Assembly: GCF_002224125.1 (NCBI RefSeq)
Contig: NZ_NCSM01000059.1
Span: 1-64,000 of the forward strand
Reading direction: 5' to 3'
Source of the DNA: Streptomyces sp. NBS 14/10
Lineage (GTDB): Bacteria > Actinomycetota > Actinomycetes > Streptomycetales > Streptomycetaceae
DNA length: 64,000 bases
Below the pieces are notes generated by a model. That model was not told the DNA's origin. It saw only the letters and a program-made list of their open reading frames with translations, and did not search any database. Of this stretch, positions 1-64,000 are shown one piece after another. Position 1 is the stretch's first letter. Each line of letters begins with the position of its first letter. The position numbers and the translations under genes were made by a program.

Positions 1-173
1 CCGGGACACCGGGCCAGCCGCCCCCCCTTCCCTCCTCCTGCTGGCGCTTTGGACCCGCAGGGTCCGAGACGAAACCCGCACCCGCACAAGCCGAATGCCG
101 CGAGACAGCGCATAGGCACAAGCACAGCGCAGCCAAACGCGCAGCGAAGCGGAGCGCACCCACACCCGTATGT

Positions 174-443
174 CTATGAGTGTGTCCGGTGGCCCCACCG
201 TTCCAGGGTTCGGTGGTCTCGTCTGAATGGCGTGGCGTTCTTCATATGCCCGCGCCGCCCACCTGGAACCACACCGCCTTTCCGGGGCCAGTGACCGGTG
301 CCGGGCAGCCGCCGTGCAGGCAGGTCGTAGCCCAGAGCCCGCCCAATCTGCCCGGCCCTGCGCCAGCCGTCCATATCCCGTTCCCAACCGAGCCCGATCT
401 CCTGAAACAAGTCGTCATAGACCAGCTGTCCAGGTTCGTGCCG
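174..443 (-). pseudogene. Possible gene fragment, unknown family
   Basis: The reverse strand is open here and reads like real protein in its middle part (GQLVYDDLFQEIGLGWERD, followed by MDGWRRAGQIGRALGYDL), rich in Trp, Asp and Gly, which is unlike the Pro/Arg/Ala-rich translations usual in antisense frames of GC-rich DNA. There is no credible start codon or ribosome binding site, and the frame runs head-on into a TetR-like remnant on the other strand. I read it as the C-terminal remnant of an unrecognised gene; it could also be chance. Nothing else is supportable in positions 1-470. Confidence 0.2.
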
Positions 444-472
444 AGACCTCCGTCCGCTCCGCGAGGCACCGC

Positions 473-721
473 CGAAGCCCGCGCCCGGCCGAGACGGCCG
501 CCGGGCTGCGCGAAGTGCAGCGGAGCATCGCGGCCGAGGTCGAGTTCCATCTGCGTCGGCTGGGCGTGGGCGGCACCGACCTGGGCCTCACCGCGATCCT
601 GCTGGTACAGGGGGTGGAGGCGCAACTCCACGGAGCGCTGCTCGACCCGCCGCCAGGACGCACCGTCGGCAGCGTGATCGAAGCGGTCGAGACACTGTGC
701 CTGAAAGCCCTCGTCCCCTAG
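473..721 (+). pseudogene. TetR-family regulator, C-terminal remnant
   Basis: The last 75 or so codons of this frame read as the helical ligand-binding half of a TetR-type repressor (residue runs such as LREVQRSIAAEVEFHLRRLG, then VEAQLHGALLDPPPGRTV and SVIEAVETLCLKALVP at the stop). The N-terminal helix-turn-helix is missing: upstream of about position 470 the frame degenerates into Arg/Pro/Ser-rich noise, and a different fragment lies on the opposite strand. It therefore looks like a decayed gene and should have no DNA-binding function. Assignment rests on the pattern of the C-terminal helices only. Confidence 0.4.
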
Positions 722-869
722 GTGGCGATATGCCCGCATCAGCCGCGGAAGTCGCGCTGCCGGCGGTGGTTACCGCTGGTGTGGCTCACCCCACCCATGG
801 CCGCCCTTGCCGGCGCTGAGCGCGGTTCGCGTAGGTTTGGGCCACTCGGAGAGAAGAAGGAGCGGGCCA

Positions 870-1460
870 GTGGGCGGAAACGACTCGGTGGCGGCGCTTG
901 CGCCGCTCATACCGGTGGCGGACGGCGTGGACGAGCGGGTCGACTGGAGCGAGGTCGAGGGGATCTGGGGGAGACGGTTCCCCGCGGACTACGTCCGCTT
1001 CATGGAGGTGTACGGGCCGGGGCTGGTCAGCGGGGAGATCGTGATTCTGCTGCCGGCACCACGGCCCGGCACGTACACGGACGGGTCGGGTCTGGAGGAG
1101 GAGACCGAGAATGCCCGCCTGACCTGGGAGATGTGCGGGGACGAGGTCGACTTCGAGGTGGAGCCCGAGTCCATCGTGGCGTGGGGTGTCACCACGGGCG
1201 CCGACATCTACTGCTGGCTGACCACGGACGAGGACCCGGACCGGTGGCCGGTGCTGGTGTGCGGGCGGCACACCAGTCCGTCCTTCCAGGTGCACCCCTT
1301 CGGGATGGCCGAGTTCCTTCGGCGGCTCCTCGGCGATGCCGAGTTCCAGGAGGAGACCATCAGCGTGGTCCTGCCGGAGGAGGGGTCCTTCGTCAACTGG
1401 CGCGAGCAGCAGCGCCGGCACGACTCGGAGCTGAACCCTGCCACAGGTCAGCCCTGGTAA
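870..1460 (+). CDS. SUKH / SMI1-KNR4 domain protein
   Basis: A 196-residue soluble, acidic protein. I start it at GTG 870 because AAGGAG lies seven bases upstream (857-862); an in-frame ATG at 807 has no such site. The first 100 residues fit the SMI1/KNR4 (SUKH) fold: an opening DWSEVEGIWGRRFPADYVRF helix, then VYGPG, where the family has its conserved Tyr/Gly turn, then beta strands. SUKH proteins are known as immunity proteins against polymorphic toxins and as peptidoglycan-synthesis regulators in yeast. No toxin gene is adjacent, so a lone SUKH protein of unknown partner is all that can be said. The MerR-type operator of the next gene begins 21 bases after its stop. Confidence 0.75.
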   Translation: MGGNDSVAALAPLIPVADGVDERVDWSEVEGIWGRRFPADYVRFMEVYGPGLVSGEIVILLPAPRPGTYTDGSGLEEETENARLTWEMCGDEVDFEVEPESIVAWGVTTGADIYCWLTTDEDPDRWPVLVCGRHTSPSFQVHPFGMAEFLRRLLGDAEFQEETISVVLPEEGSFVNWREQQRRHDSELNPATGQPW

Positions 1461-1481
1461 CTGGCGGGCGGGCGCACCCGT

Positions 1482-1507
1482 CCTTGACCCTGACGCCAGG
1501 GTCAAGG
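1482..1507 (+). promoter_or_regulatory. MerR-type operator and promoter of the SDR gene
   Basis: Perfect inverted repeat with 11-base arms: CCTTGACCCTG (1482-1492) and CAGGGTCAAGG (1497-1507), separated by ACGC. The left arm contains a -35-like TTGACC (1484-1489). A -10-like TAGCGT lies at 1510-1515, giving a 20-bp spacer, which is longer than the usual 17 and characteristic of promoters twisted open by MerR regulators. The SDR start codon follows at 1523, so the transcript is probably leaderless or nearly so. The MerR gene downstream of the SDR is the likely binder. Confidence 0.8.
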
Positions 1508-1522
1508 CTTAGCGTCGCAAGC

Positions 1523-2287
1523 ATGGACGAGACAAACGCCCTTCACGGCCGGGCAGTGCTCATCACCGGAGGAGGCACCGGGATCGGTCGTGCGACGGCC
1601 CGGCAGTTCGCCGCCTCGGGCGCCGAGGTTCTCATCGTCGGCCGGACTGCCGAAAGCCTGGCCGAGACGGCCGAAGAACACTCGCGCGTCCGGACGTTCG
1701 TGGCCGACATCGCCGAGCCGAACGCACCCGCCGATATCGTCGCCGCCGCGGTGGAGGCGTTCGGCCGCAGCCGCATCGATGTTCTGGTCAACAATGCCGC
1801 GATCACTCGTCCGGCCCCGCTCGGTGCGATCGACCGGAAGGTCGCCGGGGAACAGCTCGCCACGAACCTTCTCGCCCCGGTGTTCCTCACCCAGCATGCT
1901 CTGCCGCACCTGGAGGCCGGTGGCGCCGTCGTCAACGTGACGTCCAACCCGCCCCACTACGGCTGGGCCAACAACTCGATCTACGGAGCCACGAAGGTGG
2001 CTCTGGACTTCCTGACCCACACATGGGCCGTCGAGCTCGCGCCGCGCGGCATTCGCGTACTTTCCGTGGCCCCCGGGATAACGGCGACACCGGTGCTGAG
2101 CCATGCCGGTTTCTCGGACGAGCAGATCGCCTCGGCGGGCAAGGAGCTCCGGGCCCGAATCCCGCTCGGGCGGATCGCTCAGCCCGACGAGATCGCCTGG
2201 TGGATCGTGAACGCGACGCGCCCCGAGGCCGCTTACCTCACCGGTACGGTCATCCGTGTCGACGGCGGGCTGAGCGCGGCTGGATGA
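1523..2287 (+). CDS. Short-chain dehydrogenase/reductase (SDR)
   Basis: A classical SDR of 254 residues, the usual length. The NAD(P)-binding TGGGTGIG motif is at residues 15-22, NNAA at 90-93, and the catalytic triad Ser141, Tyr154 and Lys158 (YGATK) is complete; the C-terminal YLTGTVIRVDGG is also typical. Arg41 after the second strand favours NADP(H). Substrate is unknown. The start at ATG 1523 is chosen because the family begins a few residues before the Rossmann strand and because the MerR-type promoter places the transcript start almost on this codon; no Shine-Dalgarno sequence is visible. The frame is open back to 722, but that part is non-coding. A MerR gene starts 10 bases after the stop, so the pair probably forms an autoregulated operon. 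Confidence 0.9.
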   Translation: MDETNALHGRAVLITGGGTGIGRATARQFAASGAEVLIVGRTAESLAETAEEHSRVRTFVADIAEPNAPADIVAAAVEAFGRSRIDVLVNNAAITRPAPLGAIDRKVAGEQLATNLLAPVFLTQHALPHLEAGGAVVNVTSNPPHYGWANNSIYGATKVALDFLTHTWAVELAPRGIRVLSVAPGITATPVLSHAGFSDEQIASAGKELRARIPLGRIAQPDEIAWWIVNATRPEAAYLTGTVIRVDGGLSAAG

Positions 2288-2297
2288 TGATGGAACG

Positions 2298-2672
2298 ATG
2301 CTGATCGGAGAACTGGCCAACGAGGTCGGCACCACTGTTCGGGCACTGCGCTATTACGAACAGCAGGGTCTGCTCCACCCCCGGCGCGCGCCGAACGGTT
2401 ACCGGGAGTATGACGAGACGGCTGTCGGGCAGGTGGGCAACATCAAGCTGTTGCTCTCGCTCGGCCTCACCGCCAATGACATCCGTGCCTTTCTGCCCTG
2501 TCTCGATCGGGACATCGTCGACGGTCCCGTCTGTCCCGCGAGCGCGCGGGTCATCGCCCGGAGGCTCGCCGACGTGGAGGAGAAGATCTCCGCGCTGGAC
2601 GTCGTCCGTCAACGTCTCATCGAAGCGCTGACCCAGGCCGGCGGCCGGCGCGAACCAGCGGATCAGCTGTAG
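2298..2672 (+). CDS. MerR-family transcriptional regulator
   Basis: A 124-residue MerR protein. The winged helix-turn-helix is at the extreme N-terminus ([20 protein letters not shown], then GLLHPRR and NGYREYDE), followed by the long dimerisation helix (about residues 75-115). It has a short C-terminus with Cys56 and Cys67 region residues (FLPCLDRD and GPVCPAS) as in the subgroup that senses organic ligands or oxidants; metal binding cannot be claimed. It is translated just after the SDR and probably activates that gene through the 26-bp palindrome at 1482-1507. Its 3' end overlaps the convergent aldo-keto reductase gene by 10 bases. Confidence 0.9.
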
Positions 2673-3634
2673 AAGTTGCGCTGCCAGCGGTGGTTGGCGA
2701 GTACGGCCAGTTGGTCCGCGGCCAGCGGGTGGCCGTCGCTCAGGGCCGTGTTGCGTTCGACGTTGCGTACGGTGCGCATACCGGGGATGACCGTGGACAC
2801 CGCCGGGGAGCTGAGCACGAACCGCAGCGCGGTCTCGGCCATCTCGTCAGGGGTGATGCCGAGGTCGGCGACGATCGCGGACACCCGCTGTTCGACCTGG
2901 GCCGGGCGGTCGTCGCGGAAGTAGCGGTTGCGGAAGTCGCCCTCGGGGAACGTGGCGCCGGCGGTGATGCGGCCGGTGAGGCCGCCCTCGTCGAGGGCCA
3001 CCCGTACGATGACGCCGACGCCGTGCTCCACACAGGCCGGCAGCAGCGCTTCGGCGGGCGACTGGTCGAAGATGTTGTAGATGACCTGCACGGTGTCGAC
3101 GGCGCCGCTCGTGACGAGCGCGAGGGCGTTGTCGGGCTCGTGGTCGTTGATGGAGACGCCGAACAGGCGGATCTTGCCCTCCCGCTTGAGCGCGGCGATC
3201 GTCTCCAGCCAGTCGCCGCGGCCGACCCACTCATCGCTCCAGACATGGAACTGGAGGACGTCGAAGTGGTCCAGGCCGCTGACGCGCAGGCTGGTCTCCA
3301 CGCTTTCGCGGATATGCGCGCCGGGGAACGTCTCTGCCGGGTCCAGGCCGGCCGGGGCCGGCCAGACGCGGTTCTTCGGGGGGACCTTGGTCGCGACGAG
3401 CACCTCGTCGCCGGATCCGGCCCGCTCGCGGACGACCCGGCCGACGATCCGCTCGCTCTCGCCGTAGCCACGGGCGGTGTCGATGAAGTTCACGCCGAGG
3501 TCGATGGCACGGTGCAGGGCGCGTACGGATTCGTCCTCGGTGGCGCCCACCCAGTTGGACTCTCCGATGCCCCAGGCACCGTAGCCGATCTCGGACACGG
3601 TCAGTTCGCTGCGGCCCAGTTCGCGGTAGTGCAC
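2663..3634 (-). CDS. Aldo/keto reductase
   Basis: A 323-residue aldo-keto reductase, an NADPH-dependent (alpha/beta)8-barrel oxidoreductase of the cytosol. The catalytic tetrad is visible: Asp52 and Tyr57 in [12 protein letters not shown], Lys83 in VATKVPP, and His in DVLQFHVW near residue 130. The NADP-binding end is recognisable as [17 protein letters not shown]. The domain is of the AKR type related to sugar and potassium-channel-beta-like reductases (AKR11-13-like); the physiological aldehyde or ketone is not predictable. Start at GTG 3634 gives the canonical HYRELG opening. It converges on merR, with overlapping stops, and is followed upstream in the same direction by the LysE-family exporter, but the 44-bp gap does not prove an operon. 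Confidence 0.9.
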
Positions 3635-3678
3635 CTTTTTCCCAGCCTTCCGTCGGCGTACTGACTTCCTGCGGCCGG

Positions 3679-4320
3679 TTACTCTTTGCGGCCGGTCGCG
3701 GCGACCGTGACGCCGAGACCGATCATCGCGAGCCCGCCGACCCCGCCGACCATGGCCAGCCGCTGCGGTGAACGGGCGAACCAGCCGCGTGCGGTGGCGG
3801 CGACGAGGCCCCAGATGCTGTCGGAGGTTATGGCGATGATGTTGAAGACGAGGCCGAGCAGCAGCATCTGAAGCGCGACATGCCCCTGCTCGCGGTCGAC
3901 GAACTGGGGCAGTACGGCGGCGAAGAACACGATGGTCTTGGGGTTGGCCACACCGACCGCGAACCCCTCCCAGAACGTGCGCAGGGCGCCCTGCTCAGCC
4001 GGGCCGTCCCCGCTGAACGCGGCCCGCAGCGAGCCCCGCTGCCGTACCGCCTTGACCCCCAGGTAGACCAGATACGCGGCGCCCACCAGCTTCAGCGCCG
4101 TGAAGACGAGGACCGAGCGCTCCACGATGGTGCCGACCCCCAGCGCCACGGCCACCACGAGCACATACGCGCCGACCGTGTTCCCCATGACGGTGGTCAG
4201 CGCGGCCCGGCGGCCCTGGGCCAGGGCCCGGCCGATCACGAACAGCACGCTGGGGCCGGGGATCACGATCAGCAGGAACGACATGGCCGCGAAGGCGAGG
4301 AGGCGGTCGGTGGACACCAT
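3679..4320 (-). CDS. LysE/RhtB-family amino-acid exporter
   Basis: A 213-residue integral membrane protein with about six hydrophobic segments. The family signature is clear: [19 protein letters not shown] near the N-terminus with the PGPS motif, [14 protein letters not shown], and the central [20 protein letters not shown] containing NPK. Proteins of this family export lysine, homoserine, threonine or related small metabolites across the cytoplasmic membrane; the substrate here is unknown. It is read on the same strand as the aldo-keto reductase and lies upstream of it, so the two could be co-transcribed. Confidence 0.9.
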
Positions 4321-4651
4321 GGGGTCATATAAGCACGCCCGGTCCCCACGCTCGCAGCCTTTTTCGAGTACGGGCCCACGACGCGTCCGCCCGGCAGAGG
4401 ACTGGCTCCCAGAGGACTGCTATATCGCCGCCTCCCGCCGGGTCGGGACGATGAAGTGGAACTTCACCAAACCCGGCTACTACGGCATGTACAAGGGGAC
4501 CCGCGCCTTCTCGGGCACGTTCCGCCTGCGGCGACCAGGTCCCCGCCGGCACGCTGCGGGAGCGGGCGCGGCTGCAGCTCGGCTGCTAGGCCGTACTTTC
4601 GTCACTTTCGTCAGGGGCGCGGCCGGCCTGCCGCGGGGGATGCTGGGGCGC
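4321..4651. other. Intergenic stretch without a supportable gene
   Basis: This stretch of about 330 bases separates the exporter from the sensor kinase. Both strands contain short coding-like runs: on the plus strand MKWNFTKPGYYGMYKGTRAF around 4450-4510, and in another frame CGDQVPAGTLRERARLQLGC ending at a TAG near 4590. The change of frame between them suggests a decayed gene, but I cannot name a family. Confidence 0.3.
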
Positions 4652-6286
4652 ATGATCCGGTGGATACGACACGGTGGCGCCGCGCGGACGGCCCTGCTCC
4701 TGTGGCTGACGGCCTGCGCGCCCGTGCTGCTGAAGGCCACATCGGCGAGCGGGCGCGAGCTGTGGGTGCTGCTGGCCGGGTTTCCGCTGCTGGCGGGTGC
4801 GGCCGCGGTGGGGCGTACGCGGCCGCTGGTGGGGCTGGCGGTCGCGGTGGGGCTGAGCCTGGCCCTCAACCTGGAGCTGTACACCTCCTCGTACTGGGCG
4901 GCGCTGGCGCTGTGGGGCTATCTGGCCGGGCGGTGGACGGCGGGCGCGCGGCCCGCGCTGTGGTTCTTCGCGGCCTTCGCGGTGGCGGGCGCGCTGCTCA
5001 GCTGGGTGACGGACGCCGGGGTCTGGACCTGGTTCACCGCGCTGACCACGCTGCTGCTCAACGTCGTGGTGCCGTGGCTGCTCGGCCGCTACCGCCGTCA
5101 GTACGACCACCTGGTCCACGCCGGCTGGGAGCTGGCCGACCGGATGGAGCGGGAGCAGCGGGCCGTCGCCGATCAGGCGCGGCTGCGCGAGCGGTCCCGG
5201 ATCGCCGGGGACATGCATGACTCGCTCGGCCACGACCTTGCCCTGATCGCGCTGCGCGCCGCCGCCCTCCAGGTCGACCCGGAGCTGAGCGACCGCCACC
5301 GGGCGGCGGCCGCCGAACTGCGCGAGGCGGCCTCGACGGCCACCAGCCAGCTGCGGGACATCATCGGTGTGCTGCGGACCGCCGACGACCCCGCCCCGAC
5401 GGCCCCCGCCGACGAGGGCGTCGGTGCGCTGGTGGAGCGCGCGCGGTCCTCCGGGCTGGCCGTCGAGCTGGAGTACGGGGCGGAAGGCGGGCCACAGGAC
5501 GGACGGCACAGCGACGGCGCAGCGGACCCAGACGGCGCGGCCGGCGCAGACGGCGCGAAGGGGCCTGGTCTGCCGCCCATGGCCGACCGGGCCGTCTACC
5601 GCGTCGTCCAGGAGGCGCTGACCAACGCCGCCAAGCACGCCCCGGGCGCGGCGGTCCGCGTCCAGCTGGTCCGGGACCCGGCGGCGGGCGAGATCGCGGT
5701 GTCCGTCGTCAACGGGCCGCGCCCGGCGGACGGTTCCCCGCCGGATCTGGCCTCGGGCGGCAACGGCCTGGTGGGCCTGGACGAGCGGGTACGGCTGGCC
5801 GGCGGGGTGCTGGCCCACGGGCCGTCGCCCGACGGCGGCTTCGCGGTGTCGGCCCGGCTGCCGCTCACGGCCGGGGTCGCGCTCGTCGCCGAGCGGGCGG
5901 CGGCCCCGGCGTCCACGTCGGCGCGGGAGCTGGCCCGCGCCCGGGAGCGGGTGCGGCGCAGGCTGGTGCAGTCGATCACGGTGCCGCTGGCCGTGACCGC
6001 CGGACTGGCGGTCCTGTGGGGCGGGTTCACCTTCTATACGCAGTACCACTCGGTGCTGGACCGGCGCACCTACGACCGGCTGGAGATCGGCGAGCCGCGT
6101 GCCGACGTCGAGTCGCGGATGCCGCCGTACACGATGGACGGGCCCCCGGACGGCATCGCCGCGCCGCCCCACGGCTGGGACTGCGCTTACTACGGGGTGC
6201 GCCGGTACGACGGGCGGTCCGCGTATCGGCTGTGCTTCTCGGACGGGCGGCTGGTCACCAAAGACGTGGTCACCAGTCGGCAGTAG
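4652..6286 (+). CDS. Orphan NarL-type sensor histidine kinase with extra C-terminal membrane segment
   Basis: A 544-residue membrane kinase. Residues 10-145 hold four to six hydrophobic segments; the HisKA_3 dimerisation helix follows with phospho-acceptor His189 in GDMHDSLGHDL; the ATP-binding domain shows the N-box EALTNAAKHAPG and GGNGLVGLDERV. An acidic, low-complexity loop (about residues 275-305) interrupts the ATPase region. Unusually, the kinase core is followed by an additional transmembrane helix (about 444-463) and an extracytoplasmic tail of about 80 residues with two Cys and the pattern LEIGEPRADVESRMPPY ... YRLCFSDGRLVTKDV, which resembles the BamE/SmpA-like fold. No response regulator gene is adjacent. 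Start at ATG 4652 is the first Met before the first membrane segment; the open frame extends further upstream but is not coding-like. Confidence 0.8.
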   Translation: MIRWIRHGGAARTALLLWLTACAPVLLKATSASGRELWVLLAGFPLLAGAAAVGRTRPLVGLAVAVGLSLALNLELYTSSYWAALALWGYLAGRWTAGARPALWFFAAFAVAGALLSWVTDAGVWTWFTALTTLLLNVVVPWLLGRYRRQYDHLVHAGWELADRMEREQRAVADQARLRERSRIAGDMHDSLGHDLALIALRAAALQVDPELSDRHRAAAAELREAASTATSQLRDIIGVLRTADDPAPTAPADEGVGALVERARSSGLAVELEYGAEGGPQDGRHSDGAADPDGAAGADGAKGPGLPPMADRAVYRVVQEALTNAAKHAPGAAVRVQLVRDPAAGEIAVSVVNGPRPADGSPPDLASGGNGLVGLDERVRLAGGVLAHGPSPDGGFAVSARLPLTAGVALVAERAAAPASTSARELARARERVRRRLVQSITVPLAVTAGLAVLWGGFTFYTQYHSVLDRRTYDRLEIGEPRADVESRMPPYTMDGPPDGIAAPPHGWDCAYYGVRRYDGRSAYRLCFSDGRLVTKDVVTSRQ

Positions 6287-6313
6287 AGCCGGCGGGGACA
6301 GCGGCCGGCAGAA

Positions 6314-6340
6314 GAGAGCGGTAGTGAGAGCGCTTGCTCC
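6314..6340. promoter_or_regulatory. LacI-like operator candidate upstream of the pectinolytic genes
   Basis: GAGAGCG occurs twice, at 6314-6320 and 6326-6332. The second copy continues into CGCTTGCTCCC, giving an imperfect palindrome centred on AGCGCT (6329-6334), similar to the AGAGCGCTCT cores bound by LacI/GalR-type repressors in front of Streptomyces glycosidase genes and to the perfect site at 20358-20371. It lies about 150 bases upstream of the rhamnogalacturonan lyase start. The sites are seen; the regulator is inferred. Confidence 0.4.
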
Positions 6341-6487
6341 CACCGCGCCCTCCGCCCGGGAATCCGGCGCGGGAATTCCACGGAAAGAGACGGCAACCTT
6401 TCCGGCCAGAGCGGCGACCACACCCCGACACCCCCCACACCCACCCCCCGCTCTCCCCCACCGCCACCCCCACCCCCAGGAGGTCCC

Positions 6488-8404
6488 GTGGCACCCCCGC
6501 ACGGTTCGCCCGCCCCCTCCGCCCGCCCCCGGACAAGACGGGCCAGACGCGTCGCGCTCGCCCTGGCCGCCGTCGGGGCGCTGCTGACCACCGGACCGGC
6601 CGCCCTGTCGCACGCCGCCCCCGCCGACAGCACGCAGACCGGCGCCGGCACCCCCAAGGCCGCCATCCAGGCCGCCCAGTTGGAGAAGCTGGACCGCGGG
6701 CTGGTCAGCGTGCACACCGGCAACGACAACCTGGTCAGCTGGCGCTGGCTGGCCACCGATCCGGACGATGTCACGTTCAACCTCTACCGGGGCAGCGTCA
6801 AGGTCAACTCCTCCCCCATCACCACCACCAACTACCTCCACAAGGACGCCCCCAACAGCGCCGACTACACCGTCCGCGCGATCGTGGGCGGTGCGGAGCA
6901 GCCCGCCTCGCCGAGCGCCGTGCAGTTCCGCTCCGGCTACTACGACGTGCCGATCTCGCCCCCGTCCGGCGGCTCGGACTACACCTACGAGGCCAATGAC
7001 GCCTCGGTGGGCGATCTGGACGGCGACGGCGACCTCGACATCGTCCTCAAGTGGCAGCCGACGAACGCCAAGGACAACTCGCAGTCCGGCGTCACCGGCA
7101 ACACCATCGTCGACGGCTACACCCTTCAGGGACAGCGGCTGTGGCGGATCGACCTGGGCCGCAACATCCGCTCCGGCGCCCACTACACCCAGTTCCAGGT
7201 GTACGACTACGACGGCGACGGCAAGGCCGAGGTCGCGATGAAGACCGCGGACGGCACGGTCGACGGCACCGGCAAGACCATCGGCAGCGCTTCCGCCGAC
7301 CACCGCAACTCCAGCGGCTATGTGCTGGCCGGCCCCGAGTACCTGACCATGTTCAACGGGCAGACGGGCGCGGCGGCCTCCACCGTCGACTACGTTCCGC
7401 CGCGCGGCACGGTGTCCTCGTGGGGCGACTCGTACGGCAACCGCGTGGACCGCTTCCTGGCCGGCACGGCCTACCTGGACGGTTCGAAGCCCTCGCTGAT
7501 CGAGGCGCGCGGCTACTACACCCGTACGGTCATCAGCGCCTGGAACTACAGCGGCGGGCAGCTCACCCGCAAGTGGACGTTCGACACCAACAGCTCCACC
7601 AACACCGGCAAGGGCTACGACGGGCAGGGCAACCACGCCCTGGCGATCGGCGATGTGGACTCCGACGGCAGGGACGAGATCGTCTACGGCTCGATGGCCG
7701 TGGACGACAACGGCAACGCCCTGTGGACCAACAAGAACGGCCACGGCGACGCGGCCCACCTCGGCGACCTCGACCCGTCCCGGCCGGGCCTGGAGTACTT
7801 CAAGGTCGACGAGGACTCCTCCAAGCCCGGCTCGTACTTCGCCGACGCCAGGACCGGCCAGGTGCTGTGGTCCACCGCGTCCGGCGGCGACAACGGGCGC
7901 GGCGTGGCCGGCGACATCTGGGCGGGCAACGACGGCGCCGAGATGTGGTCCGCGAGGGACGACCAGATCCGCGACGAGGGCGGCGGCGCCAAGGGCCGCA
8001 AACCGTCGTCGATCAACTTCCTGTCGTGGTGGGACGGCGACCCGGTGCGCGAGCTGCTGGACGGCACGCATATCGACAAGTACGGCACCTCCGCCGACAC
8101 CCGGCTGCTGACCGGCTCCGGGGTGCACTCCAACAACGGCACCAAGGCCACCCCGTCGCTGTCCGGCGACATCCTCGGCGACTGGCGCGAGGAGGTGATC
8201 TGGCCGACGTCGGACAACAAGGCGCTGCGGATCTACTCCACGCCGTACGAGACCGACCGGAAGATCACCACGCTGCTGCACGACCGCCAGTACCGGGAGG
8301 CCCTGGCGTGGCAGAACACCGCGTACAACCAGCCGCCGCACCCCAGCTTCTTCATCGGCAACAAGATGGCGACCCCGCCGCGGCCGAAGATCGCCACCCC
8401 CTGA
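6488..8404 (+). CDS. Secreted rhamnogalacturonan lyase (PL11-like)
   Basis: A 638-residue secreted enzyme that cleaves the rhamnose-galacturonate backbone of pectin by beta-elimination. Start is GTG 6488, with GGAGG at 6479-6483. The N-terminus has an Arg-rich n-region and hydrophobic core ending near AAPA (about residue 46), so it is exported. The mature part opens with a family-typical LEKLDRGLVSVHTGN..LVSWRWL region and continues as an eight-bladed propeller with many calcium-binding loops (DLDGDGDLDIVLKW, YDYDGDGKAEVAMK, DVDSDGRDEIVYG), as in Bacillus YesW/YesX of family PL11. Length agrees with single-domain members; no separate carbohydrate-binding module is seen. A pectate lyase gene follows 100 bases downstream in the same direction, indicating a pectin-degrading pair. 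Confidence 0.92.
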   Translation: MAPPHGSPAPSARPRTRRARRVALALAAVGALLTTGPAALSHAAPADSTQTGAGTPKAAIQAAQLEKLDRGLVSVHTGNDNLVSWRWLATDPDDVTFNLYRGSVKVNSSPITTTNYLHKDAPNSADYTVRAIVGGAEQPASPSAVQFRSGYYDVPISPPSGGSDYTYEANDASVGDLDGDGDLDIVLKWQPTNAKDNSQSGVTGNTIVDGYTLQGQRLWRIDLGRNIRSGAHYTQFQVYDYDGDGKAEVAMKTADGTVDGTGKTIGSASADHRNSSGYVLAGPEYLTMFNGQTGAAASTVDYVPPRGTVSSWGDSYGNRVDRFLAGTAYLDGSKPSLIEARGYYTRTVISAWNYSGGQLTRKWTFDTNSSTNTGKGYDGQGNHALAIGDVDSDGRDEIVYGSMAVDDNGNALWTNKNGHGDAAHLGDLDPSRPGLEYFKVDEDSSKPGSYFADARTGQVLWSTASGGDNGRGVAGDIWAGNDGAEMWSARDDQIRDEGGGAKGRKPSSINFLSWWDGDPVRELLDGTHIDKYGTSADTRLLTGSGVHSNNGTKATPSLSGDILGDWREEVIWPTSDNKALRIYSTPYETDRKITTLLHDRQYREALAWQNTAYNQPPHPSFFIGNKMATPPRPKIATP

Positions 8405-8504
8405 ACGACCGTCCCCCGCACAGTTGCACCGCACCACCGGCACGACCAGCACCAGTCAGCTCCATCCGCACCCCCCACGCATCATCGGAAACGAGGAGAG
8501 TGAC

Positions 8505-9317
8505 ATGGCAGTACCGGCACCGCGCACCAAGCATCTGAACAGGAAGCGGGCGATGGCCGGCCTCCTGGGCGCCGTCGCCCTCACCACGGGCGCCGTCACC
8601 ACCGGTCTGACCCTCCCCGCCGCCTCCGCCGCCACCTGGCCCACGCCCAGCGGCAGCCCCCAGGCGGTCACCAAGACCATCCCGGTCAGCGGGAGCCTGG
8701 ACGGCGGGATGAAGCGCTACTACGGCTCCGGCGACCTGGGCTCCGGTGGCCAGAACGAGGACCAGGACCCGCTCTTCAAGCTCTCCGACGGGGCCACCCT
8801 CAAGAATGTCATCCTCGGCGCCCCGGCCGCCGACGGCGTGCACTGTGAGGGCAGCTGCACCCTGCAGAACGTCTGGTGGGAGGACGTCGGCGAGGACGCC
8901 GCCACCTTCCGGGGCAGCGGCAAGACGTTCAACGTCATCGGCGGCGGCGCGCGCAAGGCCGCGGACAAGATCTTCCAGTTCAACGGCGGCGGCACGCTGA
9001 ACATCTCCAACTTCGCCGGCCAGGACTTCGGAACCTTCGTCCGGTCCTGCGGCAACTGCTCGACGCAGTACAAGCGCACCATCAACGTGAGCAACACGGA
9101 GCTCACCGCGCCCGGCAAGGTCGGCGGCGGGATCAACACCAACTACGGTGACTCCCTCACGCTGCGCTCGATCACCATCGTCGGCGACAGCAGCAAGAAG
9201 ATCGTCCCGTGCCAGAAGTACATCGGGAACAACACGGGCGCCGAGCCGTCGAAGAACGGCAGCGGCCCCGACGGCACGTACTGCAAGTACTCCACCTCGG
9301 ACATCACCTACAGGTGA
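8505..9317 (+). CDS. Secreted pectate lyase (PL3-like)
   Basis: A 270-residue secreted protein. Start is ATG 8505, preceded by GAGGAGAG (8493-8500); an in-frame ATG 27 codons upstream lacks a ribosome binding site. The signal peptide has a basic start and the hydrophobic run GLLGAVALTTGAV, with likely cleavage at ASAA-TW. The mature region matches PL3 pectate lyases: VSGSLDGGMKRYYG, a DQDPLFKLSDGATLKNVILG block, GVHCEGSCTLQNVWWEDVGED, a parallel beta-helix, and paired Cys residues (HCEGSC, RSCGNCS, CQKY, YCKY). It would cleave de-esterified homogalacturonan with calcium. Together with the adjacent rhamnogalacturonan lyase it forms a small pectin-degradation locus. Confidence 0.9.
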   Translation: MAVPAPRTKHLNRKRAMAGLLGAVALTTGAVTTGLTLPAASAATWPTPSGSPQAVTKTIPVSGSLDGGMKRYYGSGDLGSGGQNEDQDPLFKLSDGATLKNVILGAPAADGVHCEGSCTLQNVWWEDVGEDAATFRGSGKTFNVIGGGARKAADKIFQFNGGGTLNISNFAGQDFGTFVRSCGNCSTQYKRTINVSNTELTAPGKVGGGINTNYGDSLTLRSITIVGDSSKKIVPCQKYIGNNTGAEPSKNGSGPDGTYCKYSTSDITYR

Positions 9318-9348
9318 CGCCGGGCCCGGTTGTCGGACACTGGGACCC

Positions 9349-10269
9349 GTGAACACAGACACACCGCCTGCCGAGCTGGGAGACTTTCTGCGCACCCGCC
9401 GCGCCCGTCTGCGGCCCGAGGACGTCGGGCTGGTCTCGTACGGGACCCGCCGCCGGGTGCCCGGGCTGCGCCGCGAGGAGCTGGCGCAGCTGGCCGGGGT
9501 GAGCGTCGCGTACTACACGCGTCTGGAGCAGGGCCAGTCGACGGGCGCGTCGGACGGCGTGCTCGACGCGATCGCCCGGGCGCTGCGGCTGAGCCCCGAC
9601 GAACACGCGCATCTGCGCAATCTGGCCCGCCCGGCGCGGGCCGGGCGGCGTCCGGCGCCGCGCACCGAGACCGCCCGGCCGAGCACCCGGCTGCTGGTCG
9701 AGGCCATGGCCGGGGTGCCCGCGCTCGTGCTGACGGCCCGGTTCGACGTACTGGCCTGGAACCCGCTGGGGCATGCGCTGCTCGCCGGGCATCTGGCCGC
9801 CGACAGCCCGCAGCGCCCCGCGGACCGCCCCAACACCCAGCGGCTGCTCTTCCTGGACCCGCACACCCGCGAGCTCTACCCCAACTGGGAGGACGAGGCG
9901 CCGCGCGCGGTCTCCGCGCTGCGGCTGGCGGCGGGCGAGTACCCCGACGACCGGCGGCTCGCGGAGCTGATCGGCGAGCTGTCCATGAAGAGCGCCGAGT
10001 TCGCGGCGCTGTGGTCGCGCCACCCGGTGCGCAAATGCGCCTTCGGCGTCAAGTCCTTCCACCACCCGCTGGTCGGGCCGATGGAGCTGACCTTCGAGAT
10101 GACGCGGCTGCCGGACTCCTCGGGCCAGTGCCTGATGATGTACGGCGCGGAGCCGGGCTCCTCGTCGGAGGCGGCCCTGCGTCTGCTGGCGGCGGGTGTG
10201 GCGTCGGCGACGGCAGCGGCCGGGGCGTCGGAGGCAGCGGCTGGGGCTCCGGCGACCCCCACCCCGTGA
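9349..10269 (+). CDS. XRE-family regulator with MmyB-like ligand-binding domain
   Basis: A 306-residue cytosolic regulator. Residues 8-85 are a Cro/C1-type helix-turn-helix (LGDFLRTRRARLRPEDVGL, then RRVPGLRREELAQLAGVSVA and YYTRLEQGQ). Residues 105-270 match the MmyB-like ligand-binding domain (LVLTARFDVLAWNPLGHALL, PNWEDEA, LWSRHPVR, FHHPLVGPMELTFE), a PAS-like fold that binds fatty-acid-like ligands in this family. The C-terminus is a dispensable Ala-rich tail. Start at GTG 9349 is 31 bases after the pectate lyase stop; no clear Shine-Dalgarno sequence is present, so the gene may have a leaderless transcript. The target is not evident. Confidence 0.88.
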   Translation: MNTDTPPAELGDFLRTRRARLRPEDVGLVSYGTRRRVPGLRREELAQLAGVSVAYYTRLEQGQSTGASDGVLDAIARALRLSPDEHAHLRNLARPARAGRRPAPRTETARPSTRLLVEAMAGVPALVLTARFDVLAWNPLGHALLAGHLAADSPQRPADRPNTQRLLFLDPHTRELYPNWEDEAPRAVSALRLAAGEYPDDRRLAELIGELSMKSAEFAALWSRHPVRKCAFGVKSFHHPLVGPMELTFEMTRLPDSSGQCLMMYGAEPGSSSEAALRLLAAGVASATAAAGASEAAAGAPATPTP

Positions 10270-10382
10270 CCGATCTGGCCGATTTAACCACCTAAACCAC
10301 CCAAGGCAGTCTTGTCCCGATCCTCCTCCCCACGAGAGGCTGACGCCGTCGCATTGGGGAGGGACGGGGAGGGGATCGATCC

Positions 10383-11594
10383 ATGCCGCATACGAGCGCC
10401 GACCGCCGGCGCCGGGCCTGGGCCGTCGTCGCGGCCATCGCCGCGGCGGTCCTGACGGCCGCGATGCCGTCGGCCGCGGCCGCCAGGGCATCCACGGCAG
10501 CCACGGCGGACGGCAGCTACATCGTCACACTGAGGGAGGGGGCGCAGGGCCTCCGCGCGGACTCCGAGGGGGGCCGGGAGCTCGCCGCACACTACGGGGC
10601 GAGAATCAGCCGTACGTACAGCACGGCGCTGAACGGCTACGCGGTGCGGGCGAACGGGACACAGGCCGAGCGGCTGGCGGCCGACCCGCATATCGCCTCG
10701 GTCGCGCCGGACACCCGGGTCTCACTGCGCACCCGGCAACAGAACAGTCAGCAACACCCCCAGTCATGGGGCCTGGACCGGATCGATCAGCCGGACCGCA
10801 CGCTCGACGCGTCGTACACCTCGCCGCGCAGCGCCGGCCGGGGCACGACGATCTACGTCCTGGACACCGGTGTGCGCACCACACACCGGGACTTCGCCGG
10901 CCGGGCCCGCTCGGGCTGGGACTTCGTGAACAACGACGCGGTCGCCGAGGACGGCAACGGCCATGGCACGCATATCGCGGCCACCGCCGCCGGATCGGCG
11001 TACGGGGTGGCCAAGCAGGCGGACATCGTCGCGGTCAAGGTGCTGGACGATACGGGCCAGGGCACCAGCGCCCAGGTGCTGGCCGGGCTCGACTGGGTGA
11101 TGAAACACGCCCACAGGCCCGCCGTGGTCAATCTGAGCCTGGGCGCCACGCAGGACGCCCCCATCCCCGAGTGGGACGAGGCGGTGCGGTCCGGGATCGC
11201 GTCCGGCCTCACCTTCACGGTGGCGGCGGGCAATCAGAACAGCTCGGCGGGCTCGTACTCCCCCGGCCGGGTGGCGGGCGCCATCACGGTCGGCTCGACG
11301 GGCCCGGACGACCGCCGCTCCGCCTTCTCCAACTGGGGCCCCGCGGTTGACCTGTTCGCGCCCGGGGAGCGGATCGTCTCGGCGTCGAACACGAGCGACA
11401 CGGGGTCGAAGGTCATGTCGGGCACCTCGATGGCCGCCCCGCACGCGGCCGGTGCCGCCGCACTGTATCTCACGGACCATCCACGGGCGACCCCGGCCCA
11501 GGTGAGTGCGGCGCTCACGGCCCACGCCGTCAAGGGCAAGGTGCGGAACGCGGGAACCGGTTCGCCGAACCGCCTCTTACAGGTGGGCAACTGA
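10383..11594 (+). CDS. Secreted subtilisin-like serine protease (S8, proteinase K type)
   Basis: A 403-residue secreted preproprotease. Start ATG 10383 is preceded by GGGGAGGGG. A signal peptide (about residues 1-34) is followed by an I9 inhibitor propeptide (YIVTLREGAQGL ... YGARISRTYSTALNGYAV). The catalytic triad is intact: Asp161 in VLDTGVR, His194 in GNGHGTH, Ser349 in GTSMAAPH; the oxyanion Asn is in VAAGNQNSS. Length fits a prodomain plus catalytic domain without a C-terminal extension. Codon 399 is TTA (11577-11579), the only rare leucine codon I found in this gene, so full-length translation would depend on the bldA tRNA, tying the protease to development. A strong hairpin terminator lies 55 bases downstream. 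Confidence 0.95.
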   Translation: MPHTSADRRRRAWAVVAAIAAAVLTAAMPSAAAARASTAATADGSYIVTLREGAQGLRADSEGGRELAAHYGARISRTYSTALNGYAVRANGTQAERLAADPHIASVAPDTRVSLRTRQQNSQQHPQSWGLDRIDQPDRTLDASYTSPRSAGRGTTIYVLDTGVRTTHRDFAGRARSGWDFVNNDAVAEDGNGHGTHIAATAAGSAYGVAKQADIVAVKVLDDTGQGTSAQVLAGLDWVMKHAHRPAVVNLSLGATQDAPIPEWDEAVRSGIASGLTFTVAAGNQNSSAGSYSPGRVAGAITVGSTGPDDRRSAFSNWGPAVDLFAPGERIVSASNTSDTGSKVMSGTSMAAPHAAGAAALYLTDHPRATPAQVSAALTAHAVKGKVRNAGTGSPNRLLQVGN

Positions 11595-11649
11595 CGGGCA
11601 TATACCTCACACGCAAACCCAAGGGCAGCACCCGGAAAGGCAAACCATC

Positions 11650-11688
11650 GGCCCCGTACGGTTCGTGTTTCACGGACCGTACGGGGCC
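11650..11688. terminator. Hairpin terminator after the S8 protease gene
   Basis: Perfect 13-base arms GGCCCCGTACGGT (11650-11662) and ACCGTACGGGGCC (11676-11688). The loop itself contains CGTG-TTT-CACG, so the stem can extend to about 18 pairs with a T-G step. There is no strong T-run, as is common for Streptomyces terminators. It closes the protease unit and separates it from glgE. Confidence 0.75.
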
Positions 11689-11818
11689 GAGCGCGTTACG
11701 CACGGGAAGTTAACGGGAACCCGGATTGTCCCCCCGCGCCGCGGGGGAAGGCTTTCCGAACACGCCCCCCATGGCCGACCCCATCCGCCCACCAGAGTGA
11801 ACGCGGACAGGAGCTGTC

Positions 11819-13899
11819 ATGCCCGCAACCCGCCGCAAGGCGGCACAACCGATACAAAGGACAAAAGCCGCCAAAGAATATACGCCCGCAACGCCGTCAG
11901 GTGATCCTATGATCGGTCGCATCCCCGTCCTGGACATCCGCCCGCTCATCGACTGCGGCCGTCGCCCCGCGAAGGCGGTGGTGGGCGAGAGTTTCGAAGT
12001 GAGCGCCACCGTGTTCCGGGAGGGCCACGACGCGGTCAGGGCCAATGTGGTCCTGCGCGATCCGGCAGGCCGCTCGGGACCTTGGACACCGATGCACGAA
12101 CTCGCCCCGGGCACCGACCGCTGGGGCGCCGAGGTCACCCCGAGCGCACAGGGCCGCTGGTCGTACACGGTCGAGGCGTGGAGCGACCCGATCACCACCT
12201 GGCGGCACCACGCCACCATCAAGATCCCCGCGGGGATCGACACCGATCTGGTCCTGGAGGAGGGCGCGCGGCTGCATGAGAGAGCGGCGGCGGGTGTGCC
12301 CAAGAACGACGGCCGGGAGGCGGTGTTGCGGGCCGTCGACGGGCTGCGCGACGAGCGGCGCCCGGTCGCCGACCGGCTCGCCGCCGCCCTCGCCCCCGAT
12401 GTCACCGATGTCCTCGGCCGCCACCCGCTGCGCGAACTGGTCACCGCCTCCCGCTCGATGCCCCTCCTGGTCGAGCGGGAGCGCGCGCTGTTCGGGTCCT
12501 GGTACGAGCTGTTCCCGCGCTCGGAGGGCGCCAGGGTCGCCGAGGACCGGCGGCCGCTGAGCGGTACGCTGCGCACCGCCGCCGAGCGGCTGCCCGCCAT
12601 CGCCGCCGCGGGTTTCGACGTGGTCTACCTCCCGCCGATCCACCCCATCGGCACCTCGTACCGCAAGGGCCCCAACAACGCGCTCTCGGCGGGCCCGTAC
12701 GACGTCGGCTCCCCCTGGGCGATCGGCTCCGCCGCCGGCGGCCACGACGCGATCCACCCCGACCTCGGTACCCTCGACGACTTCGGCCACTTCGTGGAGC
12801 GCGCCCGCGAGCTGCGCATGGAGGTCGCGCTCGACTTCGCCCTGCAGTGCTCGCCCGACCACCCCTGGGTGGACAAGCACCCGGAGTGGTTCCACCGGCG
12901 CGCCGACGGCACCATCGCGTACGCCGAGAACCCGCCCAAGAAGTACCAGGACATCTACCCGATCGCGTTCGATACCGACTTCACGGGGCTGGTCCGCGAG
13001 ACCGAGCGGGTGCTGCGCTTCTGGATGTCCCACGGGGTGCGGATCTTCCGGGTGGACAATCCGCACACCAAGCCGGTGGTCTTCTGGGAGAAGGTGATCG
13101 GCGACATCAACCGGACCGACCCCGATGTCATCTTCCTCGCCGAGGCGTTCACCCGGCCGGCCATGATGCACACCCTCGGCGCCATCGGCTTCCAGCAGTC
13201 GTACACGTACTTCACCTGGCGGAACACCAAACAGGAGCTCACCGACTACCTCACCGAGCTCTCCGGGGACGCGGCCGGATACATGCGGCCCAACCTGTTC
13301 GTGAACACCCCGGACATCCTGCACGCCCACCTCCAGGAAGGCGGTCGCCCCGCCTTCGAGGCGCGGGCCGTGCTGGCCGCCACGCTGTCCCCCACCTGGG
13401 GCGTCTACGCGGGCTACGAGCTGTGCGAGAACACCCCGCTGCGGCCCGGCAGCGAGGAGTACCTGGACTCCGAGAAGTACCAGCTGCGGCCGCGCGACTG
13501 GGAGGCCGCCGAGCGCGCGGGACGTACCATCACACCGCTGCTCAGCTGTCTGAACCGGCTGCGCCGCCGCCACCCCGCGCTGCGGCAACTGCGCAATCTG
13601 CGATTCCACCACGCCGACAACGACTCTGTCATCGCCTACTCGAAGCGAACGGGCGATTCGTGCGTGCTCACGGTCGTCAACCTGGACCCCCACCACACCC
13701 AGGAGGCGACGGTCTCGTTGAACATGCCGGAACTCGGCCTCGACTGGCATGAGTCCGCCCCGGTGCGCGACGAGCTCACCGGCGAGACCTATCACTGGGG
13801 CAGGGACAACTATGTGCGCCTGGAGCCGGGCCGCCCGATGGCTCCCGCGCATGTGCTGTCCGTGCGACCGTCCTCACCGATCGGAGGGTCACCCACATC

Positions 13900-13903
<4 letters not shown>
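11819..13903 (+). CDS. glgE: Maltosyltransferase GlgE (alpha-1,4-glucan:maltose-1-phosphate)
   Basis: A 694-residue GH13_3 enzyme that transfers maltose from alpha-maltose 1-phosphate to the non-reducing end of alpha-1,4-glucan, releasing phosphate. The N-terminal beta-sandwich opens with [21 protein letters not shown]; the barrel follows with [18 protein letters not shown]. The nucleophile is Asp413 ([10 protein letters not shown]) and the acid/base Glu442 (FLAEAFTRP); both are offset by 19 from the S. coelicolor residues as I recall them, so the N-terminus is about 19 residues longer. AGGAG at 11809-11813 supports ATG 11819 over the in-frame ATG at 11909. The stop overlaps the treS start by four bases (ATGA), so the two are translationally coupled. 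Confidence 0.97.
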
Positions 13904-15636
<1,733 letters not shown>

Positions 15637-15658
15637 CGTGCACGCTTGCCGTTCTCGT

Positions 15659-15694
15659 CCGTACGCGTCCGCCTCGGGCGCGTACGGGCGTTTT
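15659..15694 (+). terminator. Rho-independent terminator after treS
   Basis: Perfect inverted repeat CCGTACGCG (15659-15667) and CGCGTACGG (15679-15687) with an 11-base loop, followed after GCG by TTTT (15691-15694). It would end the glgE-treS transcript. The 200 bases to pep2 must then hold a separate promoter, or transcription reads through. Confidence 0.65.
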
Positions 15695-15891
15695 CGGCCC
15701 CACATCATGGGCAGCCTCCCTACTACCACGCGGGCGGAGCAGATCGCGCACTCCGTACTGCGCCGTACCGCTCTGTAATCGCCGTACGGACGATCCTCGC
15801 CCGACACGTCCCGCACCGTCGCACAGTCAATGCCGCAATCCGGGACACTTTGCCCTGATATGTCGTGTGCCCGGGGAAAGGACGCGACGCC

Positions 15892-17439
15892 ATGCCGGAA
15901 GCTTCATTCTCCCGGGGGGCCTCCCCGGGCGCACAGCAGCCGCCGACCGCCGTACCGCGGGCCGACCCCCCGCCGGCCCCCACCCCTGCCAGTCGCCCCG
16001 CCGCGGCCGCGGGCCCCGCCGGGCTGCTCGCCTCCCTCGCCCCGCTGCTCTCGGAATGGCTGCCCCGGCAGCGCTGGTTCGCGGGCAAGGGCCGTCCGGT
16101 CACCGGCTTCGCCCTGGTCTGCGCGACCGAGCTGCTGCCGTGCGCGGCCGGCGGCAGCACGCCGGGCCTGCTGCATCTGCTCGTCCGCGCCCAGCAGCCC
16201 GAGCCGCCCGGCCACCGGCACGGCTCCGGCTGCGGACACCGGCGCGGCGCGGCGGCCACCGACTGCTACCAGATCCTCCTCGGCGTGCGCGCCACCCTCC
16301 CGCCCCATCTCGCCCCCGCCCTCATCGGCCACCCCAGCGGCGGGCCGTTGCACGGCCGGACCGTCTACGAGGCCCTGCTCGACCCCCGCCTCGCCACGCT
16401 CCTCCTCGAACGGCTGCGGATGCCTGGCACCCTCGGCCCGCTGCGCTTTCTGCGCGAGCCGTCCGCGGACATCCCCTCGGGGCTCGCTCCCCGGCTGGCG
16501 AACGTCGAGCAGTCCAACTCCTCGGTGATCTATGGAGATACGTTTATCCTCAAGCTCTTCCGCCGAGTGAGCCCCGGCACCAACCCCGACCTCGAACTGC
16601 CCCTGGCCCTCGCCCGCACGGGCTGCACCCGGGTGCCCGCCCCGGCCGCCTGGTTCGAGGCCGCCCCGCTCGGCGAGGGGACGGGCCCGCGCGCCGATCC
16701 CTGCACCCTCGGTGTGCTCCAGCCCTACCTCGCCGGCTCCACCGACGGCTGGCAGCTCGCGCTCGACGCGGTCGCCGCCCGGGGCGACTTCACCGCCGCC
16801 GCCCACGCCCTCGGCCAGGCCACCGCCGAGGTCCATCTGGCGATGGCCCGCGCGCTGCCCACCTCCCATCTGCGCCGCCCGCAGATCGAACACCTCGCCG
16901 CCACCATGTCCGAGCGCCTGGACTCGGCCGCCGCGGCCGTACCCGCCCTCCACCCGTACCGCGCCGCGCTGCACTCCGCGTACGAGGACCTGGCCGCGCT
17001 CGGCCGCGCCGGGCGCACCTGGACGGCCCAGCGCATCCACGGCGATCTGCACCTGGGCCAGGTGCTGCGGCGGACGGTCGAGGGCGGGGCGCACTGGTCC
17101 CTCATCGACTTCGAGGGCGAGCCCTCGCGCCCGCTCGACGAGCGCCGCCGTCCGCAGCCGGCGGTGCGCGATATCGCGGGCATGCTCCGCTCGTTCGACT
17201 ACGCGGCGGCCGTGGGCGGCCACGACAGCCCGCAGGACTGGGCCTGCCGCTCCCGGGCCGCGTACTGCGCGGGCTACGCGGAGGCATCCGGGAGCGACCC
17301 GCGCGACGACCCGGAGCTGCTGCGGGCCCACGAGACCGACAAGGCGGTGTACGAGGTGGTGTACGAGGCCCGCCACCGCCCCGAGTGGCTGCCCGTTCCG
17401 ATGTCGGCCATCCGCCGCCTGGCCGCGACCCGCACCTGA
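15892..17439 (+). CDS. pep2: Maltokinase Pep2 (Mak)
   Basis: A 515-residue ATP-dependent kinase that phosphorylates maltose to maltose 1-phosphate, the GlgE donor. The fold is that of aminoglycoside-phosphotransferase-like kinases: an N-terminal region [18 protein letters not shown], a nucleotide-binding segment [20 protein letters not shown], catalytic loop [11 protein letters not shown] with Asp385, and the metal-binding [14 protein letters not shown] with Asp406. The first 50 residues are a Pro/Ala-rich extension without known role. ATG 15892 is preceded by AAAGGA (15877-15882). The gene is separated from treS by 255 bases containing a terminator, and glgB begins 34 bases downstream, so pep2-glgB is probably one unit. 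Confidence 0.95.
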
Positions 17440-17473
17440 TACGACGCACCCAGCCCCCTGGGAGGACACCCCC

Positions 17474-20272
17474 GTGACCGCACGTCCGCCGTCCGACCGG
17501 CCACCGCACGACCCGGCGCCGCATGACCCGAAGCCGCACGACCTGCGGCCGAATGACCCGCCTTCGCATGGCCCGGAACCGCATGACCCGCCTCCGTCCG
17601 GCCGGTCCCCGCACGACCCGACTCCGCACGACCCACCGCCGCATGGCCTGCGGCCGCATGACCCGCCTCCGTCCGGCCCACCCCCGCACGACCCGACTCC
17701 GCAGGACTCGCCTCCATCCGGCCTACCCTCGTCCGGCCGGCCCTCGTCCGGCCGGTCTCCGCATGACCCGCCGCTGTCCGACACACCTCCGTCCGGCCCG
17801 CCCTCGCCCGTGCCGGCCACCTTCCGCCCGGACCCCGACCGGCCCGCCGCCCACCGGGCCGCCGCGCACGGCCCCGGAGACGGCCCCATGTCCCGCTCCT
17901 CGTACACCGCACCGCCCACCCCGCGGGCCCCCAGGCCGAGCCACAGCCCCAGCGTCGGCCCGAGCGCCGGCCCGAACCCCGCCCCCACCGACCCACCGCG
18001 CGCCGAGGCCACCCCCCGTCCCGAGGCCGCGCCGCCCGGTGGCGGGGGTGTGCGCGCCGCGGCGCCGCTCGGGGACACCGACCGGGAGCGGCTGCTCTCC
18101 GGCTCCCACCACGACCCGCACGCCCTCCTCGGCGCCCACCCCGTGCGCGGCGGAATCCTCTTCCGCGCGCTGCGCCCGTACGCCCGTTCCGTGGCCGTCA
18201 CGGCCACCGGGCTGCGCGCGCAGTTGCGCCCCGAGGGGGACGGGCTGTTCTCCGGGGTGCTCCCGCTCCGGGAGATCCCCGACTACCGGCTGCTGGTCGA
18301 CTACGAGAACGGGGAGTACCAGAACGGGGGGTACGGCAGCGGCGCGGCCCCGCACCACGACCCGTACCGCTTCCTCCCCGCCCTCGGCGAACTGGATCTG
18401 CACCTGATCGGCGAGGGCCGCCACGAGGAGCTGTGGCGCGCGCTGGGCGCGCATCCGATGGCGCACCAGGGCGTGGCCGGGACGCGGTTCACGGTGTGGG
18501 CGCCGGACGCCCGAGGCGTACGCGTGGCGGGGGACTTCAACTACTGGGACGGTACGGCCTGCCCGATGCGCTCGCTGGGCGGCAGCGGCGTATGGGAGCT
18601 GTTCCTGCCCGGCGTGGGCGAGGGCGCGGTGTACAAGTTCGACATCACCCGCCCGGACGGCAGCCACACCCTGCGCGCCGACCCGATGGCGCGCCGCACC
18701 GAGTGTCCGCCCGCCACCGCCTCGATCGTGCACACCTCGCACCACGAGTGGCGCGACGCTGCGTGGCTGGCCCGCCGGGCGGGGCAGCGGGTGCACGAGT
18801 CGCCGTTCTCGGTGTACGAGGTGCATCTGCCGTCCTGGCGCCCCGGCCTGACCTACCGCCAGCTGGCCGAGCAGCTTCCCGCGTACGTCAAGGACCTCGG
18901 CTTCACCCATGTCGAGCTGATGCCGGTGGCCGAGCACCCCTTCGGCGGCTCTTGGGGCTACCAGGTCACCGGCTTCTACGCGCCCACCGCCCGCCTCGGC
19001 TCCCCTGACGACTTCAAGTATCTGGTCGACGCCCTGCACCAGGCGGGCATCGGGGTGCTGGTGGACTGGGTGCCCGCGCACTTCCCGCGGGACGAGTGGG
19101 CGCTGGCCGAGTTCGACGGCAGACCGCTGTACGAACCCGCCGACCCGGCCCGGGCCGCGCATCCGGACTGGGGCACGCTGGAGTTCGACTACGGCCGCAC
19201 GGAGGTGCGCAACTTCCTGGTGGCGAACGCCGTGTACTGGTGCGAGGAGTTCCATGTGGACGGCCTGCGGGTGGACGCCGTGGCCTCCATGCTCTACCTC
19301 GACTACTCCCGCGAGCCGGGCCAGTGGACGCCCAATGCCCACGGCGGCCGGGAGAACCTGGACGCCGTCGCGTTTCTGCAGGAGATGAACGCGACCGTCT
19401 ACCGCCGCTGCCCCGGCGCGCTGACCATCGCCGAGGAGTCCACCGCCTGGGACGGCGTCACCCGCGCCACCCACCATGCGGGCCCCAGCGGCTTCGGCGG
19501 CCTCGGCTTCGGGCTGAAGTGGAACATGGGGTGGATGCACGATTCGCTGGGCTACATCGGCCATGAGCCGGTGCACCGCAAGTACCACCACCATGAGATG
19601 ACCTTCTCGATGGTGTACGCGTACAGCGAGAACTATGTGCTGCCCATCTCCCATGACGAGGTGGTGCACGGCAAGCGGTCGCTGGTGTCGAAGATGCCCG
19701 GCGACTGGTGGCAGCGGCGCGCCGACCACCGCGCGTACCTGGGCTTCATGTGGGCACACCCGGGCAAGCAACTCCTCTTCATGGGCCAGGAGTTCGCCCA
19801 GGGCGCCGAGTGGTCGGAGAGCCACGGCCCGGACTGGTGGCTGCTCGACCCCTCGTACTCCGCCGAGCCCGACCACCGCGGCGTACGGGACCTGGTCCGC
19901 GAGCTGAACCAGGTGTACCTGGCCACGCCCGCGCTGTGGCAGCGGGACACCGACCCGGAGGGGTTCGCCTGGGTCGAGGGCGACGCGCGCGAGGACAACG
20001 TCTTCGCCTTCCTCCGCTTCGCCGCGGACGGCTCTCCGCTGCTGGCCATCAGCAACTTCTCGCCCGTCGTACGCGATGACTACCGCATCGGCGTCCCGGA
20101 CCACGTCCCGCTGTGGCGCGAGGTGCTGAACACCGATGACGGCCGCTACGGCGGCAGCGGCGTCCGCAACCCGGAACCGCTCAAGGCCGAACCCACCTCC
20201 TGGCACGGACGGCCCGCGAGCATCCTGCCGGTGCTGCCACCGCTGGCCACGATCTGGCTGGCGCCGGCCTGA
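17474..20272 (+). CDS. glgB: 1,4-alpha-glucan branching enzyme GlgB with long N-terminal repeat extension
   Basis: A 932-residue branching enzyme, about 200 longer than the usual 730. It introduces alpha-1,6 branches into the glucan made by GlgE. Start GTG 17474 has GGGAGG at 17460-17465. Residues 1-110 are a low-complexity segment with the recurrent tripeptide His-Asp-Pro and Pro-Ser-Gly; 110-195 are Pro/Ser/Ala-rich. Then come the N1 domain ([16 protein letters not shown]), the CBM48 domain ([20 protein letters not shown]), and the GH13_9 barrel with Asp601 ([10 protein letters not shown]), Glu654 (IAEESTAW) and Asp728 ([12 protein letters not shown]). All catalytic residues are present. 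It is the last gene of the alpha-glucan locus; glycogen phosphorylase is not in the window. Confidence 0.96.
17500..17815 (+). repeat. Degenerate tandem repeats coding His-Asp-Pro/Pro-Ser-Gly in glgB
   Basis: About 25 degenerate units of roughly 12 bases of the type CCGCATGACCCG or CCTCCGTCCGGC follow one another in the glgB frame, giving repeated P-H-D-P and P-P-S-G. The near-identical DNA units show expansion by slippage or unequal crossing-over rather than simple compositional bias. All units keep the reading frame. Confidence 0.8.
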
Positions 20273-20357
20273 CGGTACGTACGCGCGTCAGGAACCCCGC
20301 CGGCAAACCAACACGCACGAGCCATTGACGCCCTTCCCGTGTGCGCCTACATAAACG

Positions 20358-20371
20358 TGAGAGCGCTCTCA
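20358..20371. promoter_or_regulatory. LacI/GalR-type operator of the GH16 gene
   Basis: Perfect 14-base palindrome TGAGAGCGCTCTCA, 33 bases upstream of the glucanase start. It closely resembles the operator of the cellobiose repressor CebR (TGGGAGCGCTCCCA), differing at one base in each arm, and so is probably bound by a LacI-family repressor that responds to a beta-glucan oligosaccharide. No LacI gene is in the window. Confidence 0.75.
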
Positions 20372-20403
20372 CACCCCCACACACCTCCTGGAGGTCGTCC
20401 CCC

Positions 20404-21879
20404 GTGAGCACACGCACGAGTACCGGACCCAGACCGAGGGCACCCCTCACCTCACCGCTCACCGCGGCGCTGGCCGTCGCCGCACTCGCGCTGGCGGCCC
20501 TCGCCACGCTCCTCGGCACCTCGCCCGCGCGGGGTGACGTGCCGCCCGCCGCCGGCTGGAACCTGCAATGGAGCGATGACTTCAAGGGTTCCGCGAACAC
20601 GCTGCCGTCCTCCGCCAACTGGCAGATTGACACCGGCCATGCCTACCCCGGCGGCCCCGGCAACTGGGGCACCGGAGAGATCCAGAACTACACCAACTCC
20701 ACCAGCAACCTCAGCCTCGACGGCAGCGGCAACCTCCGCATCACCCCGCTCCGCGACGGCGCGGGCAACTGGACCTCGGCCCGTATCGAGACCCAGCGCG
20801 CCGACTTCAAGGCCCCGGCGGGCGGCGTGCTGCGGATCGAGAGCCGTATCCAGATGCCCAACGTCACCGGCGACGCCGCGCTCGGCTACTGGCCCGCGTT
20901 CTGGGCGCTCGGCAGTCCGTACCGGGGCAACTACTGGAACTGGCCCGGCATAGGCGAGTTCGACATCATGGAGAACGTCAACGGCATCAACTCCGTCTGG
21001 GGGGTGCTCCACTGCGGCGTCAACCCGGGCGGCCCCTGCAACGAGACCACCGGCGTCGGCGCCAGCCGCGCCTGCCCCGGCGCGAGCTGCCAGTCCGCCT
21101 TCCACACGTACCGCTTCGAATGGGACCGCTCCACCACGCCCAACCAGCTGCGCTGGTACGTGGACGACCAGCAGTTCCACAGCGTCAGCCAGAACAGCGT
21201 CGACGCCGCCACCTGGTCGAACATGACCGACCACGCCGGCTACTTCATCCTGCTGAACGTCGCGATCGGCGGCGCCTTCCCCGACGGCGTCCACGGCTCG
21301 GCCACCCCCACCGCGGCCACCGACCCCGGCCACCCCATGCTCGTCGACTACGTCGCCGTCTGGACCCGCGGCGGCGGTACCACCGACCCGCCCACCGATC
21401 CCCCGTCCGGCTCCGCCACCCGCTACCTGGGCGGCGGCGGGGCCCTCGGCGCAGCCTCCTCCTCCGCGTCCACCGCGACGCTGGCCTCGGCGGGCGGCAC
21501 CAACCACGACGGCACGCCCTACCAGCCGCAGACCTTCCTCGCCTCCGGGCTGAACGCCACCTACAGCGGCGGCGCCACGCAGTTCGACCTGTTCGTGGAC
21601 GCGGGCACCACCGTGGCCAACGGCCAGCAGGTCCGTATCTCCTATGACCTGACCGGCGACGGCAGCTGGGACCGCACCGAGACCTACCAGTACTTCGCCA
21701 CCGACCCCGTCACGGGCTATGAGCACTACACCCAGGCCCGCGGACTGAAGTCCGCCACCGGCTCGCTCGGGAACCTGAGCAACGGGAAGGTGCGGGTCGA
21801 GGTCTGGAACGCCATCGGCAACGGCGGCAGCACGCTGGGGACGGGCAACCAGTCGTACGTCCGGATTCCGTTCGGCTGA
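20404..21879 (+). CDS. Secreted GH16 beta-glucanase with C-terminal carbohydrate-binding module
   Basis: A 491-residue secreted endo-beta-1,3(4)-glucanase. GTG 20404 has CTGGAGG about nine bases upstream. A signal peptide with the core ALAVAALALAALATLLG is cleaved near ARG-DV. The GH16 domain (about residues 50-330) has the active-site motif GEFDIMENVNG (Glu-Asp-Glu pattern E-x-D-x-x-E) and a GTGEIQNYTN segment. A Gly/Thr/Pro linker is followed by a module of about 140 residues (RYLGGGGALGAAS ... YSGGATQFDLFVDAGTTV ... QVRISYDLTGDGSWDRTETY) that looks like CBM56, a beta-1,3-glucan binder. A perfect LacI-type palindrome controls the gene. Confidence 0.93.
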   Translation: MSTRTSTGPRPRAPLTSPLTAALAVAALALAALATLLGTSPARGDVPPAAGWNLQWSDDFKGSANTLPSSANWQIDTGHAYPGGPGNWGTGEIQNYTNSTSNLSLDGSGNLRITPLRDGAGNWTSARIETQRADFKAPAGGVLRIESRIQMPNVTGDAALGYWPAFWALGSPYRGNYWNWPGIGEFDIMENVNGINSVWGVLHCGVNPGGPCNETTGVGASRACPGASCQSAFHTYRFEWDRSTTPNQLRWYVDDQQFHSVSQNSVDAATWSNMTDHAGYFILLNVAIGGAFPDGVHGSATPTAATDPGHPMLVDYVAVWTRGGGTTDPPTDPPSGSATRYLGGGGALGAASSSASTATLASAGGTNHDGTPYQPQTFLASGLNATYSGGATQFDLFVDAGTTVANGQQVRISYDLTGDGSWDRTETYQYFATDPVTGYEHYTQARGLKSATGSLGNLSNGKVRVEVWNAIGNGGSTLGTGNQSYVRIPFG

Positions 21880-21906
21880 GTTCCCCCGTCAGTAGGTGCT
21901 GCTGGA

Positions 21907-24900
21907 TCACCCGAGCCGGCCGAGTTCCTCGCGGACCCGGCCGGCGTCCGGGTGGCCGAGGGCGTCGAACATGGTCAGGGCCTGGCGCCAAGTCTCCCGG
22001 GCGCCGCGGACATCGTCGGCGGCCAGCTGCGCGCTGCCCAGGCGGTACATGGTCTCGGCCGCCCTGACCCGCTGGCCGCGCTCGCGGCGCAGCTCCACGG
22101 CGTTGCGGTAGCAGGTGATGGCCTGTTCGTGGTCGCCGAGGCGGTGGTGGGCATAGCCCAGGCTGTCCCAGGCGGCGGAGGCGCCCCGCCCGTCGTGCGC
22201 CTGCTGAAGCATCCGCAGCGCTTTCTCGCAGTGGACCAGAGTCTGCTGGTACTGGCCGACCATGGCGTACGCCCAGCCGACGTTGTTCAGCGCGTACGCC
22301 TCCCCGCTGCGCTGGCCGACCTCCCGGTACAGCTCAAGGGTGCGCTGCGCGTGGTAGAGCCCCTCCTCGTGGCGGCCCTGCCGCTCGCCCGCCTGGTTGA
22401 GCGCGACGTGGATGAGGGCCTGGCCGGCCGGGTTGCCGGTTCTGCCGTGCAGGTCGAGGGCGCGCATCAGGTGGTCGCGGGCCTGGTCGTAGCGGGCCAT
22501 CCGCAGATCGGCGAGGCCGAGGCCGTGGTGAGCGTGGGCCTGCCCGGCCAGGTTGTCCGTGCGCAGCGCCGCGTCGAGGGCCACGGTGTGGACGACGTCC
22601 TGGTCGTGCCAGTGTCCGAGCTGGTCAAGGAACTCGGCGAGCGACCAGGCCAGCCGCCAGGCGTAGGTCTCGAATCCGCTCTTCGCGGCCTGCTGTTGCG
22701 CGGCGACCAGGACACGGTGTTCGGCGGTGAACCAGGTCAGCACCTCGGCGTAATCGGCGAACGGCTCGGTGCTGACGCCGGGCTGCGGGGCGGGGAGGGC
22801 GAGGGGCGTGCGCTGCGGGGTGAACACCCGGCCGGCCGCGACGGCGGTGTGCAGATAATGGTCGAGGGTGCGGTGCAGCGCGGCGCGCCGGTCGTCCTCG
22901 GAGTCGTACGCGTCGGCCAGCTCGGTGGCGTAGGCGCGCAGCAGATCGTGCAGCGCGTACTGGCCCGGGCTGCGCTCGGTGAGCAGATGGGCCCGGGTCA
23001 GCTGGAGCAGCAGGCGCCGGGCCTGCGGTACGGGCAACCCCATCAGGCTGGCCACGGCGGCGGCCGAGATGTCCGGGCCGGGGTGCACGCCCAGCAGCCG
23101 GAACAGCCGGGCGGCGTCGGTGCCCAGGGTGTGGTACGACCACGAGAACACGGCCCGGACGTCGGTCGTGGCGTCACCGCCGTCGAACGCGTCCAGGCTG
23201 CCGCGGGCGTCGTGCAGCTCGCGGGCGAGGGCTTCGAGGGAGAAGCCGGGGTGAGTGGCCGCGCGGGCGGCGACGATGGCCAGCGCCAGGGGCAGCCCCG
23301 CGCACACCTTGATGACGTCCTCCACCGCCTCCGGCTCGGCCGCCACCCGCTCGGAACCCAGCCTGCGGGCGAGCAGTTCGCGCGCCTCGGTCCGGTCGAG
23401 CAGATCCAGCGGCAGCGGCTGGGCCTGCTCCGCGACGACCAGCCCGGTGAGTTCGTTACGGCTGGTCAGCAGCACCAGACAGCCGGGCGCCCCGGGCAGC
23501 AGGGGGCGGACCTGGTCGGCGTCGCGCGCGTTGTCCAGCAGGATCAGCACCCGGCGGCCCGCCAACAGGCTGCGGTAGAGGGCGGTTTGGGCCTCCACGG
23601 TGGCCGGTATCCGGTGCGCGGGCACCTGGAAGGCGTCCAGAAAGCCGCGTACCGCCTCGGAGGGGGTCATCGCCGAGCCGGTCGGGCCGAAGCCGCGGAG
23701 GTTCACATAAAGCTGACCGTCGGGGAAGCGGTCGCGGACCCGGTGGGCCCAGTGCACGGCCAGGGTGGTCTTGCCGAGGCCGCCACTGCCCGCGATCACG
23801 GAGATCACCGCCGCGGTGGGCACCCGCCCCCCGGTTCGGGATCCAGTTCCGGACCCGGATCCGGGCCCGGCCCCGGGCGCGGGCCGCAGCAGCGCGTCGA
23901 GCCCGGCGAGCTCCCGCTCCCGCCCGGTGAAGTGGACGACATCGGCGGGGAGTTGCTGCGGTACGGCGACCTCGGCGGCCGGTGGGGACTCGGAGGGGGG
24001 CTCGGGGGAGGTGTCCTGCGGGACGGATGAGGGCGGGGCGGCGGTAGCTGGGGCCGCGGTGGCTGGAGCCACGACCGCCGTGGGGGCAACGGCAGTTGGG
24101 GTGGGGGCAGCCGGGGCGGGCGTTTGGTCCGCGGCCGCCGGGGCCGGATCCGCGCCCGCCAGAGCCAGACCCGCCCGGTCCGCCCCCGCCGGCTGCGCGT
24201 CCAGCACCTTCCGGTGCAGCCGCTGCAGGTCGTCCCCCGGCTCGATGCCCAGCTCGTCGACGTACCGCTGCCGCGTACTGCGGAAGAGCGCGAGCGCGTC
24301 GGCCCGCCGGCCGCTCCGGCTCAGCGCCTCCATCAGCAGGCCCACCGACCGCTCCCGCAACGGGTGCTCCGCCACCAGCGGGGACAGTACGGCCGCCGCC
24401 TCCTGGTGCCGACCGGAGCGCAGATCGATCGCGGCGCACTCCTCCACCACCGCGCGCCGCTCCTCCTCGAGGCCCGCCCCGACGGTCTCGGGCAGCCAGC
24501 CGCCCGCGACATCCGCGAGCGCGGGCCCGCGCCACAGCTGGAGCGCCGCGTGCAGCAGCTCACCGGCCGGGCCGTCGCCGACCGTCCGCGCCTCGCGCAC
24601 CAACTCCCGGAAACGGTGCAGGTCCACCCGCTCCTGGTCGACGGTGAGGCAGTACCCTTGTGCGGAGGTGGACAGCTCGGTGTCGGCCGGCGCGGTCAGG
24701 ATCCTGCGCAGCTTGGATATCTGGACCTGTACGGCGTTGCGCGCGGACCCCGGCGGGTCCTCTCCCCATACGGCCATCACCAGCCGGTCCACGGAGACCA
24801 CTCGCCCCGGCTCCAGCAACAGCATCGCCAGGACGGATCGCTGCTGAGCGGCGGTCGGGCCGAGTCCCTGCTCGCCCTGCCATATACCGACCGGGCCCAG

Positions 24901-24924
24901 CAGACGAAACTCGGTCCCGTGCAC
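21907..24924 (-). CDS. SARP/AfsR-like regulator with NB-ARC and TPR domains
   Basis: A 1005-residue cytosolic regulator of the large SARP type. Residues 1-90 form the OmpR-like winged helix (FRLLGPVGIWQGEQGLGPTA, RSVLAMLLLEPGRVVSVDRL, AVQVQISKLRRIL); 95-245 are the bacterial transcriptional activation domain ending in YVDELGIEPGDDLQRLH. A Pro/Ala linker of about 90 residues leads to an NB-ARC ATPase with P-loop GSGGLGKTTLAVHW and the hhLDDR-like VLILLDNARD. The C-terminus is a set of TPR repeats (for example ALIHVALNQAGERQGRHEEG). The closest well-known architecture is AfsR. GTG 24924 follows GGGGGAAG; an ATG 13 codons upstream is the alternative. It could govern secondary metabolism or the neighbouring hydrolases; no target is visible. 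Confidence 0.9.
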   Translation of the reverse strand: MHGTEFRLLGPVGIWQGEQGLGPTAAQQRSVLAMLLLEPGRVVSVDRLVMAVWGEDPPGSARNAVQVQISKLRRILTAPADTELSTSAQGYCLTVDQERVDLHRFRELVREARTVGDGPAGELLHAALQLWRGPALADVAGGWLPETVGAGLEEERRAVVEECAAIDLRSGRHQEAAAVLSPLVAEHPLRERSVGLLMEALSRSGRRADALALFRSTRQRYVDELGIEPGDDLQRLHRKVLDAQPAGADRAGLALAGADPAPAAADQTPAPAAPTPTAVAPTAVVAPATAAPATAAPPSSVPQDTSPEPPSESPPAAEVAVPQQLPADVVHFTGRERELAGLDALLRPAPGAGPGSGSGTGSRTGGRVPTAAVISVIAGSGGLGKTTLAVHWAHRVRDRFPDGQLYVNLRGFGPTGSAMTPSEAVRGFLDAFQVPAHRIPATVEAQTALYRSLLAGRRVLILLDNARDADQVRPLLPGAPGCLVLLTSRNELTGLVVAEQAQPLPLDLLDRTEARELLARRLGSERVAAEPEAVEDVIKVCAGLPLALAIVAARAATHPGFSLEALARELHDARGSLDAFDGGDATTDVRAVFSWSYHTLGTDAARLFRLLGVHPGPDISAAAVASLMGLPVPQARRLLLQLTRAHLLTERSPGQYALHDLLRAYATELADAYDSEDDRRAALHRTLDHYLHTAVAAGRVFTPQRTPLALPAPQPGVSTEPFADYAEVLTWFTAEHRVLVAAQQQAAKSGFETYAWRLAWSLAEFLDQLGHWHDQDVVHTVALDAALRTDNLAGQAHAHHGLGLADLRMARYDQARDHLMRALDLHGRTGNPAGQALIHVALNQAGERQGRHEEGLYHAQRTLELYREVGQRSGEAYALNNVGWAYAMVGQYQQTLVHCEKALRMLQQAHDGRGASAAWDSLGYAHHRLGDHEQAITCYRNAVELRRERGQRVRAAETMYRLGSAQLAADDVRGARETWRQALTMFDALGHPDAGRVREELGRLG

Positions 24925-25324
24925 GCGCTTCCCCCGTCGGTACCTGAGATTCCCTGCGGCCATCTCGCAGCCTACCCACAGGGACAGGTCAGCGCCGCAT
25001 CAGCGAGACATCAGCTCCGCATTGCACCCTACGGGCAATGAGGGCGCCGCGGCGCACCCACGCTCACGTCCGGCGCATACCCCGCTGGATGGGGAGCCCG
25101 CGGTAACGGGGAGCCCTCTCTACCCAGACAGCGGGGGCGACATGGGGGGCTTGATCCGCGTATCGAACACCGCCGGACCGGCCGGACCGCGTAGACCGAG
25201 CGGCCGGTACAACCGGGCCCTGGCAGCCGGACTCCTCGCGGTTGGTTTTCTCGGGGCGGCCGGCTACAAGGCCGAGGCGGCCAGATCCGCGCCGACAGGC
25301 AGCGCTATGGCGAAAGGGCAGCTC

Positions 25325-25519
25325 ATGACCGCTACGGGACAGACTCGCACCCTTCCTCGGATAGGCGACCTCGTGTACGACATCGAGCGCGAGGCAATCG
25401 GCCGCGTCGCCTATATCGACACCGGCGGAAACGTCGCCTGGATCAAGCCCCAGGACGACGGCCCCGAATGGACCGCGCTCCCGGAGCAGCTGCGGGCCGC
25501 GGTGGACGGCGAACGCTGA
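25325..25519 (+). CDS. Small conserved-looking soluble protein
   Basis: A 64-residue protein (MTATGQTRTLPRIGDLVYDI onward, ending LPEQLRAAVDGER) with a compact beta-rich pattern RIGDLVYD..REAIGRVAYIDTGGNVAWIKP, resembling the small hypothetical proteins that Streptomyces encode near regulators and XRE-DUF397 loci. AAAGGGCAG precedes ATG 25325. The frame is open upstream; ATG 25307 and ATG 25142 are alternatives, and the longest form would add a hydrophobic stretch (ALAAGLLAVGFLGAAGY) that could be a membrane anchor or signal. I prefer the short form because the conserved-looking part starts there. Function unknown. Confidence 0.55.
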   Translation: MTATGQTRTLPRIGDLVYDIEREAIGRVAYIDTGGNVAWIKPQDDGPEWTALPEQLRAAVDGER

Positions 25520-25692
25520 CGCGCTGACGCGCTTGCGCGGCGGCATTCCGTACGGGTTTCCGTAAGGGGTTCCGTACGGATTTCAGCAAGCGCTTAACTC
25601 CCGCTGAAGTCTCGCTGATGCCTGTGCTGCTGTCAGCGCCCTTATACGCCCGCGCCTTCCACGGGGGGAGGCGCGGGGTTGTCAGCTCCCGT

Positions 25693-28600
25693 TCAGCACA
25701 CCTTGCGGTACGGGACTTCGGGGATGTACGTCTTCCAGTCGGCGCGGTGCAGACCGCCGCCCGCGCGCTCGCAGACGGCGGCGGTGACGCGCCCGGGGTC
25801 GACGGCGAACTTCTGGAGCGGTACGTGTTCGCCCGCGACCAGCAGGTTTCTGCCGTCCTCGCTGAAGGACAGGGCCCGGATGGTGTCGCCCGCGGTGAGC
25901 AGAGCGGATCCCAGCGGAAGGCCGGACGCGGTGTCCCACAGCCGCACCGTGCCGTTGTCGCCCGCCACGGCCAGGATCTTGCCGTCGGGCGAGTAGGCCA
26001 GGGCTTTCGCGGGCTCGGCGCTCTCCCGCCCCTCGCCGGCGAGCGTCCCGGCGACAACGCCAAGACGCCGCTCGGCACCGCCGTCCCACAGCGTCACCTG
26101 CCCCGAGTCCGTACCGAGGGCCAGCTGTTCCCCGTCCGGGCGGTACGCCATCGAGTAGACCGGGTCCTGGGAACGGGTGAGCTGGTCCGAACGGCCGGAG
26201 GGGAGGGTGAAGCGCTGCCCGGACGCCGTGACGACCATCCGGCCGTCGGGCCGCACGGCCAGCGCGGAGGAGTCGGTGAACGCCATCCAGAAATCGCCTG
26301 AGCCCCCCACCTCCACGAAATCCGCCAGCCCCGGTGTCCGCCGCGTCACCTTGGTGCGGCTGCGGACTCCCCAGAGCTCCAGGGTCTCCGAAAGGTGCCG
26401 GTAGGCGAGCACGGTCCTGCCGTCCGGCGTCAGCGCGATCGAGTCGGTGCCCGCTCCGTCTTCCGTCAGCGCGTTCGGGTCAGCGCCCGCTCCGTCTCCT
26501 GGCAGCGCGTTCGGGTCGGCGCCCTTCGGGGTGAGAACGAGGTCGGCCGTCTTACGGCCCTTGCGCACGTCCCACACCGCGACCCGCTCCGCCCGGGCCC
26601 GACCGTTGACCGTGTCCCGCTCGCCGAACCCGTAGGCAAAGGTCCGCCCGTCCGCGCTGAACGCCATGAGCGGCAGGCAGTACCGGCCCTTGCGCCCCGG
26701 TTGGCCGGTGGTCCGGCAGTCGGCCGAGGGCAGGGCGGCCGCGACCGGCGCTCCGCCGCCGGTGCGCCGCAACTCGATCCGGCTCCGCCCGCCCGACGTC
26801 CGCACCTCCGCGATCAGGCTCGCGTCGGGGCTGAACAGGGCCTCGCCATCCTGCTTCGGTCCCCACTCGGACGTTGTGGCGCTGCCCAGGTAGAGGGTGC
26901 GCACCGCGTCGCTCGCCGTGCCATCCCCCTCCTGGTACCGGATGACCCCATGGTCCGCGTCCAGTTGGAGACCGGAGATCCGCCGACCGGCCAGGGGATG
27001 CCGGTAGACCGGCCGCCCGGGGCTGTCGAGCCGCCACATCAGGATCTCCTGGTCATCCGTGGCCGCCAGCAACCGCCCGTCGCGGCTGAGGGCGAGGTAC
27101 CCGAGCCCGGAGTGGGAAATGCCCGGCAGTTCCTTTCCGGAGGCCAGCTCCCAGCCGCGGACCCCCTTCGCGGTGGAGATCAGCAGCCTCCGGCCGTCCG
27201 AAGTGAGCAAGAACTCCGCCCCGTCGGTGTCTTCGCCCGGACCACAACCCAGGCGCGAGACGACGGCCGGGAGCGTACGTATCCGGCGGTGCGCGCGAAC
27301 ATCCCACACCTCCAGCTCCTTCTGGTCCGAACACAGCGCGATCCTCCCGTCGTCCGCGCTGAGCGTCGGCTCCCGCATGGTCTCGCTGGAGCGCTGGAAC
27401 AGGAGACGGCGGCGGTTCCGGATGTCCCACAGCCGGAGCCAGTGCCCGTCCTCCACCATGAGAGTGCGTCCGCTCGCCCCGAAGTACGCGTCCGCATCCC
27501 CGTCCTCGATTTCGATGGGAGGGCCGATGGGGCGGCCGGAGGCGCGGTCCCGCAGTCGGAGACCCGCCTCCCCGAACATCACCACCCGCCGCCCGTCCGG
27601 GGAGACGGCCGTCGCGGACTCCGTCTCGTCGCCCGTCTTGACGGAGCTGATCCGGCGGTGGGTGACCAGGTCCCAGCCGACCACCCGGCCGTTCATCTCC
27701 CCGGAGGTCACGAGCGTACGGCCGTCAGCGCTCAGCAACGCCTGTTCGAACGCGCTGCCTCCCGGGAGGGTGAACGTGTCCCGCTCGCGCTGCCCCATCG
27801 CCCCCAGCAGCGCCGCTCTCGCCTCCACTGTGTGGCTGATGTTCCACGCCGCCACGCTCAGCCGCATCGCCGTCACCGGATCCGCGTACCGCATGTTCTG
27901 CGCGACGGACGCGATCCGCCGGGACACGGCCTCCGCCCGCCGCTGCTCCCCCGCCCGGTTCTGCTGCCACGCCACCACCCCGGCCACGAGCGCCAGCGCC
28001 ACCAGCACCGCCACCGCACCCACGAACGTGCGCACCCGTCGGCGCTCCCGCGTGCCCGCGGCCCGGCTGGCGGCCAGGAAGTCGCGCTCCACGGCGGTGA
28101 GTTCGGCCGATCCGTCCGGCTCGTCGAACGCCTCGCGCGCCTCCACCAGCCGCGCGCCCCGGTACAGCGCGCCGGGATCCCGTCCCAGCTCCGCCCAGGT
28201 GCGGGCGGCCTCGGTCAGCTTGCGGTGGGTGCGCAGCCGCTGGCGGTCCTCGTCGATCCAGCCGCGCAGCCGGGGCCAGGCCGTGATCAGTGCCTCGTGG
28301 GCGAGGTCGACCGTGCCCTCGTCGAGGGTGATCAGGCGCGACCGCACCAGGCGTTCCAGTACGAGCGCCGTATCAGCCGCGTCATCCGAGCCGGAGTCCA
28401 GTCCCAGCTCCTCCCGGTCCACCGGGCGCCGGGTGTCCTGGGCCCCCTCCCCCGGTGTGATCAGCCGGAGCATGATCCGCCGCGCGGCCTCCGCCTGCCG
28501 CTCGCTGAGCTCCCCGTACACCCGCTCCGCGGTCAGGGCGATCGCGCCGTGCACACCGCCCGCCGCCTCGTACGCCTCCACCGTCAGCGCCCGGCTGCGG

Positions 28601-29586
28601 CGGCGGCGCCAGGTCTCCAGCAGTGCGTGGGACATCAGGGGCAGGCCGCCGGGTTCGTCGACGACCTCCTCCACGATCCTGGCGGTCAGCGCCCGTTCGA
28701 CGATCAGCCCTTCGGCCGCGGCCGGCTTGACGATCGCCTCCCGCAGCTCCGCCCGCCCCATCGTCCCGACCAGCAAGGTGGCGCCGCGCAGTGCGGCCGT
28801 CAGCTCCCGGTGTTCGGCGCAGCGGCCGAAGAAGTCGGCCCGTACGCCGATGACCACGCGCAGTCGGCTGTCCTCGTCCTGGGCGGACAGCAGGCGTTCG
28901 ATGAATCCGGCGCGTTCGGCCGGGTCCTGGCAGAGGGTGAAGATCTCCTCGAACTGGTCGATCACCAGCCAGGTGTCCCCATCGCCGCCGTTCGGGCCGA
29001 GCTTCGGGTCGAGCGCGTCGGCGTGGGTGCGGAGCGGGCGGTCGCCGGGGGTGAGGACGCGGATCACGGACGGGCGGGGTAACGGCGCGGCCGTGCCGTC
29101 GCGCAGGGCCGGGATCAGACCGGCCCGCAGCAGTGAGGACTTACCGCTGCCCGAGGGGCCGAAAACGGCGGCGAACCTGCTCTCCCGGACCAGCTCAAGC
29201 AGCTCGGCTACGAGCTGTTCCCGCCCGAAGAACCGTTCGTGGTCGCCTGGTTCGAAGCGGGCCAGTCCGCGGTAGGGCGGGGTGGCGTCGTCGTCCTCGG
29301 CGGGGATGCCGGTGGTCTCCTCCACCGCCTCGCGCCAGCGCGCCTCCCAGGCGATCCGGTCGGCCGGGTCGCCGCCGCACGCCTCCACATACGCGAGTGT
29401 GACCGGCAGCGAGGGGAGTTGGTCCCCCGCGGCGGCCCGGGACAGCGTGGTGAGCGAGTACGGCACCCGCTGCGCCATCGCCCGGTAGGTCGGTCCGCCC
29501 GCCTCGCTCCGCAGCTTGCGCAGCTCGTACGCGAAACGCTGGACTGGGCCCGCGCTCGGATCCAGCGGGCTCTCCTTGCGGCCCAT
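25693..29586 (-). CDS. HTH-STAND NTPase with membrane segment and WD40 propeller
   Basis: A 1297-residue, four-part protein. Residues 10-85: XRE-like helix-turn-helix (FAYELRKLRSEAGGPTYRAM, YSLTTLSRAAAGDQLPSLPV). Residues 105-500: nSTAND1-type ATPase beginning PYRGLARFEPGDHERFFGRE, with P-loop FGPSGSGKSSLLRAG and Walker B WLVIDQFEEIFTLC. About residue 523-545: a single hydrophobic helix (FVGAVAVLVALALVAGVV). Residues 580-1297: WD40-type repeats such as ALLSADGRTLVTSGE and LAYSPDGKILAVAGDNGTVR. STAND proteins act as switches that oligomerise on ligand binding; the propeller is the likely sensor. In Streptomyces this architecture is common but its function is largely unknown; roles in regulation or phage sensing are possible. 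No effector gene is adjacent. Confidence 0.88.
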   Translation of the reverse strand: MGRKESPLDPSAGPVQRFAYELRKLRSEAGGPTYRAMAQRVPYSLTTLSRAAAGDQLPSLPVTLAYVEACGGDPADRIAWEARWREAVEETTGIPAEDDDATPPYRGLARFEPGDHERFFGREQLVAELLELVRESRFAAVFGPSGSGKSSLLRAGLIPALRDGTAAPLPRPSVIRVLTPGDRPLRTHADALDPKLGPNGGDGDTWLVIDQFEEIFTLCQDPAERAGFIERLLSAQDEDSRLRVVIGVRADFFGRCAEHRELTAALRGATLLVGTMGRAELREAIVKPAAAEGLIVERALTARIVEEVVDEPGGLPLMSHALLETWRRRRSRALTVEAYEAAGGVHGAIALTAERVYGELSERQAEAARRIMLRLITPGEGAQDTRRPVDREELGLDSGSDDAADTALVLERLVRSRLITLDEGTVDLAHEALITAWPRLRGWIDEDRQRLRTHRKLTEAARTWAELGRDPGALYRGARLVEAREAFDEPDGSAELTAVERDFLAASRAAGTRERRRVRTFVGAVAVLVALALVAGVVAWQQNRAGEQRRAEAVSRRIASVAQNMRYADPVTAMRLSVAAWNISHTVEARAALLGAMGQRERDTFTLPGGSAFEQALLSADGRTLVTSGEMNGRVVGWDLVTHRRISSVKTGDETESATAVSPDGRRVVMFGEAGLRLRDRASGRPIGPPIEIEDGDADAYFGASGRTLMVEDGHWLRLWDIRNRRRLLFQRSSETMREPTLSADDGRIALCSDQKELEVWDVRAHRRIRTLPAVVSRLGCGPGEDTDGAEFLLTSDGRRLLISTAKGVRGWELASGKELPGISHSGLGYLALSRDGRLLAATDDQEILMWRLDSPGRPVYRHPLAGRRISGLQLDADHGVIRYQEGDGTASDAVRTLYLGSATTSEWGPKQDGEALFSPDASLIAEVRTSGGRSRIELRRTGGGAPVAAALPSADCRTTGQPGRKGRYCLPLMAFSADGRTFAYGFGERDTVNGRARAERVAVWDVRKGRKTADLVLTPKGADPNALPGDGAGADPNALTEDGAGTDSIALTPDGRTVLAYRHLSETLELWGVRSRTKVTRRTPGLADFVEVGGSGDFWMAFTDSSALAVRPDGRMVVTASGQRFTLPSGRSDQLTRSQDPVYSMAYRPDGEQLALGTDSGQVTLWDGGAERRLGVVAGTLAGEGRESAEPAKALAYSPDGKILAVAGDNGTVRLWDTASGLPLGSALLTAGDTIRALSFSEDGRNLLVAGEHVPLQKFAVDPGRVTAAVCERAGGGLHRADWKTYIPEVPYRKVC

Positions 29587-29756
29587 GCCCCATCTCCCCC
29601 ACCTGACGGCCTGGTACGGCCCCAGACGCTACTCCCATTGTTTCGTGGGGCGACCAGGGCTGCCGAACAACCGCCGGGCCGGTGAAGTGGACCGTACGTC
29701 CTCCGCGGGGGTGAGGGCGTCACAGAACAAGAGAACAGGAAGAGAGGTGGGGGCTC

Positions 29757-29900
29757 ATGCCTCTTTGGGGGCGGATCGCCACGGCGGTCATGGGGGTCGC
29801 CCTGTTGGCCGCTCCGTTCCTCCCCTTCGTCCCAGGAGTTCACGCGGAGTCGGCCACGGGGGTCGCGCACTTGCCCGCGGGGTTCTCGGGCGGGGGATGA
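29757..29900 (+). CDS. Possible small secreted peptide (47 residues)
   Basis: ATG 29757 opens a 47-codon frame with an AGAGAGG-GGGG purine-rich stretch just upstream. The product has a basic/aromatic start (MPLWGRIATAV), a hydrophobic core (MGVALLAAPFLPF) and a plausible signal-peptidase site VHA-ES, leaving a Gly/Ala-rich mature peptide of about 17 residues. The stop codon lies inside the first unit of a short tandem repeat. Such small exported peptides are easily missed in annotation, but one this short could arise by chance. Function unknown. Confidence 0.35.
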   Translation: MPLWGRIATAVMGVALLAAPFLPFVPGVHAESATGVAHLPAGFSGGG

Positions 29901-29968
29901 ACGGCCCGGGGGATGAACAGACGGGGATTGAACGGCCGGGGATGAACCGCCGCGGGATGAACGGGCGC
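29891..29968 (+). repeat. Five degenerate 15-16 bp direct repeats
   Basis: Units of the form CGGGGGATGAACGGCC start at 29891, 29907, 29923, 29938 and 29954, each keeping GGGATGAAC or GGGATTGAAC. They lie between the STAND gene and the dctA terminator, outside any well-supported gene apart from the last codons of the small peptide. Their role is unknown; regular spacing suggests slippage expansion or a binding array. Confidence 0.7.
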
Positions 29969-30000
29969 GGCCCTGCCCCGATTCAGGAGGGCAGGGCCGC
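29967..30000 (-). terminator. Hairpin terminator downstream of dctA
   Basis: Perfect 11-base arms GCGGCCCTGCC (29967-29977) and GGCAGGGCCGC (29990-30000) with a 12-base loop, 44 bases after the dctA stop on its coding strand. No T-run follows. It most likely ends the dctA transcript. Confidence 0.7.
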
Positions 30001-30044
30001 GATGTCCGCGCGCGATGGGTGCCGCGCGGACGGGGCAGGTCAGG

Positions 30045-31478
30045 TCAGATGGACGCGTGCTTCTTGGTCGTGTCCACGCCGCCGCGCTGCTCCGGCACCG
30101 CCGGCTGAGCATCGTCGTCCGCGTCGTCCCCGCCGTGCGGCGAGTGGTCGTCGACGAGCGTCGTCTCGTCGAACGGCAGCCGACCGGCGAGCACTTCCTG
30201 CATGCGCTCCTTGTCGATCTCCTTGGTCCAGGTGCCGACCAGGACGGTGGCGACCGCGTTGCCCGCGAAGTTGGTGACCGCGCGCGCCTCGCTCATGAAG
30301 CGGTCGATGCCGACGATCAGACCGACGCCGTCCACCAGGTCCGGCCGGTGCGACTGGAGACCGCCGGCCAGCGTGGCCATGCCCGCGCCGGTCACGCCCG
30401 CCGCGCCCTTCGACGCGATGATCATGAACGCCAGCAGGGATATCTGCTCGCCGAGCGAGAGCGGGTTGTCCATGGCCTCCGCGATGAACAGCGAGGACAT
30501 GGTCAGGTAGATCGCGGTGCCGTCCAGGTTGAAGGAGTAGCCGGTCGGCACGGTGATGCCCACGACGGGCTGGCTGACGCCCGCGTGCTCCATCTTGGCG
30601 ATCAGGCGCGGCAGCGCGGACTCCGAGGACGAGGTCGACACGATCAGCAGGAACTCGCGCGCCAGGTACTTCAGCAGCGAGAAGATGCTCACGCCGGCGA
30701 CCAGCCGCAGGATCGTGCCGAGCACGAGGAACACGAACAGCGCACAGGTGATGTAGAAGCCGATCATGATGACGGCGAGCGACTTCAGCGCGTCCACGCC
30801 CGTCTCGCCGACCACCGCCGCGATCGCGCCGAAGGCACCCACCGGCGCCGCCCACATGATCATGGACAGCACGCGGAACACCAGCCGCTGGATGTGGCCG
30901 ATCCCGCGCAGGATCGGCTCGCCGCTCTTGCCCATGGCCTGCAGCGCGAAGCCGACCAGCAGCGCGATCAGCAGGGTCTGCAGCACCTCGGGAACGGTGA
31001 AGGCGGAGACGAGCGTGGTCGGGATGATGCCGAGCAGGAAGTCCGGAAGGGACTCGCTGACGGCGTTCTTGGCCTGACCCTGTCCGGCCTGGGCCACCTC
31101 GTTGGTCAGGTGCAGCCCGCTGCCCGGCTCGATGATGTTGCCGACGACCAGGCCGATGGCGAGGGCGACGGTCGACATCAGCAGGAAGTAGCCGAGCGCC
31201 AGGCCACCGACCTTGCCGACCTTCGCGGCCTTCCGCACCGAGCCGACGCCGAGCACGATCGTGCAGAAGATGATCGGCGAGATCATCATCTTGATGAGAT
31301 TCACAAAGCCGGTGCCGATCGGCTTCAGCTCGACGGCCGTGTCGGGGGCGACGAAGCCCACCAGGATGCCGAGCGCCACCGCGGCGATCACCGCGAGGTA
31401 GAGGAAGTGAATCCGGTCCTTCTTCGGCCGCCCGGCATCCGTACCCACGGAATCCGGCGGCGAGGTCTGCGCAGCCAC
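30045..31478 (-). CDS. dctA: DctA-type C4-dicarboxylate (dicarboxylate/amino acid:cation) symporter
   Basis: A 477-residue inner-membrane carrier of the DAACS family. GTG 31478 has a strong AAGGAGG seven bases upstream; the frame is open much further but that part overlaps the sensor kinase. Family motifs are clear: the Ser-rich hairpin STSSSESALPRLI, GYSFNLDGTAIYLTM (FNLDGT in place of the usual FNMDGT), SKGAAGVTGAGM, and GIDRFMSEARAVTNFAGN. A His/Asp-rich cytoplasmic tail ends the protein. It should import fumarate, succinate, malate or related acids with protons or sodium. The divergent sensor-regulator pair next to it is the expected controller, and a CRP-like site lies between them. Confidence 0.92.
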   Translation of the reverse strand: MAAQTSPPDSVGTDAGRPKKDRIHFLYLAVIAAVALGILVGFVAPDTAVELKPIGTGFVNLIKMMISPIIFCTIVLGVGSVRKAAKVGKVGGLALGYFLLMSTVALAIGLVVGNIIEPGSGLHLTNEVAQAGQGQAKNAVSESLPDFLLGIIPTTLVSAFTVPEVLQTLLIALLVGFALQAMGKSGEPILRGIGHIQRLVFRVLSMIMWAAPVGAFGAIAAVVGETGVDALKSLAVIMIGFYITCALFVFLVLGTILRLVAGVSIFSLLKYLAREFLLIVSTSSSESALPRLIAKMEHAGVSQPVVGITVPTGYSFNLDGTAIYLTMSSLFIAEAMDNPLSLGEQISLLAFMIIASKGAAGVTGAGMATLAGGLQSHRPDLVDGVGLIVGIDRFMSEARAVTNFAGNAVATVLVGTWTKEIDKERMQEVLAGRLPFDETTLVDDHSPHGGDDADDDAQPAVPEQRGGVDTTKKHASI

Positions 31479-31578
31479 GGTGCTGCCTCCTTCTGATCTG
31501 CCGCCCAGCTGTCCCGGCTGATGCGTCGTGCGGCTCGCACTTCGCCCTGGACGGTCCCGAGGACTATGCACCCCGCCT

Positions 31579-31617
31579 GTGATGGCGGTCACCCTTCCGT
31601 TCATTTCGTTCACGAAA
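31579..31617. promoter_or_regulatory. CRP-like site and adjacent palindrome between dctA and its two-component system
   Basis: GTGA (31579-31582), six bases, TCAC (31589-31592): an exact match to the GTGA-N6-TCAC pattern of actinobacterial CRP. A second palindrome, TTTCGT-TC-ACGAAA, is at 31604-31617. Both lie about 100-140 bases upstream of the dctA start and 24-62 bases upstream of the sensor kinase start, so they could serve either or both genes. The second is a candidate for the cognate response regulator. Confidence 0.5.
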
Positions 31618-31640
31618 CGGCCATGTGCACACTGTGTGGC

Positions 31641-33392
31641 ATGCGCGTCCCCCGTCCCCGGAGTCTGGCAGGCCAGCTGTTCGCCATGCAGGTGGTCCTG
31701 GTCGCCGTCGTGGTCGTCGGGTGCGCGGTCTTCTCGTACGTCACCGGCCGGAGCCAGGCGGAGGAGTCCGCGCGCCGCCAGGCCACCGCCGCCGCGACCG
31801 CCGTCGCCGACTCGCCGGCCGTCGCCGAGGCCGTACGGTCCGACGACCCCACCGCCCGGCTCCAGCCGTACGCGGAGCAGGTGCGCCACGACACCGGTGT
31901 CGCCTTCGTCACCATCATGAATACCCGGGGCATCCGCTGGACCCACCCCGACCCGGCCCGTATAGGGGAGAAGTTCCTCGGCAACACCGGGCCCGCGCTG
32001 CACGGCCGGATCTTCGACGAGACGTACACCGGCACCCTGGGCGCGTCCGTACGCGTGGTGGCCCCGGTGCGCGACGCACGGGCCGGGGGCAAGATCACCG
32101 CGCTGGTCAGCGCGGGCATCACCGTCGACACCATCAGCGCGCAGGTGCGCCGCCAGATGCTGGCGCTGTTCGTCGTCGCGTTCGCCGCGCTGGCGATCGG
32201 CGGCATCGGCACCTATGTCATCAACGCCCGGCTGCGCCGCCATACCCACGGTATGAACGCCGGCGAGCTGAGCCGGATGCACGACTACCACCAGGCCGCG
32301 CTGCACGCCGTACGCGAGGGGCTGCTGATGCTCGACGGGCGACGGCGGATCGCGCTGATCAACGACGCCGGGCGGGAACTGCTCGGCCTGTCCGACAACT
32401 CGGTGAACTCCGTCGGCCGCTACGTCTCCGACCTCGGCCTGCCCCCGTCGCTGACCGGCGCCCTGCTGGCCGCCGAGCCGCGGGTGGACGAGCTGCATCT
32501 GACCGCCCAGCGGGTCCTGGTCGTCAACACCTCCCCGGTCAGCAGCGGAGAGCAGCGCGGCACGGTCGTCACCCTGCGCGACCACACCGAACTCCAGGCG
32601 CTGTCGGGCGAGTTGGATTCCGTACGCGGCTTCGCCGAGGCCCTGCGCTCCCAGGCGCACGAGGCCGCCAACCGGCTGCACACCGTCGTCTCGCTGATCG
32701 AGCTGGGGCGGGCCGAGGAGGCGGTCGACTTCGCGACCGCCGAACTGGAGCTGGCACAGGCGCTGACCGACCAGGTGGTGGGGGCCGTCGCCGAACCGGT
32801 GCTGGCCGCCCTGCTGCTGGGCAAGGCCGCCCAGGCCAATGAGCGCGGCGTGGAGCTCGTCCTCGCCCCCGACACCCGTATCGACGACGGGCTGCTGCCG
32901 CCCGGCCTCCCGACCCGCGACCTGGTCACGATCTTCGGCAACCTCATCGACAACGCGACGGACGCCGCCGCCGAGGGCGTCGGCCGCGGCGCGGCCCGCA
33001 GCGCCCGCGTCACGGTCACCGCGCGCGCTGTCACCGACGAGCTGACGCTGCGGGTGAGCGATACGGGCGCCGGGCTTGACCCGGCGACGGCCGAGGCGGC
33101 CTTCGGGCGCGGCTGGAGCACCAAGTCCGCGGGGCGGGGGCTGGGGCTCGCCCTCGTACAGCAGGCGGTGCGGCGCAATTCCGGCACGGTCGAGGTGTCC
33201 CGGACGCCGGACGGCGGCGCGGAGTTCACGGTCCGGATGCCGCTGACAGAAGCGGCGCTCGCAGAACCGGGGACCCCCCTCACAAAAGCCATCCCGAAGC
33301 AGCCCACCCCACAGGAACCCGCCCCACAGGAACCCACCCCGCAGGAACCCGCCCAAGAGCCACCCGCCCAAGAAGAGGAACCCGCCCGATGA
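31641..33392 (+). CDS. CitA/DcuS-family sensor histidine kinase
   Basis: A 583-residue membrane sensor. Topology: helix at about 10-35 (LFAMQVVLVAVVVVGCAVF), an extracytoplasmic Cache-like domain (about 40-170) with the family ligand-pocket motif VAFVTIMNTRGIRWTHPDP, a second helix (about 177-197), a PAS domain (to about 315), a Spo0B-type helix pair with the phospho-acceptor His in LRSQAHEAANRLHTVVSLIE, and the ATPase domain (GNLIDNATDAA, SDTGAGL, GRGLGLALV). A Pro/Gln/Glu repeat (about 30 residues, unit TPQEPA) ends the protein. By analogy with DcuS, CitA and DctB it senses an external di- or tricarboxylate. The stop overlaps the regulator start by four bases. ATG 31623 is an alternative start; neither has a clear ribosome binding site. 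Confidence 0.9.
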   Translation: MRVPRPRSLAGQLFAMQVVLVAVVVVGCAVFSYVTGRSQAEESARRQATAAATAVADSPAVAEAVRSDDPTARLQPYAEQVRHDTGVAFVTIMNTRGIRWTHPDPARIGEKFLGNTGPALHGRIFDETYTGTLGASVRVVAPVRDARAGGKITALVSAGITVDTISAQVRRQMLALFVVAFAALAIGGIGTYVINARLRRHTHGMNAGELSRMHDYHQAALHAVREGLLMLDGRRRIALINDAGRELLGLSDNSVNSVGRYVSDLGLPPSLTGALLAAEPRVDELHLTAQRVLVVNTSPVSSGEQRGTVVTLRDHTELQALSGELDSVRGFAEALRSQAHEAANRLHTVVSLIELGRAEEAVDFATAELELAQALTDQVVGAVAEPVLAALLLGKAAQANERGVELVLAPDTRIDDGLLPPGLPTRDLVTIFGNLIDNATDAAAEGVGRGAARSARVTVTARAVTDELTLRVSDTGAGLDPATAEAAFGRGWSTKSAGRGLGLALVQQAVRRNSGTVEVSRTPDGGAEFTVRMPLTEAALAEPGTPLTKAIPKQPTPQEPAPQEPTPQEPAQEPPAQEEEPAR

Positions 33393-34102
33393 GCCCGAGC
33401 CCGTCGCAGGGGAACCCGGCGCGGCCCGCCCCGATACGGGTCCTCGTCGTCGAGGACGACCCGGTCGCCGCGGACGCGCACCGGATGTATGTGGAGCGGG
33501 TCCCCGGCTTCTCGGTCGTCGGCGTGGCGCGGACGCGCGGCGACGCGCAGCGCCTGCTGGAGCGCACCCCCGCCGATCTGTTGCTCCTGGACCTGTATTT
33601 GCCCGATGGACATGGTCTGCAGCTGCTCCGGGCGCTGCGTGCGACAGGTCACACCGCGGATGTGATCGCGGTCACCTCGGCCCGTGACCTGGCGGTGGTC
33701 CGCGAGGGCGTCTCGCTCGGGGTGGTGCAGTACGTACTCAAGCCGTTCACATTCGCAACGCTTCGGGACCGGCTGCTGCGCTACGCGGAATTCCGCGCCA
33801 GCGTGGGCGAGGCCAGCGGCCAGGACGAGGTGGACCGCGCACTGGCCGCGCTGCGCGCACCCCAGCCGGCCGAGCTGCCGAAGGGGCTGACCCCGGCCAC
33901 CCTCCAGGCCGTGACCGACACCCTGCGCGCCGCCGACGAGGGGATCTCCGCCGCGGCGACGGCGGAGGCGGTGGGGATCTCGCGGATCACCGCGCGCCGC
34001 TATCTGGAGCACCTGGTCGACGCGGGGCGCGCGGCGCGGGCGCCGCAGTACGGGCAGGTCGGCCGCCCGGAGCTGGTCTACCGCTGGCTGACGGCCGGCT
34101 GA
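33389..34102 (+). CDS. CitB/DcuR-family response regulator
   Basis: A 237-residue response regulator. The receiver domain (about residues 16-135) has the acidic pair VVEDDPVAAD, phosphorylation Asp in LLLLDLYLPDGHG, Thr in IAVTSARD and Lys in VLKPFTFATLRDRL. The output half has a winged helix (AAATAEAVGISRITARRYLEH) typical of CitB/DcuR-type regulators. It is coupled to the upstream kinase by an ATGA overlap, and the pair lies divergent to dctA, so it most likely activates dctA in response to an external carboxylate. Confidence 0.92.
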   Translation: MSPSPSQGNPARPAPIRVLVVEDDPVAADAHRMYVERVPGFSVVGVARTRGDAQRLLERTPADLLLLDLYLPDGHGLQLLRALRATGHTADVIAVTSARDLAVVREGVSLGVVQYVLKPFTFATLRDRLLRYAEFRASVGEASGQDEVDRALAALRAPQPAELPKGLTPATLQAVTDTLRAADEGISAAATAEAVGISRITARRYLEHLVDAGRAARAPQYGQVGRPELVYRWLTAG

Positions 34103-34131
34103 CCGCGGACCGACCACTGACCGACAGGGCA

Positions 34132-34148
34132 ATAGGAAACTTTCCTAT
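34132..34148. promoter_or_regulatory. Palindromic operator upstream of the GH18 chitinase
   Basis: Perfect palindrome ATAGGAAACTTTCCTAT, 97 bases upstream of the chitinase start. GGAAA-N-TTTCC palindromes are found upstream of Streptomyces chitin- and chitosan-degrading enzyme genes, and a ROK-family repressor of the CsnR type is a likely binder; that link is from memory and is unverified here. Confidence 0.6.
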
Positions 34149-34244
34149 CCACCATCTTGTCGGCGCGGCGACGGCTCGCTAGGTTCACAGCCGCAACCCC
34201 CACGTCGCCTCCTTCCCAACCCCCCTCAGGAGGACCACACCGCC

Positions 34245-35270
34245 ATGAAGATGTCCAAGGGTTCCAAGCGCACCCGCAGACTCGCCCTCACCGCGACCTG
34301 CGCGCTGATAGCCACGGGCGGAGCGGCGACCCTCGTCGCCACCTCCGCCCAGGCCACCCCGACCACCCCGAAAGCGACCGCCGCCGCCAGCGGCCAGACC
34401 GGCCCGTACCTCTACCTGGGCTGGGGCAGCCCGCCCAAGGCCACCGATGTGATGTCGGCCACCGGCACCACCCAGTTCACGATGGCCTTCATCCTCTCGG
34501 ACGGCGGCTGCAACCCGAAGTGGGACGGCTCCCGCGCGCTCACCGGCGGCAACGACCAGTCGACGATCAACTCCATACGCTCGGCCGGCGGCGATGTCAC
34601 GGTGTCCTTCGGCGGCTGGAGCGGTAACAAGCTCGGCGAGAAGTGCTCCTCCGCCTCCGCGCTGGCGGGCGCGTACCAGAAGGTGATCGACGCCTACAAG
34701 CTCAAGTCGATCGACATCGACATCGAGGCGAGCGAGTTCGAGAACGCGACGGTCCGGCAGCGGGTGATCGACGCACTGAAGATCGTCAAGCAGAAGAACA
34801 GCGGCATCAAGGTGTACGTCACCTTCGGCACGACCACCAGCGGCCCCGACTCCAACGGCAAGGACCTCGTCAAGCGCGGCGCCGCGTCCGGCGTCGACGT
34901 GGACGGCTGGGCGGTCATGCCGTTCGACTTCGGCCAGGGCTCCGTGGACATGGCGGCGGCCACCAAGTCGGCGGTCGACGGGCTGAAGAACACGGTCGCG
35001 AGCGCGTACGGGCTGTCCTCCGACGACGCGTACCGCAAGGTCGGTTTCTCCTCCATGAACGGCAAGACCGATGTCGCGGGCGAGACGGTCACCCTCGACA
35101 ACTTCAAGTCCGTGGTCTCGTACGCCAAGAGCCACCACCTGGCCCGGGTCAGCTTCTGGTCGCTCAACCGCGACCGCAAGTGCGGCTCCGGCGGGGACGC
35201 GGACGCGTGCAGCGGCATCGACCAGGGGACGTACGACTTCACCAAGGTGCTGGCGGGCTACACCGGCTGA
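34245..35270 (+). CDS. Secreted GH18 chitinase
   Basis: A 341-residue secreted single-domain chitinase. CAGGAGG stands about ten bases before ATG 34245. The signal peptide has a Lys/Arg-rich start (KMSKGSKRTRRLAL) and is cleaved near AQA-TP. The GH18 barrel shows SFGGWSG for the SxGG motif and SIDIDIEASEFE for the DxxDxDxE motif, with the catalytic Glu and the two preceding Asp kept but the first Asp of the motif replaced. Related small bacterial chitinases have no binding module, as here. It would cleave chitin by the substrate-assisted retaining mechanism. A palindromic operator lies upstream. Confidence 0.9.
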   Translation: MKMSKGSKRTRRLALTATCALIATGGAATLVATSAQATPTTPKATAAASGQTGPYLYLGWGSPPKATDVMSATGTTQFTMAFILSDGGCNPKWDGSRALTGGNDQSTINSIRSAGGDVTVSFGGWSGNKLGEKCSSASALAGAYQKVIDAYKLKSIDIDIEASEFENATVRQRVIDALKIVKQKNSGIKVYVTFGTTTSGPDSNGKDLVKRGAASGVDVDGWAVMPFDFGQGSVDMAAATKSAVDGLKNTVASAYGLSSDDAYRKVGFSSMNGKTDVAGETVTLDNFKSVVSYAKSHHLARVSFWSLNRDRKCGSGGDADACSGIDQGTYDFTKVLAGYTG

Positions 35271-35321
35271 CGGCCACCCATCGCTGAGCCTCCGAGCTGA
35301 CGTTCGATCAAGGGCGTTCCT

Positions 35322-35362
35322 GGTCAAGGGGATTGACCTTGACTCGGACCCAACCGTACGGT
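35322..35362 (+). promoter_or_regulatory. Promoter with inverted repeat for the sugar ABC transporter
   Basis: GGTCAA (35322-35327) and TTGACC (35333-35338) form an inverted repeat whose right arm doubles as a -35 box; TACGGT (35357-35362) is 18 bases downstream as -10. A repressor on the inverted repeat would block the promoter. The lipoprotein start is 39 bases after the -10. Confidence 0.45.
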
Positions 35363-35400
35363 CGGGCCGCAGCCCAGAGGCCAGCAAGGAGGTCGTGCCA

Positions 35401-36762
35401 GTGCGCCCCACCGCCCCACTGATCCTCACAGCCGCCACCCTCGTCGCCGCCGCAGGACTCACCGCCTGCGGCGGCGGCTCGGGAAGCGACCCGGACACGG
35501 TCAAGATCGCTTACAACCGCAGCACCGACAACAAGATCAGATTCAAGGACAACTTCCTGGCCGGAGTGAAAAAAGAGTTCGAGAAGGCGAACCCCGGCAA
35601 GAAGGTCAAACTGATCCCGATCCAGGCCCAGGACAACGACTACGCCACCAAGGTCCAGCAGATGATGCGGTCCCCCAAGACCGCGCCCGACCTGGTCTAC
35701 GAGGACACCTTCCGGATCAACTCCGACATCACGGCGGGCTATCTGCGCCCCCTCGACGACTATCTGGCCAAGTGGCAGACCTGGGACCAGTTCGTCGACA
35801 CCGCGAAGGCGGCGGCCAAGGCCGAGGACGGCAAAACGTACGGCATCCCGGACGGCACCGACACCCGCGGCCTGTGGTTCAACAAGGACATCTTCGCCAA
35901 GGCCGGGCTGCCGGCCGACTGGCAGCCGGGGAGCTGGGACGACATCCTCGCCGCGGCCCGCACGATCAAGAAGAAGGTCCCCGACGTCACCCCGCTCAAC
36001 GTCTACACCGGCAAGGCCCCTGGCGAGACCTCCGTGATGCAGGGCTTCGAGATGCTGGTGTACGGCACGGGCGAGAACCCGCTGTACGACCCGAAGGCGA
36101 AGAAGTGGGTCACCGGCGGCAAGGGGTTCGAGGACGCCCTCGGCTTCATCAAGACCGTCTACTCCGAGAAGCTGGGCCCCGACGTCTCCGACGCCCTCGA
36201 CCCCAACGTCGGCACCACCGTCTTCAGCGAATGGCTGCCCGAGGGCAAGCTCGCCATCGCCCTCGACGGCTCCTGGCTCGGCCAGAACTGGCTCAAGACC
36301 GGCGGCAAGCCATGGCCCGAATGGTCAAAGACTCTCGGCCAGGCCGCCATGCCCACCCAGAACGGCCAGGCGCCCGGCAAGGTCAGCATGTCCGGCGGCT
36401 GGACCTGGGCGATCACCGCCAAGTCCAAGAACCCCGACCTGGCCTGGAAGTTCATCGAGCAGATGCAGACCAAGAAGAACGCGGTCGAATGGTGCGTCGT
36501 CGACGCGCAGATCGCGGTCCGCAAGGACGTGGCGAAGGACCCGCGCTATCTGTCGGCCATGCCGGGCATCACCTTCTTCACCAACCTGGTGAAGTACACC
36601 CACTACCGGCCGGCGCTCCCCGTCTACCCCCAGGTCTCCACCGCGATCGGCGAGGCCATGGAGTCGGTGACCACGAGTGACACCTCCCCCGCCAAGGCGG
36701 CCAAGTCGTACGCCGACCAACTCAAGACGATCGCCGACGGCGCCACGGTGGCCAAGGACTGA
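35401..36762 (+). CDS. Sugar ABC transporter substrate-binding lipoprotein
   Basis: A 453-residue extracytoplasmic lipoprotein. GTG 35401 is eight bases after AAGGAGG (35386-35392); a GTG two codons earlier is too close. A lipoprotein signal ends in the lipobox LTAC, so Cys20 is lipidated. The mature part has the cluster B/MalE-type fold: TVKIAYNRSTDNKIRF, a hinge region APDLVYEDTF, WFNKDIFAKAGLPADW and SGGWTWAITAKSKNPDLAW. It binds an unknown saccharide and hands it to the two permeases; the ATPase is probably a shared MsiK-type protein since none is encoded here. Its stop overlaps the permease start by one base. Confidence 0.93.
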   Translation: MRPTAPLILTAATLVAAAGLTACGGGSGSDPDTVKIAYNRSTDNKIRFKDNFLAGVKKEFEKANPGKKVKLIPIQAQDNDYATKVQQMMRSPKTAPDLVYEDTFRINSDITAGYLRPLDDYLAKWQTWDQFVDTAKAAAKAEDGKTYGIPDGTDTRGLWFNKDIFAKAGLPADWQPGSWDDILAAARTIKKKVPDVTPLNVYTGKAPGETSVMQGFEMLVYGTGENPLYDPKAKKWVTGGKGFEDALGFIKTVYSEKLGPDVSDALDPNVGTTVFSEWLPEGKLAIALDGSWLGQNWLKTGGKPWPEWSKTLGQAAMPTQNGQAPGKVSMSGGWTWAITAKSKNPDLAWKFIEQMQTKKNAVEWCVVDAQIAVRKDVAKDPRYLSAMPGITFFTNLVKYTHYRPALPVYPQVSTAIGEAMESVTTSDTSPAKAAKSYADQLKTIADGATVAKD

Positions 36763-37670
36763 TGACAACCGCAACCAAGGTGGCGGCGGCCCCGGCCGCC
36801 CCCTCGCGCCCGAGACGCGGCCGCCCCCTGCGCTGGCTCCCGCTCGCCCCGGCGACGGTGCTCCTGCTGCTCTTCCTCGGCGGGCCGATCGGCTACTGCG
36901 TCTACATCGCCTTCACCAACATGCAGCTGACCGGCGCCGCCACCACGGACTTCGTCGGCCTCGACAACTTCCAACGCGCCTTCGAGGACGACAACTTCCG
37001 TAACGCGGTCATCCTCACCCTCGTCTTCACCCTGCTGTCCTCGCTCATCGGCCAGAACACCCTGGGGCTGGCCCTCGCCACCGCCATGCAGCGCGCCTCC
37101 AAGCCGGTACGGACCATCACCGGCTCGATCGTCATCGCGGCGTGGGTCGTGCCCGAGATCGTCGCGGGCTTTCTGCTGTACGCCTTCTTCCGCCGCGAGG
37201 GCACCCTCAACGCCATCCTGGACTGGCTCCACCTGCCGTCCCAGAACTGGCTCTACACCCTCCCCATCCTCGCCGTCTCCTTCGCCAACGTCTGGCGCGG
37301 CACGGCCTTCTCGATGCTCGTCTACTCCGCCGCGCTCTCCGAGATCCCCAAGGAGATCACCGAGGCCGCGGAGGTCGACGGCGCGAGTGGGCCGCGCCGC
37401 TTCTGGCACATCACCCTGCCGATGATCCGCCGCTCCATCGGCACGAACCTGATGCTCAACACGCTCCAGACGCTGTCCGTCTTCGGCCTCATCTGGGCCA
37501 TGACCCGAGGCGGCCCCGGCAACCGCAGCCAGACGCTGCCGGTCTTCATGTACGACCAGGCGTTCAACAAGTCGCTGATCGGCTACGGCACGGCGGTGGC
37601 GCTGCTGTTGCTGCTGGTGGGTGCGGTGTTCTCGCTGGTCTACCTGCGGCTGATGCGCGACGAGGTTTGA
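36762..37670 (+). CDS. Sugar ABC transporter permease, MalF-like
   Basis: A 302-residue membrane protein with six predicted helices. The EAA loop that contacts the ATPase is EAAEVDGASGPRRFWHITLP, near residue 205. The N-terminal basic stretch and LAPATVLLLLFLGGPIGYC helix are typical of the first permease of CUT1 systems. It is translationally coupled to the binding protein (TGATG). In this family the second permease normally follows within a few bases; here the stop codon TGA (37668-37670) is followed at once by DNA of a different locus, and the second permease is found at 52250. Confidence 0.93.
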   Translation: MTTATKVAAAPAAPSRPRRGRPLRWLPLAPATVLLLLFLGGPIGYCVYIAFTNMQLTGAATTDFVGLDNFQRAFEDDNFRNAVILTLVFTLLSSLIGQNTLGLALATAMQRASKPVRTITGSIVIAAWVVPEIVAGFLLYAFFRREGTLNAILDWLHLPSQNWLYTLPILAVSFANVWRGTAFSMLVYSAALSEIPKEITEAAEVDGASGPRRFWHITLPMIRRSIGTNLMLNTLQTLSVFGLIWAMTRGGPGNRSQTLPVFMYDQAFNKSLIGYGTAVALLLLLVGAVFSLVYLRLMRDEV

Positions 37671-37840
37671 ACGACGGCCTCCCGGAAAGCCACCCACGCG
37701 GCGGGCGCCACGCGCAGTATCGGGCCCTCGGGTCGCTTGGAGTCGCGTATCGCGACCGTGTCGGGGTGGTTGGTGGCCACCTCGACGCACTCTTCTGTTC
37801 CGTTGCTGTAGCTCGACTTGCGGAACTCAGGCGCGGCCAT
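37640..37840 (-). CDS. DUF397 protein, C-terminus altered at a junction
   Basis: A 66-residue DUF397 protein (FRKSSYSNGTEECVEVATN, IRDSK, LRVAPAAWVAFREAVV). It is nearly identical to the next gene over codons 5-55, but where that copy ends in KALPEEV this one reads QTSSRISRR because its frame enters the 3' end of the permease gene on the other strand. The native last residues and stop codon are missing. DUF397 proteins partner with XRE-DUF5753 regulators. Whether this version is functional is unclear. Gap to the second copy is three bases. Confidence 0.8.
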   Translation of the reverse strand: MAAPEFRKSSYSNGTEECVEVATNHPDTVAIRDSKRPEGPILRVAPAAWVAFREAVVQTSSRISRR

Positions 37841-37843
37841 CCG

Positions 37844-38038
37844 TCACACCTCTTCGGGGAGTGCTTTCACGACGGCCTCCTGGAAGGCCACCCACGCGGC
37901 CGGCGCCACGTGGAGTATCGGGCCCTCAGGGTGCTTGGAGTCGCGTATCGCGACCGTGTCAGGGTGGTTGGTGGCCACCTCAACGCATTCGCGGTCACCG
38001 TTGCTGCGACTCGACTTCCGGAACTCAAAGGCGGTCAT
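37844..38038 (-). CDS. DUF397 protein
   Basis: A 64-residue protein with the full DUF397 pattern: FEFRKSSRSNGDRECVEVAT, IRDSKHPEGPILHVAPAAW and FQEAVVKALPEEV. It lies three bases downstream of the XRE gene on the same strand and immediately upstream of an almost identical copy, a recent tandem duplication. In Streptomyces such small acidic proteins are the third element of whiJ-like loci, believed to modulate the XRE regulator. Confidence 0.92.
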   Translation of the reverse strand: MTAFEFRKSSRSNGDRECVEVATNHPDTVAIRDSKHPEGPILHVAPAAWVAFQEAVVKALPEEV

Positions 38039-38041
38039 CTC

Positions 38042-38923
38042 TCACATCTCTTCACGGAGGACTTCGATAAATGCCTTGCTCTCCGGCTCAGTGAGGGCGC
38101 TTCGGGAGATCTCCTCGAAGAGATCCTGGTGCTGGGCGGCTTCGCCCCCTCCCTCAACCCACAACCGGCCGAAGGCGGTTTCTGTATACACCACGTCCAT
38201 GGCGCCGGGCTCGGTGAACGAAATGATGTTGAAGGCACCGTTCATGCCCAAGTGCGCTCCGGCCGCGAACGGCAGCACCTGAACCGTGATGTGGGACTGA
38301 TCCGCGACGTGGCAGAGATGCGCCAACTGCGAGCGCATCACCTCCGGCCCGCCGACTTGGTGCCGGAGCGCACTTTCGTGGATCAGTGCCCATAGTGCCA
38401 GCACGGGTTCTTCGGTGAGCCGCCGCTGACGCGCCACTCTGGTGGCAACGAACTGTTCGCCGTCGTCCGGGTGACCACGCGTCGAGTTACCGATGGCCAA
38501 CGCGCGGGCGTAATCAGGGGTCTGCAGCAAGCCGGGCACGAGGCAGAGCTGCCACGTCCTGATGGCCGTCGCCACGCTCTCCAGAGCGACGTATTCCTGC
38601 ATGTCCCCGAGGTCGGGGAAATCGCTCCACCACCCCTTGGCCCTGCGGCGCTCGCGGTCGACCCGAGCCAGTTCCAGCAGCCCGCCCACTATTGCAGGAT
38701 CGCTCACGCCGTAGAGCTCGCACAAGGCCCGGATGTCCGGGTCGCGCATGGGGACCCAGCCGCGCTCCATCTTGGCCACCTTGGTGGTGGACGCCGTCAG
38801 AGCCTTGGCGGCATGCCCCTGCGTAAGCCCCGCCTCGGTGCGGAGCTTGATGAGCTCACCGCCGAGTCTGCGCCCCAGAACGGTCGAGGTGCTGTTTCCC
38901 TGCATCAGCTGACTCGTAGTCAC
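38042..38923 (-). CDS. XRE-DUF5753 regulator (WhiJ-like)
   Basis: A 293-residue regulator. Residues 15-75 form a Cro/C1 helix-turn-helix (LGGELIKLRTEAGLTQGHAA, TKVAKMERGWVPMRDPDIRA); residues 100-285 are the DUF5753 domain (WQLCLVPGLLQTPDYARAL, IHESALRHQVGG, ITVQVLPFAAGAHLGMNGAF, VVYTET). Start is GTG 38923; ATG 38905 is an alternative. With the two DUF397 genes and the divergent HATPase gene it forms a whiJ/abaA-type locus; such clusters occur in many copies in Streptomyces and influence sporulation and antibiotic production. Confidence 0.93.
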   Translation of the reverse strand: MTTSQLMQGNSTSTVLGRRLGGELIKLRTEAGLTQGHAAKALTASTTKVAKMERGWVPMRDPDIRALCELYGVSDPAIVGGLLELARVDRERRRAKGWWSDFPDLGDMQEYVALESVATAIRTWQLCLVPGLLQTPDYARALAIGNSTRGHPDDGEQFVATRVARQRRLTEEPVLALWALIHESALRHQVGGPEVMRSQLAHLCHVADQSHITVQVLPFAAGAHLGMNGAFNIISFTEPGAMDVVYTETAFGRLWVEGGGEAAQHQDLFEEISRSALTEPESKAFIEVLREEM

Positions 38924-39118
38924 GCGCCCAGTCTGTCGTCAGCAGACACGCCCCCGCAAACCGATTGGAGGAATTCCTCCAAGAGGAACTTGTGTTGATC
39001 TCGCAGGCGGCGCTACGGTCCGTGATGAACCGCTCGCGCAGCGAGGCGAGTCGGCGGACCACACTCCGCCACGCCCTCGCGCGCTCAGGCCCAAACTCGC
39101 CTGCTGGAGGTGCGTGGA

Positions 39119-39571
39119 ATGACATTCGCGCCGCAAGACCCACGGAGCCCCGACCCCAACGACCCGGTCGTCCATCACGACCGGGTCGACTACTCCCCGT
39201 TCCCCAAAAGCGTGACGTTCGCCCGCCGCTACACCGCCAGGATGGTCGCCCACTGGGGCCACCCCGCCCTCGCGGACGACGCCGCGCTCATCGTCTCCGA
39301 GCTGGCGTCCAACGCCGTGCTGCACGGCGGCGTCCCCGGGCGACACTTCCGCGTTCAGCTCACCCTCACCAAAACACTCCTGCGCATCGCCGTCTCCGAT
39401 GCCAAGGGCGAACGCCTCCCCCAGCCGCGCCGCCCCACCCCCGACGACAAGTTCGGGCGCGGGCTGCTCATCGTGCGCGCGCTGGCGACCCGCTGGGGCG
39501 TACGGGAGCGAACCGTGGGCAAGGAAGTCTGGGTCGAACTCGACCTGGCGACATCGCCGGTCGAACTCTGA
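39119..39571 (+). CDS. HATPase-domain protein (AbaA-like / anti-sigma kinase-like)
   Basis: A 150-residue protein consisting of a single GHKL ATPase domain: N-box DDAALIVSELASNAVLHGG and G-box GRGLLIVRALATRWGV, preceded by FPKSVTFARRYTARMVAHWG as in RsbW/SpoIIAB-like Streptomyces proteins. GGAGG (39106-39110) is eight bases before ATG 39119. There is no membrane or sensor part. It is divergent from the XRE gene, the arrangement of whiJ/abaA loci, and may act as a serine kinase or binding partner of the XRE/DUF397 proteins. The HIT gene starts 28 bases downstream. Confidence 0.9.
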   Translation: MTFAPQDPRSPDPNDPVVHHDRVDYSPFPKSVTFARRYTARMVAHWGHPALADDAALIVSELASNAVLHGGVPGRHFRVQLTLTKTLLRIAVSDAKGERLPQPRRPTPDDKFGRGLLIVRALATRWGVRERTVGKEVWVELDLATSPVEL

Positions 39572-39599
39572 CCGGACCACGGAAGAAAGGGGCCAGGCC

Positions 39600-40124
39600 A
39601 TGCCGCCGGAACGGCAGCCGATGGACCTGGAGGCATACACGGCCAGAGCGCAACGCGGGCCGTGCTTCGTATGCGCCTTCGTATCGGGACGCCCCGACTT
39701 CGCACATCACACCGTCTACGAGGACGACGACCACGTCGCCTTCCTCGACCGATGGCCCACCCTCCCCGGCAAGGTGCTGGTCGCCCCTAAGCGACACATC
39801 GAGCACGTCGTCCGTGATCTCGACCCGGAGTCCTACACACGGCTCATGCTGGTGGTGCGGGAGGTCGCCCTCGCGGTGGAGGACTGCGTGGGCGCCGAGC
39901 GGACGTACCTCTACTCCCTGGGCAGCCAGCAAGGGAACGCACATCTGCACTGGCACATCGCCGGGTTGCCGCCGGACACCCCCTACGAACAACAGCAGTT
40001 CGCGTCGCTGATGACCGAGAACGGCGTGCTGGCCATGGAGCCCGAAGAAACCTCCGCCATGGCCGCGCGCATCCGTAACCGCATCGCGGCCCGGGGCAGG
40101 CTCAACGCACCAGGTAGGGGCTGA
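39600..40124 (+). CDS. HIT-family nucleotide hydrolase/transferase
   Basis: A 174-residue histidine-triad protein. The active-site motif is NAHLHWHIAGLP (His-x-His-x-His); a Cys pair at the start (CFVCAF) and H..VYEDDDHVAFLD, LVAPKRHIEHV are typical of the Ap4A/HINT-like branch. GAAAGGGG precedes ATG 39600. It acts on nucleoside phosphates or phosphoramidates; the natural substrate cannot be told. It runs in the same direction as the HATPase gene and converges with the P-loop kinase gene, overlapping its 3' end by 23 bases. Confidence 0.92.
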   Translation: MPPERQPMDLEAYTARAQRGPCFVCAFVSGRPDFAHHTVYEDDDHVAFLDRWPTLPGKVLVAPKRHIEHVVRDLDPESYTRLMLVVREVALAVEDCVGAERTYLYSLGSQQGNAHLHWHIAGLPPDTPYEQQQFASLMTENGVLAMEPEETSAMAARIRNRIAARGRLNAPGRG

Positions 40125-40782
40125 AGTGGTCTGCGACGTCATCGGCGATGGCCATGGCGTCGCGGGAACCGTCGACTTCGAGCACGCGGATACCCAGCCC
40201 ACGGGCGGTACGAACAGCCTCCTCGGCGATGAGACAGTCACGGGCCAGGCGGTTGGCCTGCGCTCTGGCCGGGTCGCTGACGGGGTGACCGAGCGCGGCG
40301 GCCCGGGGCAGTACACGAACTTGATGTTGGCGGAACTCGGGTGTGGGCACCATGACGATCATCCGACGCGGTGAGTCGATGATGGGGGCTACGAGCTCGG
40401 GGCGGAGCCCCCAGCCCTCGGCGATGATCGGCCTCCCGGAGACCAGCGCGCGCAGGTCGTCAAGCGTCCATTCGAAGCGGACCGGGAAATCGGCCAGGGT
40501 CTGGGCGGCCATCGCTTCGGGGGTGGTGTTGACCCACACCTCGTCCAGGTCAGGATCGGCGACGGGCTCACCAAGGCTGATGCGACGTGCGATGCGGCGA
40601 TCGTTGTGAGCGCGGGCGTCGTGGTAGTCGTAGTGATAGACGGTGACGCCATACCGTGCTGCCAGGATTCTGGCTACGGTCGATTTTCCGGCCCACTGGC
40701 CCCCGCAGATCCATAACGCCTGACGCAAGGTGCCCAAGGGGTCCCAGACTTCGTTTTCAGTGTCGAGGTCGCGGCTGGTCAT
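40102..40782 (-). CDS. P-loop kinase-like protein
   Basis: A 226-residue cytosolic ATPase/kinase. Walker A is ICGGQWAGKSTVARILAARYG near residues 24-44, followed by YHYDYHDARAHNDRR and, later, an arginine-rich lid-like region (ARAQANRLARDCLIAEEAVR), the pattern of small-molecule or nucleoside kinases. ATG 40782 has AAGGG six bases upstream; an ATG nine codons earlier is an alternative. Codon 23 is TTA (40714-40716), so expression could depend on bldA. Substrate unknown. It converges on the HIT gene with a 23-base overlap. Confidence 0.75.
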   Translation of the reverse strand: MTSRDLDTENEVWDPLGTLRQALWICGGQWAGKSTVARILAARYGVTVYHYDYHDARAHNDRRIARRISLGEPVADPDLDEVWVNTTPEAMAAQTLADFPVRFEWTLDDLRALVSGRPIIAEGWGLRPELVAPIIDSPRRMIVMVPTPEFRQHQVRVLPRAAALGHPVSDPARAQANRLARDCLIAEEAVRTARGLGIRVLEVDGSRDAMAIADDVADHFSPYLVR

Positions 40783-40893
40783 GCGATGCCCTTCTGTGGC
40801 TGTCGTCATCTGCTGTCGCTGGACGATGGTTCCAGCAGTTCCCCCGGGAAGGGCAGGAAGCCAACGCGCGGGCGGCTGGATAGTCTCTCGGCC

Positions 40894-41463
40894 ATGAATA
40901 CGGCCATGACCAGCGGCGGGGCCGCTGACCCGGTCATCCTGAGCGCGATGGAGCTGATGTCCGATCCGGACCTGGCAGCCCGCTTCGCGGAGTCGGCCCA
41001 CCGGATCCTGGCGGACCTGGTCCGCGAAGGTGCCGCACTCGGCTGGGTCGAACCGCCCTCACGCCCAGAGGTGGCGGAACTCCTCGGCCAGGTCGTCGCC
41101 GCGGTGCGGGCCGGGGATGGGGCCCTGCGCGCCGCATATCTCGACCGTCGGCTGGTCGGGCTTGGGTACTGGCTGCGCTACGCCCGGCCGACCCACCGGC
41201 CGCACGCCGACCTGGAGAAGATCGCGGTGGCTGGAGCCGCCCATGGGCGTGGCATCGGCCGGGCGCTGACCGCCGCCTTGATCGCCGACGCCCGCCAGGC
41301 CGGTATCGAGGTCCTCACCCTGGACGCCCGTGGCGACAACGCCAAGGCCCTGGACCTCTACCGGTCGCTGGGCTTCACCGAATACGGCCGGCTGCCCGAC
41401 TTCGTCGCCGTCGGCGAACGCCGCTACGACAAGGTGTTCTACATGGTGGACCTCCGAGCGTGA
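40894..41463 (+). CDS. GNAT-family N-acetyltransferase
   Basis: A 189-residue acetyltransferase. The acetyl-CoA binding motif is in LEKIAVAGAAHGRGIGRALT (Q/R-x-x-G-x-G/A), and the C-terminal DNAKALDLYRSLGFTEYGRL is typical of motif B. The N-terminal 60 residues are helical. ATG 40894 is chosen by family length; ATG 40906 is possible. A -10-like TAGTCT lies only about ten bases upstream and there is no ribosome binding site, so the transcript may be leaderless. Substrate (amine, amino acid or antibiotic) unknown. Confidence 0.88.
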   Translation: MNTAMTSGGAADPVILSAMELMSDPDLAARFAESAHRILADLVREGAALGWVEPPSRPEVAELLGQVVAAVRAGDGALRAAYLDRRLVGLGYWLRYARPTHRPHADLEKIAVAGAAHGRGIGRALTAALIADARQAGIEVLTLDARGDNAKALDLYRSLGFTEYGRLPDFVAVGERRYDKVFYMVDLRA

Positions 41464-41507
41464 GCGGTCGCGGCCGGCGTGGCTGGTGGAAGCCCGCGGT
41501 TGTGACT

Positions 41508-42473
41508 TCAGTCGTAGAGCACCGCCATGGCTCGTGTCGATGCCGCGATGCGCTCCCGAAGCTCGGTCGGCGCGAGCACCTCCACCTCCGGGCCCAGCCG
41601 CAACAGCTCCGACTCCGCGTGTTCGAGGCTCTCGACGGGGATGACGCTTCGGCGCCAGCCGTCGGCCTCCGGCTCTCCTCGGTTCGCACCGTCGATCACC
41701 GCCTGCGCCGCGAAGTCCTGTAGCCGGGCGATGCCGACCGGTGAGATGCGTATCTCCGCTTCGCCCTGCCACAGCCGCTCCTGCAGCGCCGCCGAATGGG
41801 CCTGCCAGTGACGAGCCAGGTCGAAACCGGCCGGCGGATCGAACACCTCGTCCAGTTGCTCCAGGGCGAGGATCTGCCCGATCCGGTAGGTACGCAGTTC
41901 GTCATCGGCACGAGCGACGGTGTACCAGCGTCCGGCCTTGAGCACGATTCCGCACGGCTCCAGCCGCCGCTCCACCACCTGCGGGGCATACCACCGGCGA
42001 TAGCGCACCCAGATGGCACGGCGCTGCCACACCGCGGCCGCCACCGCCGGCAGATGCGGCACCTCGTCCGCCTCCCGGTACCAGCCCGGGGCGTCGAGGT
42101 GGAAGCACTCACGGATCCGCCGGCCCTGATCCCGCAACGGGGCCGGCAGGGCCGCCTCCAACTTCAGCTCGGCGGCCGCCAGCACCGAGCCCAGCCCCAG
42201 CTCGGCCGCCGGCCCCGGGAGACCAGCCAGGAACAGCGTCTGTGCCTCGTCTGCCGTCAGCCCGGTCAACCGCGTGCGGTAGCCATCCATCAGGGCATAG
42301 CCGCCCTCGTGGCCCGCCTCGCCGTAGAGCGGCACGCCCGCCGCAATCAGCGCCTGCACATCCCGGTAGACCGTGCGCACGGACACCTCGAGCTCCGCCG
42401 CCAGCTCGACAGCGGTCATCCGGCCACGGTTTTGCAGCAGGAGCAGAAGCGAGAGGAGTCGGCTGGCGCGCAT
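41508..42473 (-). CDS. HTH-WYL transcriptional regulator (YafY type)
   Basis: A 321-residue DeoR/WYL-type regulator. The helix-turn-helix (RASRLLSLLLLLQNRGRMTA, VSVRTVYRDVQAL) is followed by a WYL domain (about 130-215) in which the motif is IWVRYRRWY ... GRWYTVARADDELRTYRIG, and a WCX region. Start at ATG 42473 places the HTH at residue 2, as usual; ATG 42503 is an alternative, but it falls inside the operator. A perfect 12-base-arm inverted repeat separates it from the divergent gene, and typical YafY-type repressors recognise TGACA-N-TGTCA sites like this one. It probably represses the divergent gene and itself. Confidence 0.92.
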   Translation of the reverse strand: MRASRLLSLLLLLQNRGRMTAVELAAELEVSVRTVYRDVQALIAAGVPLYGEAGHEGGYALMDGYRTRLTGLTADEAQTLFLAGLPGPAAELGLGSVLAAAELKLEAALPAPLRDQGRRIRECFHLDAPGWYREADEVPHLPAVAAAVWQRRAIWVRYRRWYAPQVVERRLEPCGIVLKAGRWYTVARADDELRTYRIGQILALEQLDEVFDPPAGFDLARHWQAHSAALQERLWQGEAEIRISPVGIARLQDFAAQAVIDGANRGEPEADGWRRSVIPVESLEHAESELLRLGPEVEVLAPTELRERIAASTRAMAVLYD

Positions 42474-42490
42474 GGCCGTAAACCTACGCC

Positions 42491-42519
42491 GGTCCCCTGA
42501 CAAAGGATGTCAGGGGACC
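42491..42519. promoter_or_regulatory. Operator of the WYL regulator
   Basis: Perfect inverted repeat GGTCCCCTGACA (42491-42502) and TGTCAGGGGACC (42508-42519) with a 5-base centre. It contains TGACA-N5-TGTCA, the core typical of YafY/WYL-type sites. It lies between divergent genes: TAGCGT (42525-42530) serves as -10 for the right-hand gene, eight bases before its ATG, and a TAGGTT-type -10 is on the opposite strand before the regulator. Confidence 0.8.
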
Positions 42520-42537
42520 GGTCTTAGCGTCTGCGGC

Positions 42538-43020
42538 ATGACGAACAACGACTTCGCGTTCTTCACCGGCACCTACGACGTCGCCAACCGCTGGCGCAAG
42601 GACTTCCTGGACCCCACCGAGGGCGACGACCGCTGGGAGGAGTTCCCCGGCACCACCCGCGCCTCCGCCCATTTCGACGGCGCCGCCAGCTTCGACGAGA
42701 TCGAGTTCCCGACGAAGGGCTTCTCCGGGCTGACGCTGCGGCTGTTCAACCCGGCGACCGCACAGTGGTCGCTGTACTGGGCCAGCAAGCGCACCGGCAC
42801 CCTCTTCCCACCCGTCACCGGCAGCTTCGGCGCGGACGGCACCGGCGTCTTCCACGGCGACGACGAGCACGACGGCCGCAGGGTCCGGGCACGCTTCATC
42901 TGGTCCGGCATCACCGCCGACCGCGCCCACTGGGAGCAGGCGTTTTCCCTCGACGACGGGCAGACCTGGATCACCAACTGGCACATGGACTTCACCCGGC
43001 GCGTGGCCCGGTTGCCGTGA
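42538..43020 (+). CDS. DUF1579-like beta-barrel protein
   Basis: A 160-residue soluble protein rich in Trp, Phe and Asp, patterned as a lipocalin-like barrel (FFTGTYDVANRWRKDFLD, FRLFNPATAQWSLYWASK-like strand, GVFHGDDEHDGRRVRARF, WEQAFSLDDGQTWITNWHMD). It resembles DUF1579 proteins, of unknown function, which often lie beside WYL or AraC regulators. ATG 42538 follows a -10-like TAGCGT by eight bases, so the mRNA is probably leaderless. The perfect WYL operator directly upstream indicates tight control by the divergent regulator. Confidence 0.75.
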   Translation: MTNNDFAFFTGTYDVANRWRKDFLDPTEGDDRWEEFPGTTRASAHFDGAASFDEIEFPTKGFSGLTLRLFNPATAQWSLYWASKRTGTLFPPVTGSFGADGTGVFHGDDEHDGRRVRARFIWSGITADRAHWEQAFSLDDGQTWITNWHMDFTRRVARLP

Positions 43021-43219
43021 GCAGGTATCGTCTCGCGCCTTCGGCGCAAAGCGGCCGACGGGCGGCAGAACGGCGGGCGGTCGTCCGGAGCGGTGGACGC
43101 CGCTCCGGTTGGGCTCTCCCCCCACCTGCTCCTAAAAAAGTGCTTGCTCTACATCAAGTACCGCATCAAGCGATTATTTAAGAGGGGGTGGGTGGAGAGC
43201 CGACTGACCGGCTTGGGTG

Positions 43220-44290
43220 TTACCCGGCTCGTCGGGCGCGCTTGCAGGCCAGGCCGGCAAGGGTCTCCCAGATCAGCCGATGGGCGTTGTTGACCGTCAG
43301 GTCGGCGTGGTCGTACGGAGGGCAGACCTCCGTGACGTCGAGCGCGACCACGTTGGTCTCCAGAGCGATCCGGCGAACGGCTCTGAGCAGGTCGATCGGT
43401 GCGAAACCGCCAGGCTCGGGTGTTCCCGTCCCCGGGGCGAACCCCGGGTCCAGCACGTCGATGTCGATCGAGATGTAGACACCGTCCGTGCCGTCCATCG
43501 CTTCGGCGATGACATCGTCCATCACATCCTTGATGCCGCGCTCCCAGATCTCCTGCATCGTGTGATGGCGCATTCCCTGCTCGCGCATCCACTCCTGTAC
43601 GTCGGCCGGTGGCCAGTAACCCCGAAGCCCGACCTGGATGAAGTCTCGTCCGGCAATCGCTCCCGACTCGATCAGTCGCCTCATCGGTGTTCCGTGACTG
43701 GCGAGGTTGCCGCGCAGAATGTCAGCCGTGTCGGCGTGGGCGTCAAAATGGATCATCCCGATCCGACCGTGGCCGTAATGCGCGCCGACCGCCATCCCGC
43801 TCGGCCACGTCACCGAGTGGTCACCCCCGATCACCACGGGGATGATGCCGCGGCTCACCACATCGGAGACCCGACGGTAGATGGCATCACGCGACAGATC
43901 CCACATACCGGGTGAGACGATCGCGTCACCGTAGTCGACGACCGCGAGGTGGTCGAAGATCTCGATCTGAAGGTCGAGGTGGTAAGTGCCCCCGTCGTAG
44001 GCGTTGGCGCGCAGCGCGCGGGGCCCGAAACGGGCGCCAGGCCGGTTGGTCGTGTTGTCGTCCCATGGCGCGCCGATCACGGCGACGTCGGGTTTCCACT
44101 CGTCGAGTTGTTCCGGTTCGGTCAGGTGGGGCCGCAGGCCGAAGGTCGGCACGCCCATGTACGAGGACGAATCGAGTTGGGCCCGCATGCCGGGCGGAAG
44201 GACCGGTCGATCATCCGTCGTCACGGCATCGATGCCGCGTGCCGCGCCCGTGACGGTCGCCGTGTGCTGCCCCTGGGCTTCGTGTGTCAT
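43220..44290 (-). CDS. Agmatinase/ureohydrolase-family enzyme
   Basis: A 356-residue ureohydrolase with the binuclear manganese site intact: GGDHSVTWPSG, HFDAHADTADI and SIDIDVLDPGFAPGTGTPEPG. The length and the GAPWDDNTTNRPGARFGPRA region put it with agmatinase, guanidinobutyrase and guanidinopropionase rather than arginase; the exact guanidino substrate cannot be decided by eye. It releases urea from a guanidino compound. It is divergent from an ArsR-like regulator with a 57-bp gap. Downstream of its stop an AT-rich patch (about 43133-43185) stands out from the GC-rich surroundings. Confidence 0.92.
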   Translation of the reverse strand: MTHEAQGQHTATVTGAARGIDAVTTDDRPVLPPGMRAQLDSSSYMGVPTFGLRPHLTEPEQLDEWKPDVAVIGAPWDDNTTNRPGARFGPRALRANAYDGGTYHLDLQIEIFDHLAVVDYGDAIVSPGMWDLSRDAIYRRVSDVVSRGIIPVVIGGDHSVTWPSGMAVGAHYGHGRIGMIHFDAHADTADILRGNLASHGTPMRRLIESGAIAGRDFIQVGLRGYWPPADVQEWMREQGMRHHTMQEIWERGIKDVMDDVIAEAMDGTDGVYISIDIDVLDPGFAPGTGTPEPGGFAPIDLLRAVRRIALETNVVALDVTEVCPPYDHADLTVNNAHRLIWETLAGLACKRARRAG

Positions 44291-44347
44291 GCGGTGAAGT
44301 CCACGGCAGCGCTGTGGACTCGAGCAAAGGATGTAGCGTAAAGCTTA

Positions 44348-45334
44348 ATGATCAGCTTCGTGCTCGGTGTCGAGGACCTTGCCGACACCCGGTTTGCCGT
44401 CTCGCCCTTGCAGGAGACCGTGCTCAGCCTGCGGGTGCTACGTGATCCGGGGCAGTCCGCCCTGCATCTGCCATGGCGCAGGTCCGTACTCCCCAGGCTC
44501 GGCACGCTCGACACCGAACTGCTGATGTCCCTGATCGGAAAGCGCCACATCCTTCCCGATTTCCTGACCCCGCGCCCCACACGCTTCGCCCCATCCTTCG
44601 AAGACGAACTGGCCATTGCCCGCCAGTCCTCCTCCGATCTGATCCGCCGCGACCTGCTGGCCACACACGCGCCGGGCCCGCTCCCCGAAGCTCTGCACGA
44701 CGCCACCGCCACGGCCACGAGGGTCGTCGGTCTCTGCGACACCATCTGCGAACTCTTGGGTCAGTACTGGGAACTCGCCATCAAACCGATGTGGCCGCAG
44801 ATACGACTCACACTGGAAGCCGACATGACCTACCGCGCGCGGCAACTGGCCAAAGGAGGCGCACGCCTGCTCTTCACCGACATGCACCCGAACCTGCGAT
44901 GGCAGGACGGAGTGCTGCACATCGACAAGGTGGTCGGCGAGCACCGCACCGCGGCCTCCGGCCGAGGGCTGCTGCTGATACCGTCCGTGTTCGCGCAGAA
45001 ACCGGCACCCCCCATCAACCCGGACGATCCACCGGTGCTGGCGTACCCCAGCCGTGCGGTGGCGACGCTCTGGGCCCCGCCATCGACCCCTGACGCGACG
45101 GCTCTCGCCTCTCTGCTCGGCGCGCCCAGAGCCACCCTGCTTCGCATCCTCGAAGAGCCGCTGGCAACGACGGAGGTCGCTCGCCGCCTCGGCGTCACCC
45201 CCAGCGCCGTGTCCCAGCACCTTCGTGTGCTGTACGCGACGGGCCTGGTCACCCGGGCGCGCCACGGACGGCAGGTGCTGTACCGCCGTAGCTCTCTCGG
45301 CGACCAACTGACCCACCGGATTCCGGCCGCATAA
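44348..45334 (+). CDS. ArsR-like winged-helix regulator with long N-terminal domain
   Basis: A 328-residue regulator of the DUF5937-ArsR type. The first 180 residues are a helical effector domain; the C-terminus is a winged helix (ATTEVARRLGVTPSAVSQHL, RVLYATGLVTRARHGRQVLY). TAGCGT ten bases upstream of ATG 44348 could be a -10, so the message may be leaderless. It is divergent from the ureohydrolase gene and 40 bases upstream of the thioesterase gene on the same strand; either could be its target. Confidence 0.88.
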   Translation: MISFVLGVEDLADTRFAVSPLQETVLSLRVLRDPGQSALHLPWRRSVLPRLGTLDTELLMSLIGKRHILPDFLTPRPTRFAPSFEDELAIARQSSSDLIRRDLLATHAPGPLPEALHDATATATRVVGLCDTICELLGQYWELAIKPMWPQIRLTLEADMTYRARQLAKGGARLLFTDMHPNLRWQDGVLHIDKVVGEHRTAASGRGLLLIPSVFAQKPAPPINPDDPPVLAYPSRAVATLWAPPSTPDATALASLLGAPRATLLRILEEPLATTEVARRLGVTPSAVSQHLRVLYATGLVTRARHGRQVLYRRSSLGDQLTHRIPAA

Positions 45335-45374
45335 CCCTGAGCCCTGACCCTTCGACCCCGAAAGGCAGCACGCC

Positions 45375-45836
45375 ATGCCCCCTTCCGAGACGTCCGAGAC
45401 CTCCGAGACATTCGAGACGGCAGCCCTCAGCCCCGCCATCCTCCTGGCAGCCATGCCCTTCGCGGCACAGCTGGGCATCGAACTCCACGAGGCCGCCCCC
45501 GACCGGGCCGTGGGCAGTCTGGCCTGGTCACCGGAGGTCTGTACCGCGGGTGGAGTCATACACGGCGGGGCCCTGATGGCGCTGGCCGACTCCGTCGGCG
45601 CCGTCTGCGCCTATCTCAACCTCCCGCAGGGCGCGGGGACGTCCACGGTGGAGTCCAAGACCAACTTCCTGCGGGGAGTGGCCTCCGGGCGAGTCCACGC
45701 CACGGCCCGGCCCCTGCACGTCGGCGGCACCCTCATCGTCGTACAGACCGATCTGCGGGACGACAAGGACCGGCTGGTGGGGCAGACCACCCAGACCCAG
45801 ATCGTGCTCACCGCGAAGGGCGGTGCCACAAGCTGA
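45375..45836 (+). CDS. PaaI-type hotdog-fold thioesterase
   Basis: A 153-residue acyl-CoA thioesterase. The hotdog-fold signature is VIHGGALMALADSVGAVCAY with the general-base Asp, followed by STVESKTNFLRGV and GRTLIVVQTDLRD-like strands. The N-terminus carries a short Ser-Glu-Thr repeat (SETSETSETFET) from a 9-base DNA repeat. AAAGGCAG precedes ATG 45375. It hydrolyses an aryl- or acyl-CoA; the substrate is unknown. It is probably co-transcribed with the ArsR-like gene. Confidence 0.88.
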   Translation: MPPSETSETSETFETAALSPAILLAAMPFAAQLGIELHEAAPDRAVGSLAWSPEVCTAGGVIHGGALMALADSVGAVCAYLNLPQGAGTSTVESKTNFLRGVASGRVHATARPLHVGGTLIVVQTDLRDDKDRLVGQTTQTQIVLTAKGGATS

Positions 45837-45858
45837 CCCCGGCCGCGGCCTGCACGTC

Positions 45859-45996
45859 TCACGCGCGCAGGCCGCGCAGCAGCAGCTCGCACACCTCCGC
45901 GAAGTCCGCGTCGATCTCGGGGTCCGCCCACTCCGACGCGTAAATCGGCAGGGTGGGCTGGGCCGTGTGAAGCGCCTCGTTGATGAGCAGTGCAGT
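45859..45996 (-). pseudogene. TetR regulator, C-terminal remnant next to the tnpB element
   Basis: The reverse strand keeps 45 codons of a TetR C-terminus (LLINEALHTAQPTLPIYASE, then DFAEVCELLLRGLRA and a stop). Upstream the frame meets a TAA at 46003 and then tnpB element DNA. The rest of the regulator is absent on the other side of the element, so it was deleted as well as interrupted. In TetR-thioesterase pairs the two genes are often convergent, as here. Confidence 0.55.
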
Positions 45997-46170
45997 TCGT
46001 TATGGCCCATGCCTTGAAGTGCTCTCCCGACTAAAGCCAGGAGATTCCCACCTACCTTGCGGTGGCAGGCTTGACGCCACGAGTGCGCCCGACGACTGCC
46101 CTTCCGGCAGCCGGGATGAGCGCGTGGCCCATTCGGTACAGGTGAAGGACGTTCCGCGCTGCGTTGTGGT
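45994..46170 (-). ncRNA. Predicted omega-RNA / right end of the first tnpB element
   Basis: TnpB proteins use an omega-RNA made from the 3' end of tnpB and the element's right end; the guide is the flanking DNA. On the coding strand the region after the stop contains the hairpin CCACC/GGTGG (46048-46052 with 46061-46065), the element-like GACTAAAGCC on the opposite strand, and ends in TCAA (46017-46014), a common right cleavage motif. The adjacent bases down to about 45994 would be the guide. Boundaries are estimates. Confidence 0.3.
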
Positions 46171-47373
46171 CGGCGTTGCATGACCAGCCGCAGTCCGGGT
46201 TCTTGCAGACGAACGTGGCCTGGTCCTCCCGGCTGCCCGGCGTGATGAAGCCGCATGCGGAGCAGCGCAGGGAGGTGCCGGGGGCGGGGACTTGGTGCAG
46301 GGTGCCGCCGTGGCGGGCGGTCTTGTACGTCAGCATGGTCACGGTGCGGCCCCATGCCTCTTGGCTGATGGAGCGGTTCAGGCCAGACTTCTGCGCGACG
46401 TTCTTCCCCGGGTTGTCGATGGTGCCCCTGGCGGACTTGACCATGTTCGGGATGTGCAGTTTTTCCACCACGATCACGCCGTAGGTGCGGGCGAGCCGAG
46501 TGGTGGTCTGGTGCTGCCAGTCAGTGGCGCGGCGCGTGGCTCTTGCGCGTAGCCGCTTGATCTGGTCGTAGGTGTTCTGGAGCCGGCGGGAGGTCTTCTC
46601 GCCGCGTTTGCGGAAGCTCTTGCGGTATGCGGCGCGCCGCTCCAGGCGGAGCAGTTTGGCCTTCTCGTCGCGGTTCAGCCACTTGTCCCGGTCGGCTGTG
46701 CCGTCCGGGAGCCGGGGCGGGCGGCCGTGGTCGTGGTGGTTGCCGTCGGACAGGGCGAGCGGGACATTGACTCCGGCGTCGATGCCGACCTCGGGGCCGG
46801 TGCGCGGCTCAGGTGCGGTCTCGAGGGTCTGGACGCGGAAGGCGATGTGCCAGCCGAGGGCGTCCTTGACCAGCCGAGCCCCGGTGATCCGGTTGTCCGC
46901 GCTCGCGTTCCTGCCCACGAGCAGGTCGCGGGTCCAGCGGAACCGGACCCGGCCAACCTTGGGGATGTTGACCATGCCCCAGCGGCGGTGGACCCGCTTG
47001 ATCTGAAGGTCACGCCCCTGGGGAATGTCCACCGACATCACCGTACGGAAGCGGGCTTTGAAGTTCGGCTCGTCGGCCCGGCCTTCCCAGCAGTTCTTCC
47101 ACGCCTGGAAGTAGGTCTTCAGCACCGCCTGGGCAGCCTGGGCCGGGAGGACGGCGAGCCAGTCGATCTCCTTGCGGGCCCGCCGGATCGCCTCGTCCGC
47201 AGCCTTGAGGGACCGGCGGCACCTCGGCGTCATGTCCACAAGTCGTGCAGGAGATTCCACATGGCCCGCGCCGCATGGGCCTGAGCGTCGATGAGCCGGA
47301 CCTGCACAGGGGTCAATGCCAGCCGGGCCCGATGCCCGAACTGCCACTTCTCCTGCACACGTTGCGTTGCCAT
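46052..47373 (-). pseudogene. tnpB: IS200/IS605-family tnpB, frameshifted near the N-terminus
   Basis: RNA-guided nuclease TnpB of an IS1341-type (tnpB-only) element. The true start is ATG 47373: the first 47 residues (MATQRVQEKWQFGHRARLAL ... MWNLLHDLWT) end at TGA 47232-47230, and the rest of the protein continues in another frame from an ATG overlapping that stop (ATGA at 47233-47230). The second part has RuvC Asp in GIDAGVNVPLALSDG, Glu in VIVVEKLHIPNMV, a four-Cys zinc finger (CSACGF ... CKNPDCGWSC) and the last RuvC Asp in NADHNAARN. Without a rescue frameshift or coupled initiation the enzyme lacks its N-terminal wedge strand. No tnpA is present. Confidence 0.8.
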
Positions 47374-47538
47374 GTGATTACTTTAGCGTTATGTCGCCAA
47401 GATGGAATCCAAACCCCGATGGACGCATGGTGACGGCCGCCGCCAGCGCGGGGCAACAGCGCAGATCCGCGCCGCAGTCGAGGTCATAGCCGCCTCGGGA
47501 TGCACTTCAGCTCCGCTCTGAAGGCAGAGCACTGTGCC

Positions 47539-48354
47539 TCACGGACACCGCCCGGCCAGCGCCTGCGCCGCGACGGCCAGAAAGTCCCACAGATGCTGCT
47601 GGCGGCGGTCCTCGACCACGGCGAGGCAGGTTTCATGCGACACGGCGTCGGTCACCGGCCGATGCACCAGGTCGGGCCGGGAGTAGTAGCGCGCGACACT
47701 ACGGGGCACCAGGGCGACACCGACCCCGGCCGCGACGAGCTCAAGCTTCTCTTCGATCGTCGCGACGCGCCGCCGCTCACCGTCCAGGATCTCCTCGCCG
47801 TCGAGATCGGCGCGAGTGAGCCGCCGCCGGGACGCCAGGGGGTGGGCGACGGGCAGGCAGGCGACCTGCGGCTCGCTGCCGATCGGGACGGTGTGAAGCC
47901 CGTCCGTGTCGAAGGCGTGGCGCAGATAGCCGACGTCGGCCCGGCCGTCCCGCAGCGCCTCGGCCTGCTCGTACCAGTTCAGTCGGAGCAGTTCGATCTC
48001 GACGCCGGGGTGCTCGTGGGCGAACGCGCGGACGGCGGTCGAGACGCTCAGCCCGGGCACGAAGCCGACGACCAGGCGGTGGGCGCCGCGCGCCGCGCTG
48101 TGCACGCGGCGGGTGGCGGCGCGCGCGGCGGCGAGCACGTCGAGCGCGTCCTTCTGCAACTGCTCGCCGGCCGGGGTCAGCCGTACGGAACGGGTGGTGC
48201 GCTCCAGCAGCGCGCAGCCGAGCTCCTGCTCCAGCGCCCGGATCTGCCGACTGAGGACGGGCTGCGCGATATGCAGCCGGTCGGCGGCCCGACCGAAGTG
48301 CCCGTGCTCCGCCACGGCCACGAAGTAGCGCAGCTTACGCAGATCCAGATCCAT
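47539..48354 (-). CDS. LysR-family regulator
   Basis: A 271-residue LysR regulator. The N-terminal helix-turn-helix is LRKLRYFVAVAEHGHFGRAA, LHIAQPVLSRQIRALEQELG; the effector-binding domain begins at about 90 (HRLVVGFVPGLSVS). It is about 25 residues shorter than most family members, missing part of the last helix, but no frameshift is visible. It is divergent from the NAD(P)-binding protein gene with a 120-bp gap containing TN11A-like sequence (TATCAATGCGCGCGAA region), the usual arrangement for a LysR activator and its target. Confidence 0.92.
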   Translation of the reverse strand: MDLDLRKLRYFVAVAEHGHFGRAADRLHIAQPVLSRQIRALEQELGCALLERTTRSVRLTPAGEQLQKDALDVLAAARAATRRVHSAARGAHRLVVGFVPGLSVSTAVRAFAHEHPGVEIELLRLNWYEQAEALRDGRADVGYLRHAFDTDGLHTVPIGSEPQVACLPVAHPLASRRRLTRADLDGEEILDGERRRVATIEEKLELVAAGVGVALVPRSVARYYSRPDLVHRPVTDAVSHETCLAVVEDRRQQHLWDFLAVAAQALAGRCP

Positions 48355-48474
48355 ACCCGGAGGGTATCAATGCGCGCGAAGAGGTATTGGACGAACACCC
48401 CCTTATCGGCGGAGAGTTACCTCCGCACGGCGCCCGGGAAGCCGGTTCGCCACTCATCAGGAGGCCCCTTTCCC

Positions 48475-49356
48475 ATGATCGTCATCACCACTCCCACCGG
48501 CCAGATCGGGAGCCAGGTCCTTGAGAACCTGTTCGACAGCGGCGAGCCCATCCGGGTGATCGCACGCGATCCCTCCCGGCTCTCCCCGCGGATACAGGAG
48601 CGCGTCGAGGTCATAGCCGGGTCGCACGGCGACTCCGACGTCATCGACAAGGCATGCGCGGGCGCGGACGCCGTCTTCTGGCTGGCGCCGCCGAATCCCC
48701 GCGCCGAGAGCCTCGAGGCGGCGTATCTGGACTTCACCCGGCCCGCGTGTGCCGCGTTCAAGGCCCAGGGGGTCAAGCGGGTGGTCGGCGTCTCGGCCCT
48801 GGGCCGCGGGGTGATCGTGAACGCCGGGCTGGTGTCGGGCTCGCTGGCCATGGACGACCTGATCGCGGCCACGGGCGTCAACTACCGGGCGCTGACGGCA
48901 GCCTCGTTCATGGACAACATGCTCCGCGAAGTTGACTCGATCAAGAACCAGGGCGTGTTCTTCTCCCCGCTCTCCGGCGACCTCAGGGCCCCCACCTGCG
49001 CCACCCGCGACATCGCGGCCGTCGCCGCCGAACTGCTGCTGGACGACTCCTGGAGCGGAGCCCATGGCGAGGTCCCGATCCTGGGGCCCGAGGACCTGTC
49101 CAACGAGGACATGGCGCGGATCATGTCCGAGGTACTGGGGAAGCCGGTGCGCTTCCAGCACGTACCCGCCGACGACTTCACGGCGGCGCTGGCCGGACAC
49201 GGGATGTCCGAGGCGATGGTGCGGGGCTTCTTCGACATGATGGTGGCCAAGAACCAGGGCCTGGACAACGCCGAACCGCGTACCCCTCGGTCCACCACCC
49301 CCACCAGCTTCCGCCAGTGGTGCGAAGAGGTCCTCAAGCCGGCCGTCCTGGCCTGA
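48475..49356 (+). CDS. NmrA-like NAD(P)-binding protein
   Basis: A 293-residue atypical SDR of the NmrA/quinone oxidoreductase 2 type. The N-terminal Rossmann motif is VITTPTGQIGSQV (G-x-x-G-x-x-x form), followed by VIARDPSRLS for the adenosine side. The catalytic Tyr of classical SDRs is absent, in keeping with a sensor or quinone reductase role. ATG 48475 follows AGGAGG by about ten bases. It probably depends on the divergent LysR gene. Function may be redox sensing or quinone reduction. Confidence 0.88.
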   Translation: MIVITTPTGQIGSQVLENLFDSGEPIRVIARDPSRLSPRIQERVEVIAGSHGDSDVIDKACAGADAVFWLAPPNPRAESLEAAYLDFTRPACAAFKAQGVKRVVGVSALGRGVIVNAGLVSGSLAMDDLIAATGVNYRALTAASFMDNMLREVDSIKNQGVFFSPLSGDLRAPTCATRDIAAVAAELLLDDSWSGAHGEVPILGPEDLSNEDMARIMSEVLGKPVRFQHVPADDFTAALAGHGMSEAMVRGFFDMMVAKNQGLDNAEPRTPRSTTPTSFRQWCEEVLKPAVLA

Positions 49357-49504
49357 ACCCACCGCACATGCTCGGTCTTTTGACCGAGCCGATGGGCCGC
49401 CCGCCCTGGTTCCCGGCGCCCTGGCCCTCCCGTTCATCCGGCCGATGACCACCGGCTCCGTCCGTGTCCACAATGCGGGGACGGATGAGACAAAGGAGCC
49501 GATC

Positions 49505-49987
49505 ATGTCGTACCCCGAGCCCCGCTATCTCGGCGAGAACGGCGAGGTCAACGCGGTCTACAGGCCGGTTGACAGCACGCCCGAGCTGGACTCCCCCACG
49601 GGCAACCGGACCCACTATCTGGCCACTCACGCCACCACCGGGGGTGAATTCGGGCTCTACCGGGTTGACATGGGACCCAGGTCGCCGGGGCCCAGTACCC
49701 ACTTCCACCGCTCGATCTCGGAGTCCTTCTTCATCCTGTCGGGGGCCGTGCGGCTCTACGACGGAGATCGCTGGATCACGGCGCGGCCGGGTGACTTCCT
49801 GTACGTACCGGTGGGCGGGTTGCACGCGTTCAAGAACGACTCCGACGACCCGGCGTCCCTGCTGCTGCTCTTCGCCCCGGGCGCACCGCGCGAGGAGTAC
49901 TTCGAGCAGGTCGCGGAGATGACCCGGCGTGGCGGCAAGGAGCTCGAGGAGTTCCGTATCCGCCACGACAGCTTCTTCGTGGAGTGA
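49505..49987 (+). CDS. Cupin-domain protein
   Basis: A 160-residue single-domain cupin. The metal-binding motif 1 is STHFHRSISESFFILSGAVR (His-x-His ... Glu), and motif 2 is GDFLYVPVGGLHAFKND with His. AAAGGAG stands six bases before ATG 49505. Related proteins include quercetin dioxygenase-like enzymes and sugar-binding cupins; the substrate is not predictable. The gene is followed, two bases after its stop, by the convergent MarR gene end. Confidence 0.9.
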   Translation: MSYPEPRYLGENGEVNAVYRPVDSTPELDSPTGNRTHYLATHATTGGEFGLYRVDMGPRSPGPSTHFHRSISESFFILSGAVRLYDGDRWITARPGDFLYVPVGGLHAFKNDSDDPASLLLLFAPGAPREEYFEQVAEMTRRGGKELEEFRIRHDSFFVE

Positions 49988-49989
49988 CA

Positions 49990-50496
49990 TCAATCGACAG
50001 GGTGGCCGTCCCCGGCGTCCCCGGCGCCCCCGGTGACCGTCTCCAGATGGGCCGACAGGTCGTCGACCATGCGGCCGAGGAGAAGGACGAGGTGCCGCCG
50101 ATCCGCGTCGGACCATCCGGACAGCGCATCGGCGAACCAGCCGTTGATGACCCGCAGATAACGGCCGGCGAGCTTTCCGCCGGCCGCGGTGAGGGTGATC
50201 AGACGGGCCCGCTGGTCGTCGGGGTCGGCCACCCGTTCCACCAGGCCGCGCTGTTCAAGACCGTGGATCTGGCGGGTGGCGTGCGGGCCGGCGACCTGCA
50301 TGCGCTGGGCGATCTCCCCGACCCGCAGGGGCCGGTCCGCCGCGTCGAGGATGACCAGGATCGTCACGGCGGGCCGTTCCAGGGTCACCCCGGCGGCCGC
50401 GGTGGCCCGTTCGAAGAGCTGCCCGCGGCTCAGCGTGCCGCTGAGCCGGTTCATGGCGGGCAGCAGTCCCCTCAGCCCCTCGTCGTCGTGCGGCAC
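49990..50496 (-). CDS. MarR-family regulator
   Basis: A 168-residue MarR repressor with the winged helix in VGEIAQRMQVAGPHATRQIH, GLEQRGLVERVADPDDQRAR (wing with the conserved D-x-R). It is divergent from the FAD monooxygenase gene; the 115-bp gap contains two almost identical 15-bp palindromes, one at each promoter, strongly suggesting that this protein represses both. Its ligand is probably the monooxygenase substrate or product, likely aromatic. Confidence 0.93.
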   Translation of the reverse strand: MPHDDEGLRGLLPAMNRLSGTLSRGQLFERATAAAGVTLERPAVTILVILDAADRPLRVGEIAQRMQVAGPHATRQIHGLEQRGLVERVADPDDQRARLITLTAAGGKLAGRYLRVINGWFADALSGWSDADRRHLVLLLGRMVDDLSAHLETVTGGAGDAGDGHPVD

Positions 50497-50517
50497 GCGG
50501 ACACTCCCTTTAATAGT

Positions 50518-50532
50518 TACCTACGTTAGGTA
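50518..50532. promoter_or_regulatory. MarR operator 1 (regulator side)
   Basis: TACCTACGTTAGGTA, a 15-bp palindrome with one mismatch, 22 bases upstream of the marR start. It differs by a single base from operator 2 located 70 bases away. Confidence 0.8.
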
Positions 50533-50587
50533 TATATTCATGCCAGGCAGGCGGCATCCCCTGGGGGACGTTCGCCTTCAATAAAGA

Positions 50588-50602
50588 TACCTAAGTTAGG
50601 TA
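50588..50602. promoter_or_regulatory. MarR operator 2 (monooxygenase side)
   Basis: TACCTAAGTTAGGTA, a perfect 15-bp palindrome ending nine bases before the monooxygenase ATG, where a bound repressor would block initiation of transcription or translation. Confidence 0.85.
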
Positions 50603-50611
50603 AGGGACCTC

Positions 50612-52153
50612 ATGACCATGAGCGACGTACTGATCGTCGGTGCCGGACCCACCGGGCTGACCCTGGCCTGCGATCTCGCCCGGCGCGGTGTCAACTGCCG
50701 CATCGTCGAGGCCGCCGAGCGGCCCAGCACCGCCTCCCGCGCCAAGACCATCCAGCCGCGCGCACTGGAGATCGCCGACGACCTCGGCGTCATCGACCGC
50801 GTCCTCGAGCTTGGGGCCATCAACGTCCCGACCCGGCGCTACGACCGCGAGCGCGTGGTCTCCGAAGCCGTGGAAGTGGCCGTGGGCACGGCGGCCCCCG
50901 GCGCTCCGTACCCGCCGGTCTGGCTGTCACAGCCCCAGCTGGAGTCCGTCCTGCGCGACCGGCTGGCGGAACTCGGCGGCCAGGTGGAATGGGGCTCGGC
51001 CGTGAGCGACCTCAGCCAGGACGCCGACTCCGTCACCGCGACCGTACGGACGGCGGCCGGGCAGCGCGAGATTCGGGCGCGCTATGTCGTCGGCTGCGAC
51101 GGGGGCCGCAGCATCGTCCGGCAGCGGATGGGGGCCGTCCTGCGGGGCACCTCCTACGGGGACCACCGCTGGTACCTCGGCGACGTACGCATCAAGGGCC
51201 TCGACCGGCACTGCCAGCACCTCTGGGCCGGCCCCGAGCACGGGATCCTGTCCCTGTTCCCGCTGCCCAGCACCGACATCTGGCAGTTCCAGGCGTCCGT
51301 CCCCGCCGATGAGCGGGAGCCCGGCACGCCCACGCTGGAGCTGTTCCGCCGCATCTTCGCCGAACGCGCGGGCCTGCCGGGCGTGGACCTCCAGGACGCG
51401 GGCTGGCGTTCGCTGTACCAGGTCAACGTATGCCTGGTCGACCGGTATCGCGTCGGCCGGGCCTTCGTCGCCGGGGACGCGGCGCATATCCACTCGCCCG
51501 CCGGCGGGCAGGGCATGAACACCGGTATCCAGGACGCGTACAACCTGGGCTGGAAACTCGCCGCCGTCCTCGGCGGCGCCGACGCCGCCCTGCTCGACAC
51601 CTATGAACGAGAGCGCCACCCCGTCGCCCAGGCCGTCCTCGACGACAGCACCTCCCGGATGCACGCGATGATGCGCGCCTTCGGCGACAGCGACGCGGCG
51701 ACCGCGCTGCGCGGTCTCACCGACGACTTCACCACCGGGCTCACCATCGCCTACCCCACCAGCCCACTGACGACCCGACCGAGCGGCCCCCAGGCCGGCG
51801 ACCGGGCACCCGACGCGCCCTGCCGCGACGCCGCGACCGGCCGCGAGCACCGCCTCTTCGACCTGCTGCGCGGCCCGCACTGGACGCTGCTGTCCTTCGG
51901 CCGCGGCCACGGCACGGCCACCGGGTGGGACGCGCCCGTCCCGCTGCGCGCCTATCGGGTGACCGACGACCCGACGGCGACCGGTCCCGACACGGTCATC
52001 GACACCGACGGCCAGGCCCATCGCGGCTACGACATGCGCGAAGACGGGCTCGTCCTCATCCGCCCGGACGGCTATATCGCCATGCGCACCGCCGCCCACC
52101 AGGGCGACGCGGCCCTACGCCGCGCCACCGCGCTCGCGGCCCGCCCCAACTGA
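50612..52153 (+). CDS. FAD-dependent aromatic monooxygenase (PheA/TetX/RdmE type)
   Basis: A 513-residue class A flavoprotein monooxygenase. The FAD Rossmann motif VGAGPTGLTLACDLARRG is at residue 8; the dual FAD/NADPH motif is VVGCDGGRSIVRQ; the second FAD motif is GRAFVAGDAAHIHSPAGGQG. The C-terminal 110 residues are the thioredoxin-like domain of phenol hydroxylase-like and polyketide-tailoring members. It hydroxylates an aromatic substrate with NADPH and O2; it could serve catabolism, antibiotic inactivation or polyketide tailoring. It is controlled by the divergent MarR gene. ATG 50618 is an alternative start. Confidence 0.93.
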   Translation: MTMSDVLIVGAGPTGLTLACDLARRGVNCRIVEAAERPSTASRAKTIQPRALEIADDLGVIDRVLELGAINVPTRRYDRERVVSEAVEVAVGTAAPGAPYPPVWLSQPQLESVLRDRLAELGGQVEWGSAVSDLSQDADSVTATVRTAAGQREIRARYVVGCDGGRSIVRQRMGAVLRGTSYGDHRWYLGDVRIKGLDRHCQHLWAGPEHGILSLFPLPSTDIWQFQASVPADEREPGTPTLELFRRIFAERAGLPGVDLQDAGWRSLYQVNVCLVDRYRVGRAFVAGDAAHIHSPAGGQGMNTGIQDAYNLGWKLAAVLGGADAALLDTYERERHPVAQAVLDDSTSRMHAMMRAFGDSDAATALRGLTDDFTTGLTIAYPTSPLTTRPSGPQAGDRAPDAPCRDAATGREHRLFDLLRGPHWTLLSFGRGHGTATGWDAPVPLRAYRVTDDPTATGPDTVIDTDGQAHRGYDMREDGLVLIRPDGYIAMRTAAHQGDAALRRATALAARPN

Positions 52154-52249
52154 AGCCGCTGACCGCAGTCTTCCCCTCCCGGCCGGACGGGCGGTTTCAT
52201 GTACGGAACGCTGATCGACTGCGCTCAGCAGGCGCGAGGAGGTCCGAGG

Positions 52250-53188
52250 TTGTCCGCACTGTCCGGCCGCACCTTGTCCCATCCGGCCAAGTCCGCCCCG
52301 CTCAGATCCCGTATCACCAGATCCCGCACCACCAAGCGCCGCACCACCGGTCCCCGCGCCGCCTGGTCCCCCCGCACCCGCCGCCGACTGGCCGCCGACG
52401 CCGCCCTGCTCGTCGTCGCCGCGGCCTTCGTACTCCCGCTGGCCTGGCTGATCCTGGCCTCCGTCGACGGCGAGGCGACCTTACGCGTCTCCGCGCCCGG
52501 CTCCCCCACCCTGGACAACTTCCAGGCGGTGTGGACGGATGAGATCACCTTCACGCCGATGCTCAACAGCCTGCTGCTGTGCGGCGGGGCCACCATCCTG
52601 ACCGTGGCGTGCGCGGCCCTCGCCGCCTATCCGCTGTCCCGGTTCCGCTCCCGGCTCGTACGCCCGTATCTGCTGACGATCCTGTTCAGCACCTGTCTGC
52701 CGATCACCGCGATCATGGTCCCGGTCTACGGCCTCTTCGTACAGGTCGACCTGATCGACACGATGTACGGAACGGCGCTGTTCCTGGCCGCCTCGCAACT
52801 CCCGTTCGCCATCTGGCTGATGAAGAACTTCATGGACGGCGTCCCGGTCATCCTCGAAGAGGCCGCGTGGACGGACGGCGCGTCCTGGCTGCAGAGCCTG
52901 GTGCGCGTCATCCTGCCCCTGATGGGACCAGGCATCACGGTCGTGATGATCTACAGCTTCATCATGATGTGGGGCAACTTCTTCGTGCCCTTCATGCTGC
53001 TGCTCACCCCGGACCAACTCCCGGCGTCGGTGTCCATCTTCACCTTCTTCGGCAACTACGGCCAGGTCGCCTACGGCCAGCTCGCCGCCTTCTCGATCCT
53101 CTACTCGACCCCCGTGATCCTGCTGTACGTGCTGATCGCCCGCCGGATGGGCGGTGGCTTCGCGCTGGGAGGTGCCGTCAAGGGGTGA
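52250..53188 (+). CDS. Sugar ABC transporter permease, MalG-like
   Basis: A 312-residue membrane protein with six helices. The EAA loop is ILEEAAWTDGASWLQSLVRV, and the end LARRMGGGFALGGAVKG-type tail (IARRMGGGFALGGAVKG) is that of second permeases in CUT1 systems. TTG 52250 is favoured because AGGAGG (52237-52242) lies seven bases upstream; ATG 52199 has no such site. Codon 78 is TTA (52481-52483). It should pair with the MalF-like permease and lipoprotein 14.6 kb upstream; no other binding protein or partner lies beside it. Separated from its operon promoter, it needs a new promoter or read-through from the monooxygenase gene. Confidence 0.88.
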   Translation: MSALSGRTLSHPAKSAPLRSRITRSRTTKRRTTGPRAAWSPRTRRRLAADAALLVVAAAFVLPLAWLILASVDGEATLRVSAPGSPTLDNFQAVWTDEITFTPMLNSLLLCGGATILTVACAALAAYPLSRFRSRLVRPYLLTILFSTCLPITAIMVPVYGLFVQVDLIDTMYGTALFLAASQLPFAIWLMKNFMDGVPVILEEAAWTDGASWLQSLVRVILPLMGPGITVVMIYSFIMMWGNFFVPFMLLLTPDQLPASVSIFTFFGNYGQVAYGQLAAFSILYSTPVILLYVLIARRMGGGFALGGAVKG

Positions 53189-53193
53189 CGAGG

Positions 53194-53252
53194 TTGACAC
53201 TGATCATCCACGGGAATAGCTTTGCATTCAAAGATGCTTTGCTTCCAAAGCA
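53194..53252 (+). promoter_or_regulatory. Promoter and tandem operator of the tautomerase gene
   Basis: TTGACA (53194-53199) and TAGCTT (53217-53222) are separated by exactly 17 bases, a near-consensus vegetative promoter. Two palindromes follow: CTTTG-CATT-CAAAG (53220-53233) and CTTTG-CTTC-CAAAG (53237-53250), 17 bases apart, overlapping the -10 and the expected start. They look like a double repressor site of MarR or HxlR type. Confidence 0.75.
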
Positions 53253-53295
53253 AACACGTCCGCGTGCAAGCTACCCGACCGAACGGAGATTCGTC

Positions 53296-53694
53296 ATGCC
53301 TCACTTCACCGTGCAGATCCGCGAGGAAGAACTCGACGGAAAGACCGAGCCGAAGCTCATCCGCGCGCTGGCCGACGCGGTGGGCGCGGTGTACGGCGAG
53401 CGGTTGCGCTCCGTCGCGGTCGTCGATCTGTTCGGCGTGCCGCGCGGGCGCCATGGCATCGGCGGTGTGCCGACCGAGGAGAACGCCCCTGCCATCACGC
53501 TGAGCATGCGCGAAGGGGCGCTGAACCTGCCGGAGTTCGAGAACGCCCCCGCGCGGCTGATCGCGTCGATCACCGATGCCGTCGTCGAGGTCTTCGGCGA
53601 GTCCGTCCGCAAGCAGGTGTCCGTGGGCATCGTCGGCGTGCCCGCGGGACGTTCCGGGGTCGGTGGCGAGGTGGTGTCAACTACCCGGTCGTGA
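53296..53694 (+). CDS. Tautomerase-family protein, C-terminus modified by an insertion
   Basis: A 132-residue protein of the 4-oxalocrotonate tautomerase superfamily. Pro2 follows the initiator Met (MPHFTVQIREEELDGKTEPK), providing the catalytic N-terminal proline after Met removal; two beta-alpha-beta units are visible, with GVPRGRHGIGGVPTEENAPA and GVPAGRSGVGGEVV in equivalent positions. GGAG lies before ATG 53296. The last five residues (STTRS) and the stop are contributed by the right end of the tnpB element, so the native protein probably ended at GGEVV. The strong promoter and double operator upstream indicate regulated expression; the inducer may be an electrophile or quinone. Confidence 0.85.
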   Translation: MPHFTVQIREEELDGKTEPKLIRALADAVGAVYGERLRSVAVVDLFGVPRGRHGIGGVPTEENAPAITLSMREGALNLPEFENAPARLIASITDAVVEVFGESVRKQVSVGIVGVPAGRSGVGGEVVSTTRS

Positions 53695-53900
53695 ACGACT
53701 GGGCTTGCTGCTCGATCCATCACTGGCTGTGATGGGTACGGCTGCGTCCGGTTCTCACGCGGTGAGCGTGAGAGCTGGGGCCGTTGACTGGGCCCCGCAG
53801 ACCCACGCCATCCAGCCGCGTTGGCGGATGTTGTGGGACGAGTTGTGGTCCGCGTGCTCAACGAAGCCGCAGGACCTGCACGCGAAGCGGGCCTGGGCAG
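53680..53900 (-). ncRNA. Predicted omega-RNA of the second tnpB element
   Basis: The 3' part of tnpB and the right end of the element should be processed into the omega-RNA. The strand reads through the tnpB stop at 53755 and the hairpin at 53688-53699 to the element end near 53677, after which about 20 bases of the tautomerase gene would be the guide. So the guide should target the uninterrupted tautomerase locus. Limits approximate. Confidence 0.3.
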
Positions 53901-54927
53901 GCCGGTTTCCGCGTTCGACGTGGTGGCACTGGGAGCATTCCTGGCTGGTGTAGGCCGGGTCGACGTAGATGACCGGCACCCCGGCCCGGCGCGCCTTGTA
54001 GGTGAGGAAGGAGCCAAGCTGCGCGAAGGGCCAGGAGTGGAGCGTGGTGCGTTGGGGCTTTCTCAGCCGTGCCCGCTCGCGGATCCCTGTGAGTTCTTCC
54101 AGGGCGATGCCGCGTCCGGTGCGTTCAGCCTCCGCCACGATCCGTTTCGAGATTTTGTGGTTGATGTCCTGGTTCCGGCGGGCTTCCTTGCCCGCGTGCT
54201 TCTTCGCCCGCCGTTTGGCGGACTTGGTGTTCTTCTTCTGCAGCTTGGACCGCAGTTTCCGGTCGCTGTCCCGCTTGCGGTTGATCTGCCGGCCGGAGTG
54301 GCGTGCGCCGTCGGAGGTGGCTGCGATGTTCACGATCCCCAGGTCGACGCCGAGGAACCCGACGGGGTGGGTGTTCAGGGTCTTCTCGGGGATCTCGCAG
54401 GTCGCGATCAGGAACCACTTGCCGTCCCGACAGAGCAGGTCGGACTCGCCCCGGCGGTGCGCGGCCAGCACGGCCAGCTGCTCGGCCTGCCCAGTGAACC
54501 GCACGCCCTTCAGCCGGCCGGCCGTGGTCCAGATGGAGACGGTGCGCTGTTCGTGCTGCCAGGACAGCATCCGGTCGTCGTACGGCTGAGCGGCCCCGGG
54601 CCGGAAGACCACCGGATTGCCCGCGACCCGGGTGTGCCCCTTCGTGCCGGGCCGCCCGTAGCGGCCATTGCGCAGGTTCGCCTTCAAAGTGGTGTAGGCG
54701 TCACAGGTCTTCTTGATCGCATGCTGCGCGGCCTGCGCCCCCAGCCCCCACCGCTCCCGGATCTCGGTGTAGGCGTGCTTGCGCAGGCCCAGCGGGCGGC
54801 GCGCACCCTTCTCGAACGCCACCTGGGCGGCCCAGGTCGCGGCCTCATTGCAGGCGCGCAGGGTCGCCTCAAGTGCCGCCGCCTGCACAGGCGTCGGCAG
54901 CAGCTTCACCCGCACCACCAGCTTCAT
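53755..54927 (-). CDS. tnpB: TnpB RNA-guided endonuclease
   Basis: A 390-residue TnpB that appears intact. Start at ATG 54927 gives the family opening MKLVVRVKLLPTPVQAAALE. The RuvC-like site is complete: Asp in FLGVDLGIVNIAATSDG, Glu in GIALEELTGIRERARLRKPQ, Asp in HADHNSSHNI; the zinc finger CSQCHHVERGNRPAQARFAC with CRSC has all four Cys. A Lys/Arg-rich helix (KKNTKSAKRRAKKHAGKEAR) is the RNA-binding region. It cuts DNA matching the guide next to a short target-adjacent motif, which helps keep the element in the chromosome. It is unrelated in sequence frame to the damaged copy at 46052. Confidence 0.9.
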   Translation of the reverse strand: MKLVVRVKLLPTPVQAAALEATLRACNEAATWAAQVAFEKGARRPLGLRKHAYTEIRERWGLGAQAAQHAIKKTCDAYTTLKANLRNGRYGRPGTKGHTRVAGNPVVFRPGAAQPYDDRMLSWQHEQRTVSIWTTAGRLKGVRFTGQAEQLAVLAAHRRGESDLLCRDGKWFLIATCEIPEKTLNTHPVGFLGVDLGIVNIAATSDGARHSGRQINRKRDSDRKLRSKLQKKNTKSAKRRAKKHAGKEARRNQDINHKISKRIVAEAERTGRGIALEELTGIRERARLRKPQRTTLHSWPFAQLGSFLTYKARRAGVPVIYVDPAYTSQECSQCHHVERGNRPAQARFACRSCGFVEHADHNSSHNIRQRGWMAWVCGAQSTAPALTLTA

Positions 54928-55118
54928 GAAACCGACCCTAACCACCCGGTCACACAAACCAGCCACCCGCACGCGAGTTCTACTCGATCAAGTGAATAAT
55001 CGTCCACGCGTTCGCTTCGCGCGCCCTCTTCGGCTCCGCCGACAGCATTCCGGGAGCTCCGTGCCCGAGGTGCACGATGCCGCGACGCTCCGCGTCGCAG
55101 CAGTGGGATGCGATTCCT

Positions 55119-55138
55119 CCCGGGGCTGAAGCCCCGGG
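55119..55138. repeat. Hairpin resembling an IS605-family end
   Basis: Perfect hairpin CCCGGGGCT (55119-55127), loop GA, AGCCCCGGG (55130-55138), flanked by CCT and GTTCC. The arrangement resembles the right-end hairpins of tnpB elements (compare GACTAAAGCC at the first element), yet no tnpB lies in the matching orientation beside it. It may be a relic end or a terminator between the element and the membrane protein genes. Confidence 0.45.
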
Positions 55139-55202
55139 GTTCCTCGCACGACCAGGCTGGACTCACCCGGCGGGCGCCCAGGCGCCGGGCGTGGTCACCC
55201 GG

Positions 55203-56411
55203 TCACCTGGCGGGCGTGGCCGGCGCCTCGCATCCGTGGTGTTGGGCCGAGCGCTCCGCGAACGCCCTGAGCGCGGTGCGCTCGTACGTCAGGTCCGGCT
55301 TGCGGCGGGTGTCGTCCTCGGTGCCGTCCGCGCGGACCAGGAACAGCGCGTCCTCGGCGCCGTCCGGGCAGGAGGCGCTGGCCCAGTAGGCGCTCTGGCC
55401 CAGCCGGCCCGAGGGAGCGTCGCCGGGGGACGGGCCGTCCTGGCCCGGGCTGCCGGCGTACTCGGCGCGGACCTCTTCCGCGTACGGGCCGTAGTACGCG
55501 TCGAGGCGGTAGCGCGGCGAGCCGTCCCGCGCGCCGAGGGCGCATGCCTCGCGCGGCGCTCGGTCGCGGGCGGTCTCCCGGGCCGTGGACACCGCGGAGC
55601 GGGCGGCCGTCGGCACGCCGGCGCAGGTGCCGTCGGCGCCGAGCAGCGGCTCGTACTCGTCCTCGTTGACCGGCAGGCCCACCGTGCGGACCGGTTTGCC
55701 CAGGCTCGCGCCGCAGCCCCAGTGGTCGTTGGCCGCCTTGGCGGTGGCGGTCGCGGTGCGGACGAAGTCGGGGCGGACGGCGGGGTCGTCGAGGGTGACG
55801 CCGCCGAGCTTGGTCTCCACGGTGATCAGCAGGCTGGTGCCGCCCTTGGCGCACTCCAGCAGTACGGCGGCGGTCCCCTCGCCGTCCTCGTTGTCGTCCT
55901 GCCGCACATTGTCCGTGCCGAAGACCCCGGACCAGCCGTGGCCGAGGGGGACCGCGAGGGTGTCCCGCCCGGGTACGGGGGTGTACGTCCCGGCGATGCC
56001 GTACGCGGTGCGGGGCCGCGGGCCGGCCTCGATGTTCACCTTGACGCTGCCCTTGTCATCGGCCGTCACCTCGCAGCGTACGGCGAGGGTGTTGGCCCGG
56101 TCCTCGTCGCCCTTGGCCTTCGCCTTGACGTCGAACGTGCCCTTGGTGCGGTTGCTCACGCTGATCTCGCCGTCGCCGAGCACCGCGCGGACCTCGTCCT
56201 TGGCCAGCACTCCGTCGCAGGCCGCGTCGAGCGCGCGGTCGTCGCTGCCGGCGAACCAGACGACCGTGCCGGTCAGGGCAGCGAGCACCAGCACGGCGGC
56301 CCCGATGCCCCACGCGCGACGGCGGGTGAGCCTGCCACCGAGCCACGTCGAAGGCTCCTCGCCCTCCGGTTCGTCGGGCCGCTCGCCACGTCGCAGTCTG
56401 CTCAGCGCCAT
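55203..56411 (-). CDS. Membrane-anchored extracytoplasmic protein, paralogue A
   Basis: A 402-residue protein with a short acidic/basic cytoplasmic start, one helix (RAWGIGAAVLVLAALTGTVV, about residues 32-52) and a large external part with several Cys. After the helix comes ALDAACDGVLAKDEVRAVLG, a pattern shared with the next gene (RKACDGTLPYADLKRLV), so the two are paralogues. The C-terminal half (CAGVPTAARSAVSTARETAR ... HHGCEAP) is a second Cys-containing domain. No enzyme motif is visible. Start at ATG 56411 overlaps the end of the upstream gene by 10 bases. Function unknown. Confidence 0.8.
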   Translation of the reverse strand: MALSRLRRGERPDEPEGEEPSTWLGGRLTRRRAWGIGAAVLVLAALTGTVVWFAGSDDRALDAACDGVLAKDEVRAVLGDGEISVSNRTKGTFDVKAKAKGDEDRANTLAVRCEVTADDKGSVKVNIEAGPRPRTAYGIAGTYTPVPGRDTLAVPLGHGWSGVFGTDNVRQDDNEDGEGTAAVLLECAKGGTSLLITVETKLGGVTLDDPAVRPDFVRTATATAKAANDHWGCGASLGKPVRTVGLPVNEDEYEPLLGADGTCAGVPTAARSAVSTARETARDRAPREACALGARDGSPRYRLDAYYGPYAEEVRAEYAGSPGQDGPSPGDAPSGRLGQSAYWASASCPDGAEDALFLVRADGTEDDTRRKPDLTYERTALRAFAERSAQHHGCEAPATPAR

Positions 56412-57763
56412 TCCTCGACCTCCCCCAGCACCTTCGTATCGCGGCACCCCGCCGACTTCGGCCAGCCGTCCGGCGCGCTCAGATAGCGGTCCAGCGCCGT
56501 GCGCGCCGTACGGGAGAGCTTGGCGCGGTCCTTGGCGCCCAGGGTGGCGCTCGCGCCGTCCTCGATCAGGATCGTGGGGATCACCGAGACGCGGTGGTAG
56601 GTGTCCCGGCCGCCGCACACCGAGCGTGCCCACAGGGCGAGTTGGGGGTCCTCGACATAGGAGGAGATCCGGTCCTCGCCCTGGGCATCATCGGTCCCAC
56701 CGGCCTTGCCGTCGTCGCCCTTGCCGTCACCGGCCGGCTTTCCCTGGTTCTGGGACACTCCCCACCCCGGCACATGGCCCTCGCGCTCGTACGAGTCGTA
56801 CGCGGTCCGGCCGAGGATGCCCGCCCAGCTGGCCGCCTCGACGCCGGTGACCTGCCAGTCCGCCGGGCGGCTGCCGTCGTTCTTCTCGGCCTCCGAGTCC
56901 CAGGTGCCCTGGCAGGCGTTCACCTCCCGGGACTCCTGGAGGTCGCCGAGCGTGGTCCAGGCTCCGGGCATCACGCCGGGCAGCGAACGGGAGTTGATCC
57001 AGCCGCATTTGCGCAGATCGCGGCCGGGCTCCTCGATGCGCTCCGACCGCCAGTCGCCGCTGTCGTCGTGCGACTCGTAGGTGTCCAGCACCTCGGTCGG
57101 CGCCTTGAGCGGGGTGCTCCCGCAGCTCTGCGCCTCGGTGATGGCGTTCGCGACGTGGACGGCGGTGCGGAAGCCGGTGAGGGCGGCGGCCCGATAGGCC
57201 CTGGTCCGCTCCTCGCGCTCGGCGGCGCTGTCGGCGTCCTCGTAATCGCCGTTGGTGACAAGTGCCGACACATACAGATCGGTCGTCGGCCGGACCCGGC
57301 CGCGCAGGCCGTCCACGCACTCGGTCACCAGCCAGGCGCCGCGCCTGCCGTACTGGCCGGTGGTGCCGGGGGCCACATACGTGCCGTCGGTCTGGGCCGT
57401 ACCCAGGAGATCTTCGGTCTCCATACCCTCGGGGACGTCGGAGACCAGCGCCTCGGCGTGGACGGTGACTCCGTATCCGTCGCCCCACGACAGGGTGCAG
57501 TCGAGCAGCGAGCGGCTTGCCTGGCCAGGTTCGAGCATCGTGCCGTGCTGGCTGAGCTCGCCCGCCCGGCCGTCGCGGACGAGCCGCTTCAGGTCCGCGT
57601 ACGGGAGGGTGCCGTCGCACGCCTTTCTCAGCTGGGCGCGGTTGGCCGCGAGATGGCCGCCGTCGCTGTCGCGGTTCACGACGACGAAGACCGCGACCAG
57701 CGCTATGACGAGTACCACCAGGGCCGTGTGGCGCAGCCACACGCGGGCCCACAACCGACGCAT
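56402..57763 (-). CDS. Membrane-anchored extracytoplasmic protein, paralogue B
   Basis: A 453-residue protein with an N-terminal helix (TALVVLVIALVAVFVVVNRD, about residues 12-31) and an external region with repeated Cys (ACDGTLPYADLKRL, LLDCTLSWGDGYGV, LVTECVDG, AQSCGST, KCGWINS, NACQGTW). An acidic Gly/Asp/Lys linker is near residues 345-365. It shares the ACDGxL element and overall plan with paralogue A, to which it is coupled by a 10-base overlap. No catalytic motif was found. Such pairs near sugar-kinase genes in Streptomyces are of unknown function. Confidence 0.8.
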   Translation of the reverse strand: MRRLWARVWLRHTALVVLVIALVAVFVVVNRDSDGGHLAANRAQLRKACDGTLPYADLKRLVRDGRAGELSQHGTMLEPGQASRSLLDCTLSWGDGYGVTVHAEALVSDVPEGMETEDLLGTAQTDGTYVAPGTTGQYGRRGAWLVTECVDGLRGRVRPTTDLYVSALVTNGDYEDADSAAEREERTRAYRAAALTGFRTAVHVANAITEAQSCGSTPLKAPTEVLDTYESHDDSGDWRSERIEEPGRDLRKCGWINSRSLPGVMPGAWTTLGDLQESREVNACQGTWDSEAEKNDGSRPADWQVTGVEAASWAGILGRTAYDSYEREGHVPGWGVSQNQGKPAGDGKGDDGKAGGTDDAQGEDRISSYVEDPQLALWARSVCGGRDTYHRVSVIPTILIEDGASATLGAKDRAKLSRTARTALDRYLSAPDGWPKSAGCRDTKVLGEVEEWR

Positions 57764-57856
57764 CCCGCCCCCGCCTCAGCAATCCGCCTTGATCAGCTTT
57801 GATCAGCCTTGATCAAGCCGGGACAGTACCAGAGGCCCCGTGGCGCCAAGCAGCCG

Positions 57857-58882
57857 TCAGAAGACCGACTCGGCCTCGTCCATGCGGGCCACCGGAACCG
57901 TCTTGAGCTCGGTGACCGCCTCGGCGATCGGCACCATCTCGATGTCCGTGCCGCGCAGCGCGGTCATCATGCCGAAGTCGCCGCGGTGGGCGGCCTCGAC
58001 GGCGTGCCAGCCGAAGCGGGTGGCCAGCACCCGGTCGTACGCGGTCGGGGTGCCGCCGCGCTGGACGTGGCCGAGGATGACCGGGCGGGCCTCCTTGCCG
58101 AGGCGGCGCTCCAGTTCGGCGGCGAGGCGGTTGCCGATACCGGTGAACCGCTCGTGGCCGTACTGGTCGATCTCGCCCTTCTGGTACTCCATCGTGCCCT
58201 CGGCGGGGTGCGCGCCCTCGGCGACGCAGATCACCGCGAACTTCTTGCCGCGGGAGAAGCGCTCCTCGACCATCTTCACCAGCGCGTCGATCTCGAACGG
58301 CCGCTCCGGCAGGCAGATGCCGTGGGCGCCGCCCGCCATACCGGACTCCAGCGCGATCCAGCCCGCGTGGCGCCCCATGACCTCGACGACCATGACCCGC
58401 TGATGGGACTCGGCGGTGGTCTTGAGCCGGTCCATGGCCTCGGTGGCCACGCCGACGGCGGTGTCGAAGCCGAAGGTGCGGTCGGTGGCGGAGATGTCGT
58501 TGTCGATGGTCTTGGGCACGCCGACGATGGGCAGCCCGGCGTCGGAGAGCATCCGGGCGGCGGTGAGGGTGCCCTCGCCGCCGATCGGGATCAGCACGTC
58601 GATGCCGTAGTCGCGGGCGTGGTCCTTGGAGGTCTCACAGGCCTCGCGCAGCCGGGCCCGCTCCAGGCGGGAGGAGCCGAGGATGGTGCCGCCGCGGGCC
58701 AGGATGCCCGCCACGGCGTCCAGGTCGAGCTTGCGGTGGCGGCCGTCGAGCAGCCCCTTGAAGCCGTCTTCGAAGCCGATGACCTCGTCGCCATGGCCGG
58801 CCACGGCACGGTGGACGACCGAACGGATCACAGCGTTCAGGCCGGGGCAGTCGCCGCCTGCGGTGAGAACTCCGATGCGCAT
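57857..58882 (-). CDS. pfkA: 6-phosphofructokinase, ATP-dependent (group III)
   Basis: A 341-residue glycolytic phosphofructokinase. GGDCPGLN at 9-16 and GGEGT at 101-105 bind the phosphoryl donor; PKTIDND at 123-129 has the catalytic Asp127. Gly104 is the residue linked to ATP use (Asp marks PPi enzymes) while Lys124 is that usually found in PPi-type sequences, the mixed Gly104/Lys124 signature of actinobacterial group III ATP-PFKs. Substrate loops MGRHAGWIA and HVQRGGTPTAYDR are complete. It is divergent from pta, with 231 bases between, and controls glycolytic flux. Confidence 0.96.
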   Translation of the reverse strand: MRIGVLTAGGDCPGLNAVIRSVVHRAVAGHGDEVIGFEDGFKGLLDGRHRKLDLDAVAGILARGGTILGSSRLERARLREACETSKDHARDYGIDVLIPIGGEGTLTAARMLSDAGLPIVGVPKTIDNDISATDRTFGFDTAVGVATEAMDRLKTTAESHQRVMVVEVMGRHAGWIALESGMAGGAHGICLPERPFEIDALVKMVEERFSRGKKFAVICVAEGAHPAEGTMEYQKGEIDQYGHERFTGIGNRLAAELERRLGKEARPVILGHVQRGGTPTAYDRVLATRFGWHAVEAAHRGDFGMMTALRGTDIEMVPIAEAVTELKTVPVARMDEAESVF

Positions 58883-59044
58883 CGTGCTGTGTCTCCTGCT
58901 GCCTTCGGGTAGGTGTGAGCCAGTCCGATTGTTTCATGGGCCCGGTGGTGCTGTGTCCGTCTCTGTACCCGTACCTGAGGAGCGCTTTATCGATGCCCGC
59001 AGGTATTGTCAAGGGGACGGGGCCGCCGATACGGCCGTTTTTAG

Positions 59045-59068
59045 GGAAGTTTCGACGGAAGTTTCGAC
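59045..59068 (+). repeat. Tandem 12-bp direct repeat upstream of pta
   Basis: GGAAGTTTCGAC occurs twice in succession (59045-59056 and 59057-59068), 45 bases before the pta start codon. Two exact copies one helical turn (12 bp) apart suggest a site for a protein binding as a head-to-tail dimer, such as a response regulator. It lies in the pfkA-pta divergent region. Confidence 0.7.
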
Positions 59069-59113
59069 CGCACTTCAGGCCGGAGTGTCGACCATCAGAT
59101 CGGAGTGCCAGGC

Positions 59114-61219
59114 GTGACGCGCAGCGTGTACGTGACCGGGATCGAGCGCGGTGACGGCCGCCAGGTCGTCGAGCTCGGGGTCATGGAGCTCCTGACCCGC
59201 CATGTCGACCGGGTCGGCGTCTTCCGCCCCCTGGTGCACGACAACCCCGACCGCCTCTTCGATCTTCTGCGGGCCCGCTACCGGCTGAGCCAGTCGCCGG
59301 AGTCCGTCTTCGGGATCACCTACGACGAGGCGTCCGCGCTCCAGGCCGAGCGGGGCACCGATGAGCTGGTGGCGCACCTGGTCGGCCGGTTCCACGAGGT
59401 GGCCCGCGAGTACGAGTACGTGCTGGTGCTGGGCAGCGACTACGCCGCGACCAGCCTCCCCGACGAGCTGGGGCTCAACGCGCGGCTGGCCAATGAGTTC
59501 GGCGCCTCGGTGATCACCGTGGTCAGCGGCAAGGATCAGAGCGTCGAGTCGCAGGGCGCCGAGGCGCACAACGCGTACCGCGCCTATGAGGCGCAGGGCT
59601 GCGATGTCGTCGCCGTCGTGGTGAACCGGGTGGCCCCCGGCGACCGTGACGCCGTGGCCGAGCTGCTGCGGGACAAGCTCCCCGTCCCCTGCTACGCGCT
59701 GCCCGAGGACGGCGCGCTGTCCGCACCGACCGTCTCCCAGGTGGTGCGCACCCTGGGCGCCGAGGTGCTGCTCGGCGACCACTCGGGGCTGTCGCGGGAC
59801 GTACGGGGCTTTGTCTTCGGCGGCGCCATGCTGCCCAGCTTTCTGCCCGCGCTGACCGACGGCTGCCTGGTCGTGACCCCCGGCGACCGCGCCGATCTGA
59901 TCATCGGAGCGCTGGCCGCGCACAGCGCGGGCGCCCCGCCGATCGCCGGGGTGCTGCTCACCCTGGACGAGCGGCCGGGGGAGGACATCCTGGCGCTGGC
60001 CTCCCGGCTGGCCCCGGGCACCCCGGTGGCGGCCGTGGCGGGCGGCAGCTTCCCGACCGCGGCCGAGCTGTTCGCGCTGGAGGGGAAGCTGACCGCGGGC
60101 GCGCCGCGCAAGGCCGAGACCGCGCTCGGTCTCTTCGAGCGGCATGTGGACACCGCCGAGCTGACCAACCGGATCTCGGTCGCCCGCTCCGGCCGGGTCA
60201 CCCCGATGATGTTCGAGCACGAGCTGATCGAGCGCTCCCGCGCGGGCCGCCGCCGGGTCGTGCTCCCCGAGGGCACCGAGGAGCGGGTGCTGCGCGCCGC
60301 CGATGTGCTGCTGCGCCGCGATGTGTGCGACCTCACACTGCTGGGCGAGGAGGACGCGATCCGCAAGCGCGCCGCCGAGCTGGGCATCCAGCTCGCGGAC
60401 GCGCAGATCATCGATCCGCAGACCTCGCCGCTGCGCGATCGCTTCGCCGAGCTGTACGCGCGGCTGCGCGCCCATAAGGGCGTCTCGTACGAGCTGGCCT
60501 ACGACGTGGTCGCCGACGTCTCATATTTCGGCACGCTGATGGTGCAGGAGGGCCTGGCCGACGGCATGGTCTCCGGGGCCGTGCACTCCACCGCCGCCAC
60601 CATCCGGCCCGCCTTCGAGATCATCAAGACCGCGCCGGACGCCCAGATCGTCTCCTCGGTCTTCTTCATGTGCCTGGCCGACCGGGTGCTGGTGTACGGC
60701 GACTGCGCGGTCAACCCGGATCCGAACGCCGAGCAGCTGGCGGACATCGCCATCCAGTCGGCGACGACGGCAGCCCAGTTCGGCGTGGAGCCGCGGATCG
60801 CGATGCTCTCGTACTCCACCGGCACCTCCGGCTCCGGCGCGGATGTCGACAAGGTGCGCAAGGCGACCGAGCTGGTCCGTGAGCGCCGCCCGGACCTGCT
60901 GGTCGAGGGCCCGATCCAGTACGACGCCGCGGTGGACGCCGCGGTCGCGGCGACCAAGCTGCCGGACTCCGAGGTGGCGGGCAAGGCCACGGTCCTGATC
61001 TTCCCGGACCTGAACACCGGCAACAACACCTACAAGGCGGTGCAGCGCTCGGCGGGCGCGGTCGCGGTCGGCCCGGTGCTCCAGGGGCTGCGCAAGCCGG
61101 TGAACGACCTGTCCCGCGGGGCGCTGGTCCAGGACATCGTCAACACCGTCTCGATCACCGCCGTCCAGGCCCAGACGCCTATCCCCGTCTCCCCCGTACA
61201 GAAAGCACCCACCGCGTGA
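59114..61219 (+). CDS. pta: Phosphate acetyltransferase
   Basis: A 701-residue enzyme that converts acetyl-CoA and phosphate into acetyl phosphate and CoA. It is the long bacterial form: an N-terminal P-loop-like/DRTGG regulatory region (VYVTGIERGDGRQVVELGVM; the usual Gly-Lys-Thr of the P-loop is not kept) and a C-terminal PTA_PTB catalytic domain from about residue 370 (RVVLPEGTEERVLRAAD, SGAVHSTAATIRPAF, FFMCLADRVLVYGDCAVNPD, SYSTGTSGSG). GTG 59114 follows GGAG by eight bases. Its stop overlaps the ackA start (GTGA), so the two are coupled in the acetate pathway. Confidence 0.96.
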   Translation: MTRSVYVTGIERGDGRQVVELGVMELLTRHVDRVGVFRPLVHDNPDRLFDLLRARYRLSQSPESVFGITYDEASALQAERGTDELVAHLVGRFHEVAREYEYVLVLGSDYAATSLPDELGLNARLANEFGASVITVVSGKDQSVESQGAEAHNAYRAYEAQGCDVVAVVVNRVAPGDRDAVAELLRDKLPVPCYALPEDGALSAPTVSQVVRTLGAEVLLGDHSGLSRDVRGFVFGGAMLPSFLPALTDGCLVVTPGDRADLIIGALAAHSAGAPPIAGVLLTLDERPGEDILALASRLAPGTPVAAVAGGSFPTAAELFALEGKLTAGAPRKAETALGLFERHVDTAELTNRISVARSGRVTPMMFEHELIERSRAGRRRVVLPEGTEERVLRAADVLLRRDVCDLTLLGEEDAIRKRAAELGIQLADAQIIDPQTSPLRDRFAELYARLRAHKGVSYELAYDVVADVSYFGTLMVQEGLADGMVSGAVHSTAATIRPAFEIIKTAPDAQIVSSVFFMCLADRVLVYGDCAVNPDPNAEQLADIAIQSATTAAQFGVEPRIAMLSYSTGTSGSGADVDKVRKATELVRERRPDLLVEGPIQYDAAVDAAVAATKLPDSEVAGKATVLIFPDLNTGNNTYKAVQRSAGAVAVGPVLQGLRKPVNDLSRGALVQDIVNTVSITAVQAQTPIPVSPVQKAPTA

Positions 61220-62361
61220 ACGGCTCCCGAGTCCTCGTCCTCAACTCCGGCTCCTCGTCGGTCAAATACCAGCTGCTCGACATGGCCGACGGCTCCCGGC
61301 TCGCCTCCGGCATCGTGGAGCGGATCGGGGAGGGCCCCGTCGCCGACCACTCGGCCGCCCTCAAGCAGGTCGCCGAGGAACTGGCCGCGCGGGGCCTGGG
61401 CCTGGACTCGCCCGAACTGGCCGCGGTCGGCCACCGGGTGGTGCACGGCGGCACCCGGTTCACCGAGCCGACCCTGATCACCGACGACGTGGTCGAGGAG
61501 ATCGAGAAGCTGGTGCCGCTGGCCCCGCTGCACAACCCGGCGAACGTCACCGGGATCAAGGTGGCCCGCGCACTGCGCCCGGATCTGCCGCAGGTCGCGG
61601 TCTTCGACACCGCGTTCCACGCCACGATGCCGGAGGAGGCCGCGCGCTACGCCATCGAGCAGGAGACCGCCGACCGGTACGGGGTGCGGCGCTACGGCTT
61701 CCACGGCACCTCCCACGCGTATGTCTCCCGGGCCACCGCCGCGCTGCTGGGCCGGGACCTCTCCGAGGTCAACACGATCGTGCTGCACCTGGGCAACGGC
61801 GCCAGCGCCTCCGCGGTGCGCGGCGGGGTGTGCGTGGACACCTCGATGGGGCTCACCCCGCTGGAGGGCCTGGTCATGGGTACCCGCTCAGGCGATCTGG
61901 ACCCGGCGGCGATCTTCCATCTGGCCCGGGTCGGCGGGATGTCGATCGACGAGATCGACACCCTGCTGAACAAGCGCAGCGGACTGCTCGGCCTGTGCGG
62001 GGACAACGACATGCGGGAGATCGGCCGCCGGATGGGCGAGGGCGACCCGGCGGCTCAGCTGGCCTTCGACGTCTACGTCCATCGGCTGCGGAAGTATGTG
62101 GGCGCGTACACCGCGGTGCTGGGGCGGGTGGACGCCATCGCCTTCACCGCGGGCGTCGGGGAGAACTCCGCGGCGGTGCGGGAGGCGGCGATGCGCGGCC
62201 TTCCCGCGTTCGGCATCGAGGTGGACGCGGTGCGCAACGCGGTGCGCGGCGCCTCGGCGCGGCTGATCTCCACGGAGGCCAGCCGGGTCGCGGTGGCCGT
62301 CGTGCCCACCGACGAGGAGCTGGAGATCGCCAGCCAGACCTTCGAGTTGGTCGCTGCTTAG
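61216..62361 (+). CDS. ackA: Acetate kinase
   Basis: A 381-residue ASKHA kinase making ATP and acetate from acetyl phosphate. Signatures: LVLNSGSSSVKYQLLD at the N-terminus, GFHGTSHAYVSRA, LGNGASASAVRGGVCVDTSM, MGTRSGDLDPA and the C-terminal FTAGVGENSAAVRE. All are in the expected order and the length is normal, slightly short at the N-terminus. It starts at GTG 61216 within the pta stop codon, ensuring balanced synthesis of the two enzymes of overflow acetate metabolism. Confidence 0.96.
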   Translation: MNGSRVLVLNSGSSSVKYQLLDMADGSRLASGIVERIGEGPVADHSAALKQVAEELAARGLGLDSPELAAVGHRVVHGGTRFTEPTLITDDVVEEIEKLVPLAPLHNPANVTGIKVARALRPDLPQVAVFDTAFHATMPEEAARYAIEQETADRYGVRRYGFHGTSHAYVSRATAALLGRDLSEVNTIVLHLGNGASASAVRGGVCVDTSMGLTPLEGLVMGTRSGDLDPAAIFHLARVGGMSIDEIDTLLNKRSGLLGLCGDNDMREIGRRMGEGDPAAQLAFDVYVHRLRKYVGAYTAVLGRVDAIAFTAGVGENSAAVREAAMRGLPAFGIEVDAVRNAVRGASARLISTEASRVAVAVVPTDEELEIASQTFELVAA

Positions 62362-62486
62362 CCGCTGCTGGGTCGCTGCTTGGCCTCCGGCTGGTCTCCG
62401 GCCGTTCGGCGGCTCTTGCCCCGGCATTGCACCGTTGTCCATAGCGTAAATATTCCGCTCCGAAACAAACGGATAGGATCCGCCTC

Positions 62487-63914
62487 ATGCGCCGTTCCAA
62501 AATCGTCTGCACTCTGGGCCCCGCCGTCGACTCCTACGACCAGCTGAAGTCGCTGATCGAGGCCGGGATGAACGTGGCCCGATTCAATATGAGCCACGGG
62601 AGCCACACGGAGCACGAGGAGCGGTACCACCGCGTCCGCAAGGCCTCCGAGGAGACCGGGCGCGCGGTCGGCGTGCTCGCCGACCTCCAGGGTCCCAAGA
62701 TCCGGCTGGAGACCTTCGCCGACGGCCCGGTGGAGCTGGTGCGCGGTGACGAGTTCACCATCACCACCGAGGACGTACCGGGCGACCGGACGATCTGCGG
62801 CACCACGTACAAGGGGCTGCCGGGCGACGTCTCCAAGGGCGACCAGGTCCTGATCAACGACGGCAATGTCGAGCTGCGGGTCACCGCGGTCGACGGCCCG
62901 CGGGTCAAGACGATCGTCATCGAGGGCGGTGTGATCTCCGACCACAAGGGGATCAACCTGCCGGGCACGGCGGTCAATGTGCCCGCGCTGTCCGAGAAGG
63001 ACATCGTGGACCTGAAGTTCGCGCTGGCGATGGGGTGCGACATGGTCGCGCTGTCCTTCGTCCGGGACGCCGCCGACGTCCGCGATGTGCACCGCGTCAT
63101 GGACGAGGTGGGGCACCGGGTGCCGGTGATCGCCAAGGTCGAGAAGCCGCAGGCGGTCGCGAACATGGAGGAGGTCGTCGCGGCCTTCGACGGCGTCATG
63201 GTGGCCCGCGGCGACCTGGCCGTCGAGTATCCGCTCGAGAAGGTCCCGATGGTGCAGAAGCGCCTGATCGAGCTGTGCCGGCGGAACGCCAAGCCGGTGA
63301 TCGTCGCGACCCAGATGATGGAGTCGATGATCACCAACTCGCGGCCGACCCGCGCCGAGGCGTCCGACGTCGCCAACGCGATCCTGGACGGCGCCGACGC
63401 GGTCATGCTCTCCGCGGAGTCCTCCGTCGGCGCGTATCCGCTGGAGACGGTCAAGACGATGTCCCGCATCGTCCAGGCCGCCGAGCAGGAACTGCTCTCG
63501 CGCGGTCTGCAGCCGCTGGTCCCCGGCAAGAAGCCGCGTACGCAGGGTGGCTCGGTCGCCCGCGCGGCCTGTGAGATCGCCGACTTCCTGGGCGCCCAGT
63601 CGCTGGTGGCCTTCACCCAGTCCGGCGACACCGCCCGCCGGCTGTCCCGCTACCGCGCCCAGCAGCCGATCCTGGCCTTCACCACCGATGTGGCCACCCG
63701 CAACCAGCTGACGCTCAGCTGGGGCGTGGAGTCGTTCGTGGTGCCGTATGTGGAGCACACCGACGCGATGGTGGACCTCGTCGACGCCGAGCTGTCCAAG
63801 CTGGGCCGCTACAACGAGGGCGACACCATGATCATGACGGCCGGTTCGCCCCCCGGCGTCCCCGGCACCACCAACATGGTCCGGGTGCACCACATGGGCG
63901 GCGAGAGCAAGTAG
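62487..63914 (+). CDS. pyk: Pyruvate kinase
   Basis: A 475-residue pyruvate kinase, ending glycolysis with PEP plus ADP to pyruvate plus ATP. Motifs: KIVCTLGPAVDSYD at the start, MNVARFNMSHGS, the active-site IAKVEKPQAVANMEEV and VMVARGDLAVEYPLEKVPMV, KPVIVATQMMESMI, and ADAVMLSAESSVGAYP. The B-domain is complete. ATG 62487 has a weak ribosome binding site (AGGATCC). The gene stands 125 bases after ackA and ends in a strong terminator, so it may be its own unit or the end of the pta-ackA transcript. The local order pfkA-pta-ackA-pyk gathers glycolytic and acetate enzymes. Confidence 0.97.
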   Translation: MRRSKIVCTLGPAVDSYDQLKSLIEAGMNVARFNMSHGSHTEHEERYHRVRKASEETGRAVGVLADLQGPKIRLETFADGPVELVRGDEFTITTEDVPGDRTICGTTYKGLPGDVSKGDQVLINDGNVELRVTAVDGPRVKTIVIEGGVISDHKGINLPGTAVNVPALSEKDIVDLKFALAMGCDMVALSFVRDAADVRDVHRVMDEVGHRVPVIAKVEKPQAVANMEEVVAAFDGVMVARGDLAVEYPLEKVPMVQKRLIELCRRNAKPVIVATQMMESMITNSRPTRAEASDVANAILDGADAVMLSAESSVGAYPLETVKTMSRIVQAAEQELLSRGLQPLVPGKKPRTQGGSVARAACEIADFLGAQSLVAFTQSGDTARRLSRYRAQQPILAFTTDVATRNQLTLSWGVESFVVPYVEHTDAMVDLVDAELSKLGRYNEGDTMIMTAGSPPGVPGTTNMVRVHHMGGESK

Positions 63915-63965
63915 CGCGGCCGCCGAGCGGCCGAACGGGCCCCTGAGCGGGCGGCTGACGCGTCG

Positions 63966-64000
63966 GTGGGCACCACCCCGGGCTTTGGGGTGGTGCCCAC
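63966..64000 (+). terminator. Terminator after pyk
   Basis: Perfect 14-base arms GTGGGCACCACCCC (63966-63979) and GGGGTGGTGCCCAC (63987-64000) with the 7-base loop GGGCTTT, 51 bases after the pyk stop. The right arm touches the window edge, so any T-run is not visible. Confidence 0.85.

Follow-up and report, generated by a model that had tools for sequence, protein, structure and literature searches.

Separation of the two permease genes of a CUT1-type importer operon at a probable gene-acquisition hotspot in Streptomyces

Subunits that have to assemble with one another are expected to be encoded on a single transcript. A 64,000-nucleotide stretch of Streptomyces sp. NBS 14/10 (contig NZ_NCSM01000059.1), referred to here as the window, encodes a binding lipoprotein followed by a MalF-type permease (permease 1), and the MalG-type permease (permease 2) is found 14,579 bp beyond it (Table 1). 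How the two permease genes came to be separated and whether the importer outlived the separation are the questions raised by this locus. With a probability of about three in four, we consider their junction to be a gene-acquisition hotspot within a CUT1 operon, the halves of which survive as two units with the transporter under selection.

The operon encodes an SBP_bac_1 protein and two BPD_transp_1 (PF00528) permeases with EAA loops, EAAEVDGASGPRRFWHITLP in permease 1 and EAAWTDGASWLQSLVRVILP in permease 2, and contains no ATPase gene. In these respects it resembles the CUT1 (MalFG-type) importers; it differs from them in that the permease genes are not contiguous, an arrangement that is usual though not strictly required. 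The substrate is probably a sugar. CUT1 importers can share an ATPase of the MsiK type. Elsewhere in the genome there are two OB_MalK matches against 55 paired permease matches, and one of these two ATPases presumably serves the importer of the window. The binding protein probably starts at GTG 35401, with an in-frame alternative at 35395, and its gene is preceded by a TTGACC...TTACGGTC-like sequence that is kept across the clade described below. Its stop codon and the ATG of permease 1 overlap as TGATG (TGA at 36760-36762). The TTG 52250 start of permease 2 is conserved, being GTG in S. himastatinicus, and has AGGAGG in front of it. A preliminary description of the window had pointed to this overlap, to a distance of 14.6 kb between the permeases and to a ribosome binding site belonging to permease 2 itself, all of which were confirmed. 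The S. coelicolor counterparts of these genes are, we take it, SCO5428-5430; a literature search under these names returned nothing.

Among the 55 MalF-type matches examined in the window genome, 54 are followed on the same strand by a MalG-type match no more than 345 bp away, and the sole match without a MalG-type gene close by is permease 1 of the window. These figures cover the best 55 of 77 permease-1 matches and the best 60 of 65 permease-2 matches, the 22 omitted permease-1 matches being weaker and in many cases MalG-type cross-matches or fragments. The permeases of a second CUT1 operon, present in 40 of 61 genus genomes, are adjacent in all 41 copies with a largest gap of 179 bp. A better partner elsewhere in the genome, which the preliminary description regarded as a counter-indication, was not seen for either permease, since the next-best MalF-like match is 36% identical and the next-best MalG-like match 34-35%.

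Of 101 genus genomes, 47 carry an orthologue of permease 1, and the very same 47 carry one of permease 2 (E <= 1e-60). The genes are adjacent in 36 of the 46 resolvable genomes and split at the same junction in the other 10, one genome (G073) having its permeases on two contigs; 15 of the 36 adjacent genomes were fetched for further analysis. In a set of 102 non-redundant genomes the gaps are bimodal, with 67 adjacent pairs (66 at 155 bp or less and one at 368 bp) and 35 split ones (939 bp or more, or inverted), the halves being oppositely oriented in three genomes. Since this set is enriched for close relatives, 35/102 is not the genus rate, to which 10/46 is nearer. L093, L095 and L145 had been removed from the set as duplicates and L082, L089 and L092 as having no permease 1 in the fetched DNA; L072 is absent from the three-gene tree, and G165, G384 and G360 were picked from a survey of 392 genomes, at least 184 of which carry permease 1.

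A supported group of 19 genomes, which includes S. milbemycinicus, S. himastatinicus and S. hygroscopicus, is split in all its members with cargo of 2-30 kb and differing content. These genomes were selected for having both permeases, so their presence in the group is circular as a measure of core genes. Six changes of state are required on the tree of two genes and five on that of three, with at least four forced by well-supported branches, and groups outside the 19 genomes have split separately. Comparison with relatives, proposed earlier as the test for insertion, thus supports insertion between once-adjacent permeases, given the 36 genomes in which they adjoin. A single insertion at the level of one strain is rejected, as the split is common to the entire 19-genome group and the content has been replaced.

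The block was earlier described as many small regulator and target units, and Pfam and NCBIfam searches do identify regulators and small enzymes in it, HIT and TnpB included (Table 1). The family of the XRE-DUF5753 regulator occurs in 15 of the 19 clade blocks. In S. milbemycinicus no match was found to 41456-45353 or to the TnpB-bearing segment 46020-47534, and the cargo at 47500..52153 is common to both strains, 47534-53682 being 93% identical. No RNA family reached its gathering score within 37000-56000. A known plasmid as the source of the block is rejected, as no PLSDB record gave 80% coverage of either half, the partial matches to the halves numbering 51 and 549 records. The TnpB elements are also rejected as the cause of the split, since S. 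milbemycinicus shares the split and matches neither of the window segments that bear them.

Table 1. Features of the split operon and of the intervening block in the window
Feature	Position	Strand	Evidence or remark
SBP_bac_1 sugar-binding lipoprotein, first operon gene	35401..36762	+	PF01547 4.1e-34, ORF 35071-36762
Permease 1, MalF-type	36762..37670	+	PF00528 6.9e-17; overlaps SBP stop
Two small ORFs, one family	37640-37840, 37844-38038	-	second is DUF397, PF04149 6.5e-19
Permease-1 tail GCGCGACGAGGTTTGA, left repeat copy	37655..37670	+	13/16 identical to 52232-52247
Variable accessory block between permeases	37671..52249		14,579 bp; contents differ among relatives
XRE-type HTH_31 + DUF5753 regulator	38042..38923	-	PF19054 3.4e-55, PF13560 7.3e-12
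HATPase_c_2 protein, divergent from XRE regulator	39110..39571	+	PF13581 1.3e-11
GNAT	40786-41463	+	Pfam/NCBIfam
WYL/WCX regulator	41508-42503	-	Pfam/NCBIfam
Agmatinase-like	43220-44290	-	Pfam/NCBIfam
ArsR-type HTH protein	44348-45334	+	Pfam/NCBIfam
4HBT thioesterase	45375-45836	+	Pfam/NCBIfam
TnpB-family RNA-guided endonuclease	46052..47347	-	NF040570 3.2e-55
NmrA-like domain, C-terminal half of ORF	47500-49356		Pfam
Cupin	49445-49987	+	Pfam
MarR	49990-50496	-	Pfam
FAD monooxygenase	50612-52153	+	Pfam
Promoter-like element, GTCTTCC (52168-52174) ... CGGTTTCATG (52192-52201)	52168..52201	+	conserved, 19-genome clade
Right repeat copy GCGCGAGGAGGTCCGAGG, permease-2 Shine-Dalgarno	52232..52249	+	copy of last codons of permease 1
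Permease 2, MalG-type	52250..53188	+	PF00528 5.4e-12, ORF 52199-53188; TTG start

The cargo of the 35 split genomes, called by a GC-frame heuristic, amounts to 341 ORFs in 191 families, 135 of which occur in a single genome. The mean Jaccard index of cargo content is 0.44 for pairs with less than 3% permease divergence (9 pairs), 0.06 at 6-10% (45 pairs) and 0.04 at 10-13% (75 pairs). Constant flanks enclosing many different accessory genes across genomes, the hallmark of a hotspot of horizontal gene transfer, are thus found at this locus.

The leader of permease 2 is kept in the clade and conservation is lost further upstream. The promoter-like pattern in this leader gave 18 matches in 4.14 Mb, all before permease 2 of split genomes, although it had been fitted to the same sequences in which the matches were counted; it precedes permease 2 in 15 of the 19 clade members, the other four being without its strict form. 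From its sequence the element is a putative promoter. The pattern is also present in G058, SAJ15 and G008, so the splits of these genomes may share their origin with that of the clade. Co-regulation through the promoter of the binding-protein gene is rejected, as the pattern of that promoter matched 17 times and never near permease 2.

An imperfect direct repeat of 16 nucleotides lies at both block edges, which a retained ribosome-binding site explains as well as an att-like repeat would. A profile of the 19 permease-2 leaders placed 17 of its 28 non-own matches on permease-1 tails, and its last 31 nucleotides placed 28 of 34 there; these counts exclude matches in dropped loci, each match taken singly is weak (E of at least 0.46), and the tails are related to one another. 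Control profiles of the SBP leader from 18 genomes, plain or with AGGAGG, placed 0 of 51 and 0 of 46 matches on such tails. By eye the leader might be taken for a decayed 3' end of permease 1, but such a longer duplication is not supported, as without its last 18 nucleotides none of 13 matches fell on permease-1 tails. A profile of the permease-1 tails likewise did not detect the leader, and in shuffle tests with the Shine-Dalgarno block removed p ranged from 0.005 (in the window genome) to 0.84, most values exceeding 0.05. The portion retained as a copy of permease 1 is, judging from these matches, only the last 18-31 nucleotides.

The earlier description left two outcomes, a working transporter or a lost one. 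It is very unlikely that split strains have a defunct or decaying transporter whose permeases are relics, even though separation should break coupled translation. The median dN/dS in the clade is 0.153 for permease 1 and 0.108 for permease 2, and in adjacent genomes 0.259 and 0.288, by the simple NG86 method without codon-bias correction on pairs with dS 0.1-1.0 (161, 161 and 163 of the 171 clade pairs). These values point to strong purifying selection on both permeases in the split group. No stops occur in the matched regions of the 35 split genomes (counted from residue 41 onwards in the permease-2 match), and the EAA pattern is present in permease 1 of all 35 and in permease 2 of 34. The joint occurrence of the two genes and a conserved leader beneath unconserved upstream sequence also speak against relics. 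The working transporter fits better, and the importer is probably made and functional in split strains. Since both subunits appear intact and under selection, the operon seems to have been split with no evident loss of the transporter. An equally slight chance is given to permease 2 having been freed from permease 1, now to pair with a different MalF-type permease or to act as a shared subunit. Its own leader and the inverted halves in three genomes would suit such a change, but no other MalF-type match exceeds 36% identity to permease 1, each of the 54 such matches examined adjoins a MalG-type gene, and permease 2 keeps to the very genomes that have permease 1. That the split is an artefact of assembly is hardly conceivable; the window genome is a draft of 127 contigs, but the split is also present in S. 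milbemycinicus, with 93-95% identity in the flanks, and the complete chromosome of S465 (CP114036.1) is split too.

A site-specific element of an unrecognised kind, which enters the 3' end of permease 1, rebuilds that end and leaves the old tail as an att-like repeat, is improbable, though somewhat less so than the relics or the new partner. The repeat at the edges and the recurrent use of the junction would agree with it, as would G096, in which a second copy of the last 309 nucleotides of permease 1 (302 identical) lies between two cargo segments, the two tails differing little in their affinities. Against it, no integrase or resolvase family was found in the 72 cargo ORFs scanned (16 from the window and 56 from relatives) of about 341 called, a sample in which mobility genes may be missed; no family is common to all 19 clade blocks, the best reaching 15; and S. 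milbemycinicus, itself split, has no match to either TnpB segment of the window.

The hotspot reading is that genes have repeatedly been acquired at the junction of the two permeases in Streptomyces. Additional DNA would have gone in at the 3' end of permease 1 in an ancestor of the S. violaceusniger-type group; in the unsplit operon the last codons of this gene can also carry the ribosome-binding site of permease 2. Entry would have left a copy of these codons on each side, one ending permease 1 and the other still starting permease 2. Permease 2 would then have gained a leader with a promoter-like element, so that the halves became separate transcription units. The block would thereafter have been a place of gene swapping; the most likely route would be recombination between its flanking permease genes and DNA from relatives, of which the second permease-1 tail in G096 is a hint. 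Much more doubtful is the further suggestion that the 3' end of permease 1 is itself a recurrent entry point, where duplication of the tail keeps permease 1 whole and permease 2 translatable; the doubling of the last codons as a ribosome-binding site would then be the reason why the junction tolerates and accumulates foreign genes.

Price et al. 2006, in 'The life-cycle of operons', reportedly described the change of operons by insertion or 'death'. In PMC7760734, insertion is the rare class of operon change (86 of 946 events). The present locus agrees with the insertion and 'death' discussed there in that inserted DNA parts former neighbours, which may have their own promoters, and differs in its kilobases of exchanged cargo in several lineages and in a two-permease transporter with selection retained on both genes. 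PMC5635113 describes hotspots that lack mobile elements and exchange genes by recombination at flanking core genes. The present one shares with them its occurrence at a single locus across many genomes, a rapid turnover of genes, conserved flanks, the frequent lack of a recognisable mobile element and the proposed flank recombination; it differs in that its flanks are subunits of one transporter in one operon, and its boundary lies within codons that carry the ribosome-binding site of the next gene. Such a hotspot inside an operon is known in kind and unusual in place.

The locus offers a natural series of one operon, unsplit, with a short split, with a long split and inverted, in which selection on the halves has been measured; the importance of operon contiguity for a two-subunit transporter is therefore directly testable. 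If the suggested role of the permease-1 tail is true, junctions in which the tail of a gene is the ribosome-binding site of the next might make up a general class of landing sites that preserve themselves, possibly used by an integrase-free element. The locus also suggests a concrete route by which an operon may take in genes without its downstream gene being silenced.

The interval between the MalF-type permease gene (permease 1) and the MalG-type gene (permease 2) was measured as 14,579 bp. The preliminary description had placed the latter 14.6 kb off with its own ribosome binding site, and had coupled permease 1 by overlap to the gene of the sugar-binding lipoprotein (SBP); all of these features are confirmed by the coordinates listed below. 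The start codon of permease 2 is replaced by GTG in S. himastatinicus. The block that separates the permeases comprises regulators and small enzyme genes. A DctA-like gene, with a family match below the curated cut-off, is encoded upstream of the operon, and a phosphofructokinase gene and pta-, ackA- and pyk-like genes (the likeness of these three judged by eye) lie downstream of permease 2. The family of the GH18-like gene preceding SBP is present at three of the 25 loci compared (G000, G055 and G096), and similar sequence precedes SBP in further members of the 19-genome group described below.

Features of the split operon and its surroundings in the window
Feature	Position	Remark
GH18-like gene	34245-35270	directly precedes SBP
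SBP_bac_1 lipoprotein gene	about 35401 to 36762	first in operon; overlaps permease 1
Permease 1, MalF-type	36762-37670	starts at the last base of SBP
DUF397, XRE-DUF5753 and divergent HATPase_c_2 genes	37640-39571	recur in most related blocks at differing offsets, 67-91% DNA identity
Part of block	41456-45353	no match in S. milbemycinicus
TnpB segment	46020-47534	no match in S. milbemycinicus
GCGC...GCGC inverted repeat, short, variable loop	52202-52240	by eye; directly before Shine-Dalgarno
Permease 2, MalG-type	ORF from 52199	conserved start TTG 52250, seven bases after AGGAGG
Second TnpB-family element, 1.47 kb	53683-55156	just after permease 2; TnpB 53755-54972 (-); no match in S. milbemycinicus, flanking matches overlap by 7 bp

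Such a separation is exceptional in this genome. Among the best 55 of its 77 MalF-type matches, 54 have a MalG-type match on the same strand within 345 bp, the exception being permease 1 of the window, with its MalG-type match 14.5 kb off. The operon is carried by 47 of 101 genomes of the genus, and the adjacent permeases that the preliminary description proposed to seek in relatives are found in 36 of them (largest gap 100 bp), with 10 split and one unresolved. A control CUT1 operon, found in 40 of 61 genus genomes, is adjacent in all 41 copies (largest gap 179 bp). Fisher's test of 10/46 against 0/41 split gives p = 0.0013, a guide only as the species are not independent.

Analysis of 102 non-redundant genomes, chosen for closeness, has revealed 67 adjacent and 35 split operons, with no gap value between 368 and 939 bp. 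The distribution requires 6 changes of state on the permease tree and 5 on the three-gene tree; no fewer than 4 are imposed by branches with good support. The window genome belongs to a supported group of 19, including S. milbemycinicus, S. himastatinicus and S. hygroscopicus, all of which are split with gaps of 2.2 to 29.8 kb. The earlier suggestion of an insertion agrees with the adjacent state of most relatives, but the split is not specific to this strain, being common to the whole group. Further split groups are one containing S. netropsis, S. cinnamoneus and S. hiroshimensis, one containing S. albus and S. iconiensis (gap about 1 kb), and the genomes G058 and SAJ15. AJS327 is split as well, and so is G008, the permeases of which are the same as in S. 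pathocidini. The operon halves have opposite orientation in three genomes. In two fetched loci (L084:7441-10828 and L137:2433-10813) permease 2 is encoded on one strand and permease 1, with an SBP-family gene, on the other, the split operon being also inverted, and the permeases of G060 are oppositely oriented too. Permease 1 of S. philanthi bv. triangulum (L124:9064-9884) is matched as two fragments that differ in reading frame and looks broken or misread, though the permeases are still close.

The cargo, called by a GC-frame heuristic, comprises 341 ORFs in 191 families, 135 of them confined to one genome. Within the 19-member group the mean Jaccard overlap of cargo is 0.44 at permease divergence below 3% (9 pairs), 0.24 at 3-6% (40 pairs), 0.06 at 6-10% (45 pairs), 0.04 at 10-13% (75 pairs) and 0.02 above 13% (2 pairs). 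The XRE-DUF5753 regulator is the most nearly constant (15 of 19 blocks) and, with its companions DUF397 and HATPase_c_2, is the nearest thing to a constant module. S. milbemycinicus, with permeases 97-98% identical to those of the window, has its flanking sequence and portions of the block in common with it. S. iranensis and S. samsunensis encode MvdD-type pre-ATP-grasp proteins within their blocks (L163:9629-11778, L164:3866-4954); in S. iranensis the gene adjoins a PCMT methyltransferase, and the two look like a peptide-modifying cluster.

A possible intermediate of DNA entry is encoded in the genome G096, where a complete permease 1 is followed by about 4.1 kb, a second copy of its last 309 nt (302/309 identical) and cargo common with G055; at the corresponding position of G055 there is a trace of 37 nt (E 0.11). 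Two routes would yield this arrangement: homologous exchange on one side only, within permease 1, or a single crossover with a circle bearing a permease-1 fragment. No integrase or resolvase families were found among 72 scanned cargo ORFs (16 of the window, 56 of relatives) of about 341, which fits the hotspots without mobile elements, recombining in flanking core genes, described in PMC5635113. To call the flanking permeases core genes of the 19-member group would, however, be circular, its genomes having been selected for possession of them. In haloarchaea, insertion within operon-like structures is reported as the rare class (86 of 946 events; PMC7760734).

Many adjacent genomes (at least 22 of the 67) have the Shine-Dalgarno of permease 2 within or at the final codons of permease 1, as exemplified by GCGAGGAGGTCTGAGCATGTCC of S. 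oceani (L144), located by a pattern search. Permease 1 of the split group keeps such codons at its end, and GCGAGGAGGTCCGAGG with a start precedes permease 2; the junction is present twice. A profile of the 19 permease-2 leaders, searched over the fetched regions, placed 17 of 28 non-own matches on permease-1 tails, and its last 31 nt placed 28 of 34 there. The profile minus its last 18 nt gave 0 of 13, and control SBP-leader profiles, which also contain AGGAGG, placed none of their 51 and none of their 46 matches on such tails. Single matches are weak and the tails interrelated, and the weight rests on the contrast with the SBP-leader control.

Upstream of this Shine-Dalgarno, GTCTTCC-N17-CGGTTTCATG is conserved, unlike the sequence further upstream, and from its position and conservation is read as a putative promoter. 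The pattern fitted to it has 18 matches in 4.14 Mb, each ahead of permease 2 where the operon is split (15 members of the group of 19, plus G058, SAJ15 and G008). Read-through may add to the expression of permease 2, since the last called cargo ORF is co-directional with it in 17 of 19 members.

It had been asked whether the split transporter still works or has been lost. The median dN/dS values (NG86) of SBP, permease 1 and permease 2 are 0.274, 0.153 and 0.108 in the 19-member group, against 0.474, 0.259 and 0.288 in adjacent genomes, which gives no sign of relaxation and is not taken as stronger selection. The pattern of the EAA loop, the site of contact with the ATPase, is present in 35 of 35 split genomes for permease 1 and 34 of 35 for permease 2, and no stops occur in the matched permease regions of these 35. 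The genome has two OB_MalK-type matches, and it is therefore normal that the operon has no ATPase gene of its own. The permeases of split strains are unlikely to be relics, and a working transporter is suggested on the basis of selection.

The split operon is real, and the locus is best read as a gene-acquisition hotspot located within a transporter operon, the two halves of which have been kept as separate units. This kind of locus is already known; the points of interest are its place, its recurrence and a junction that takes its own ribosome-binding site along.
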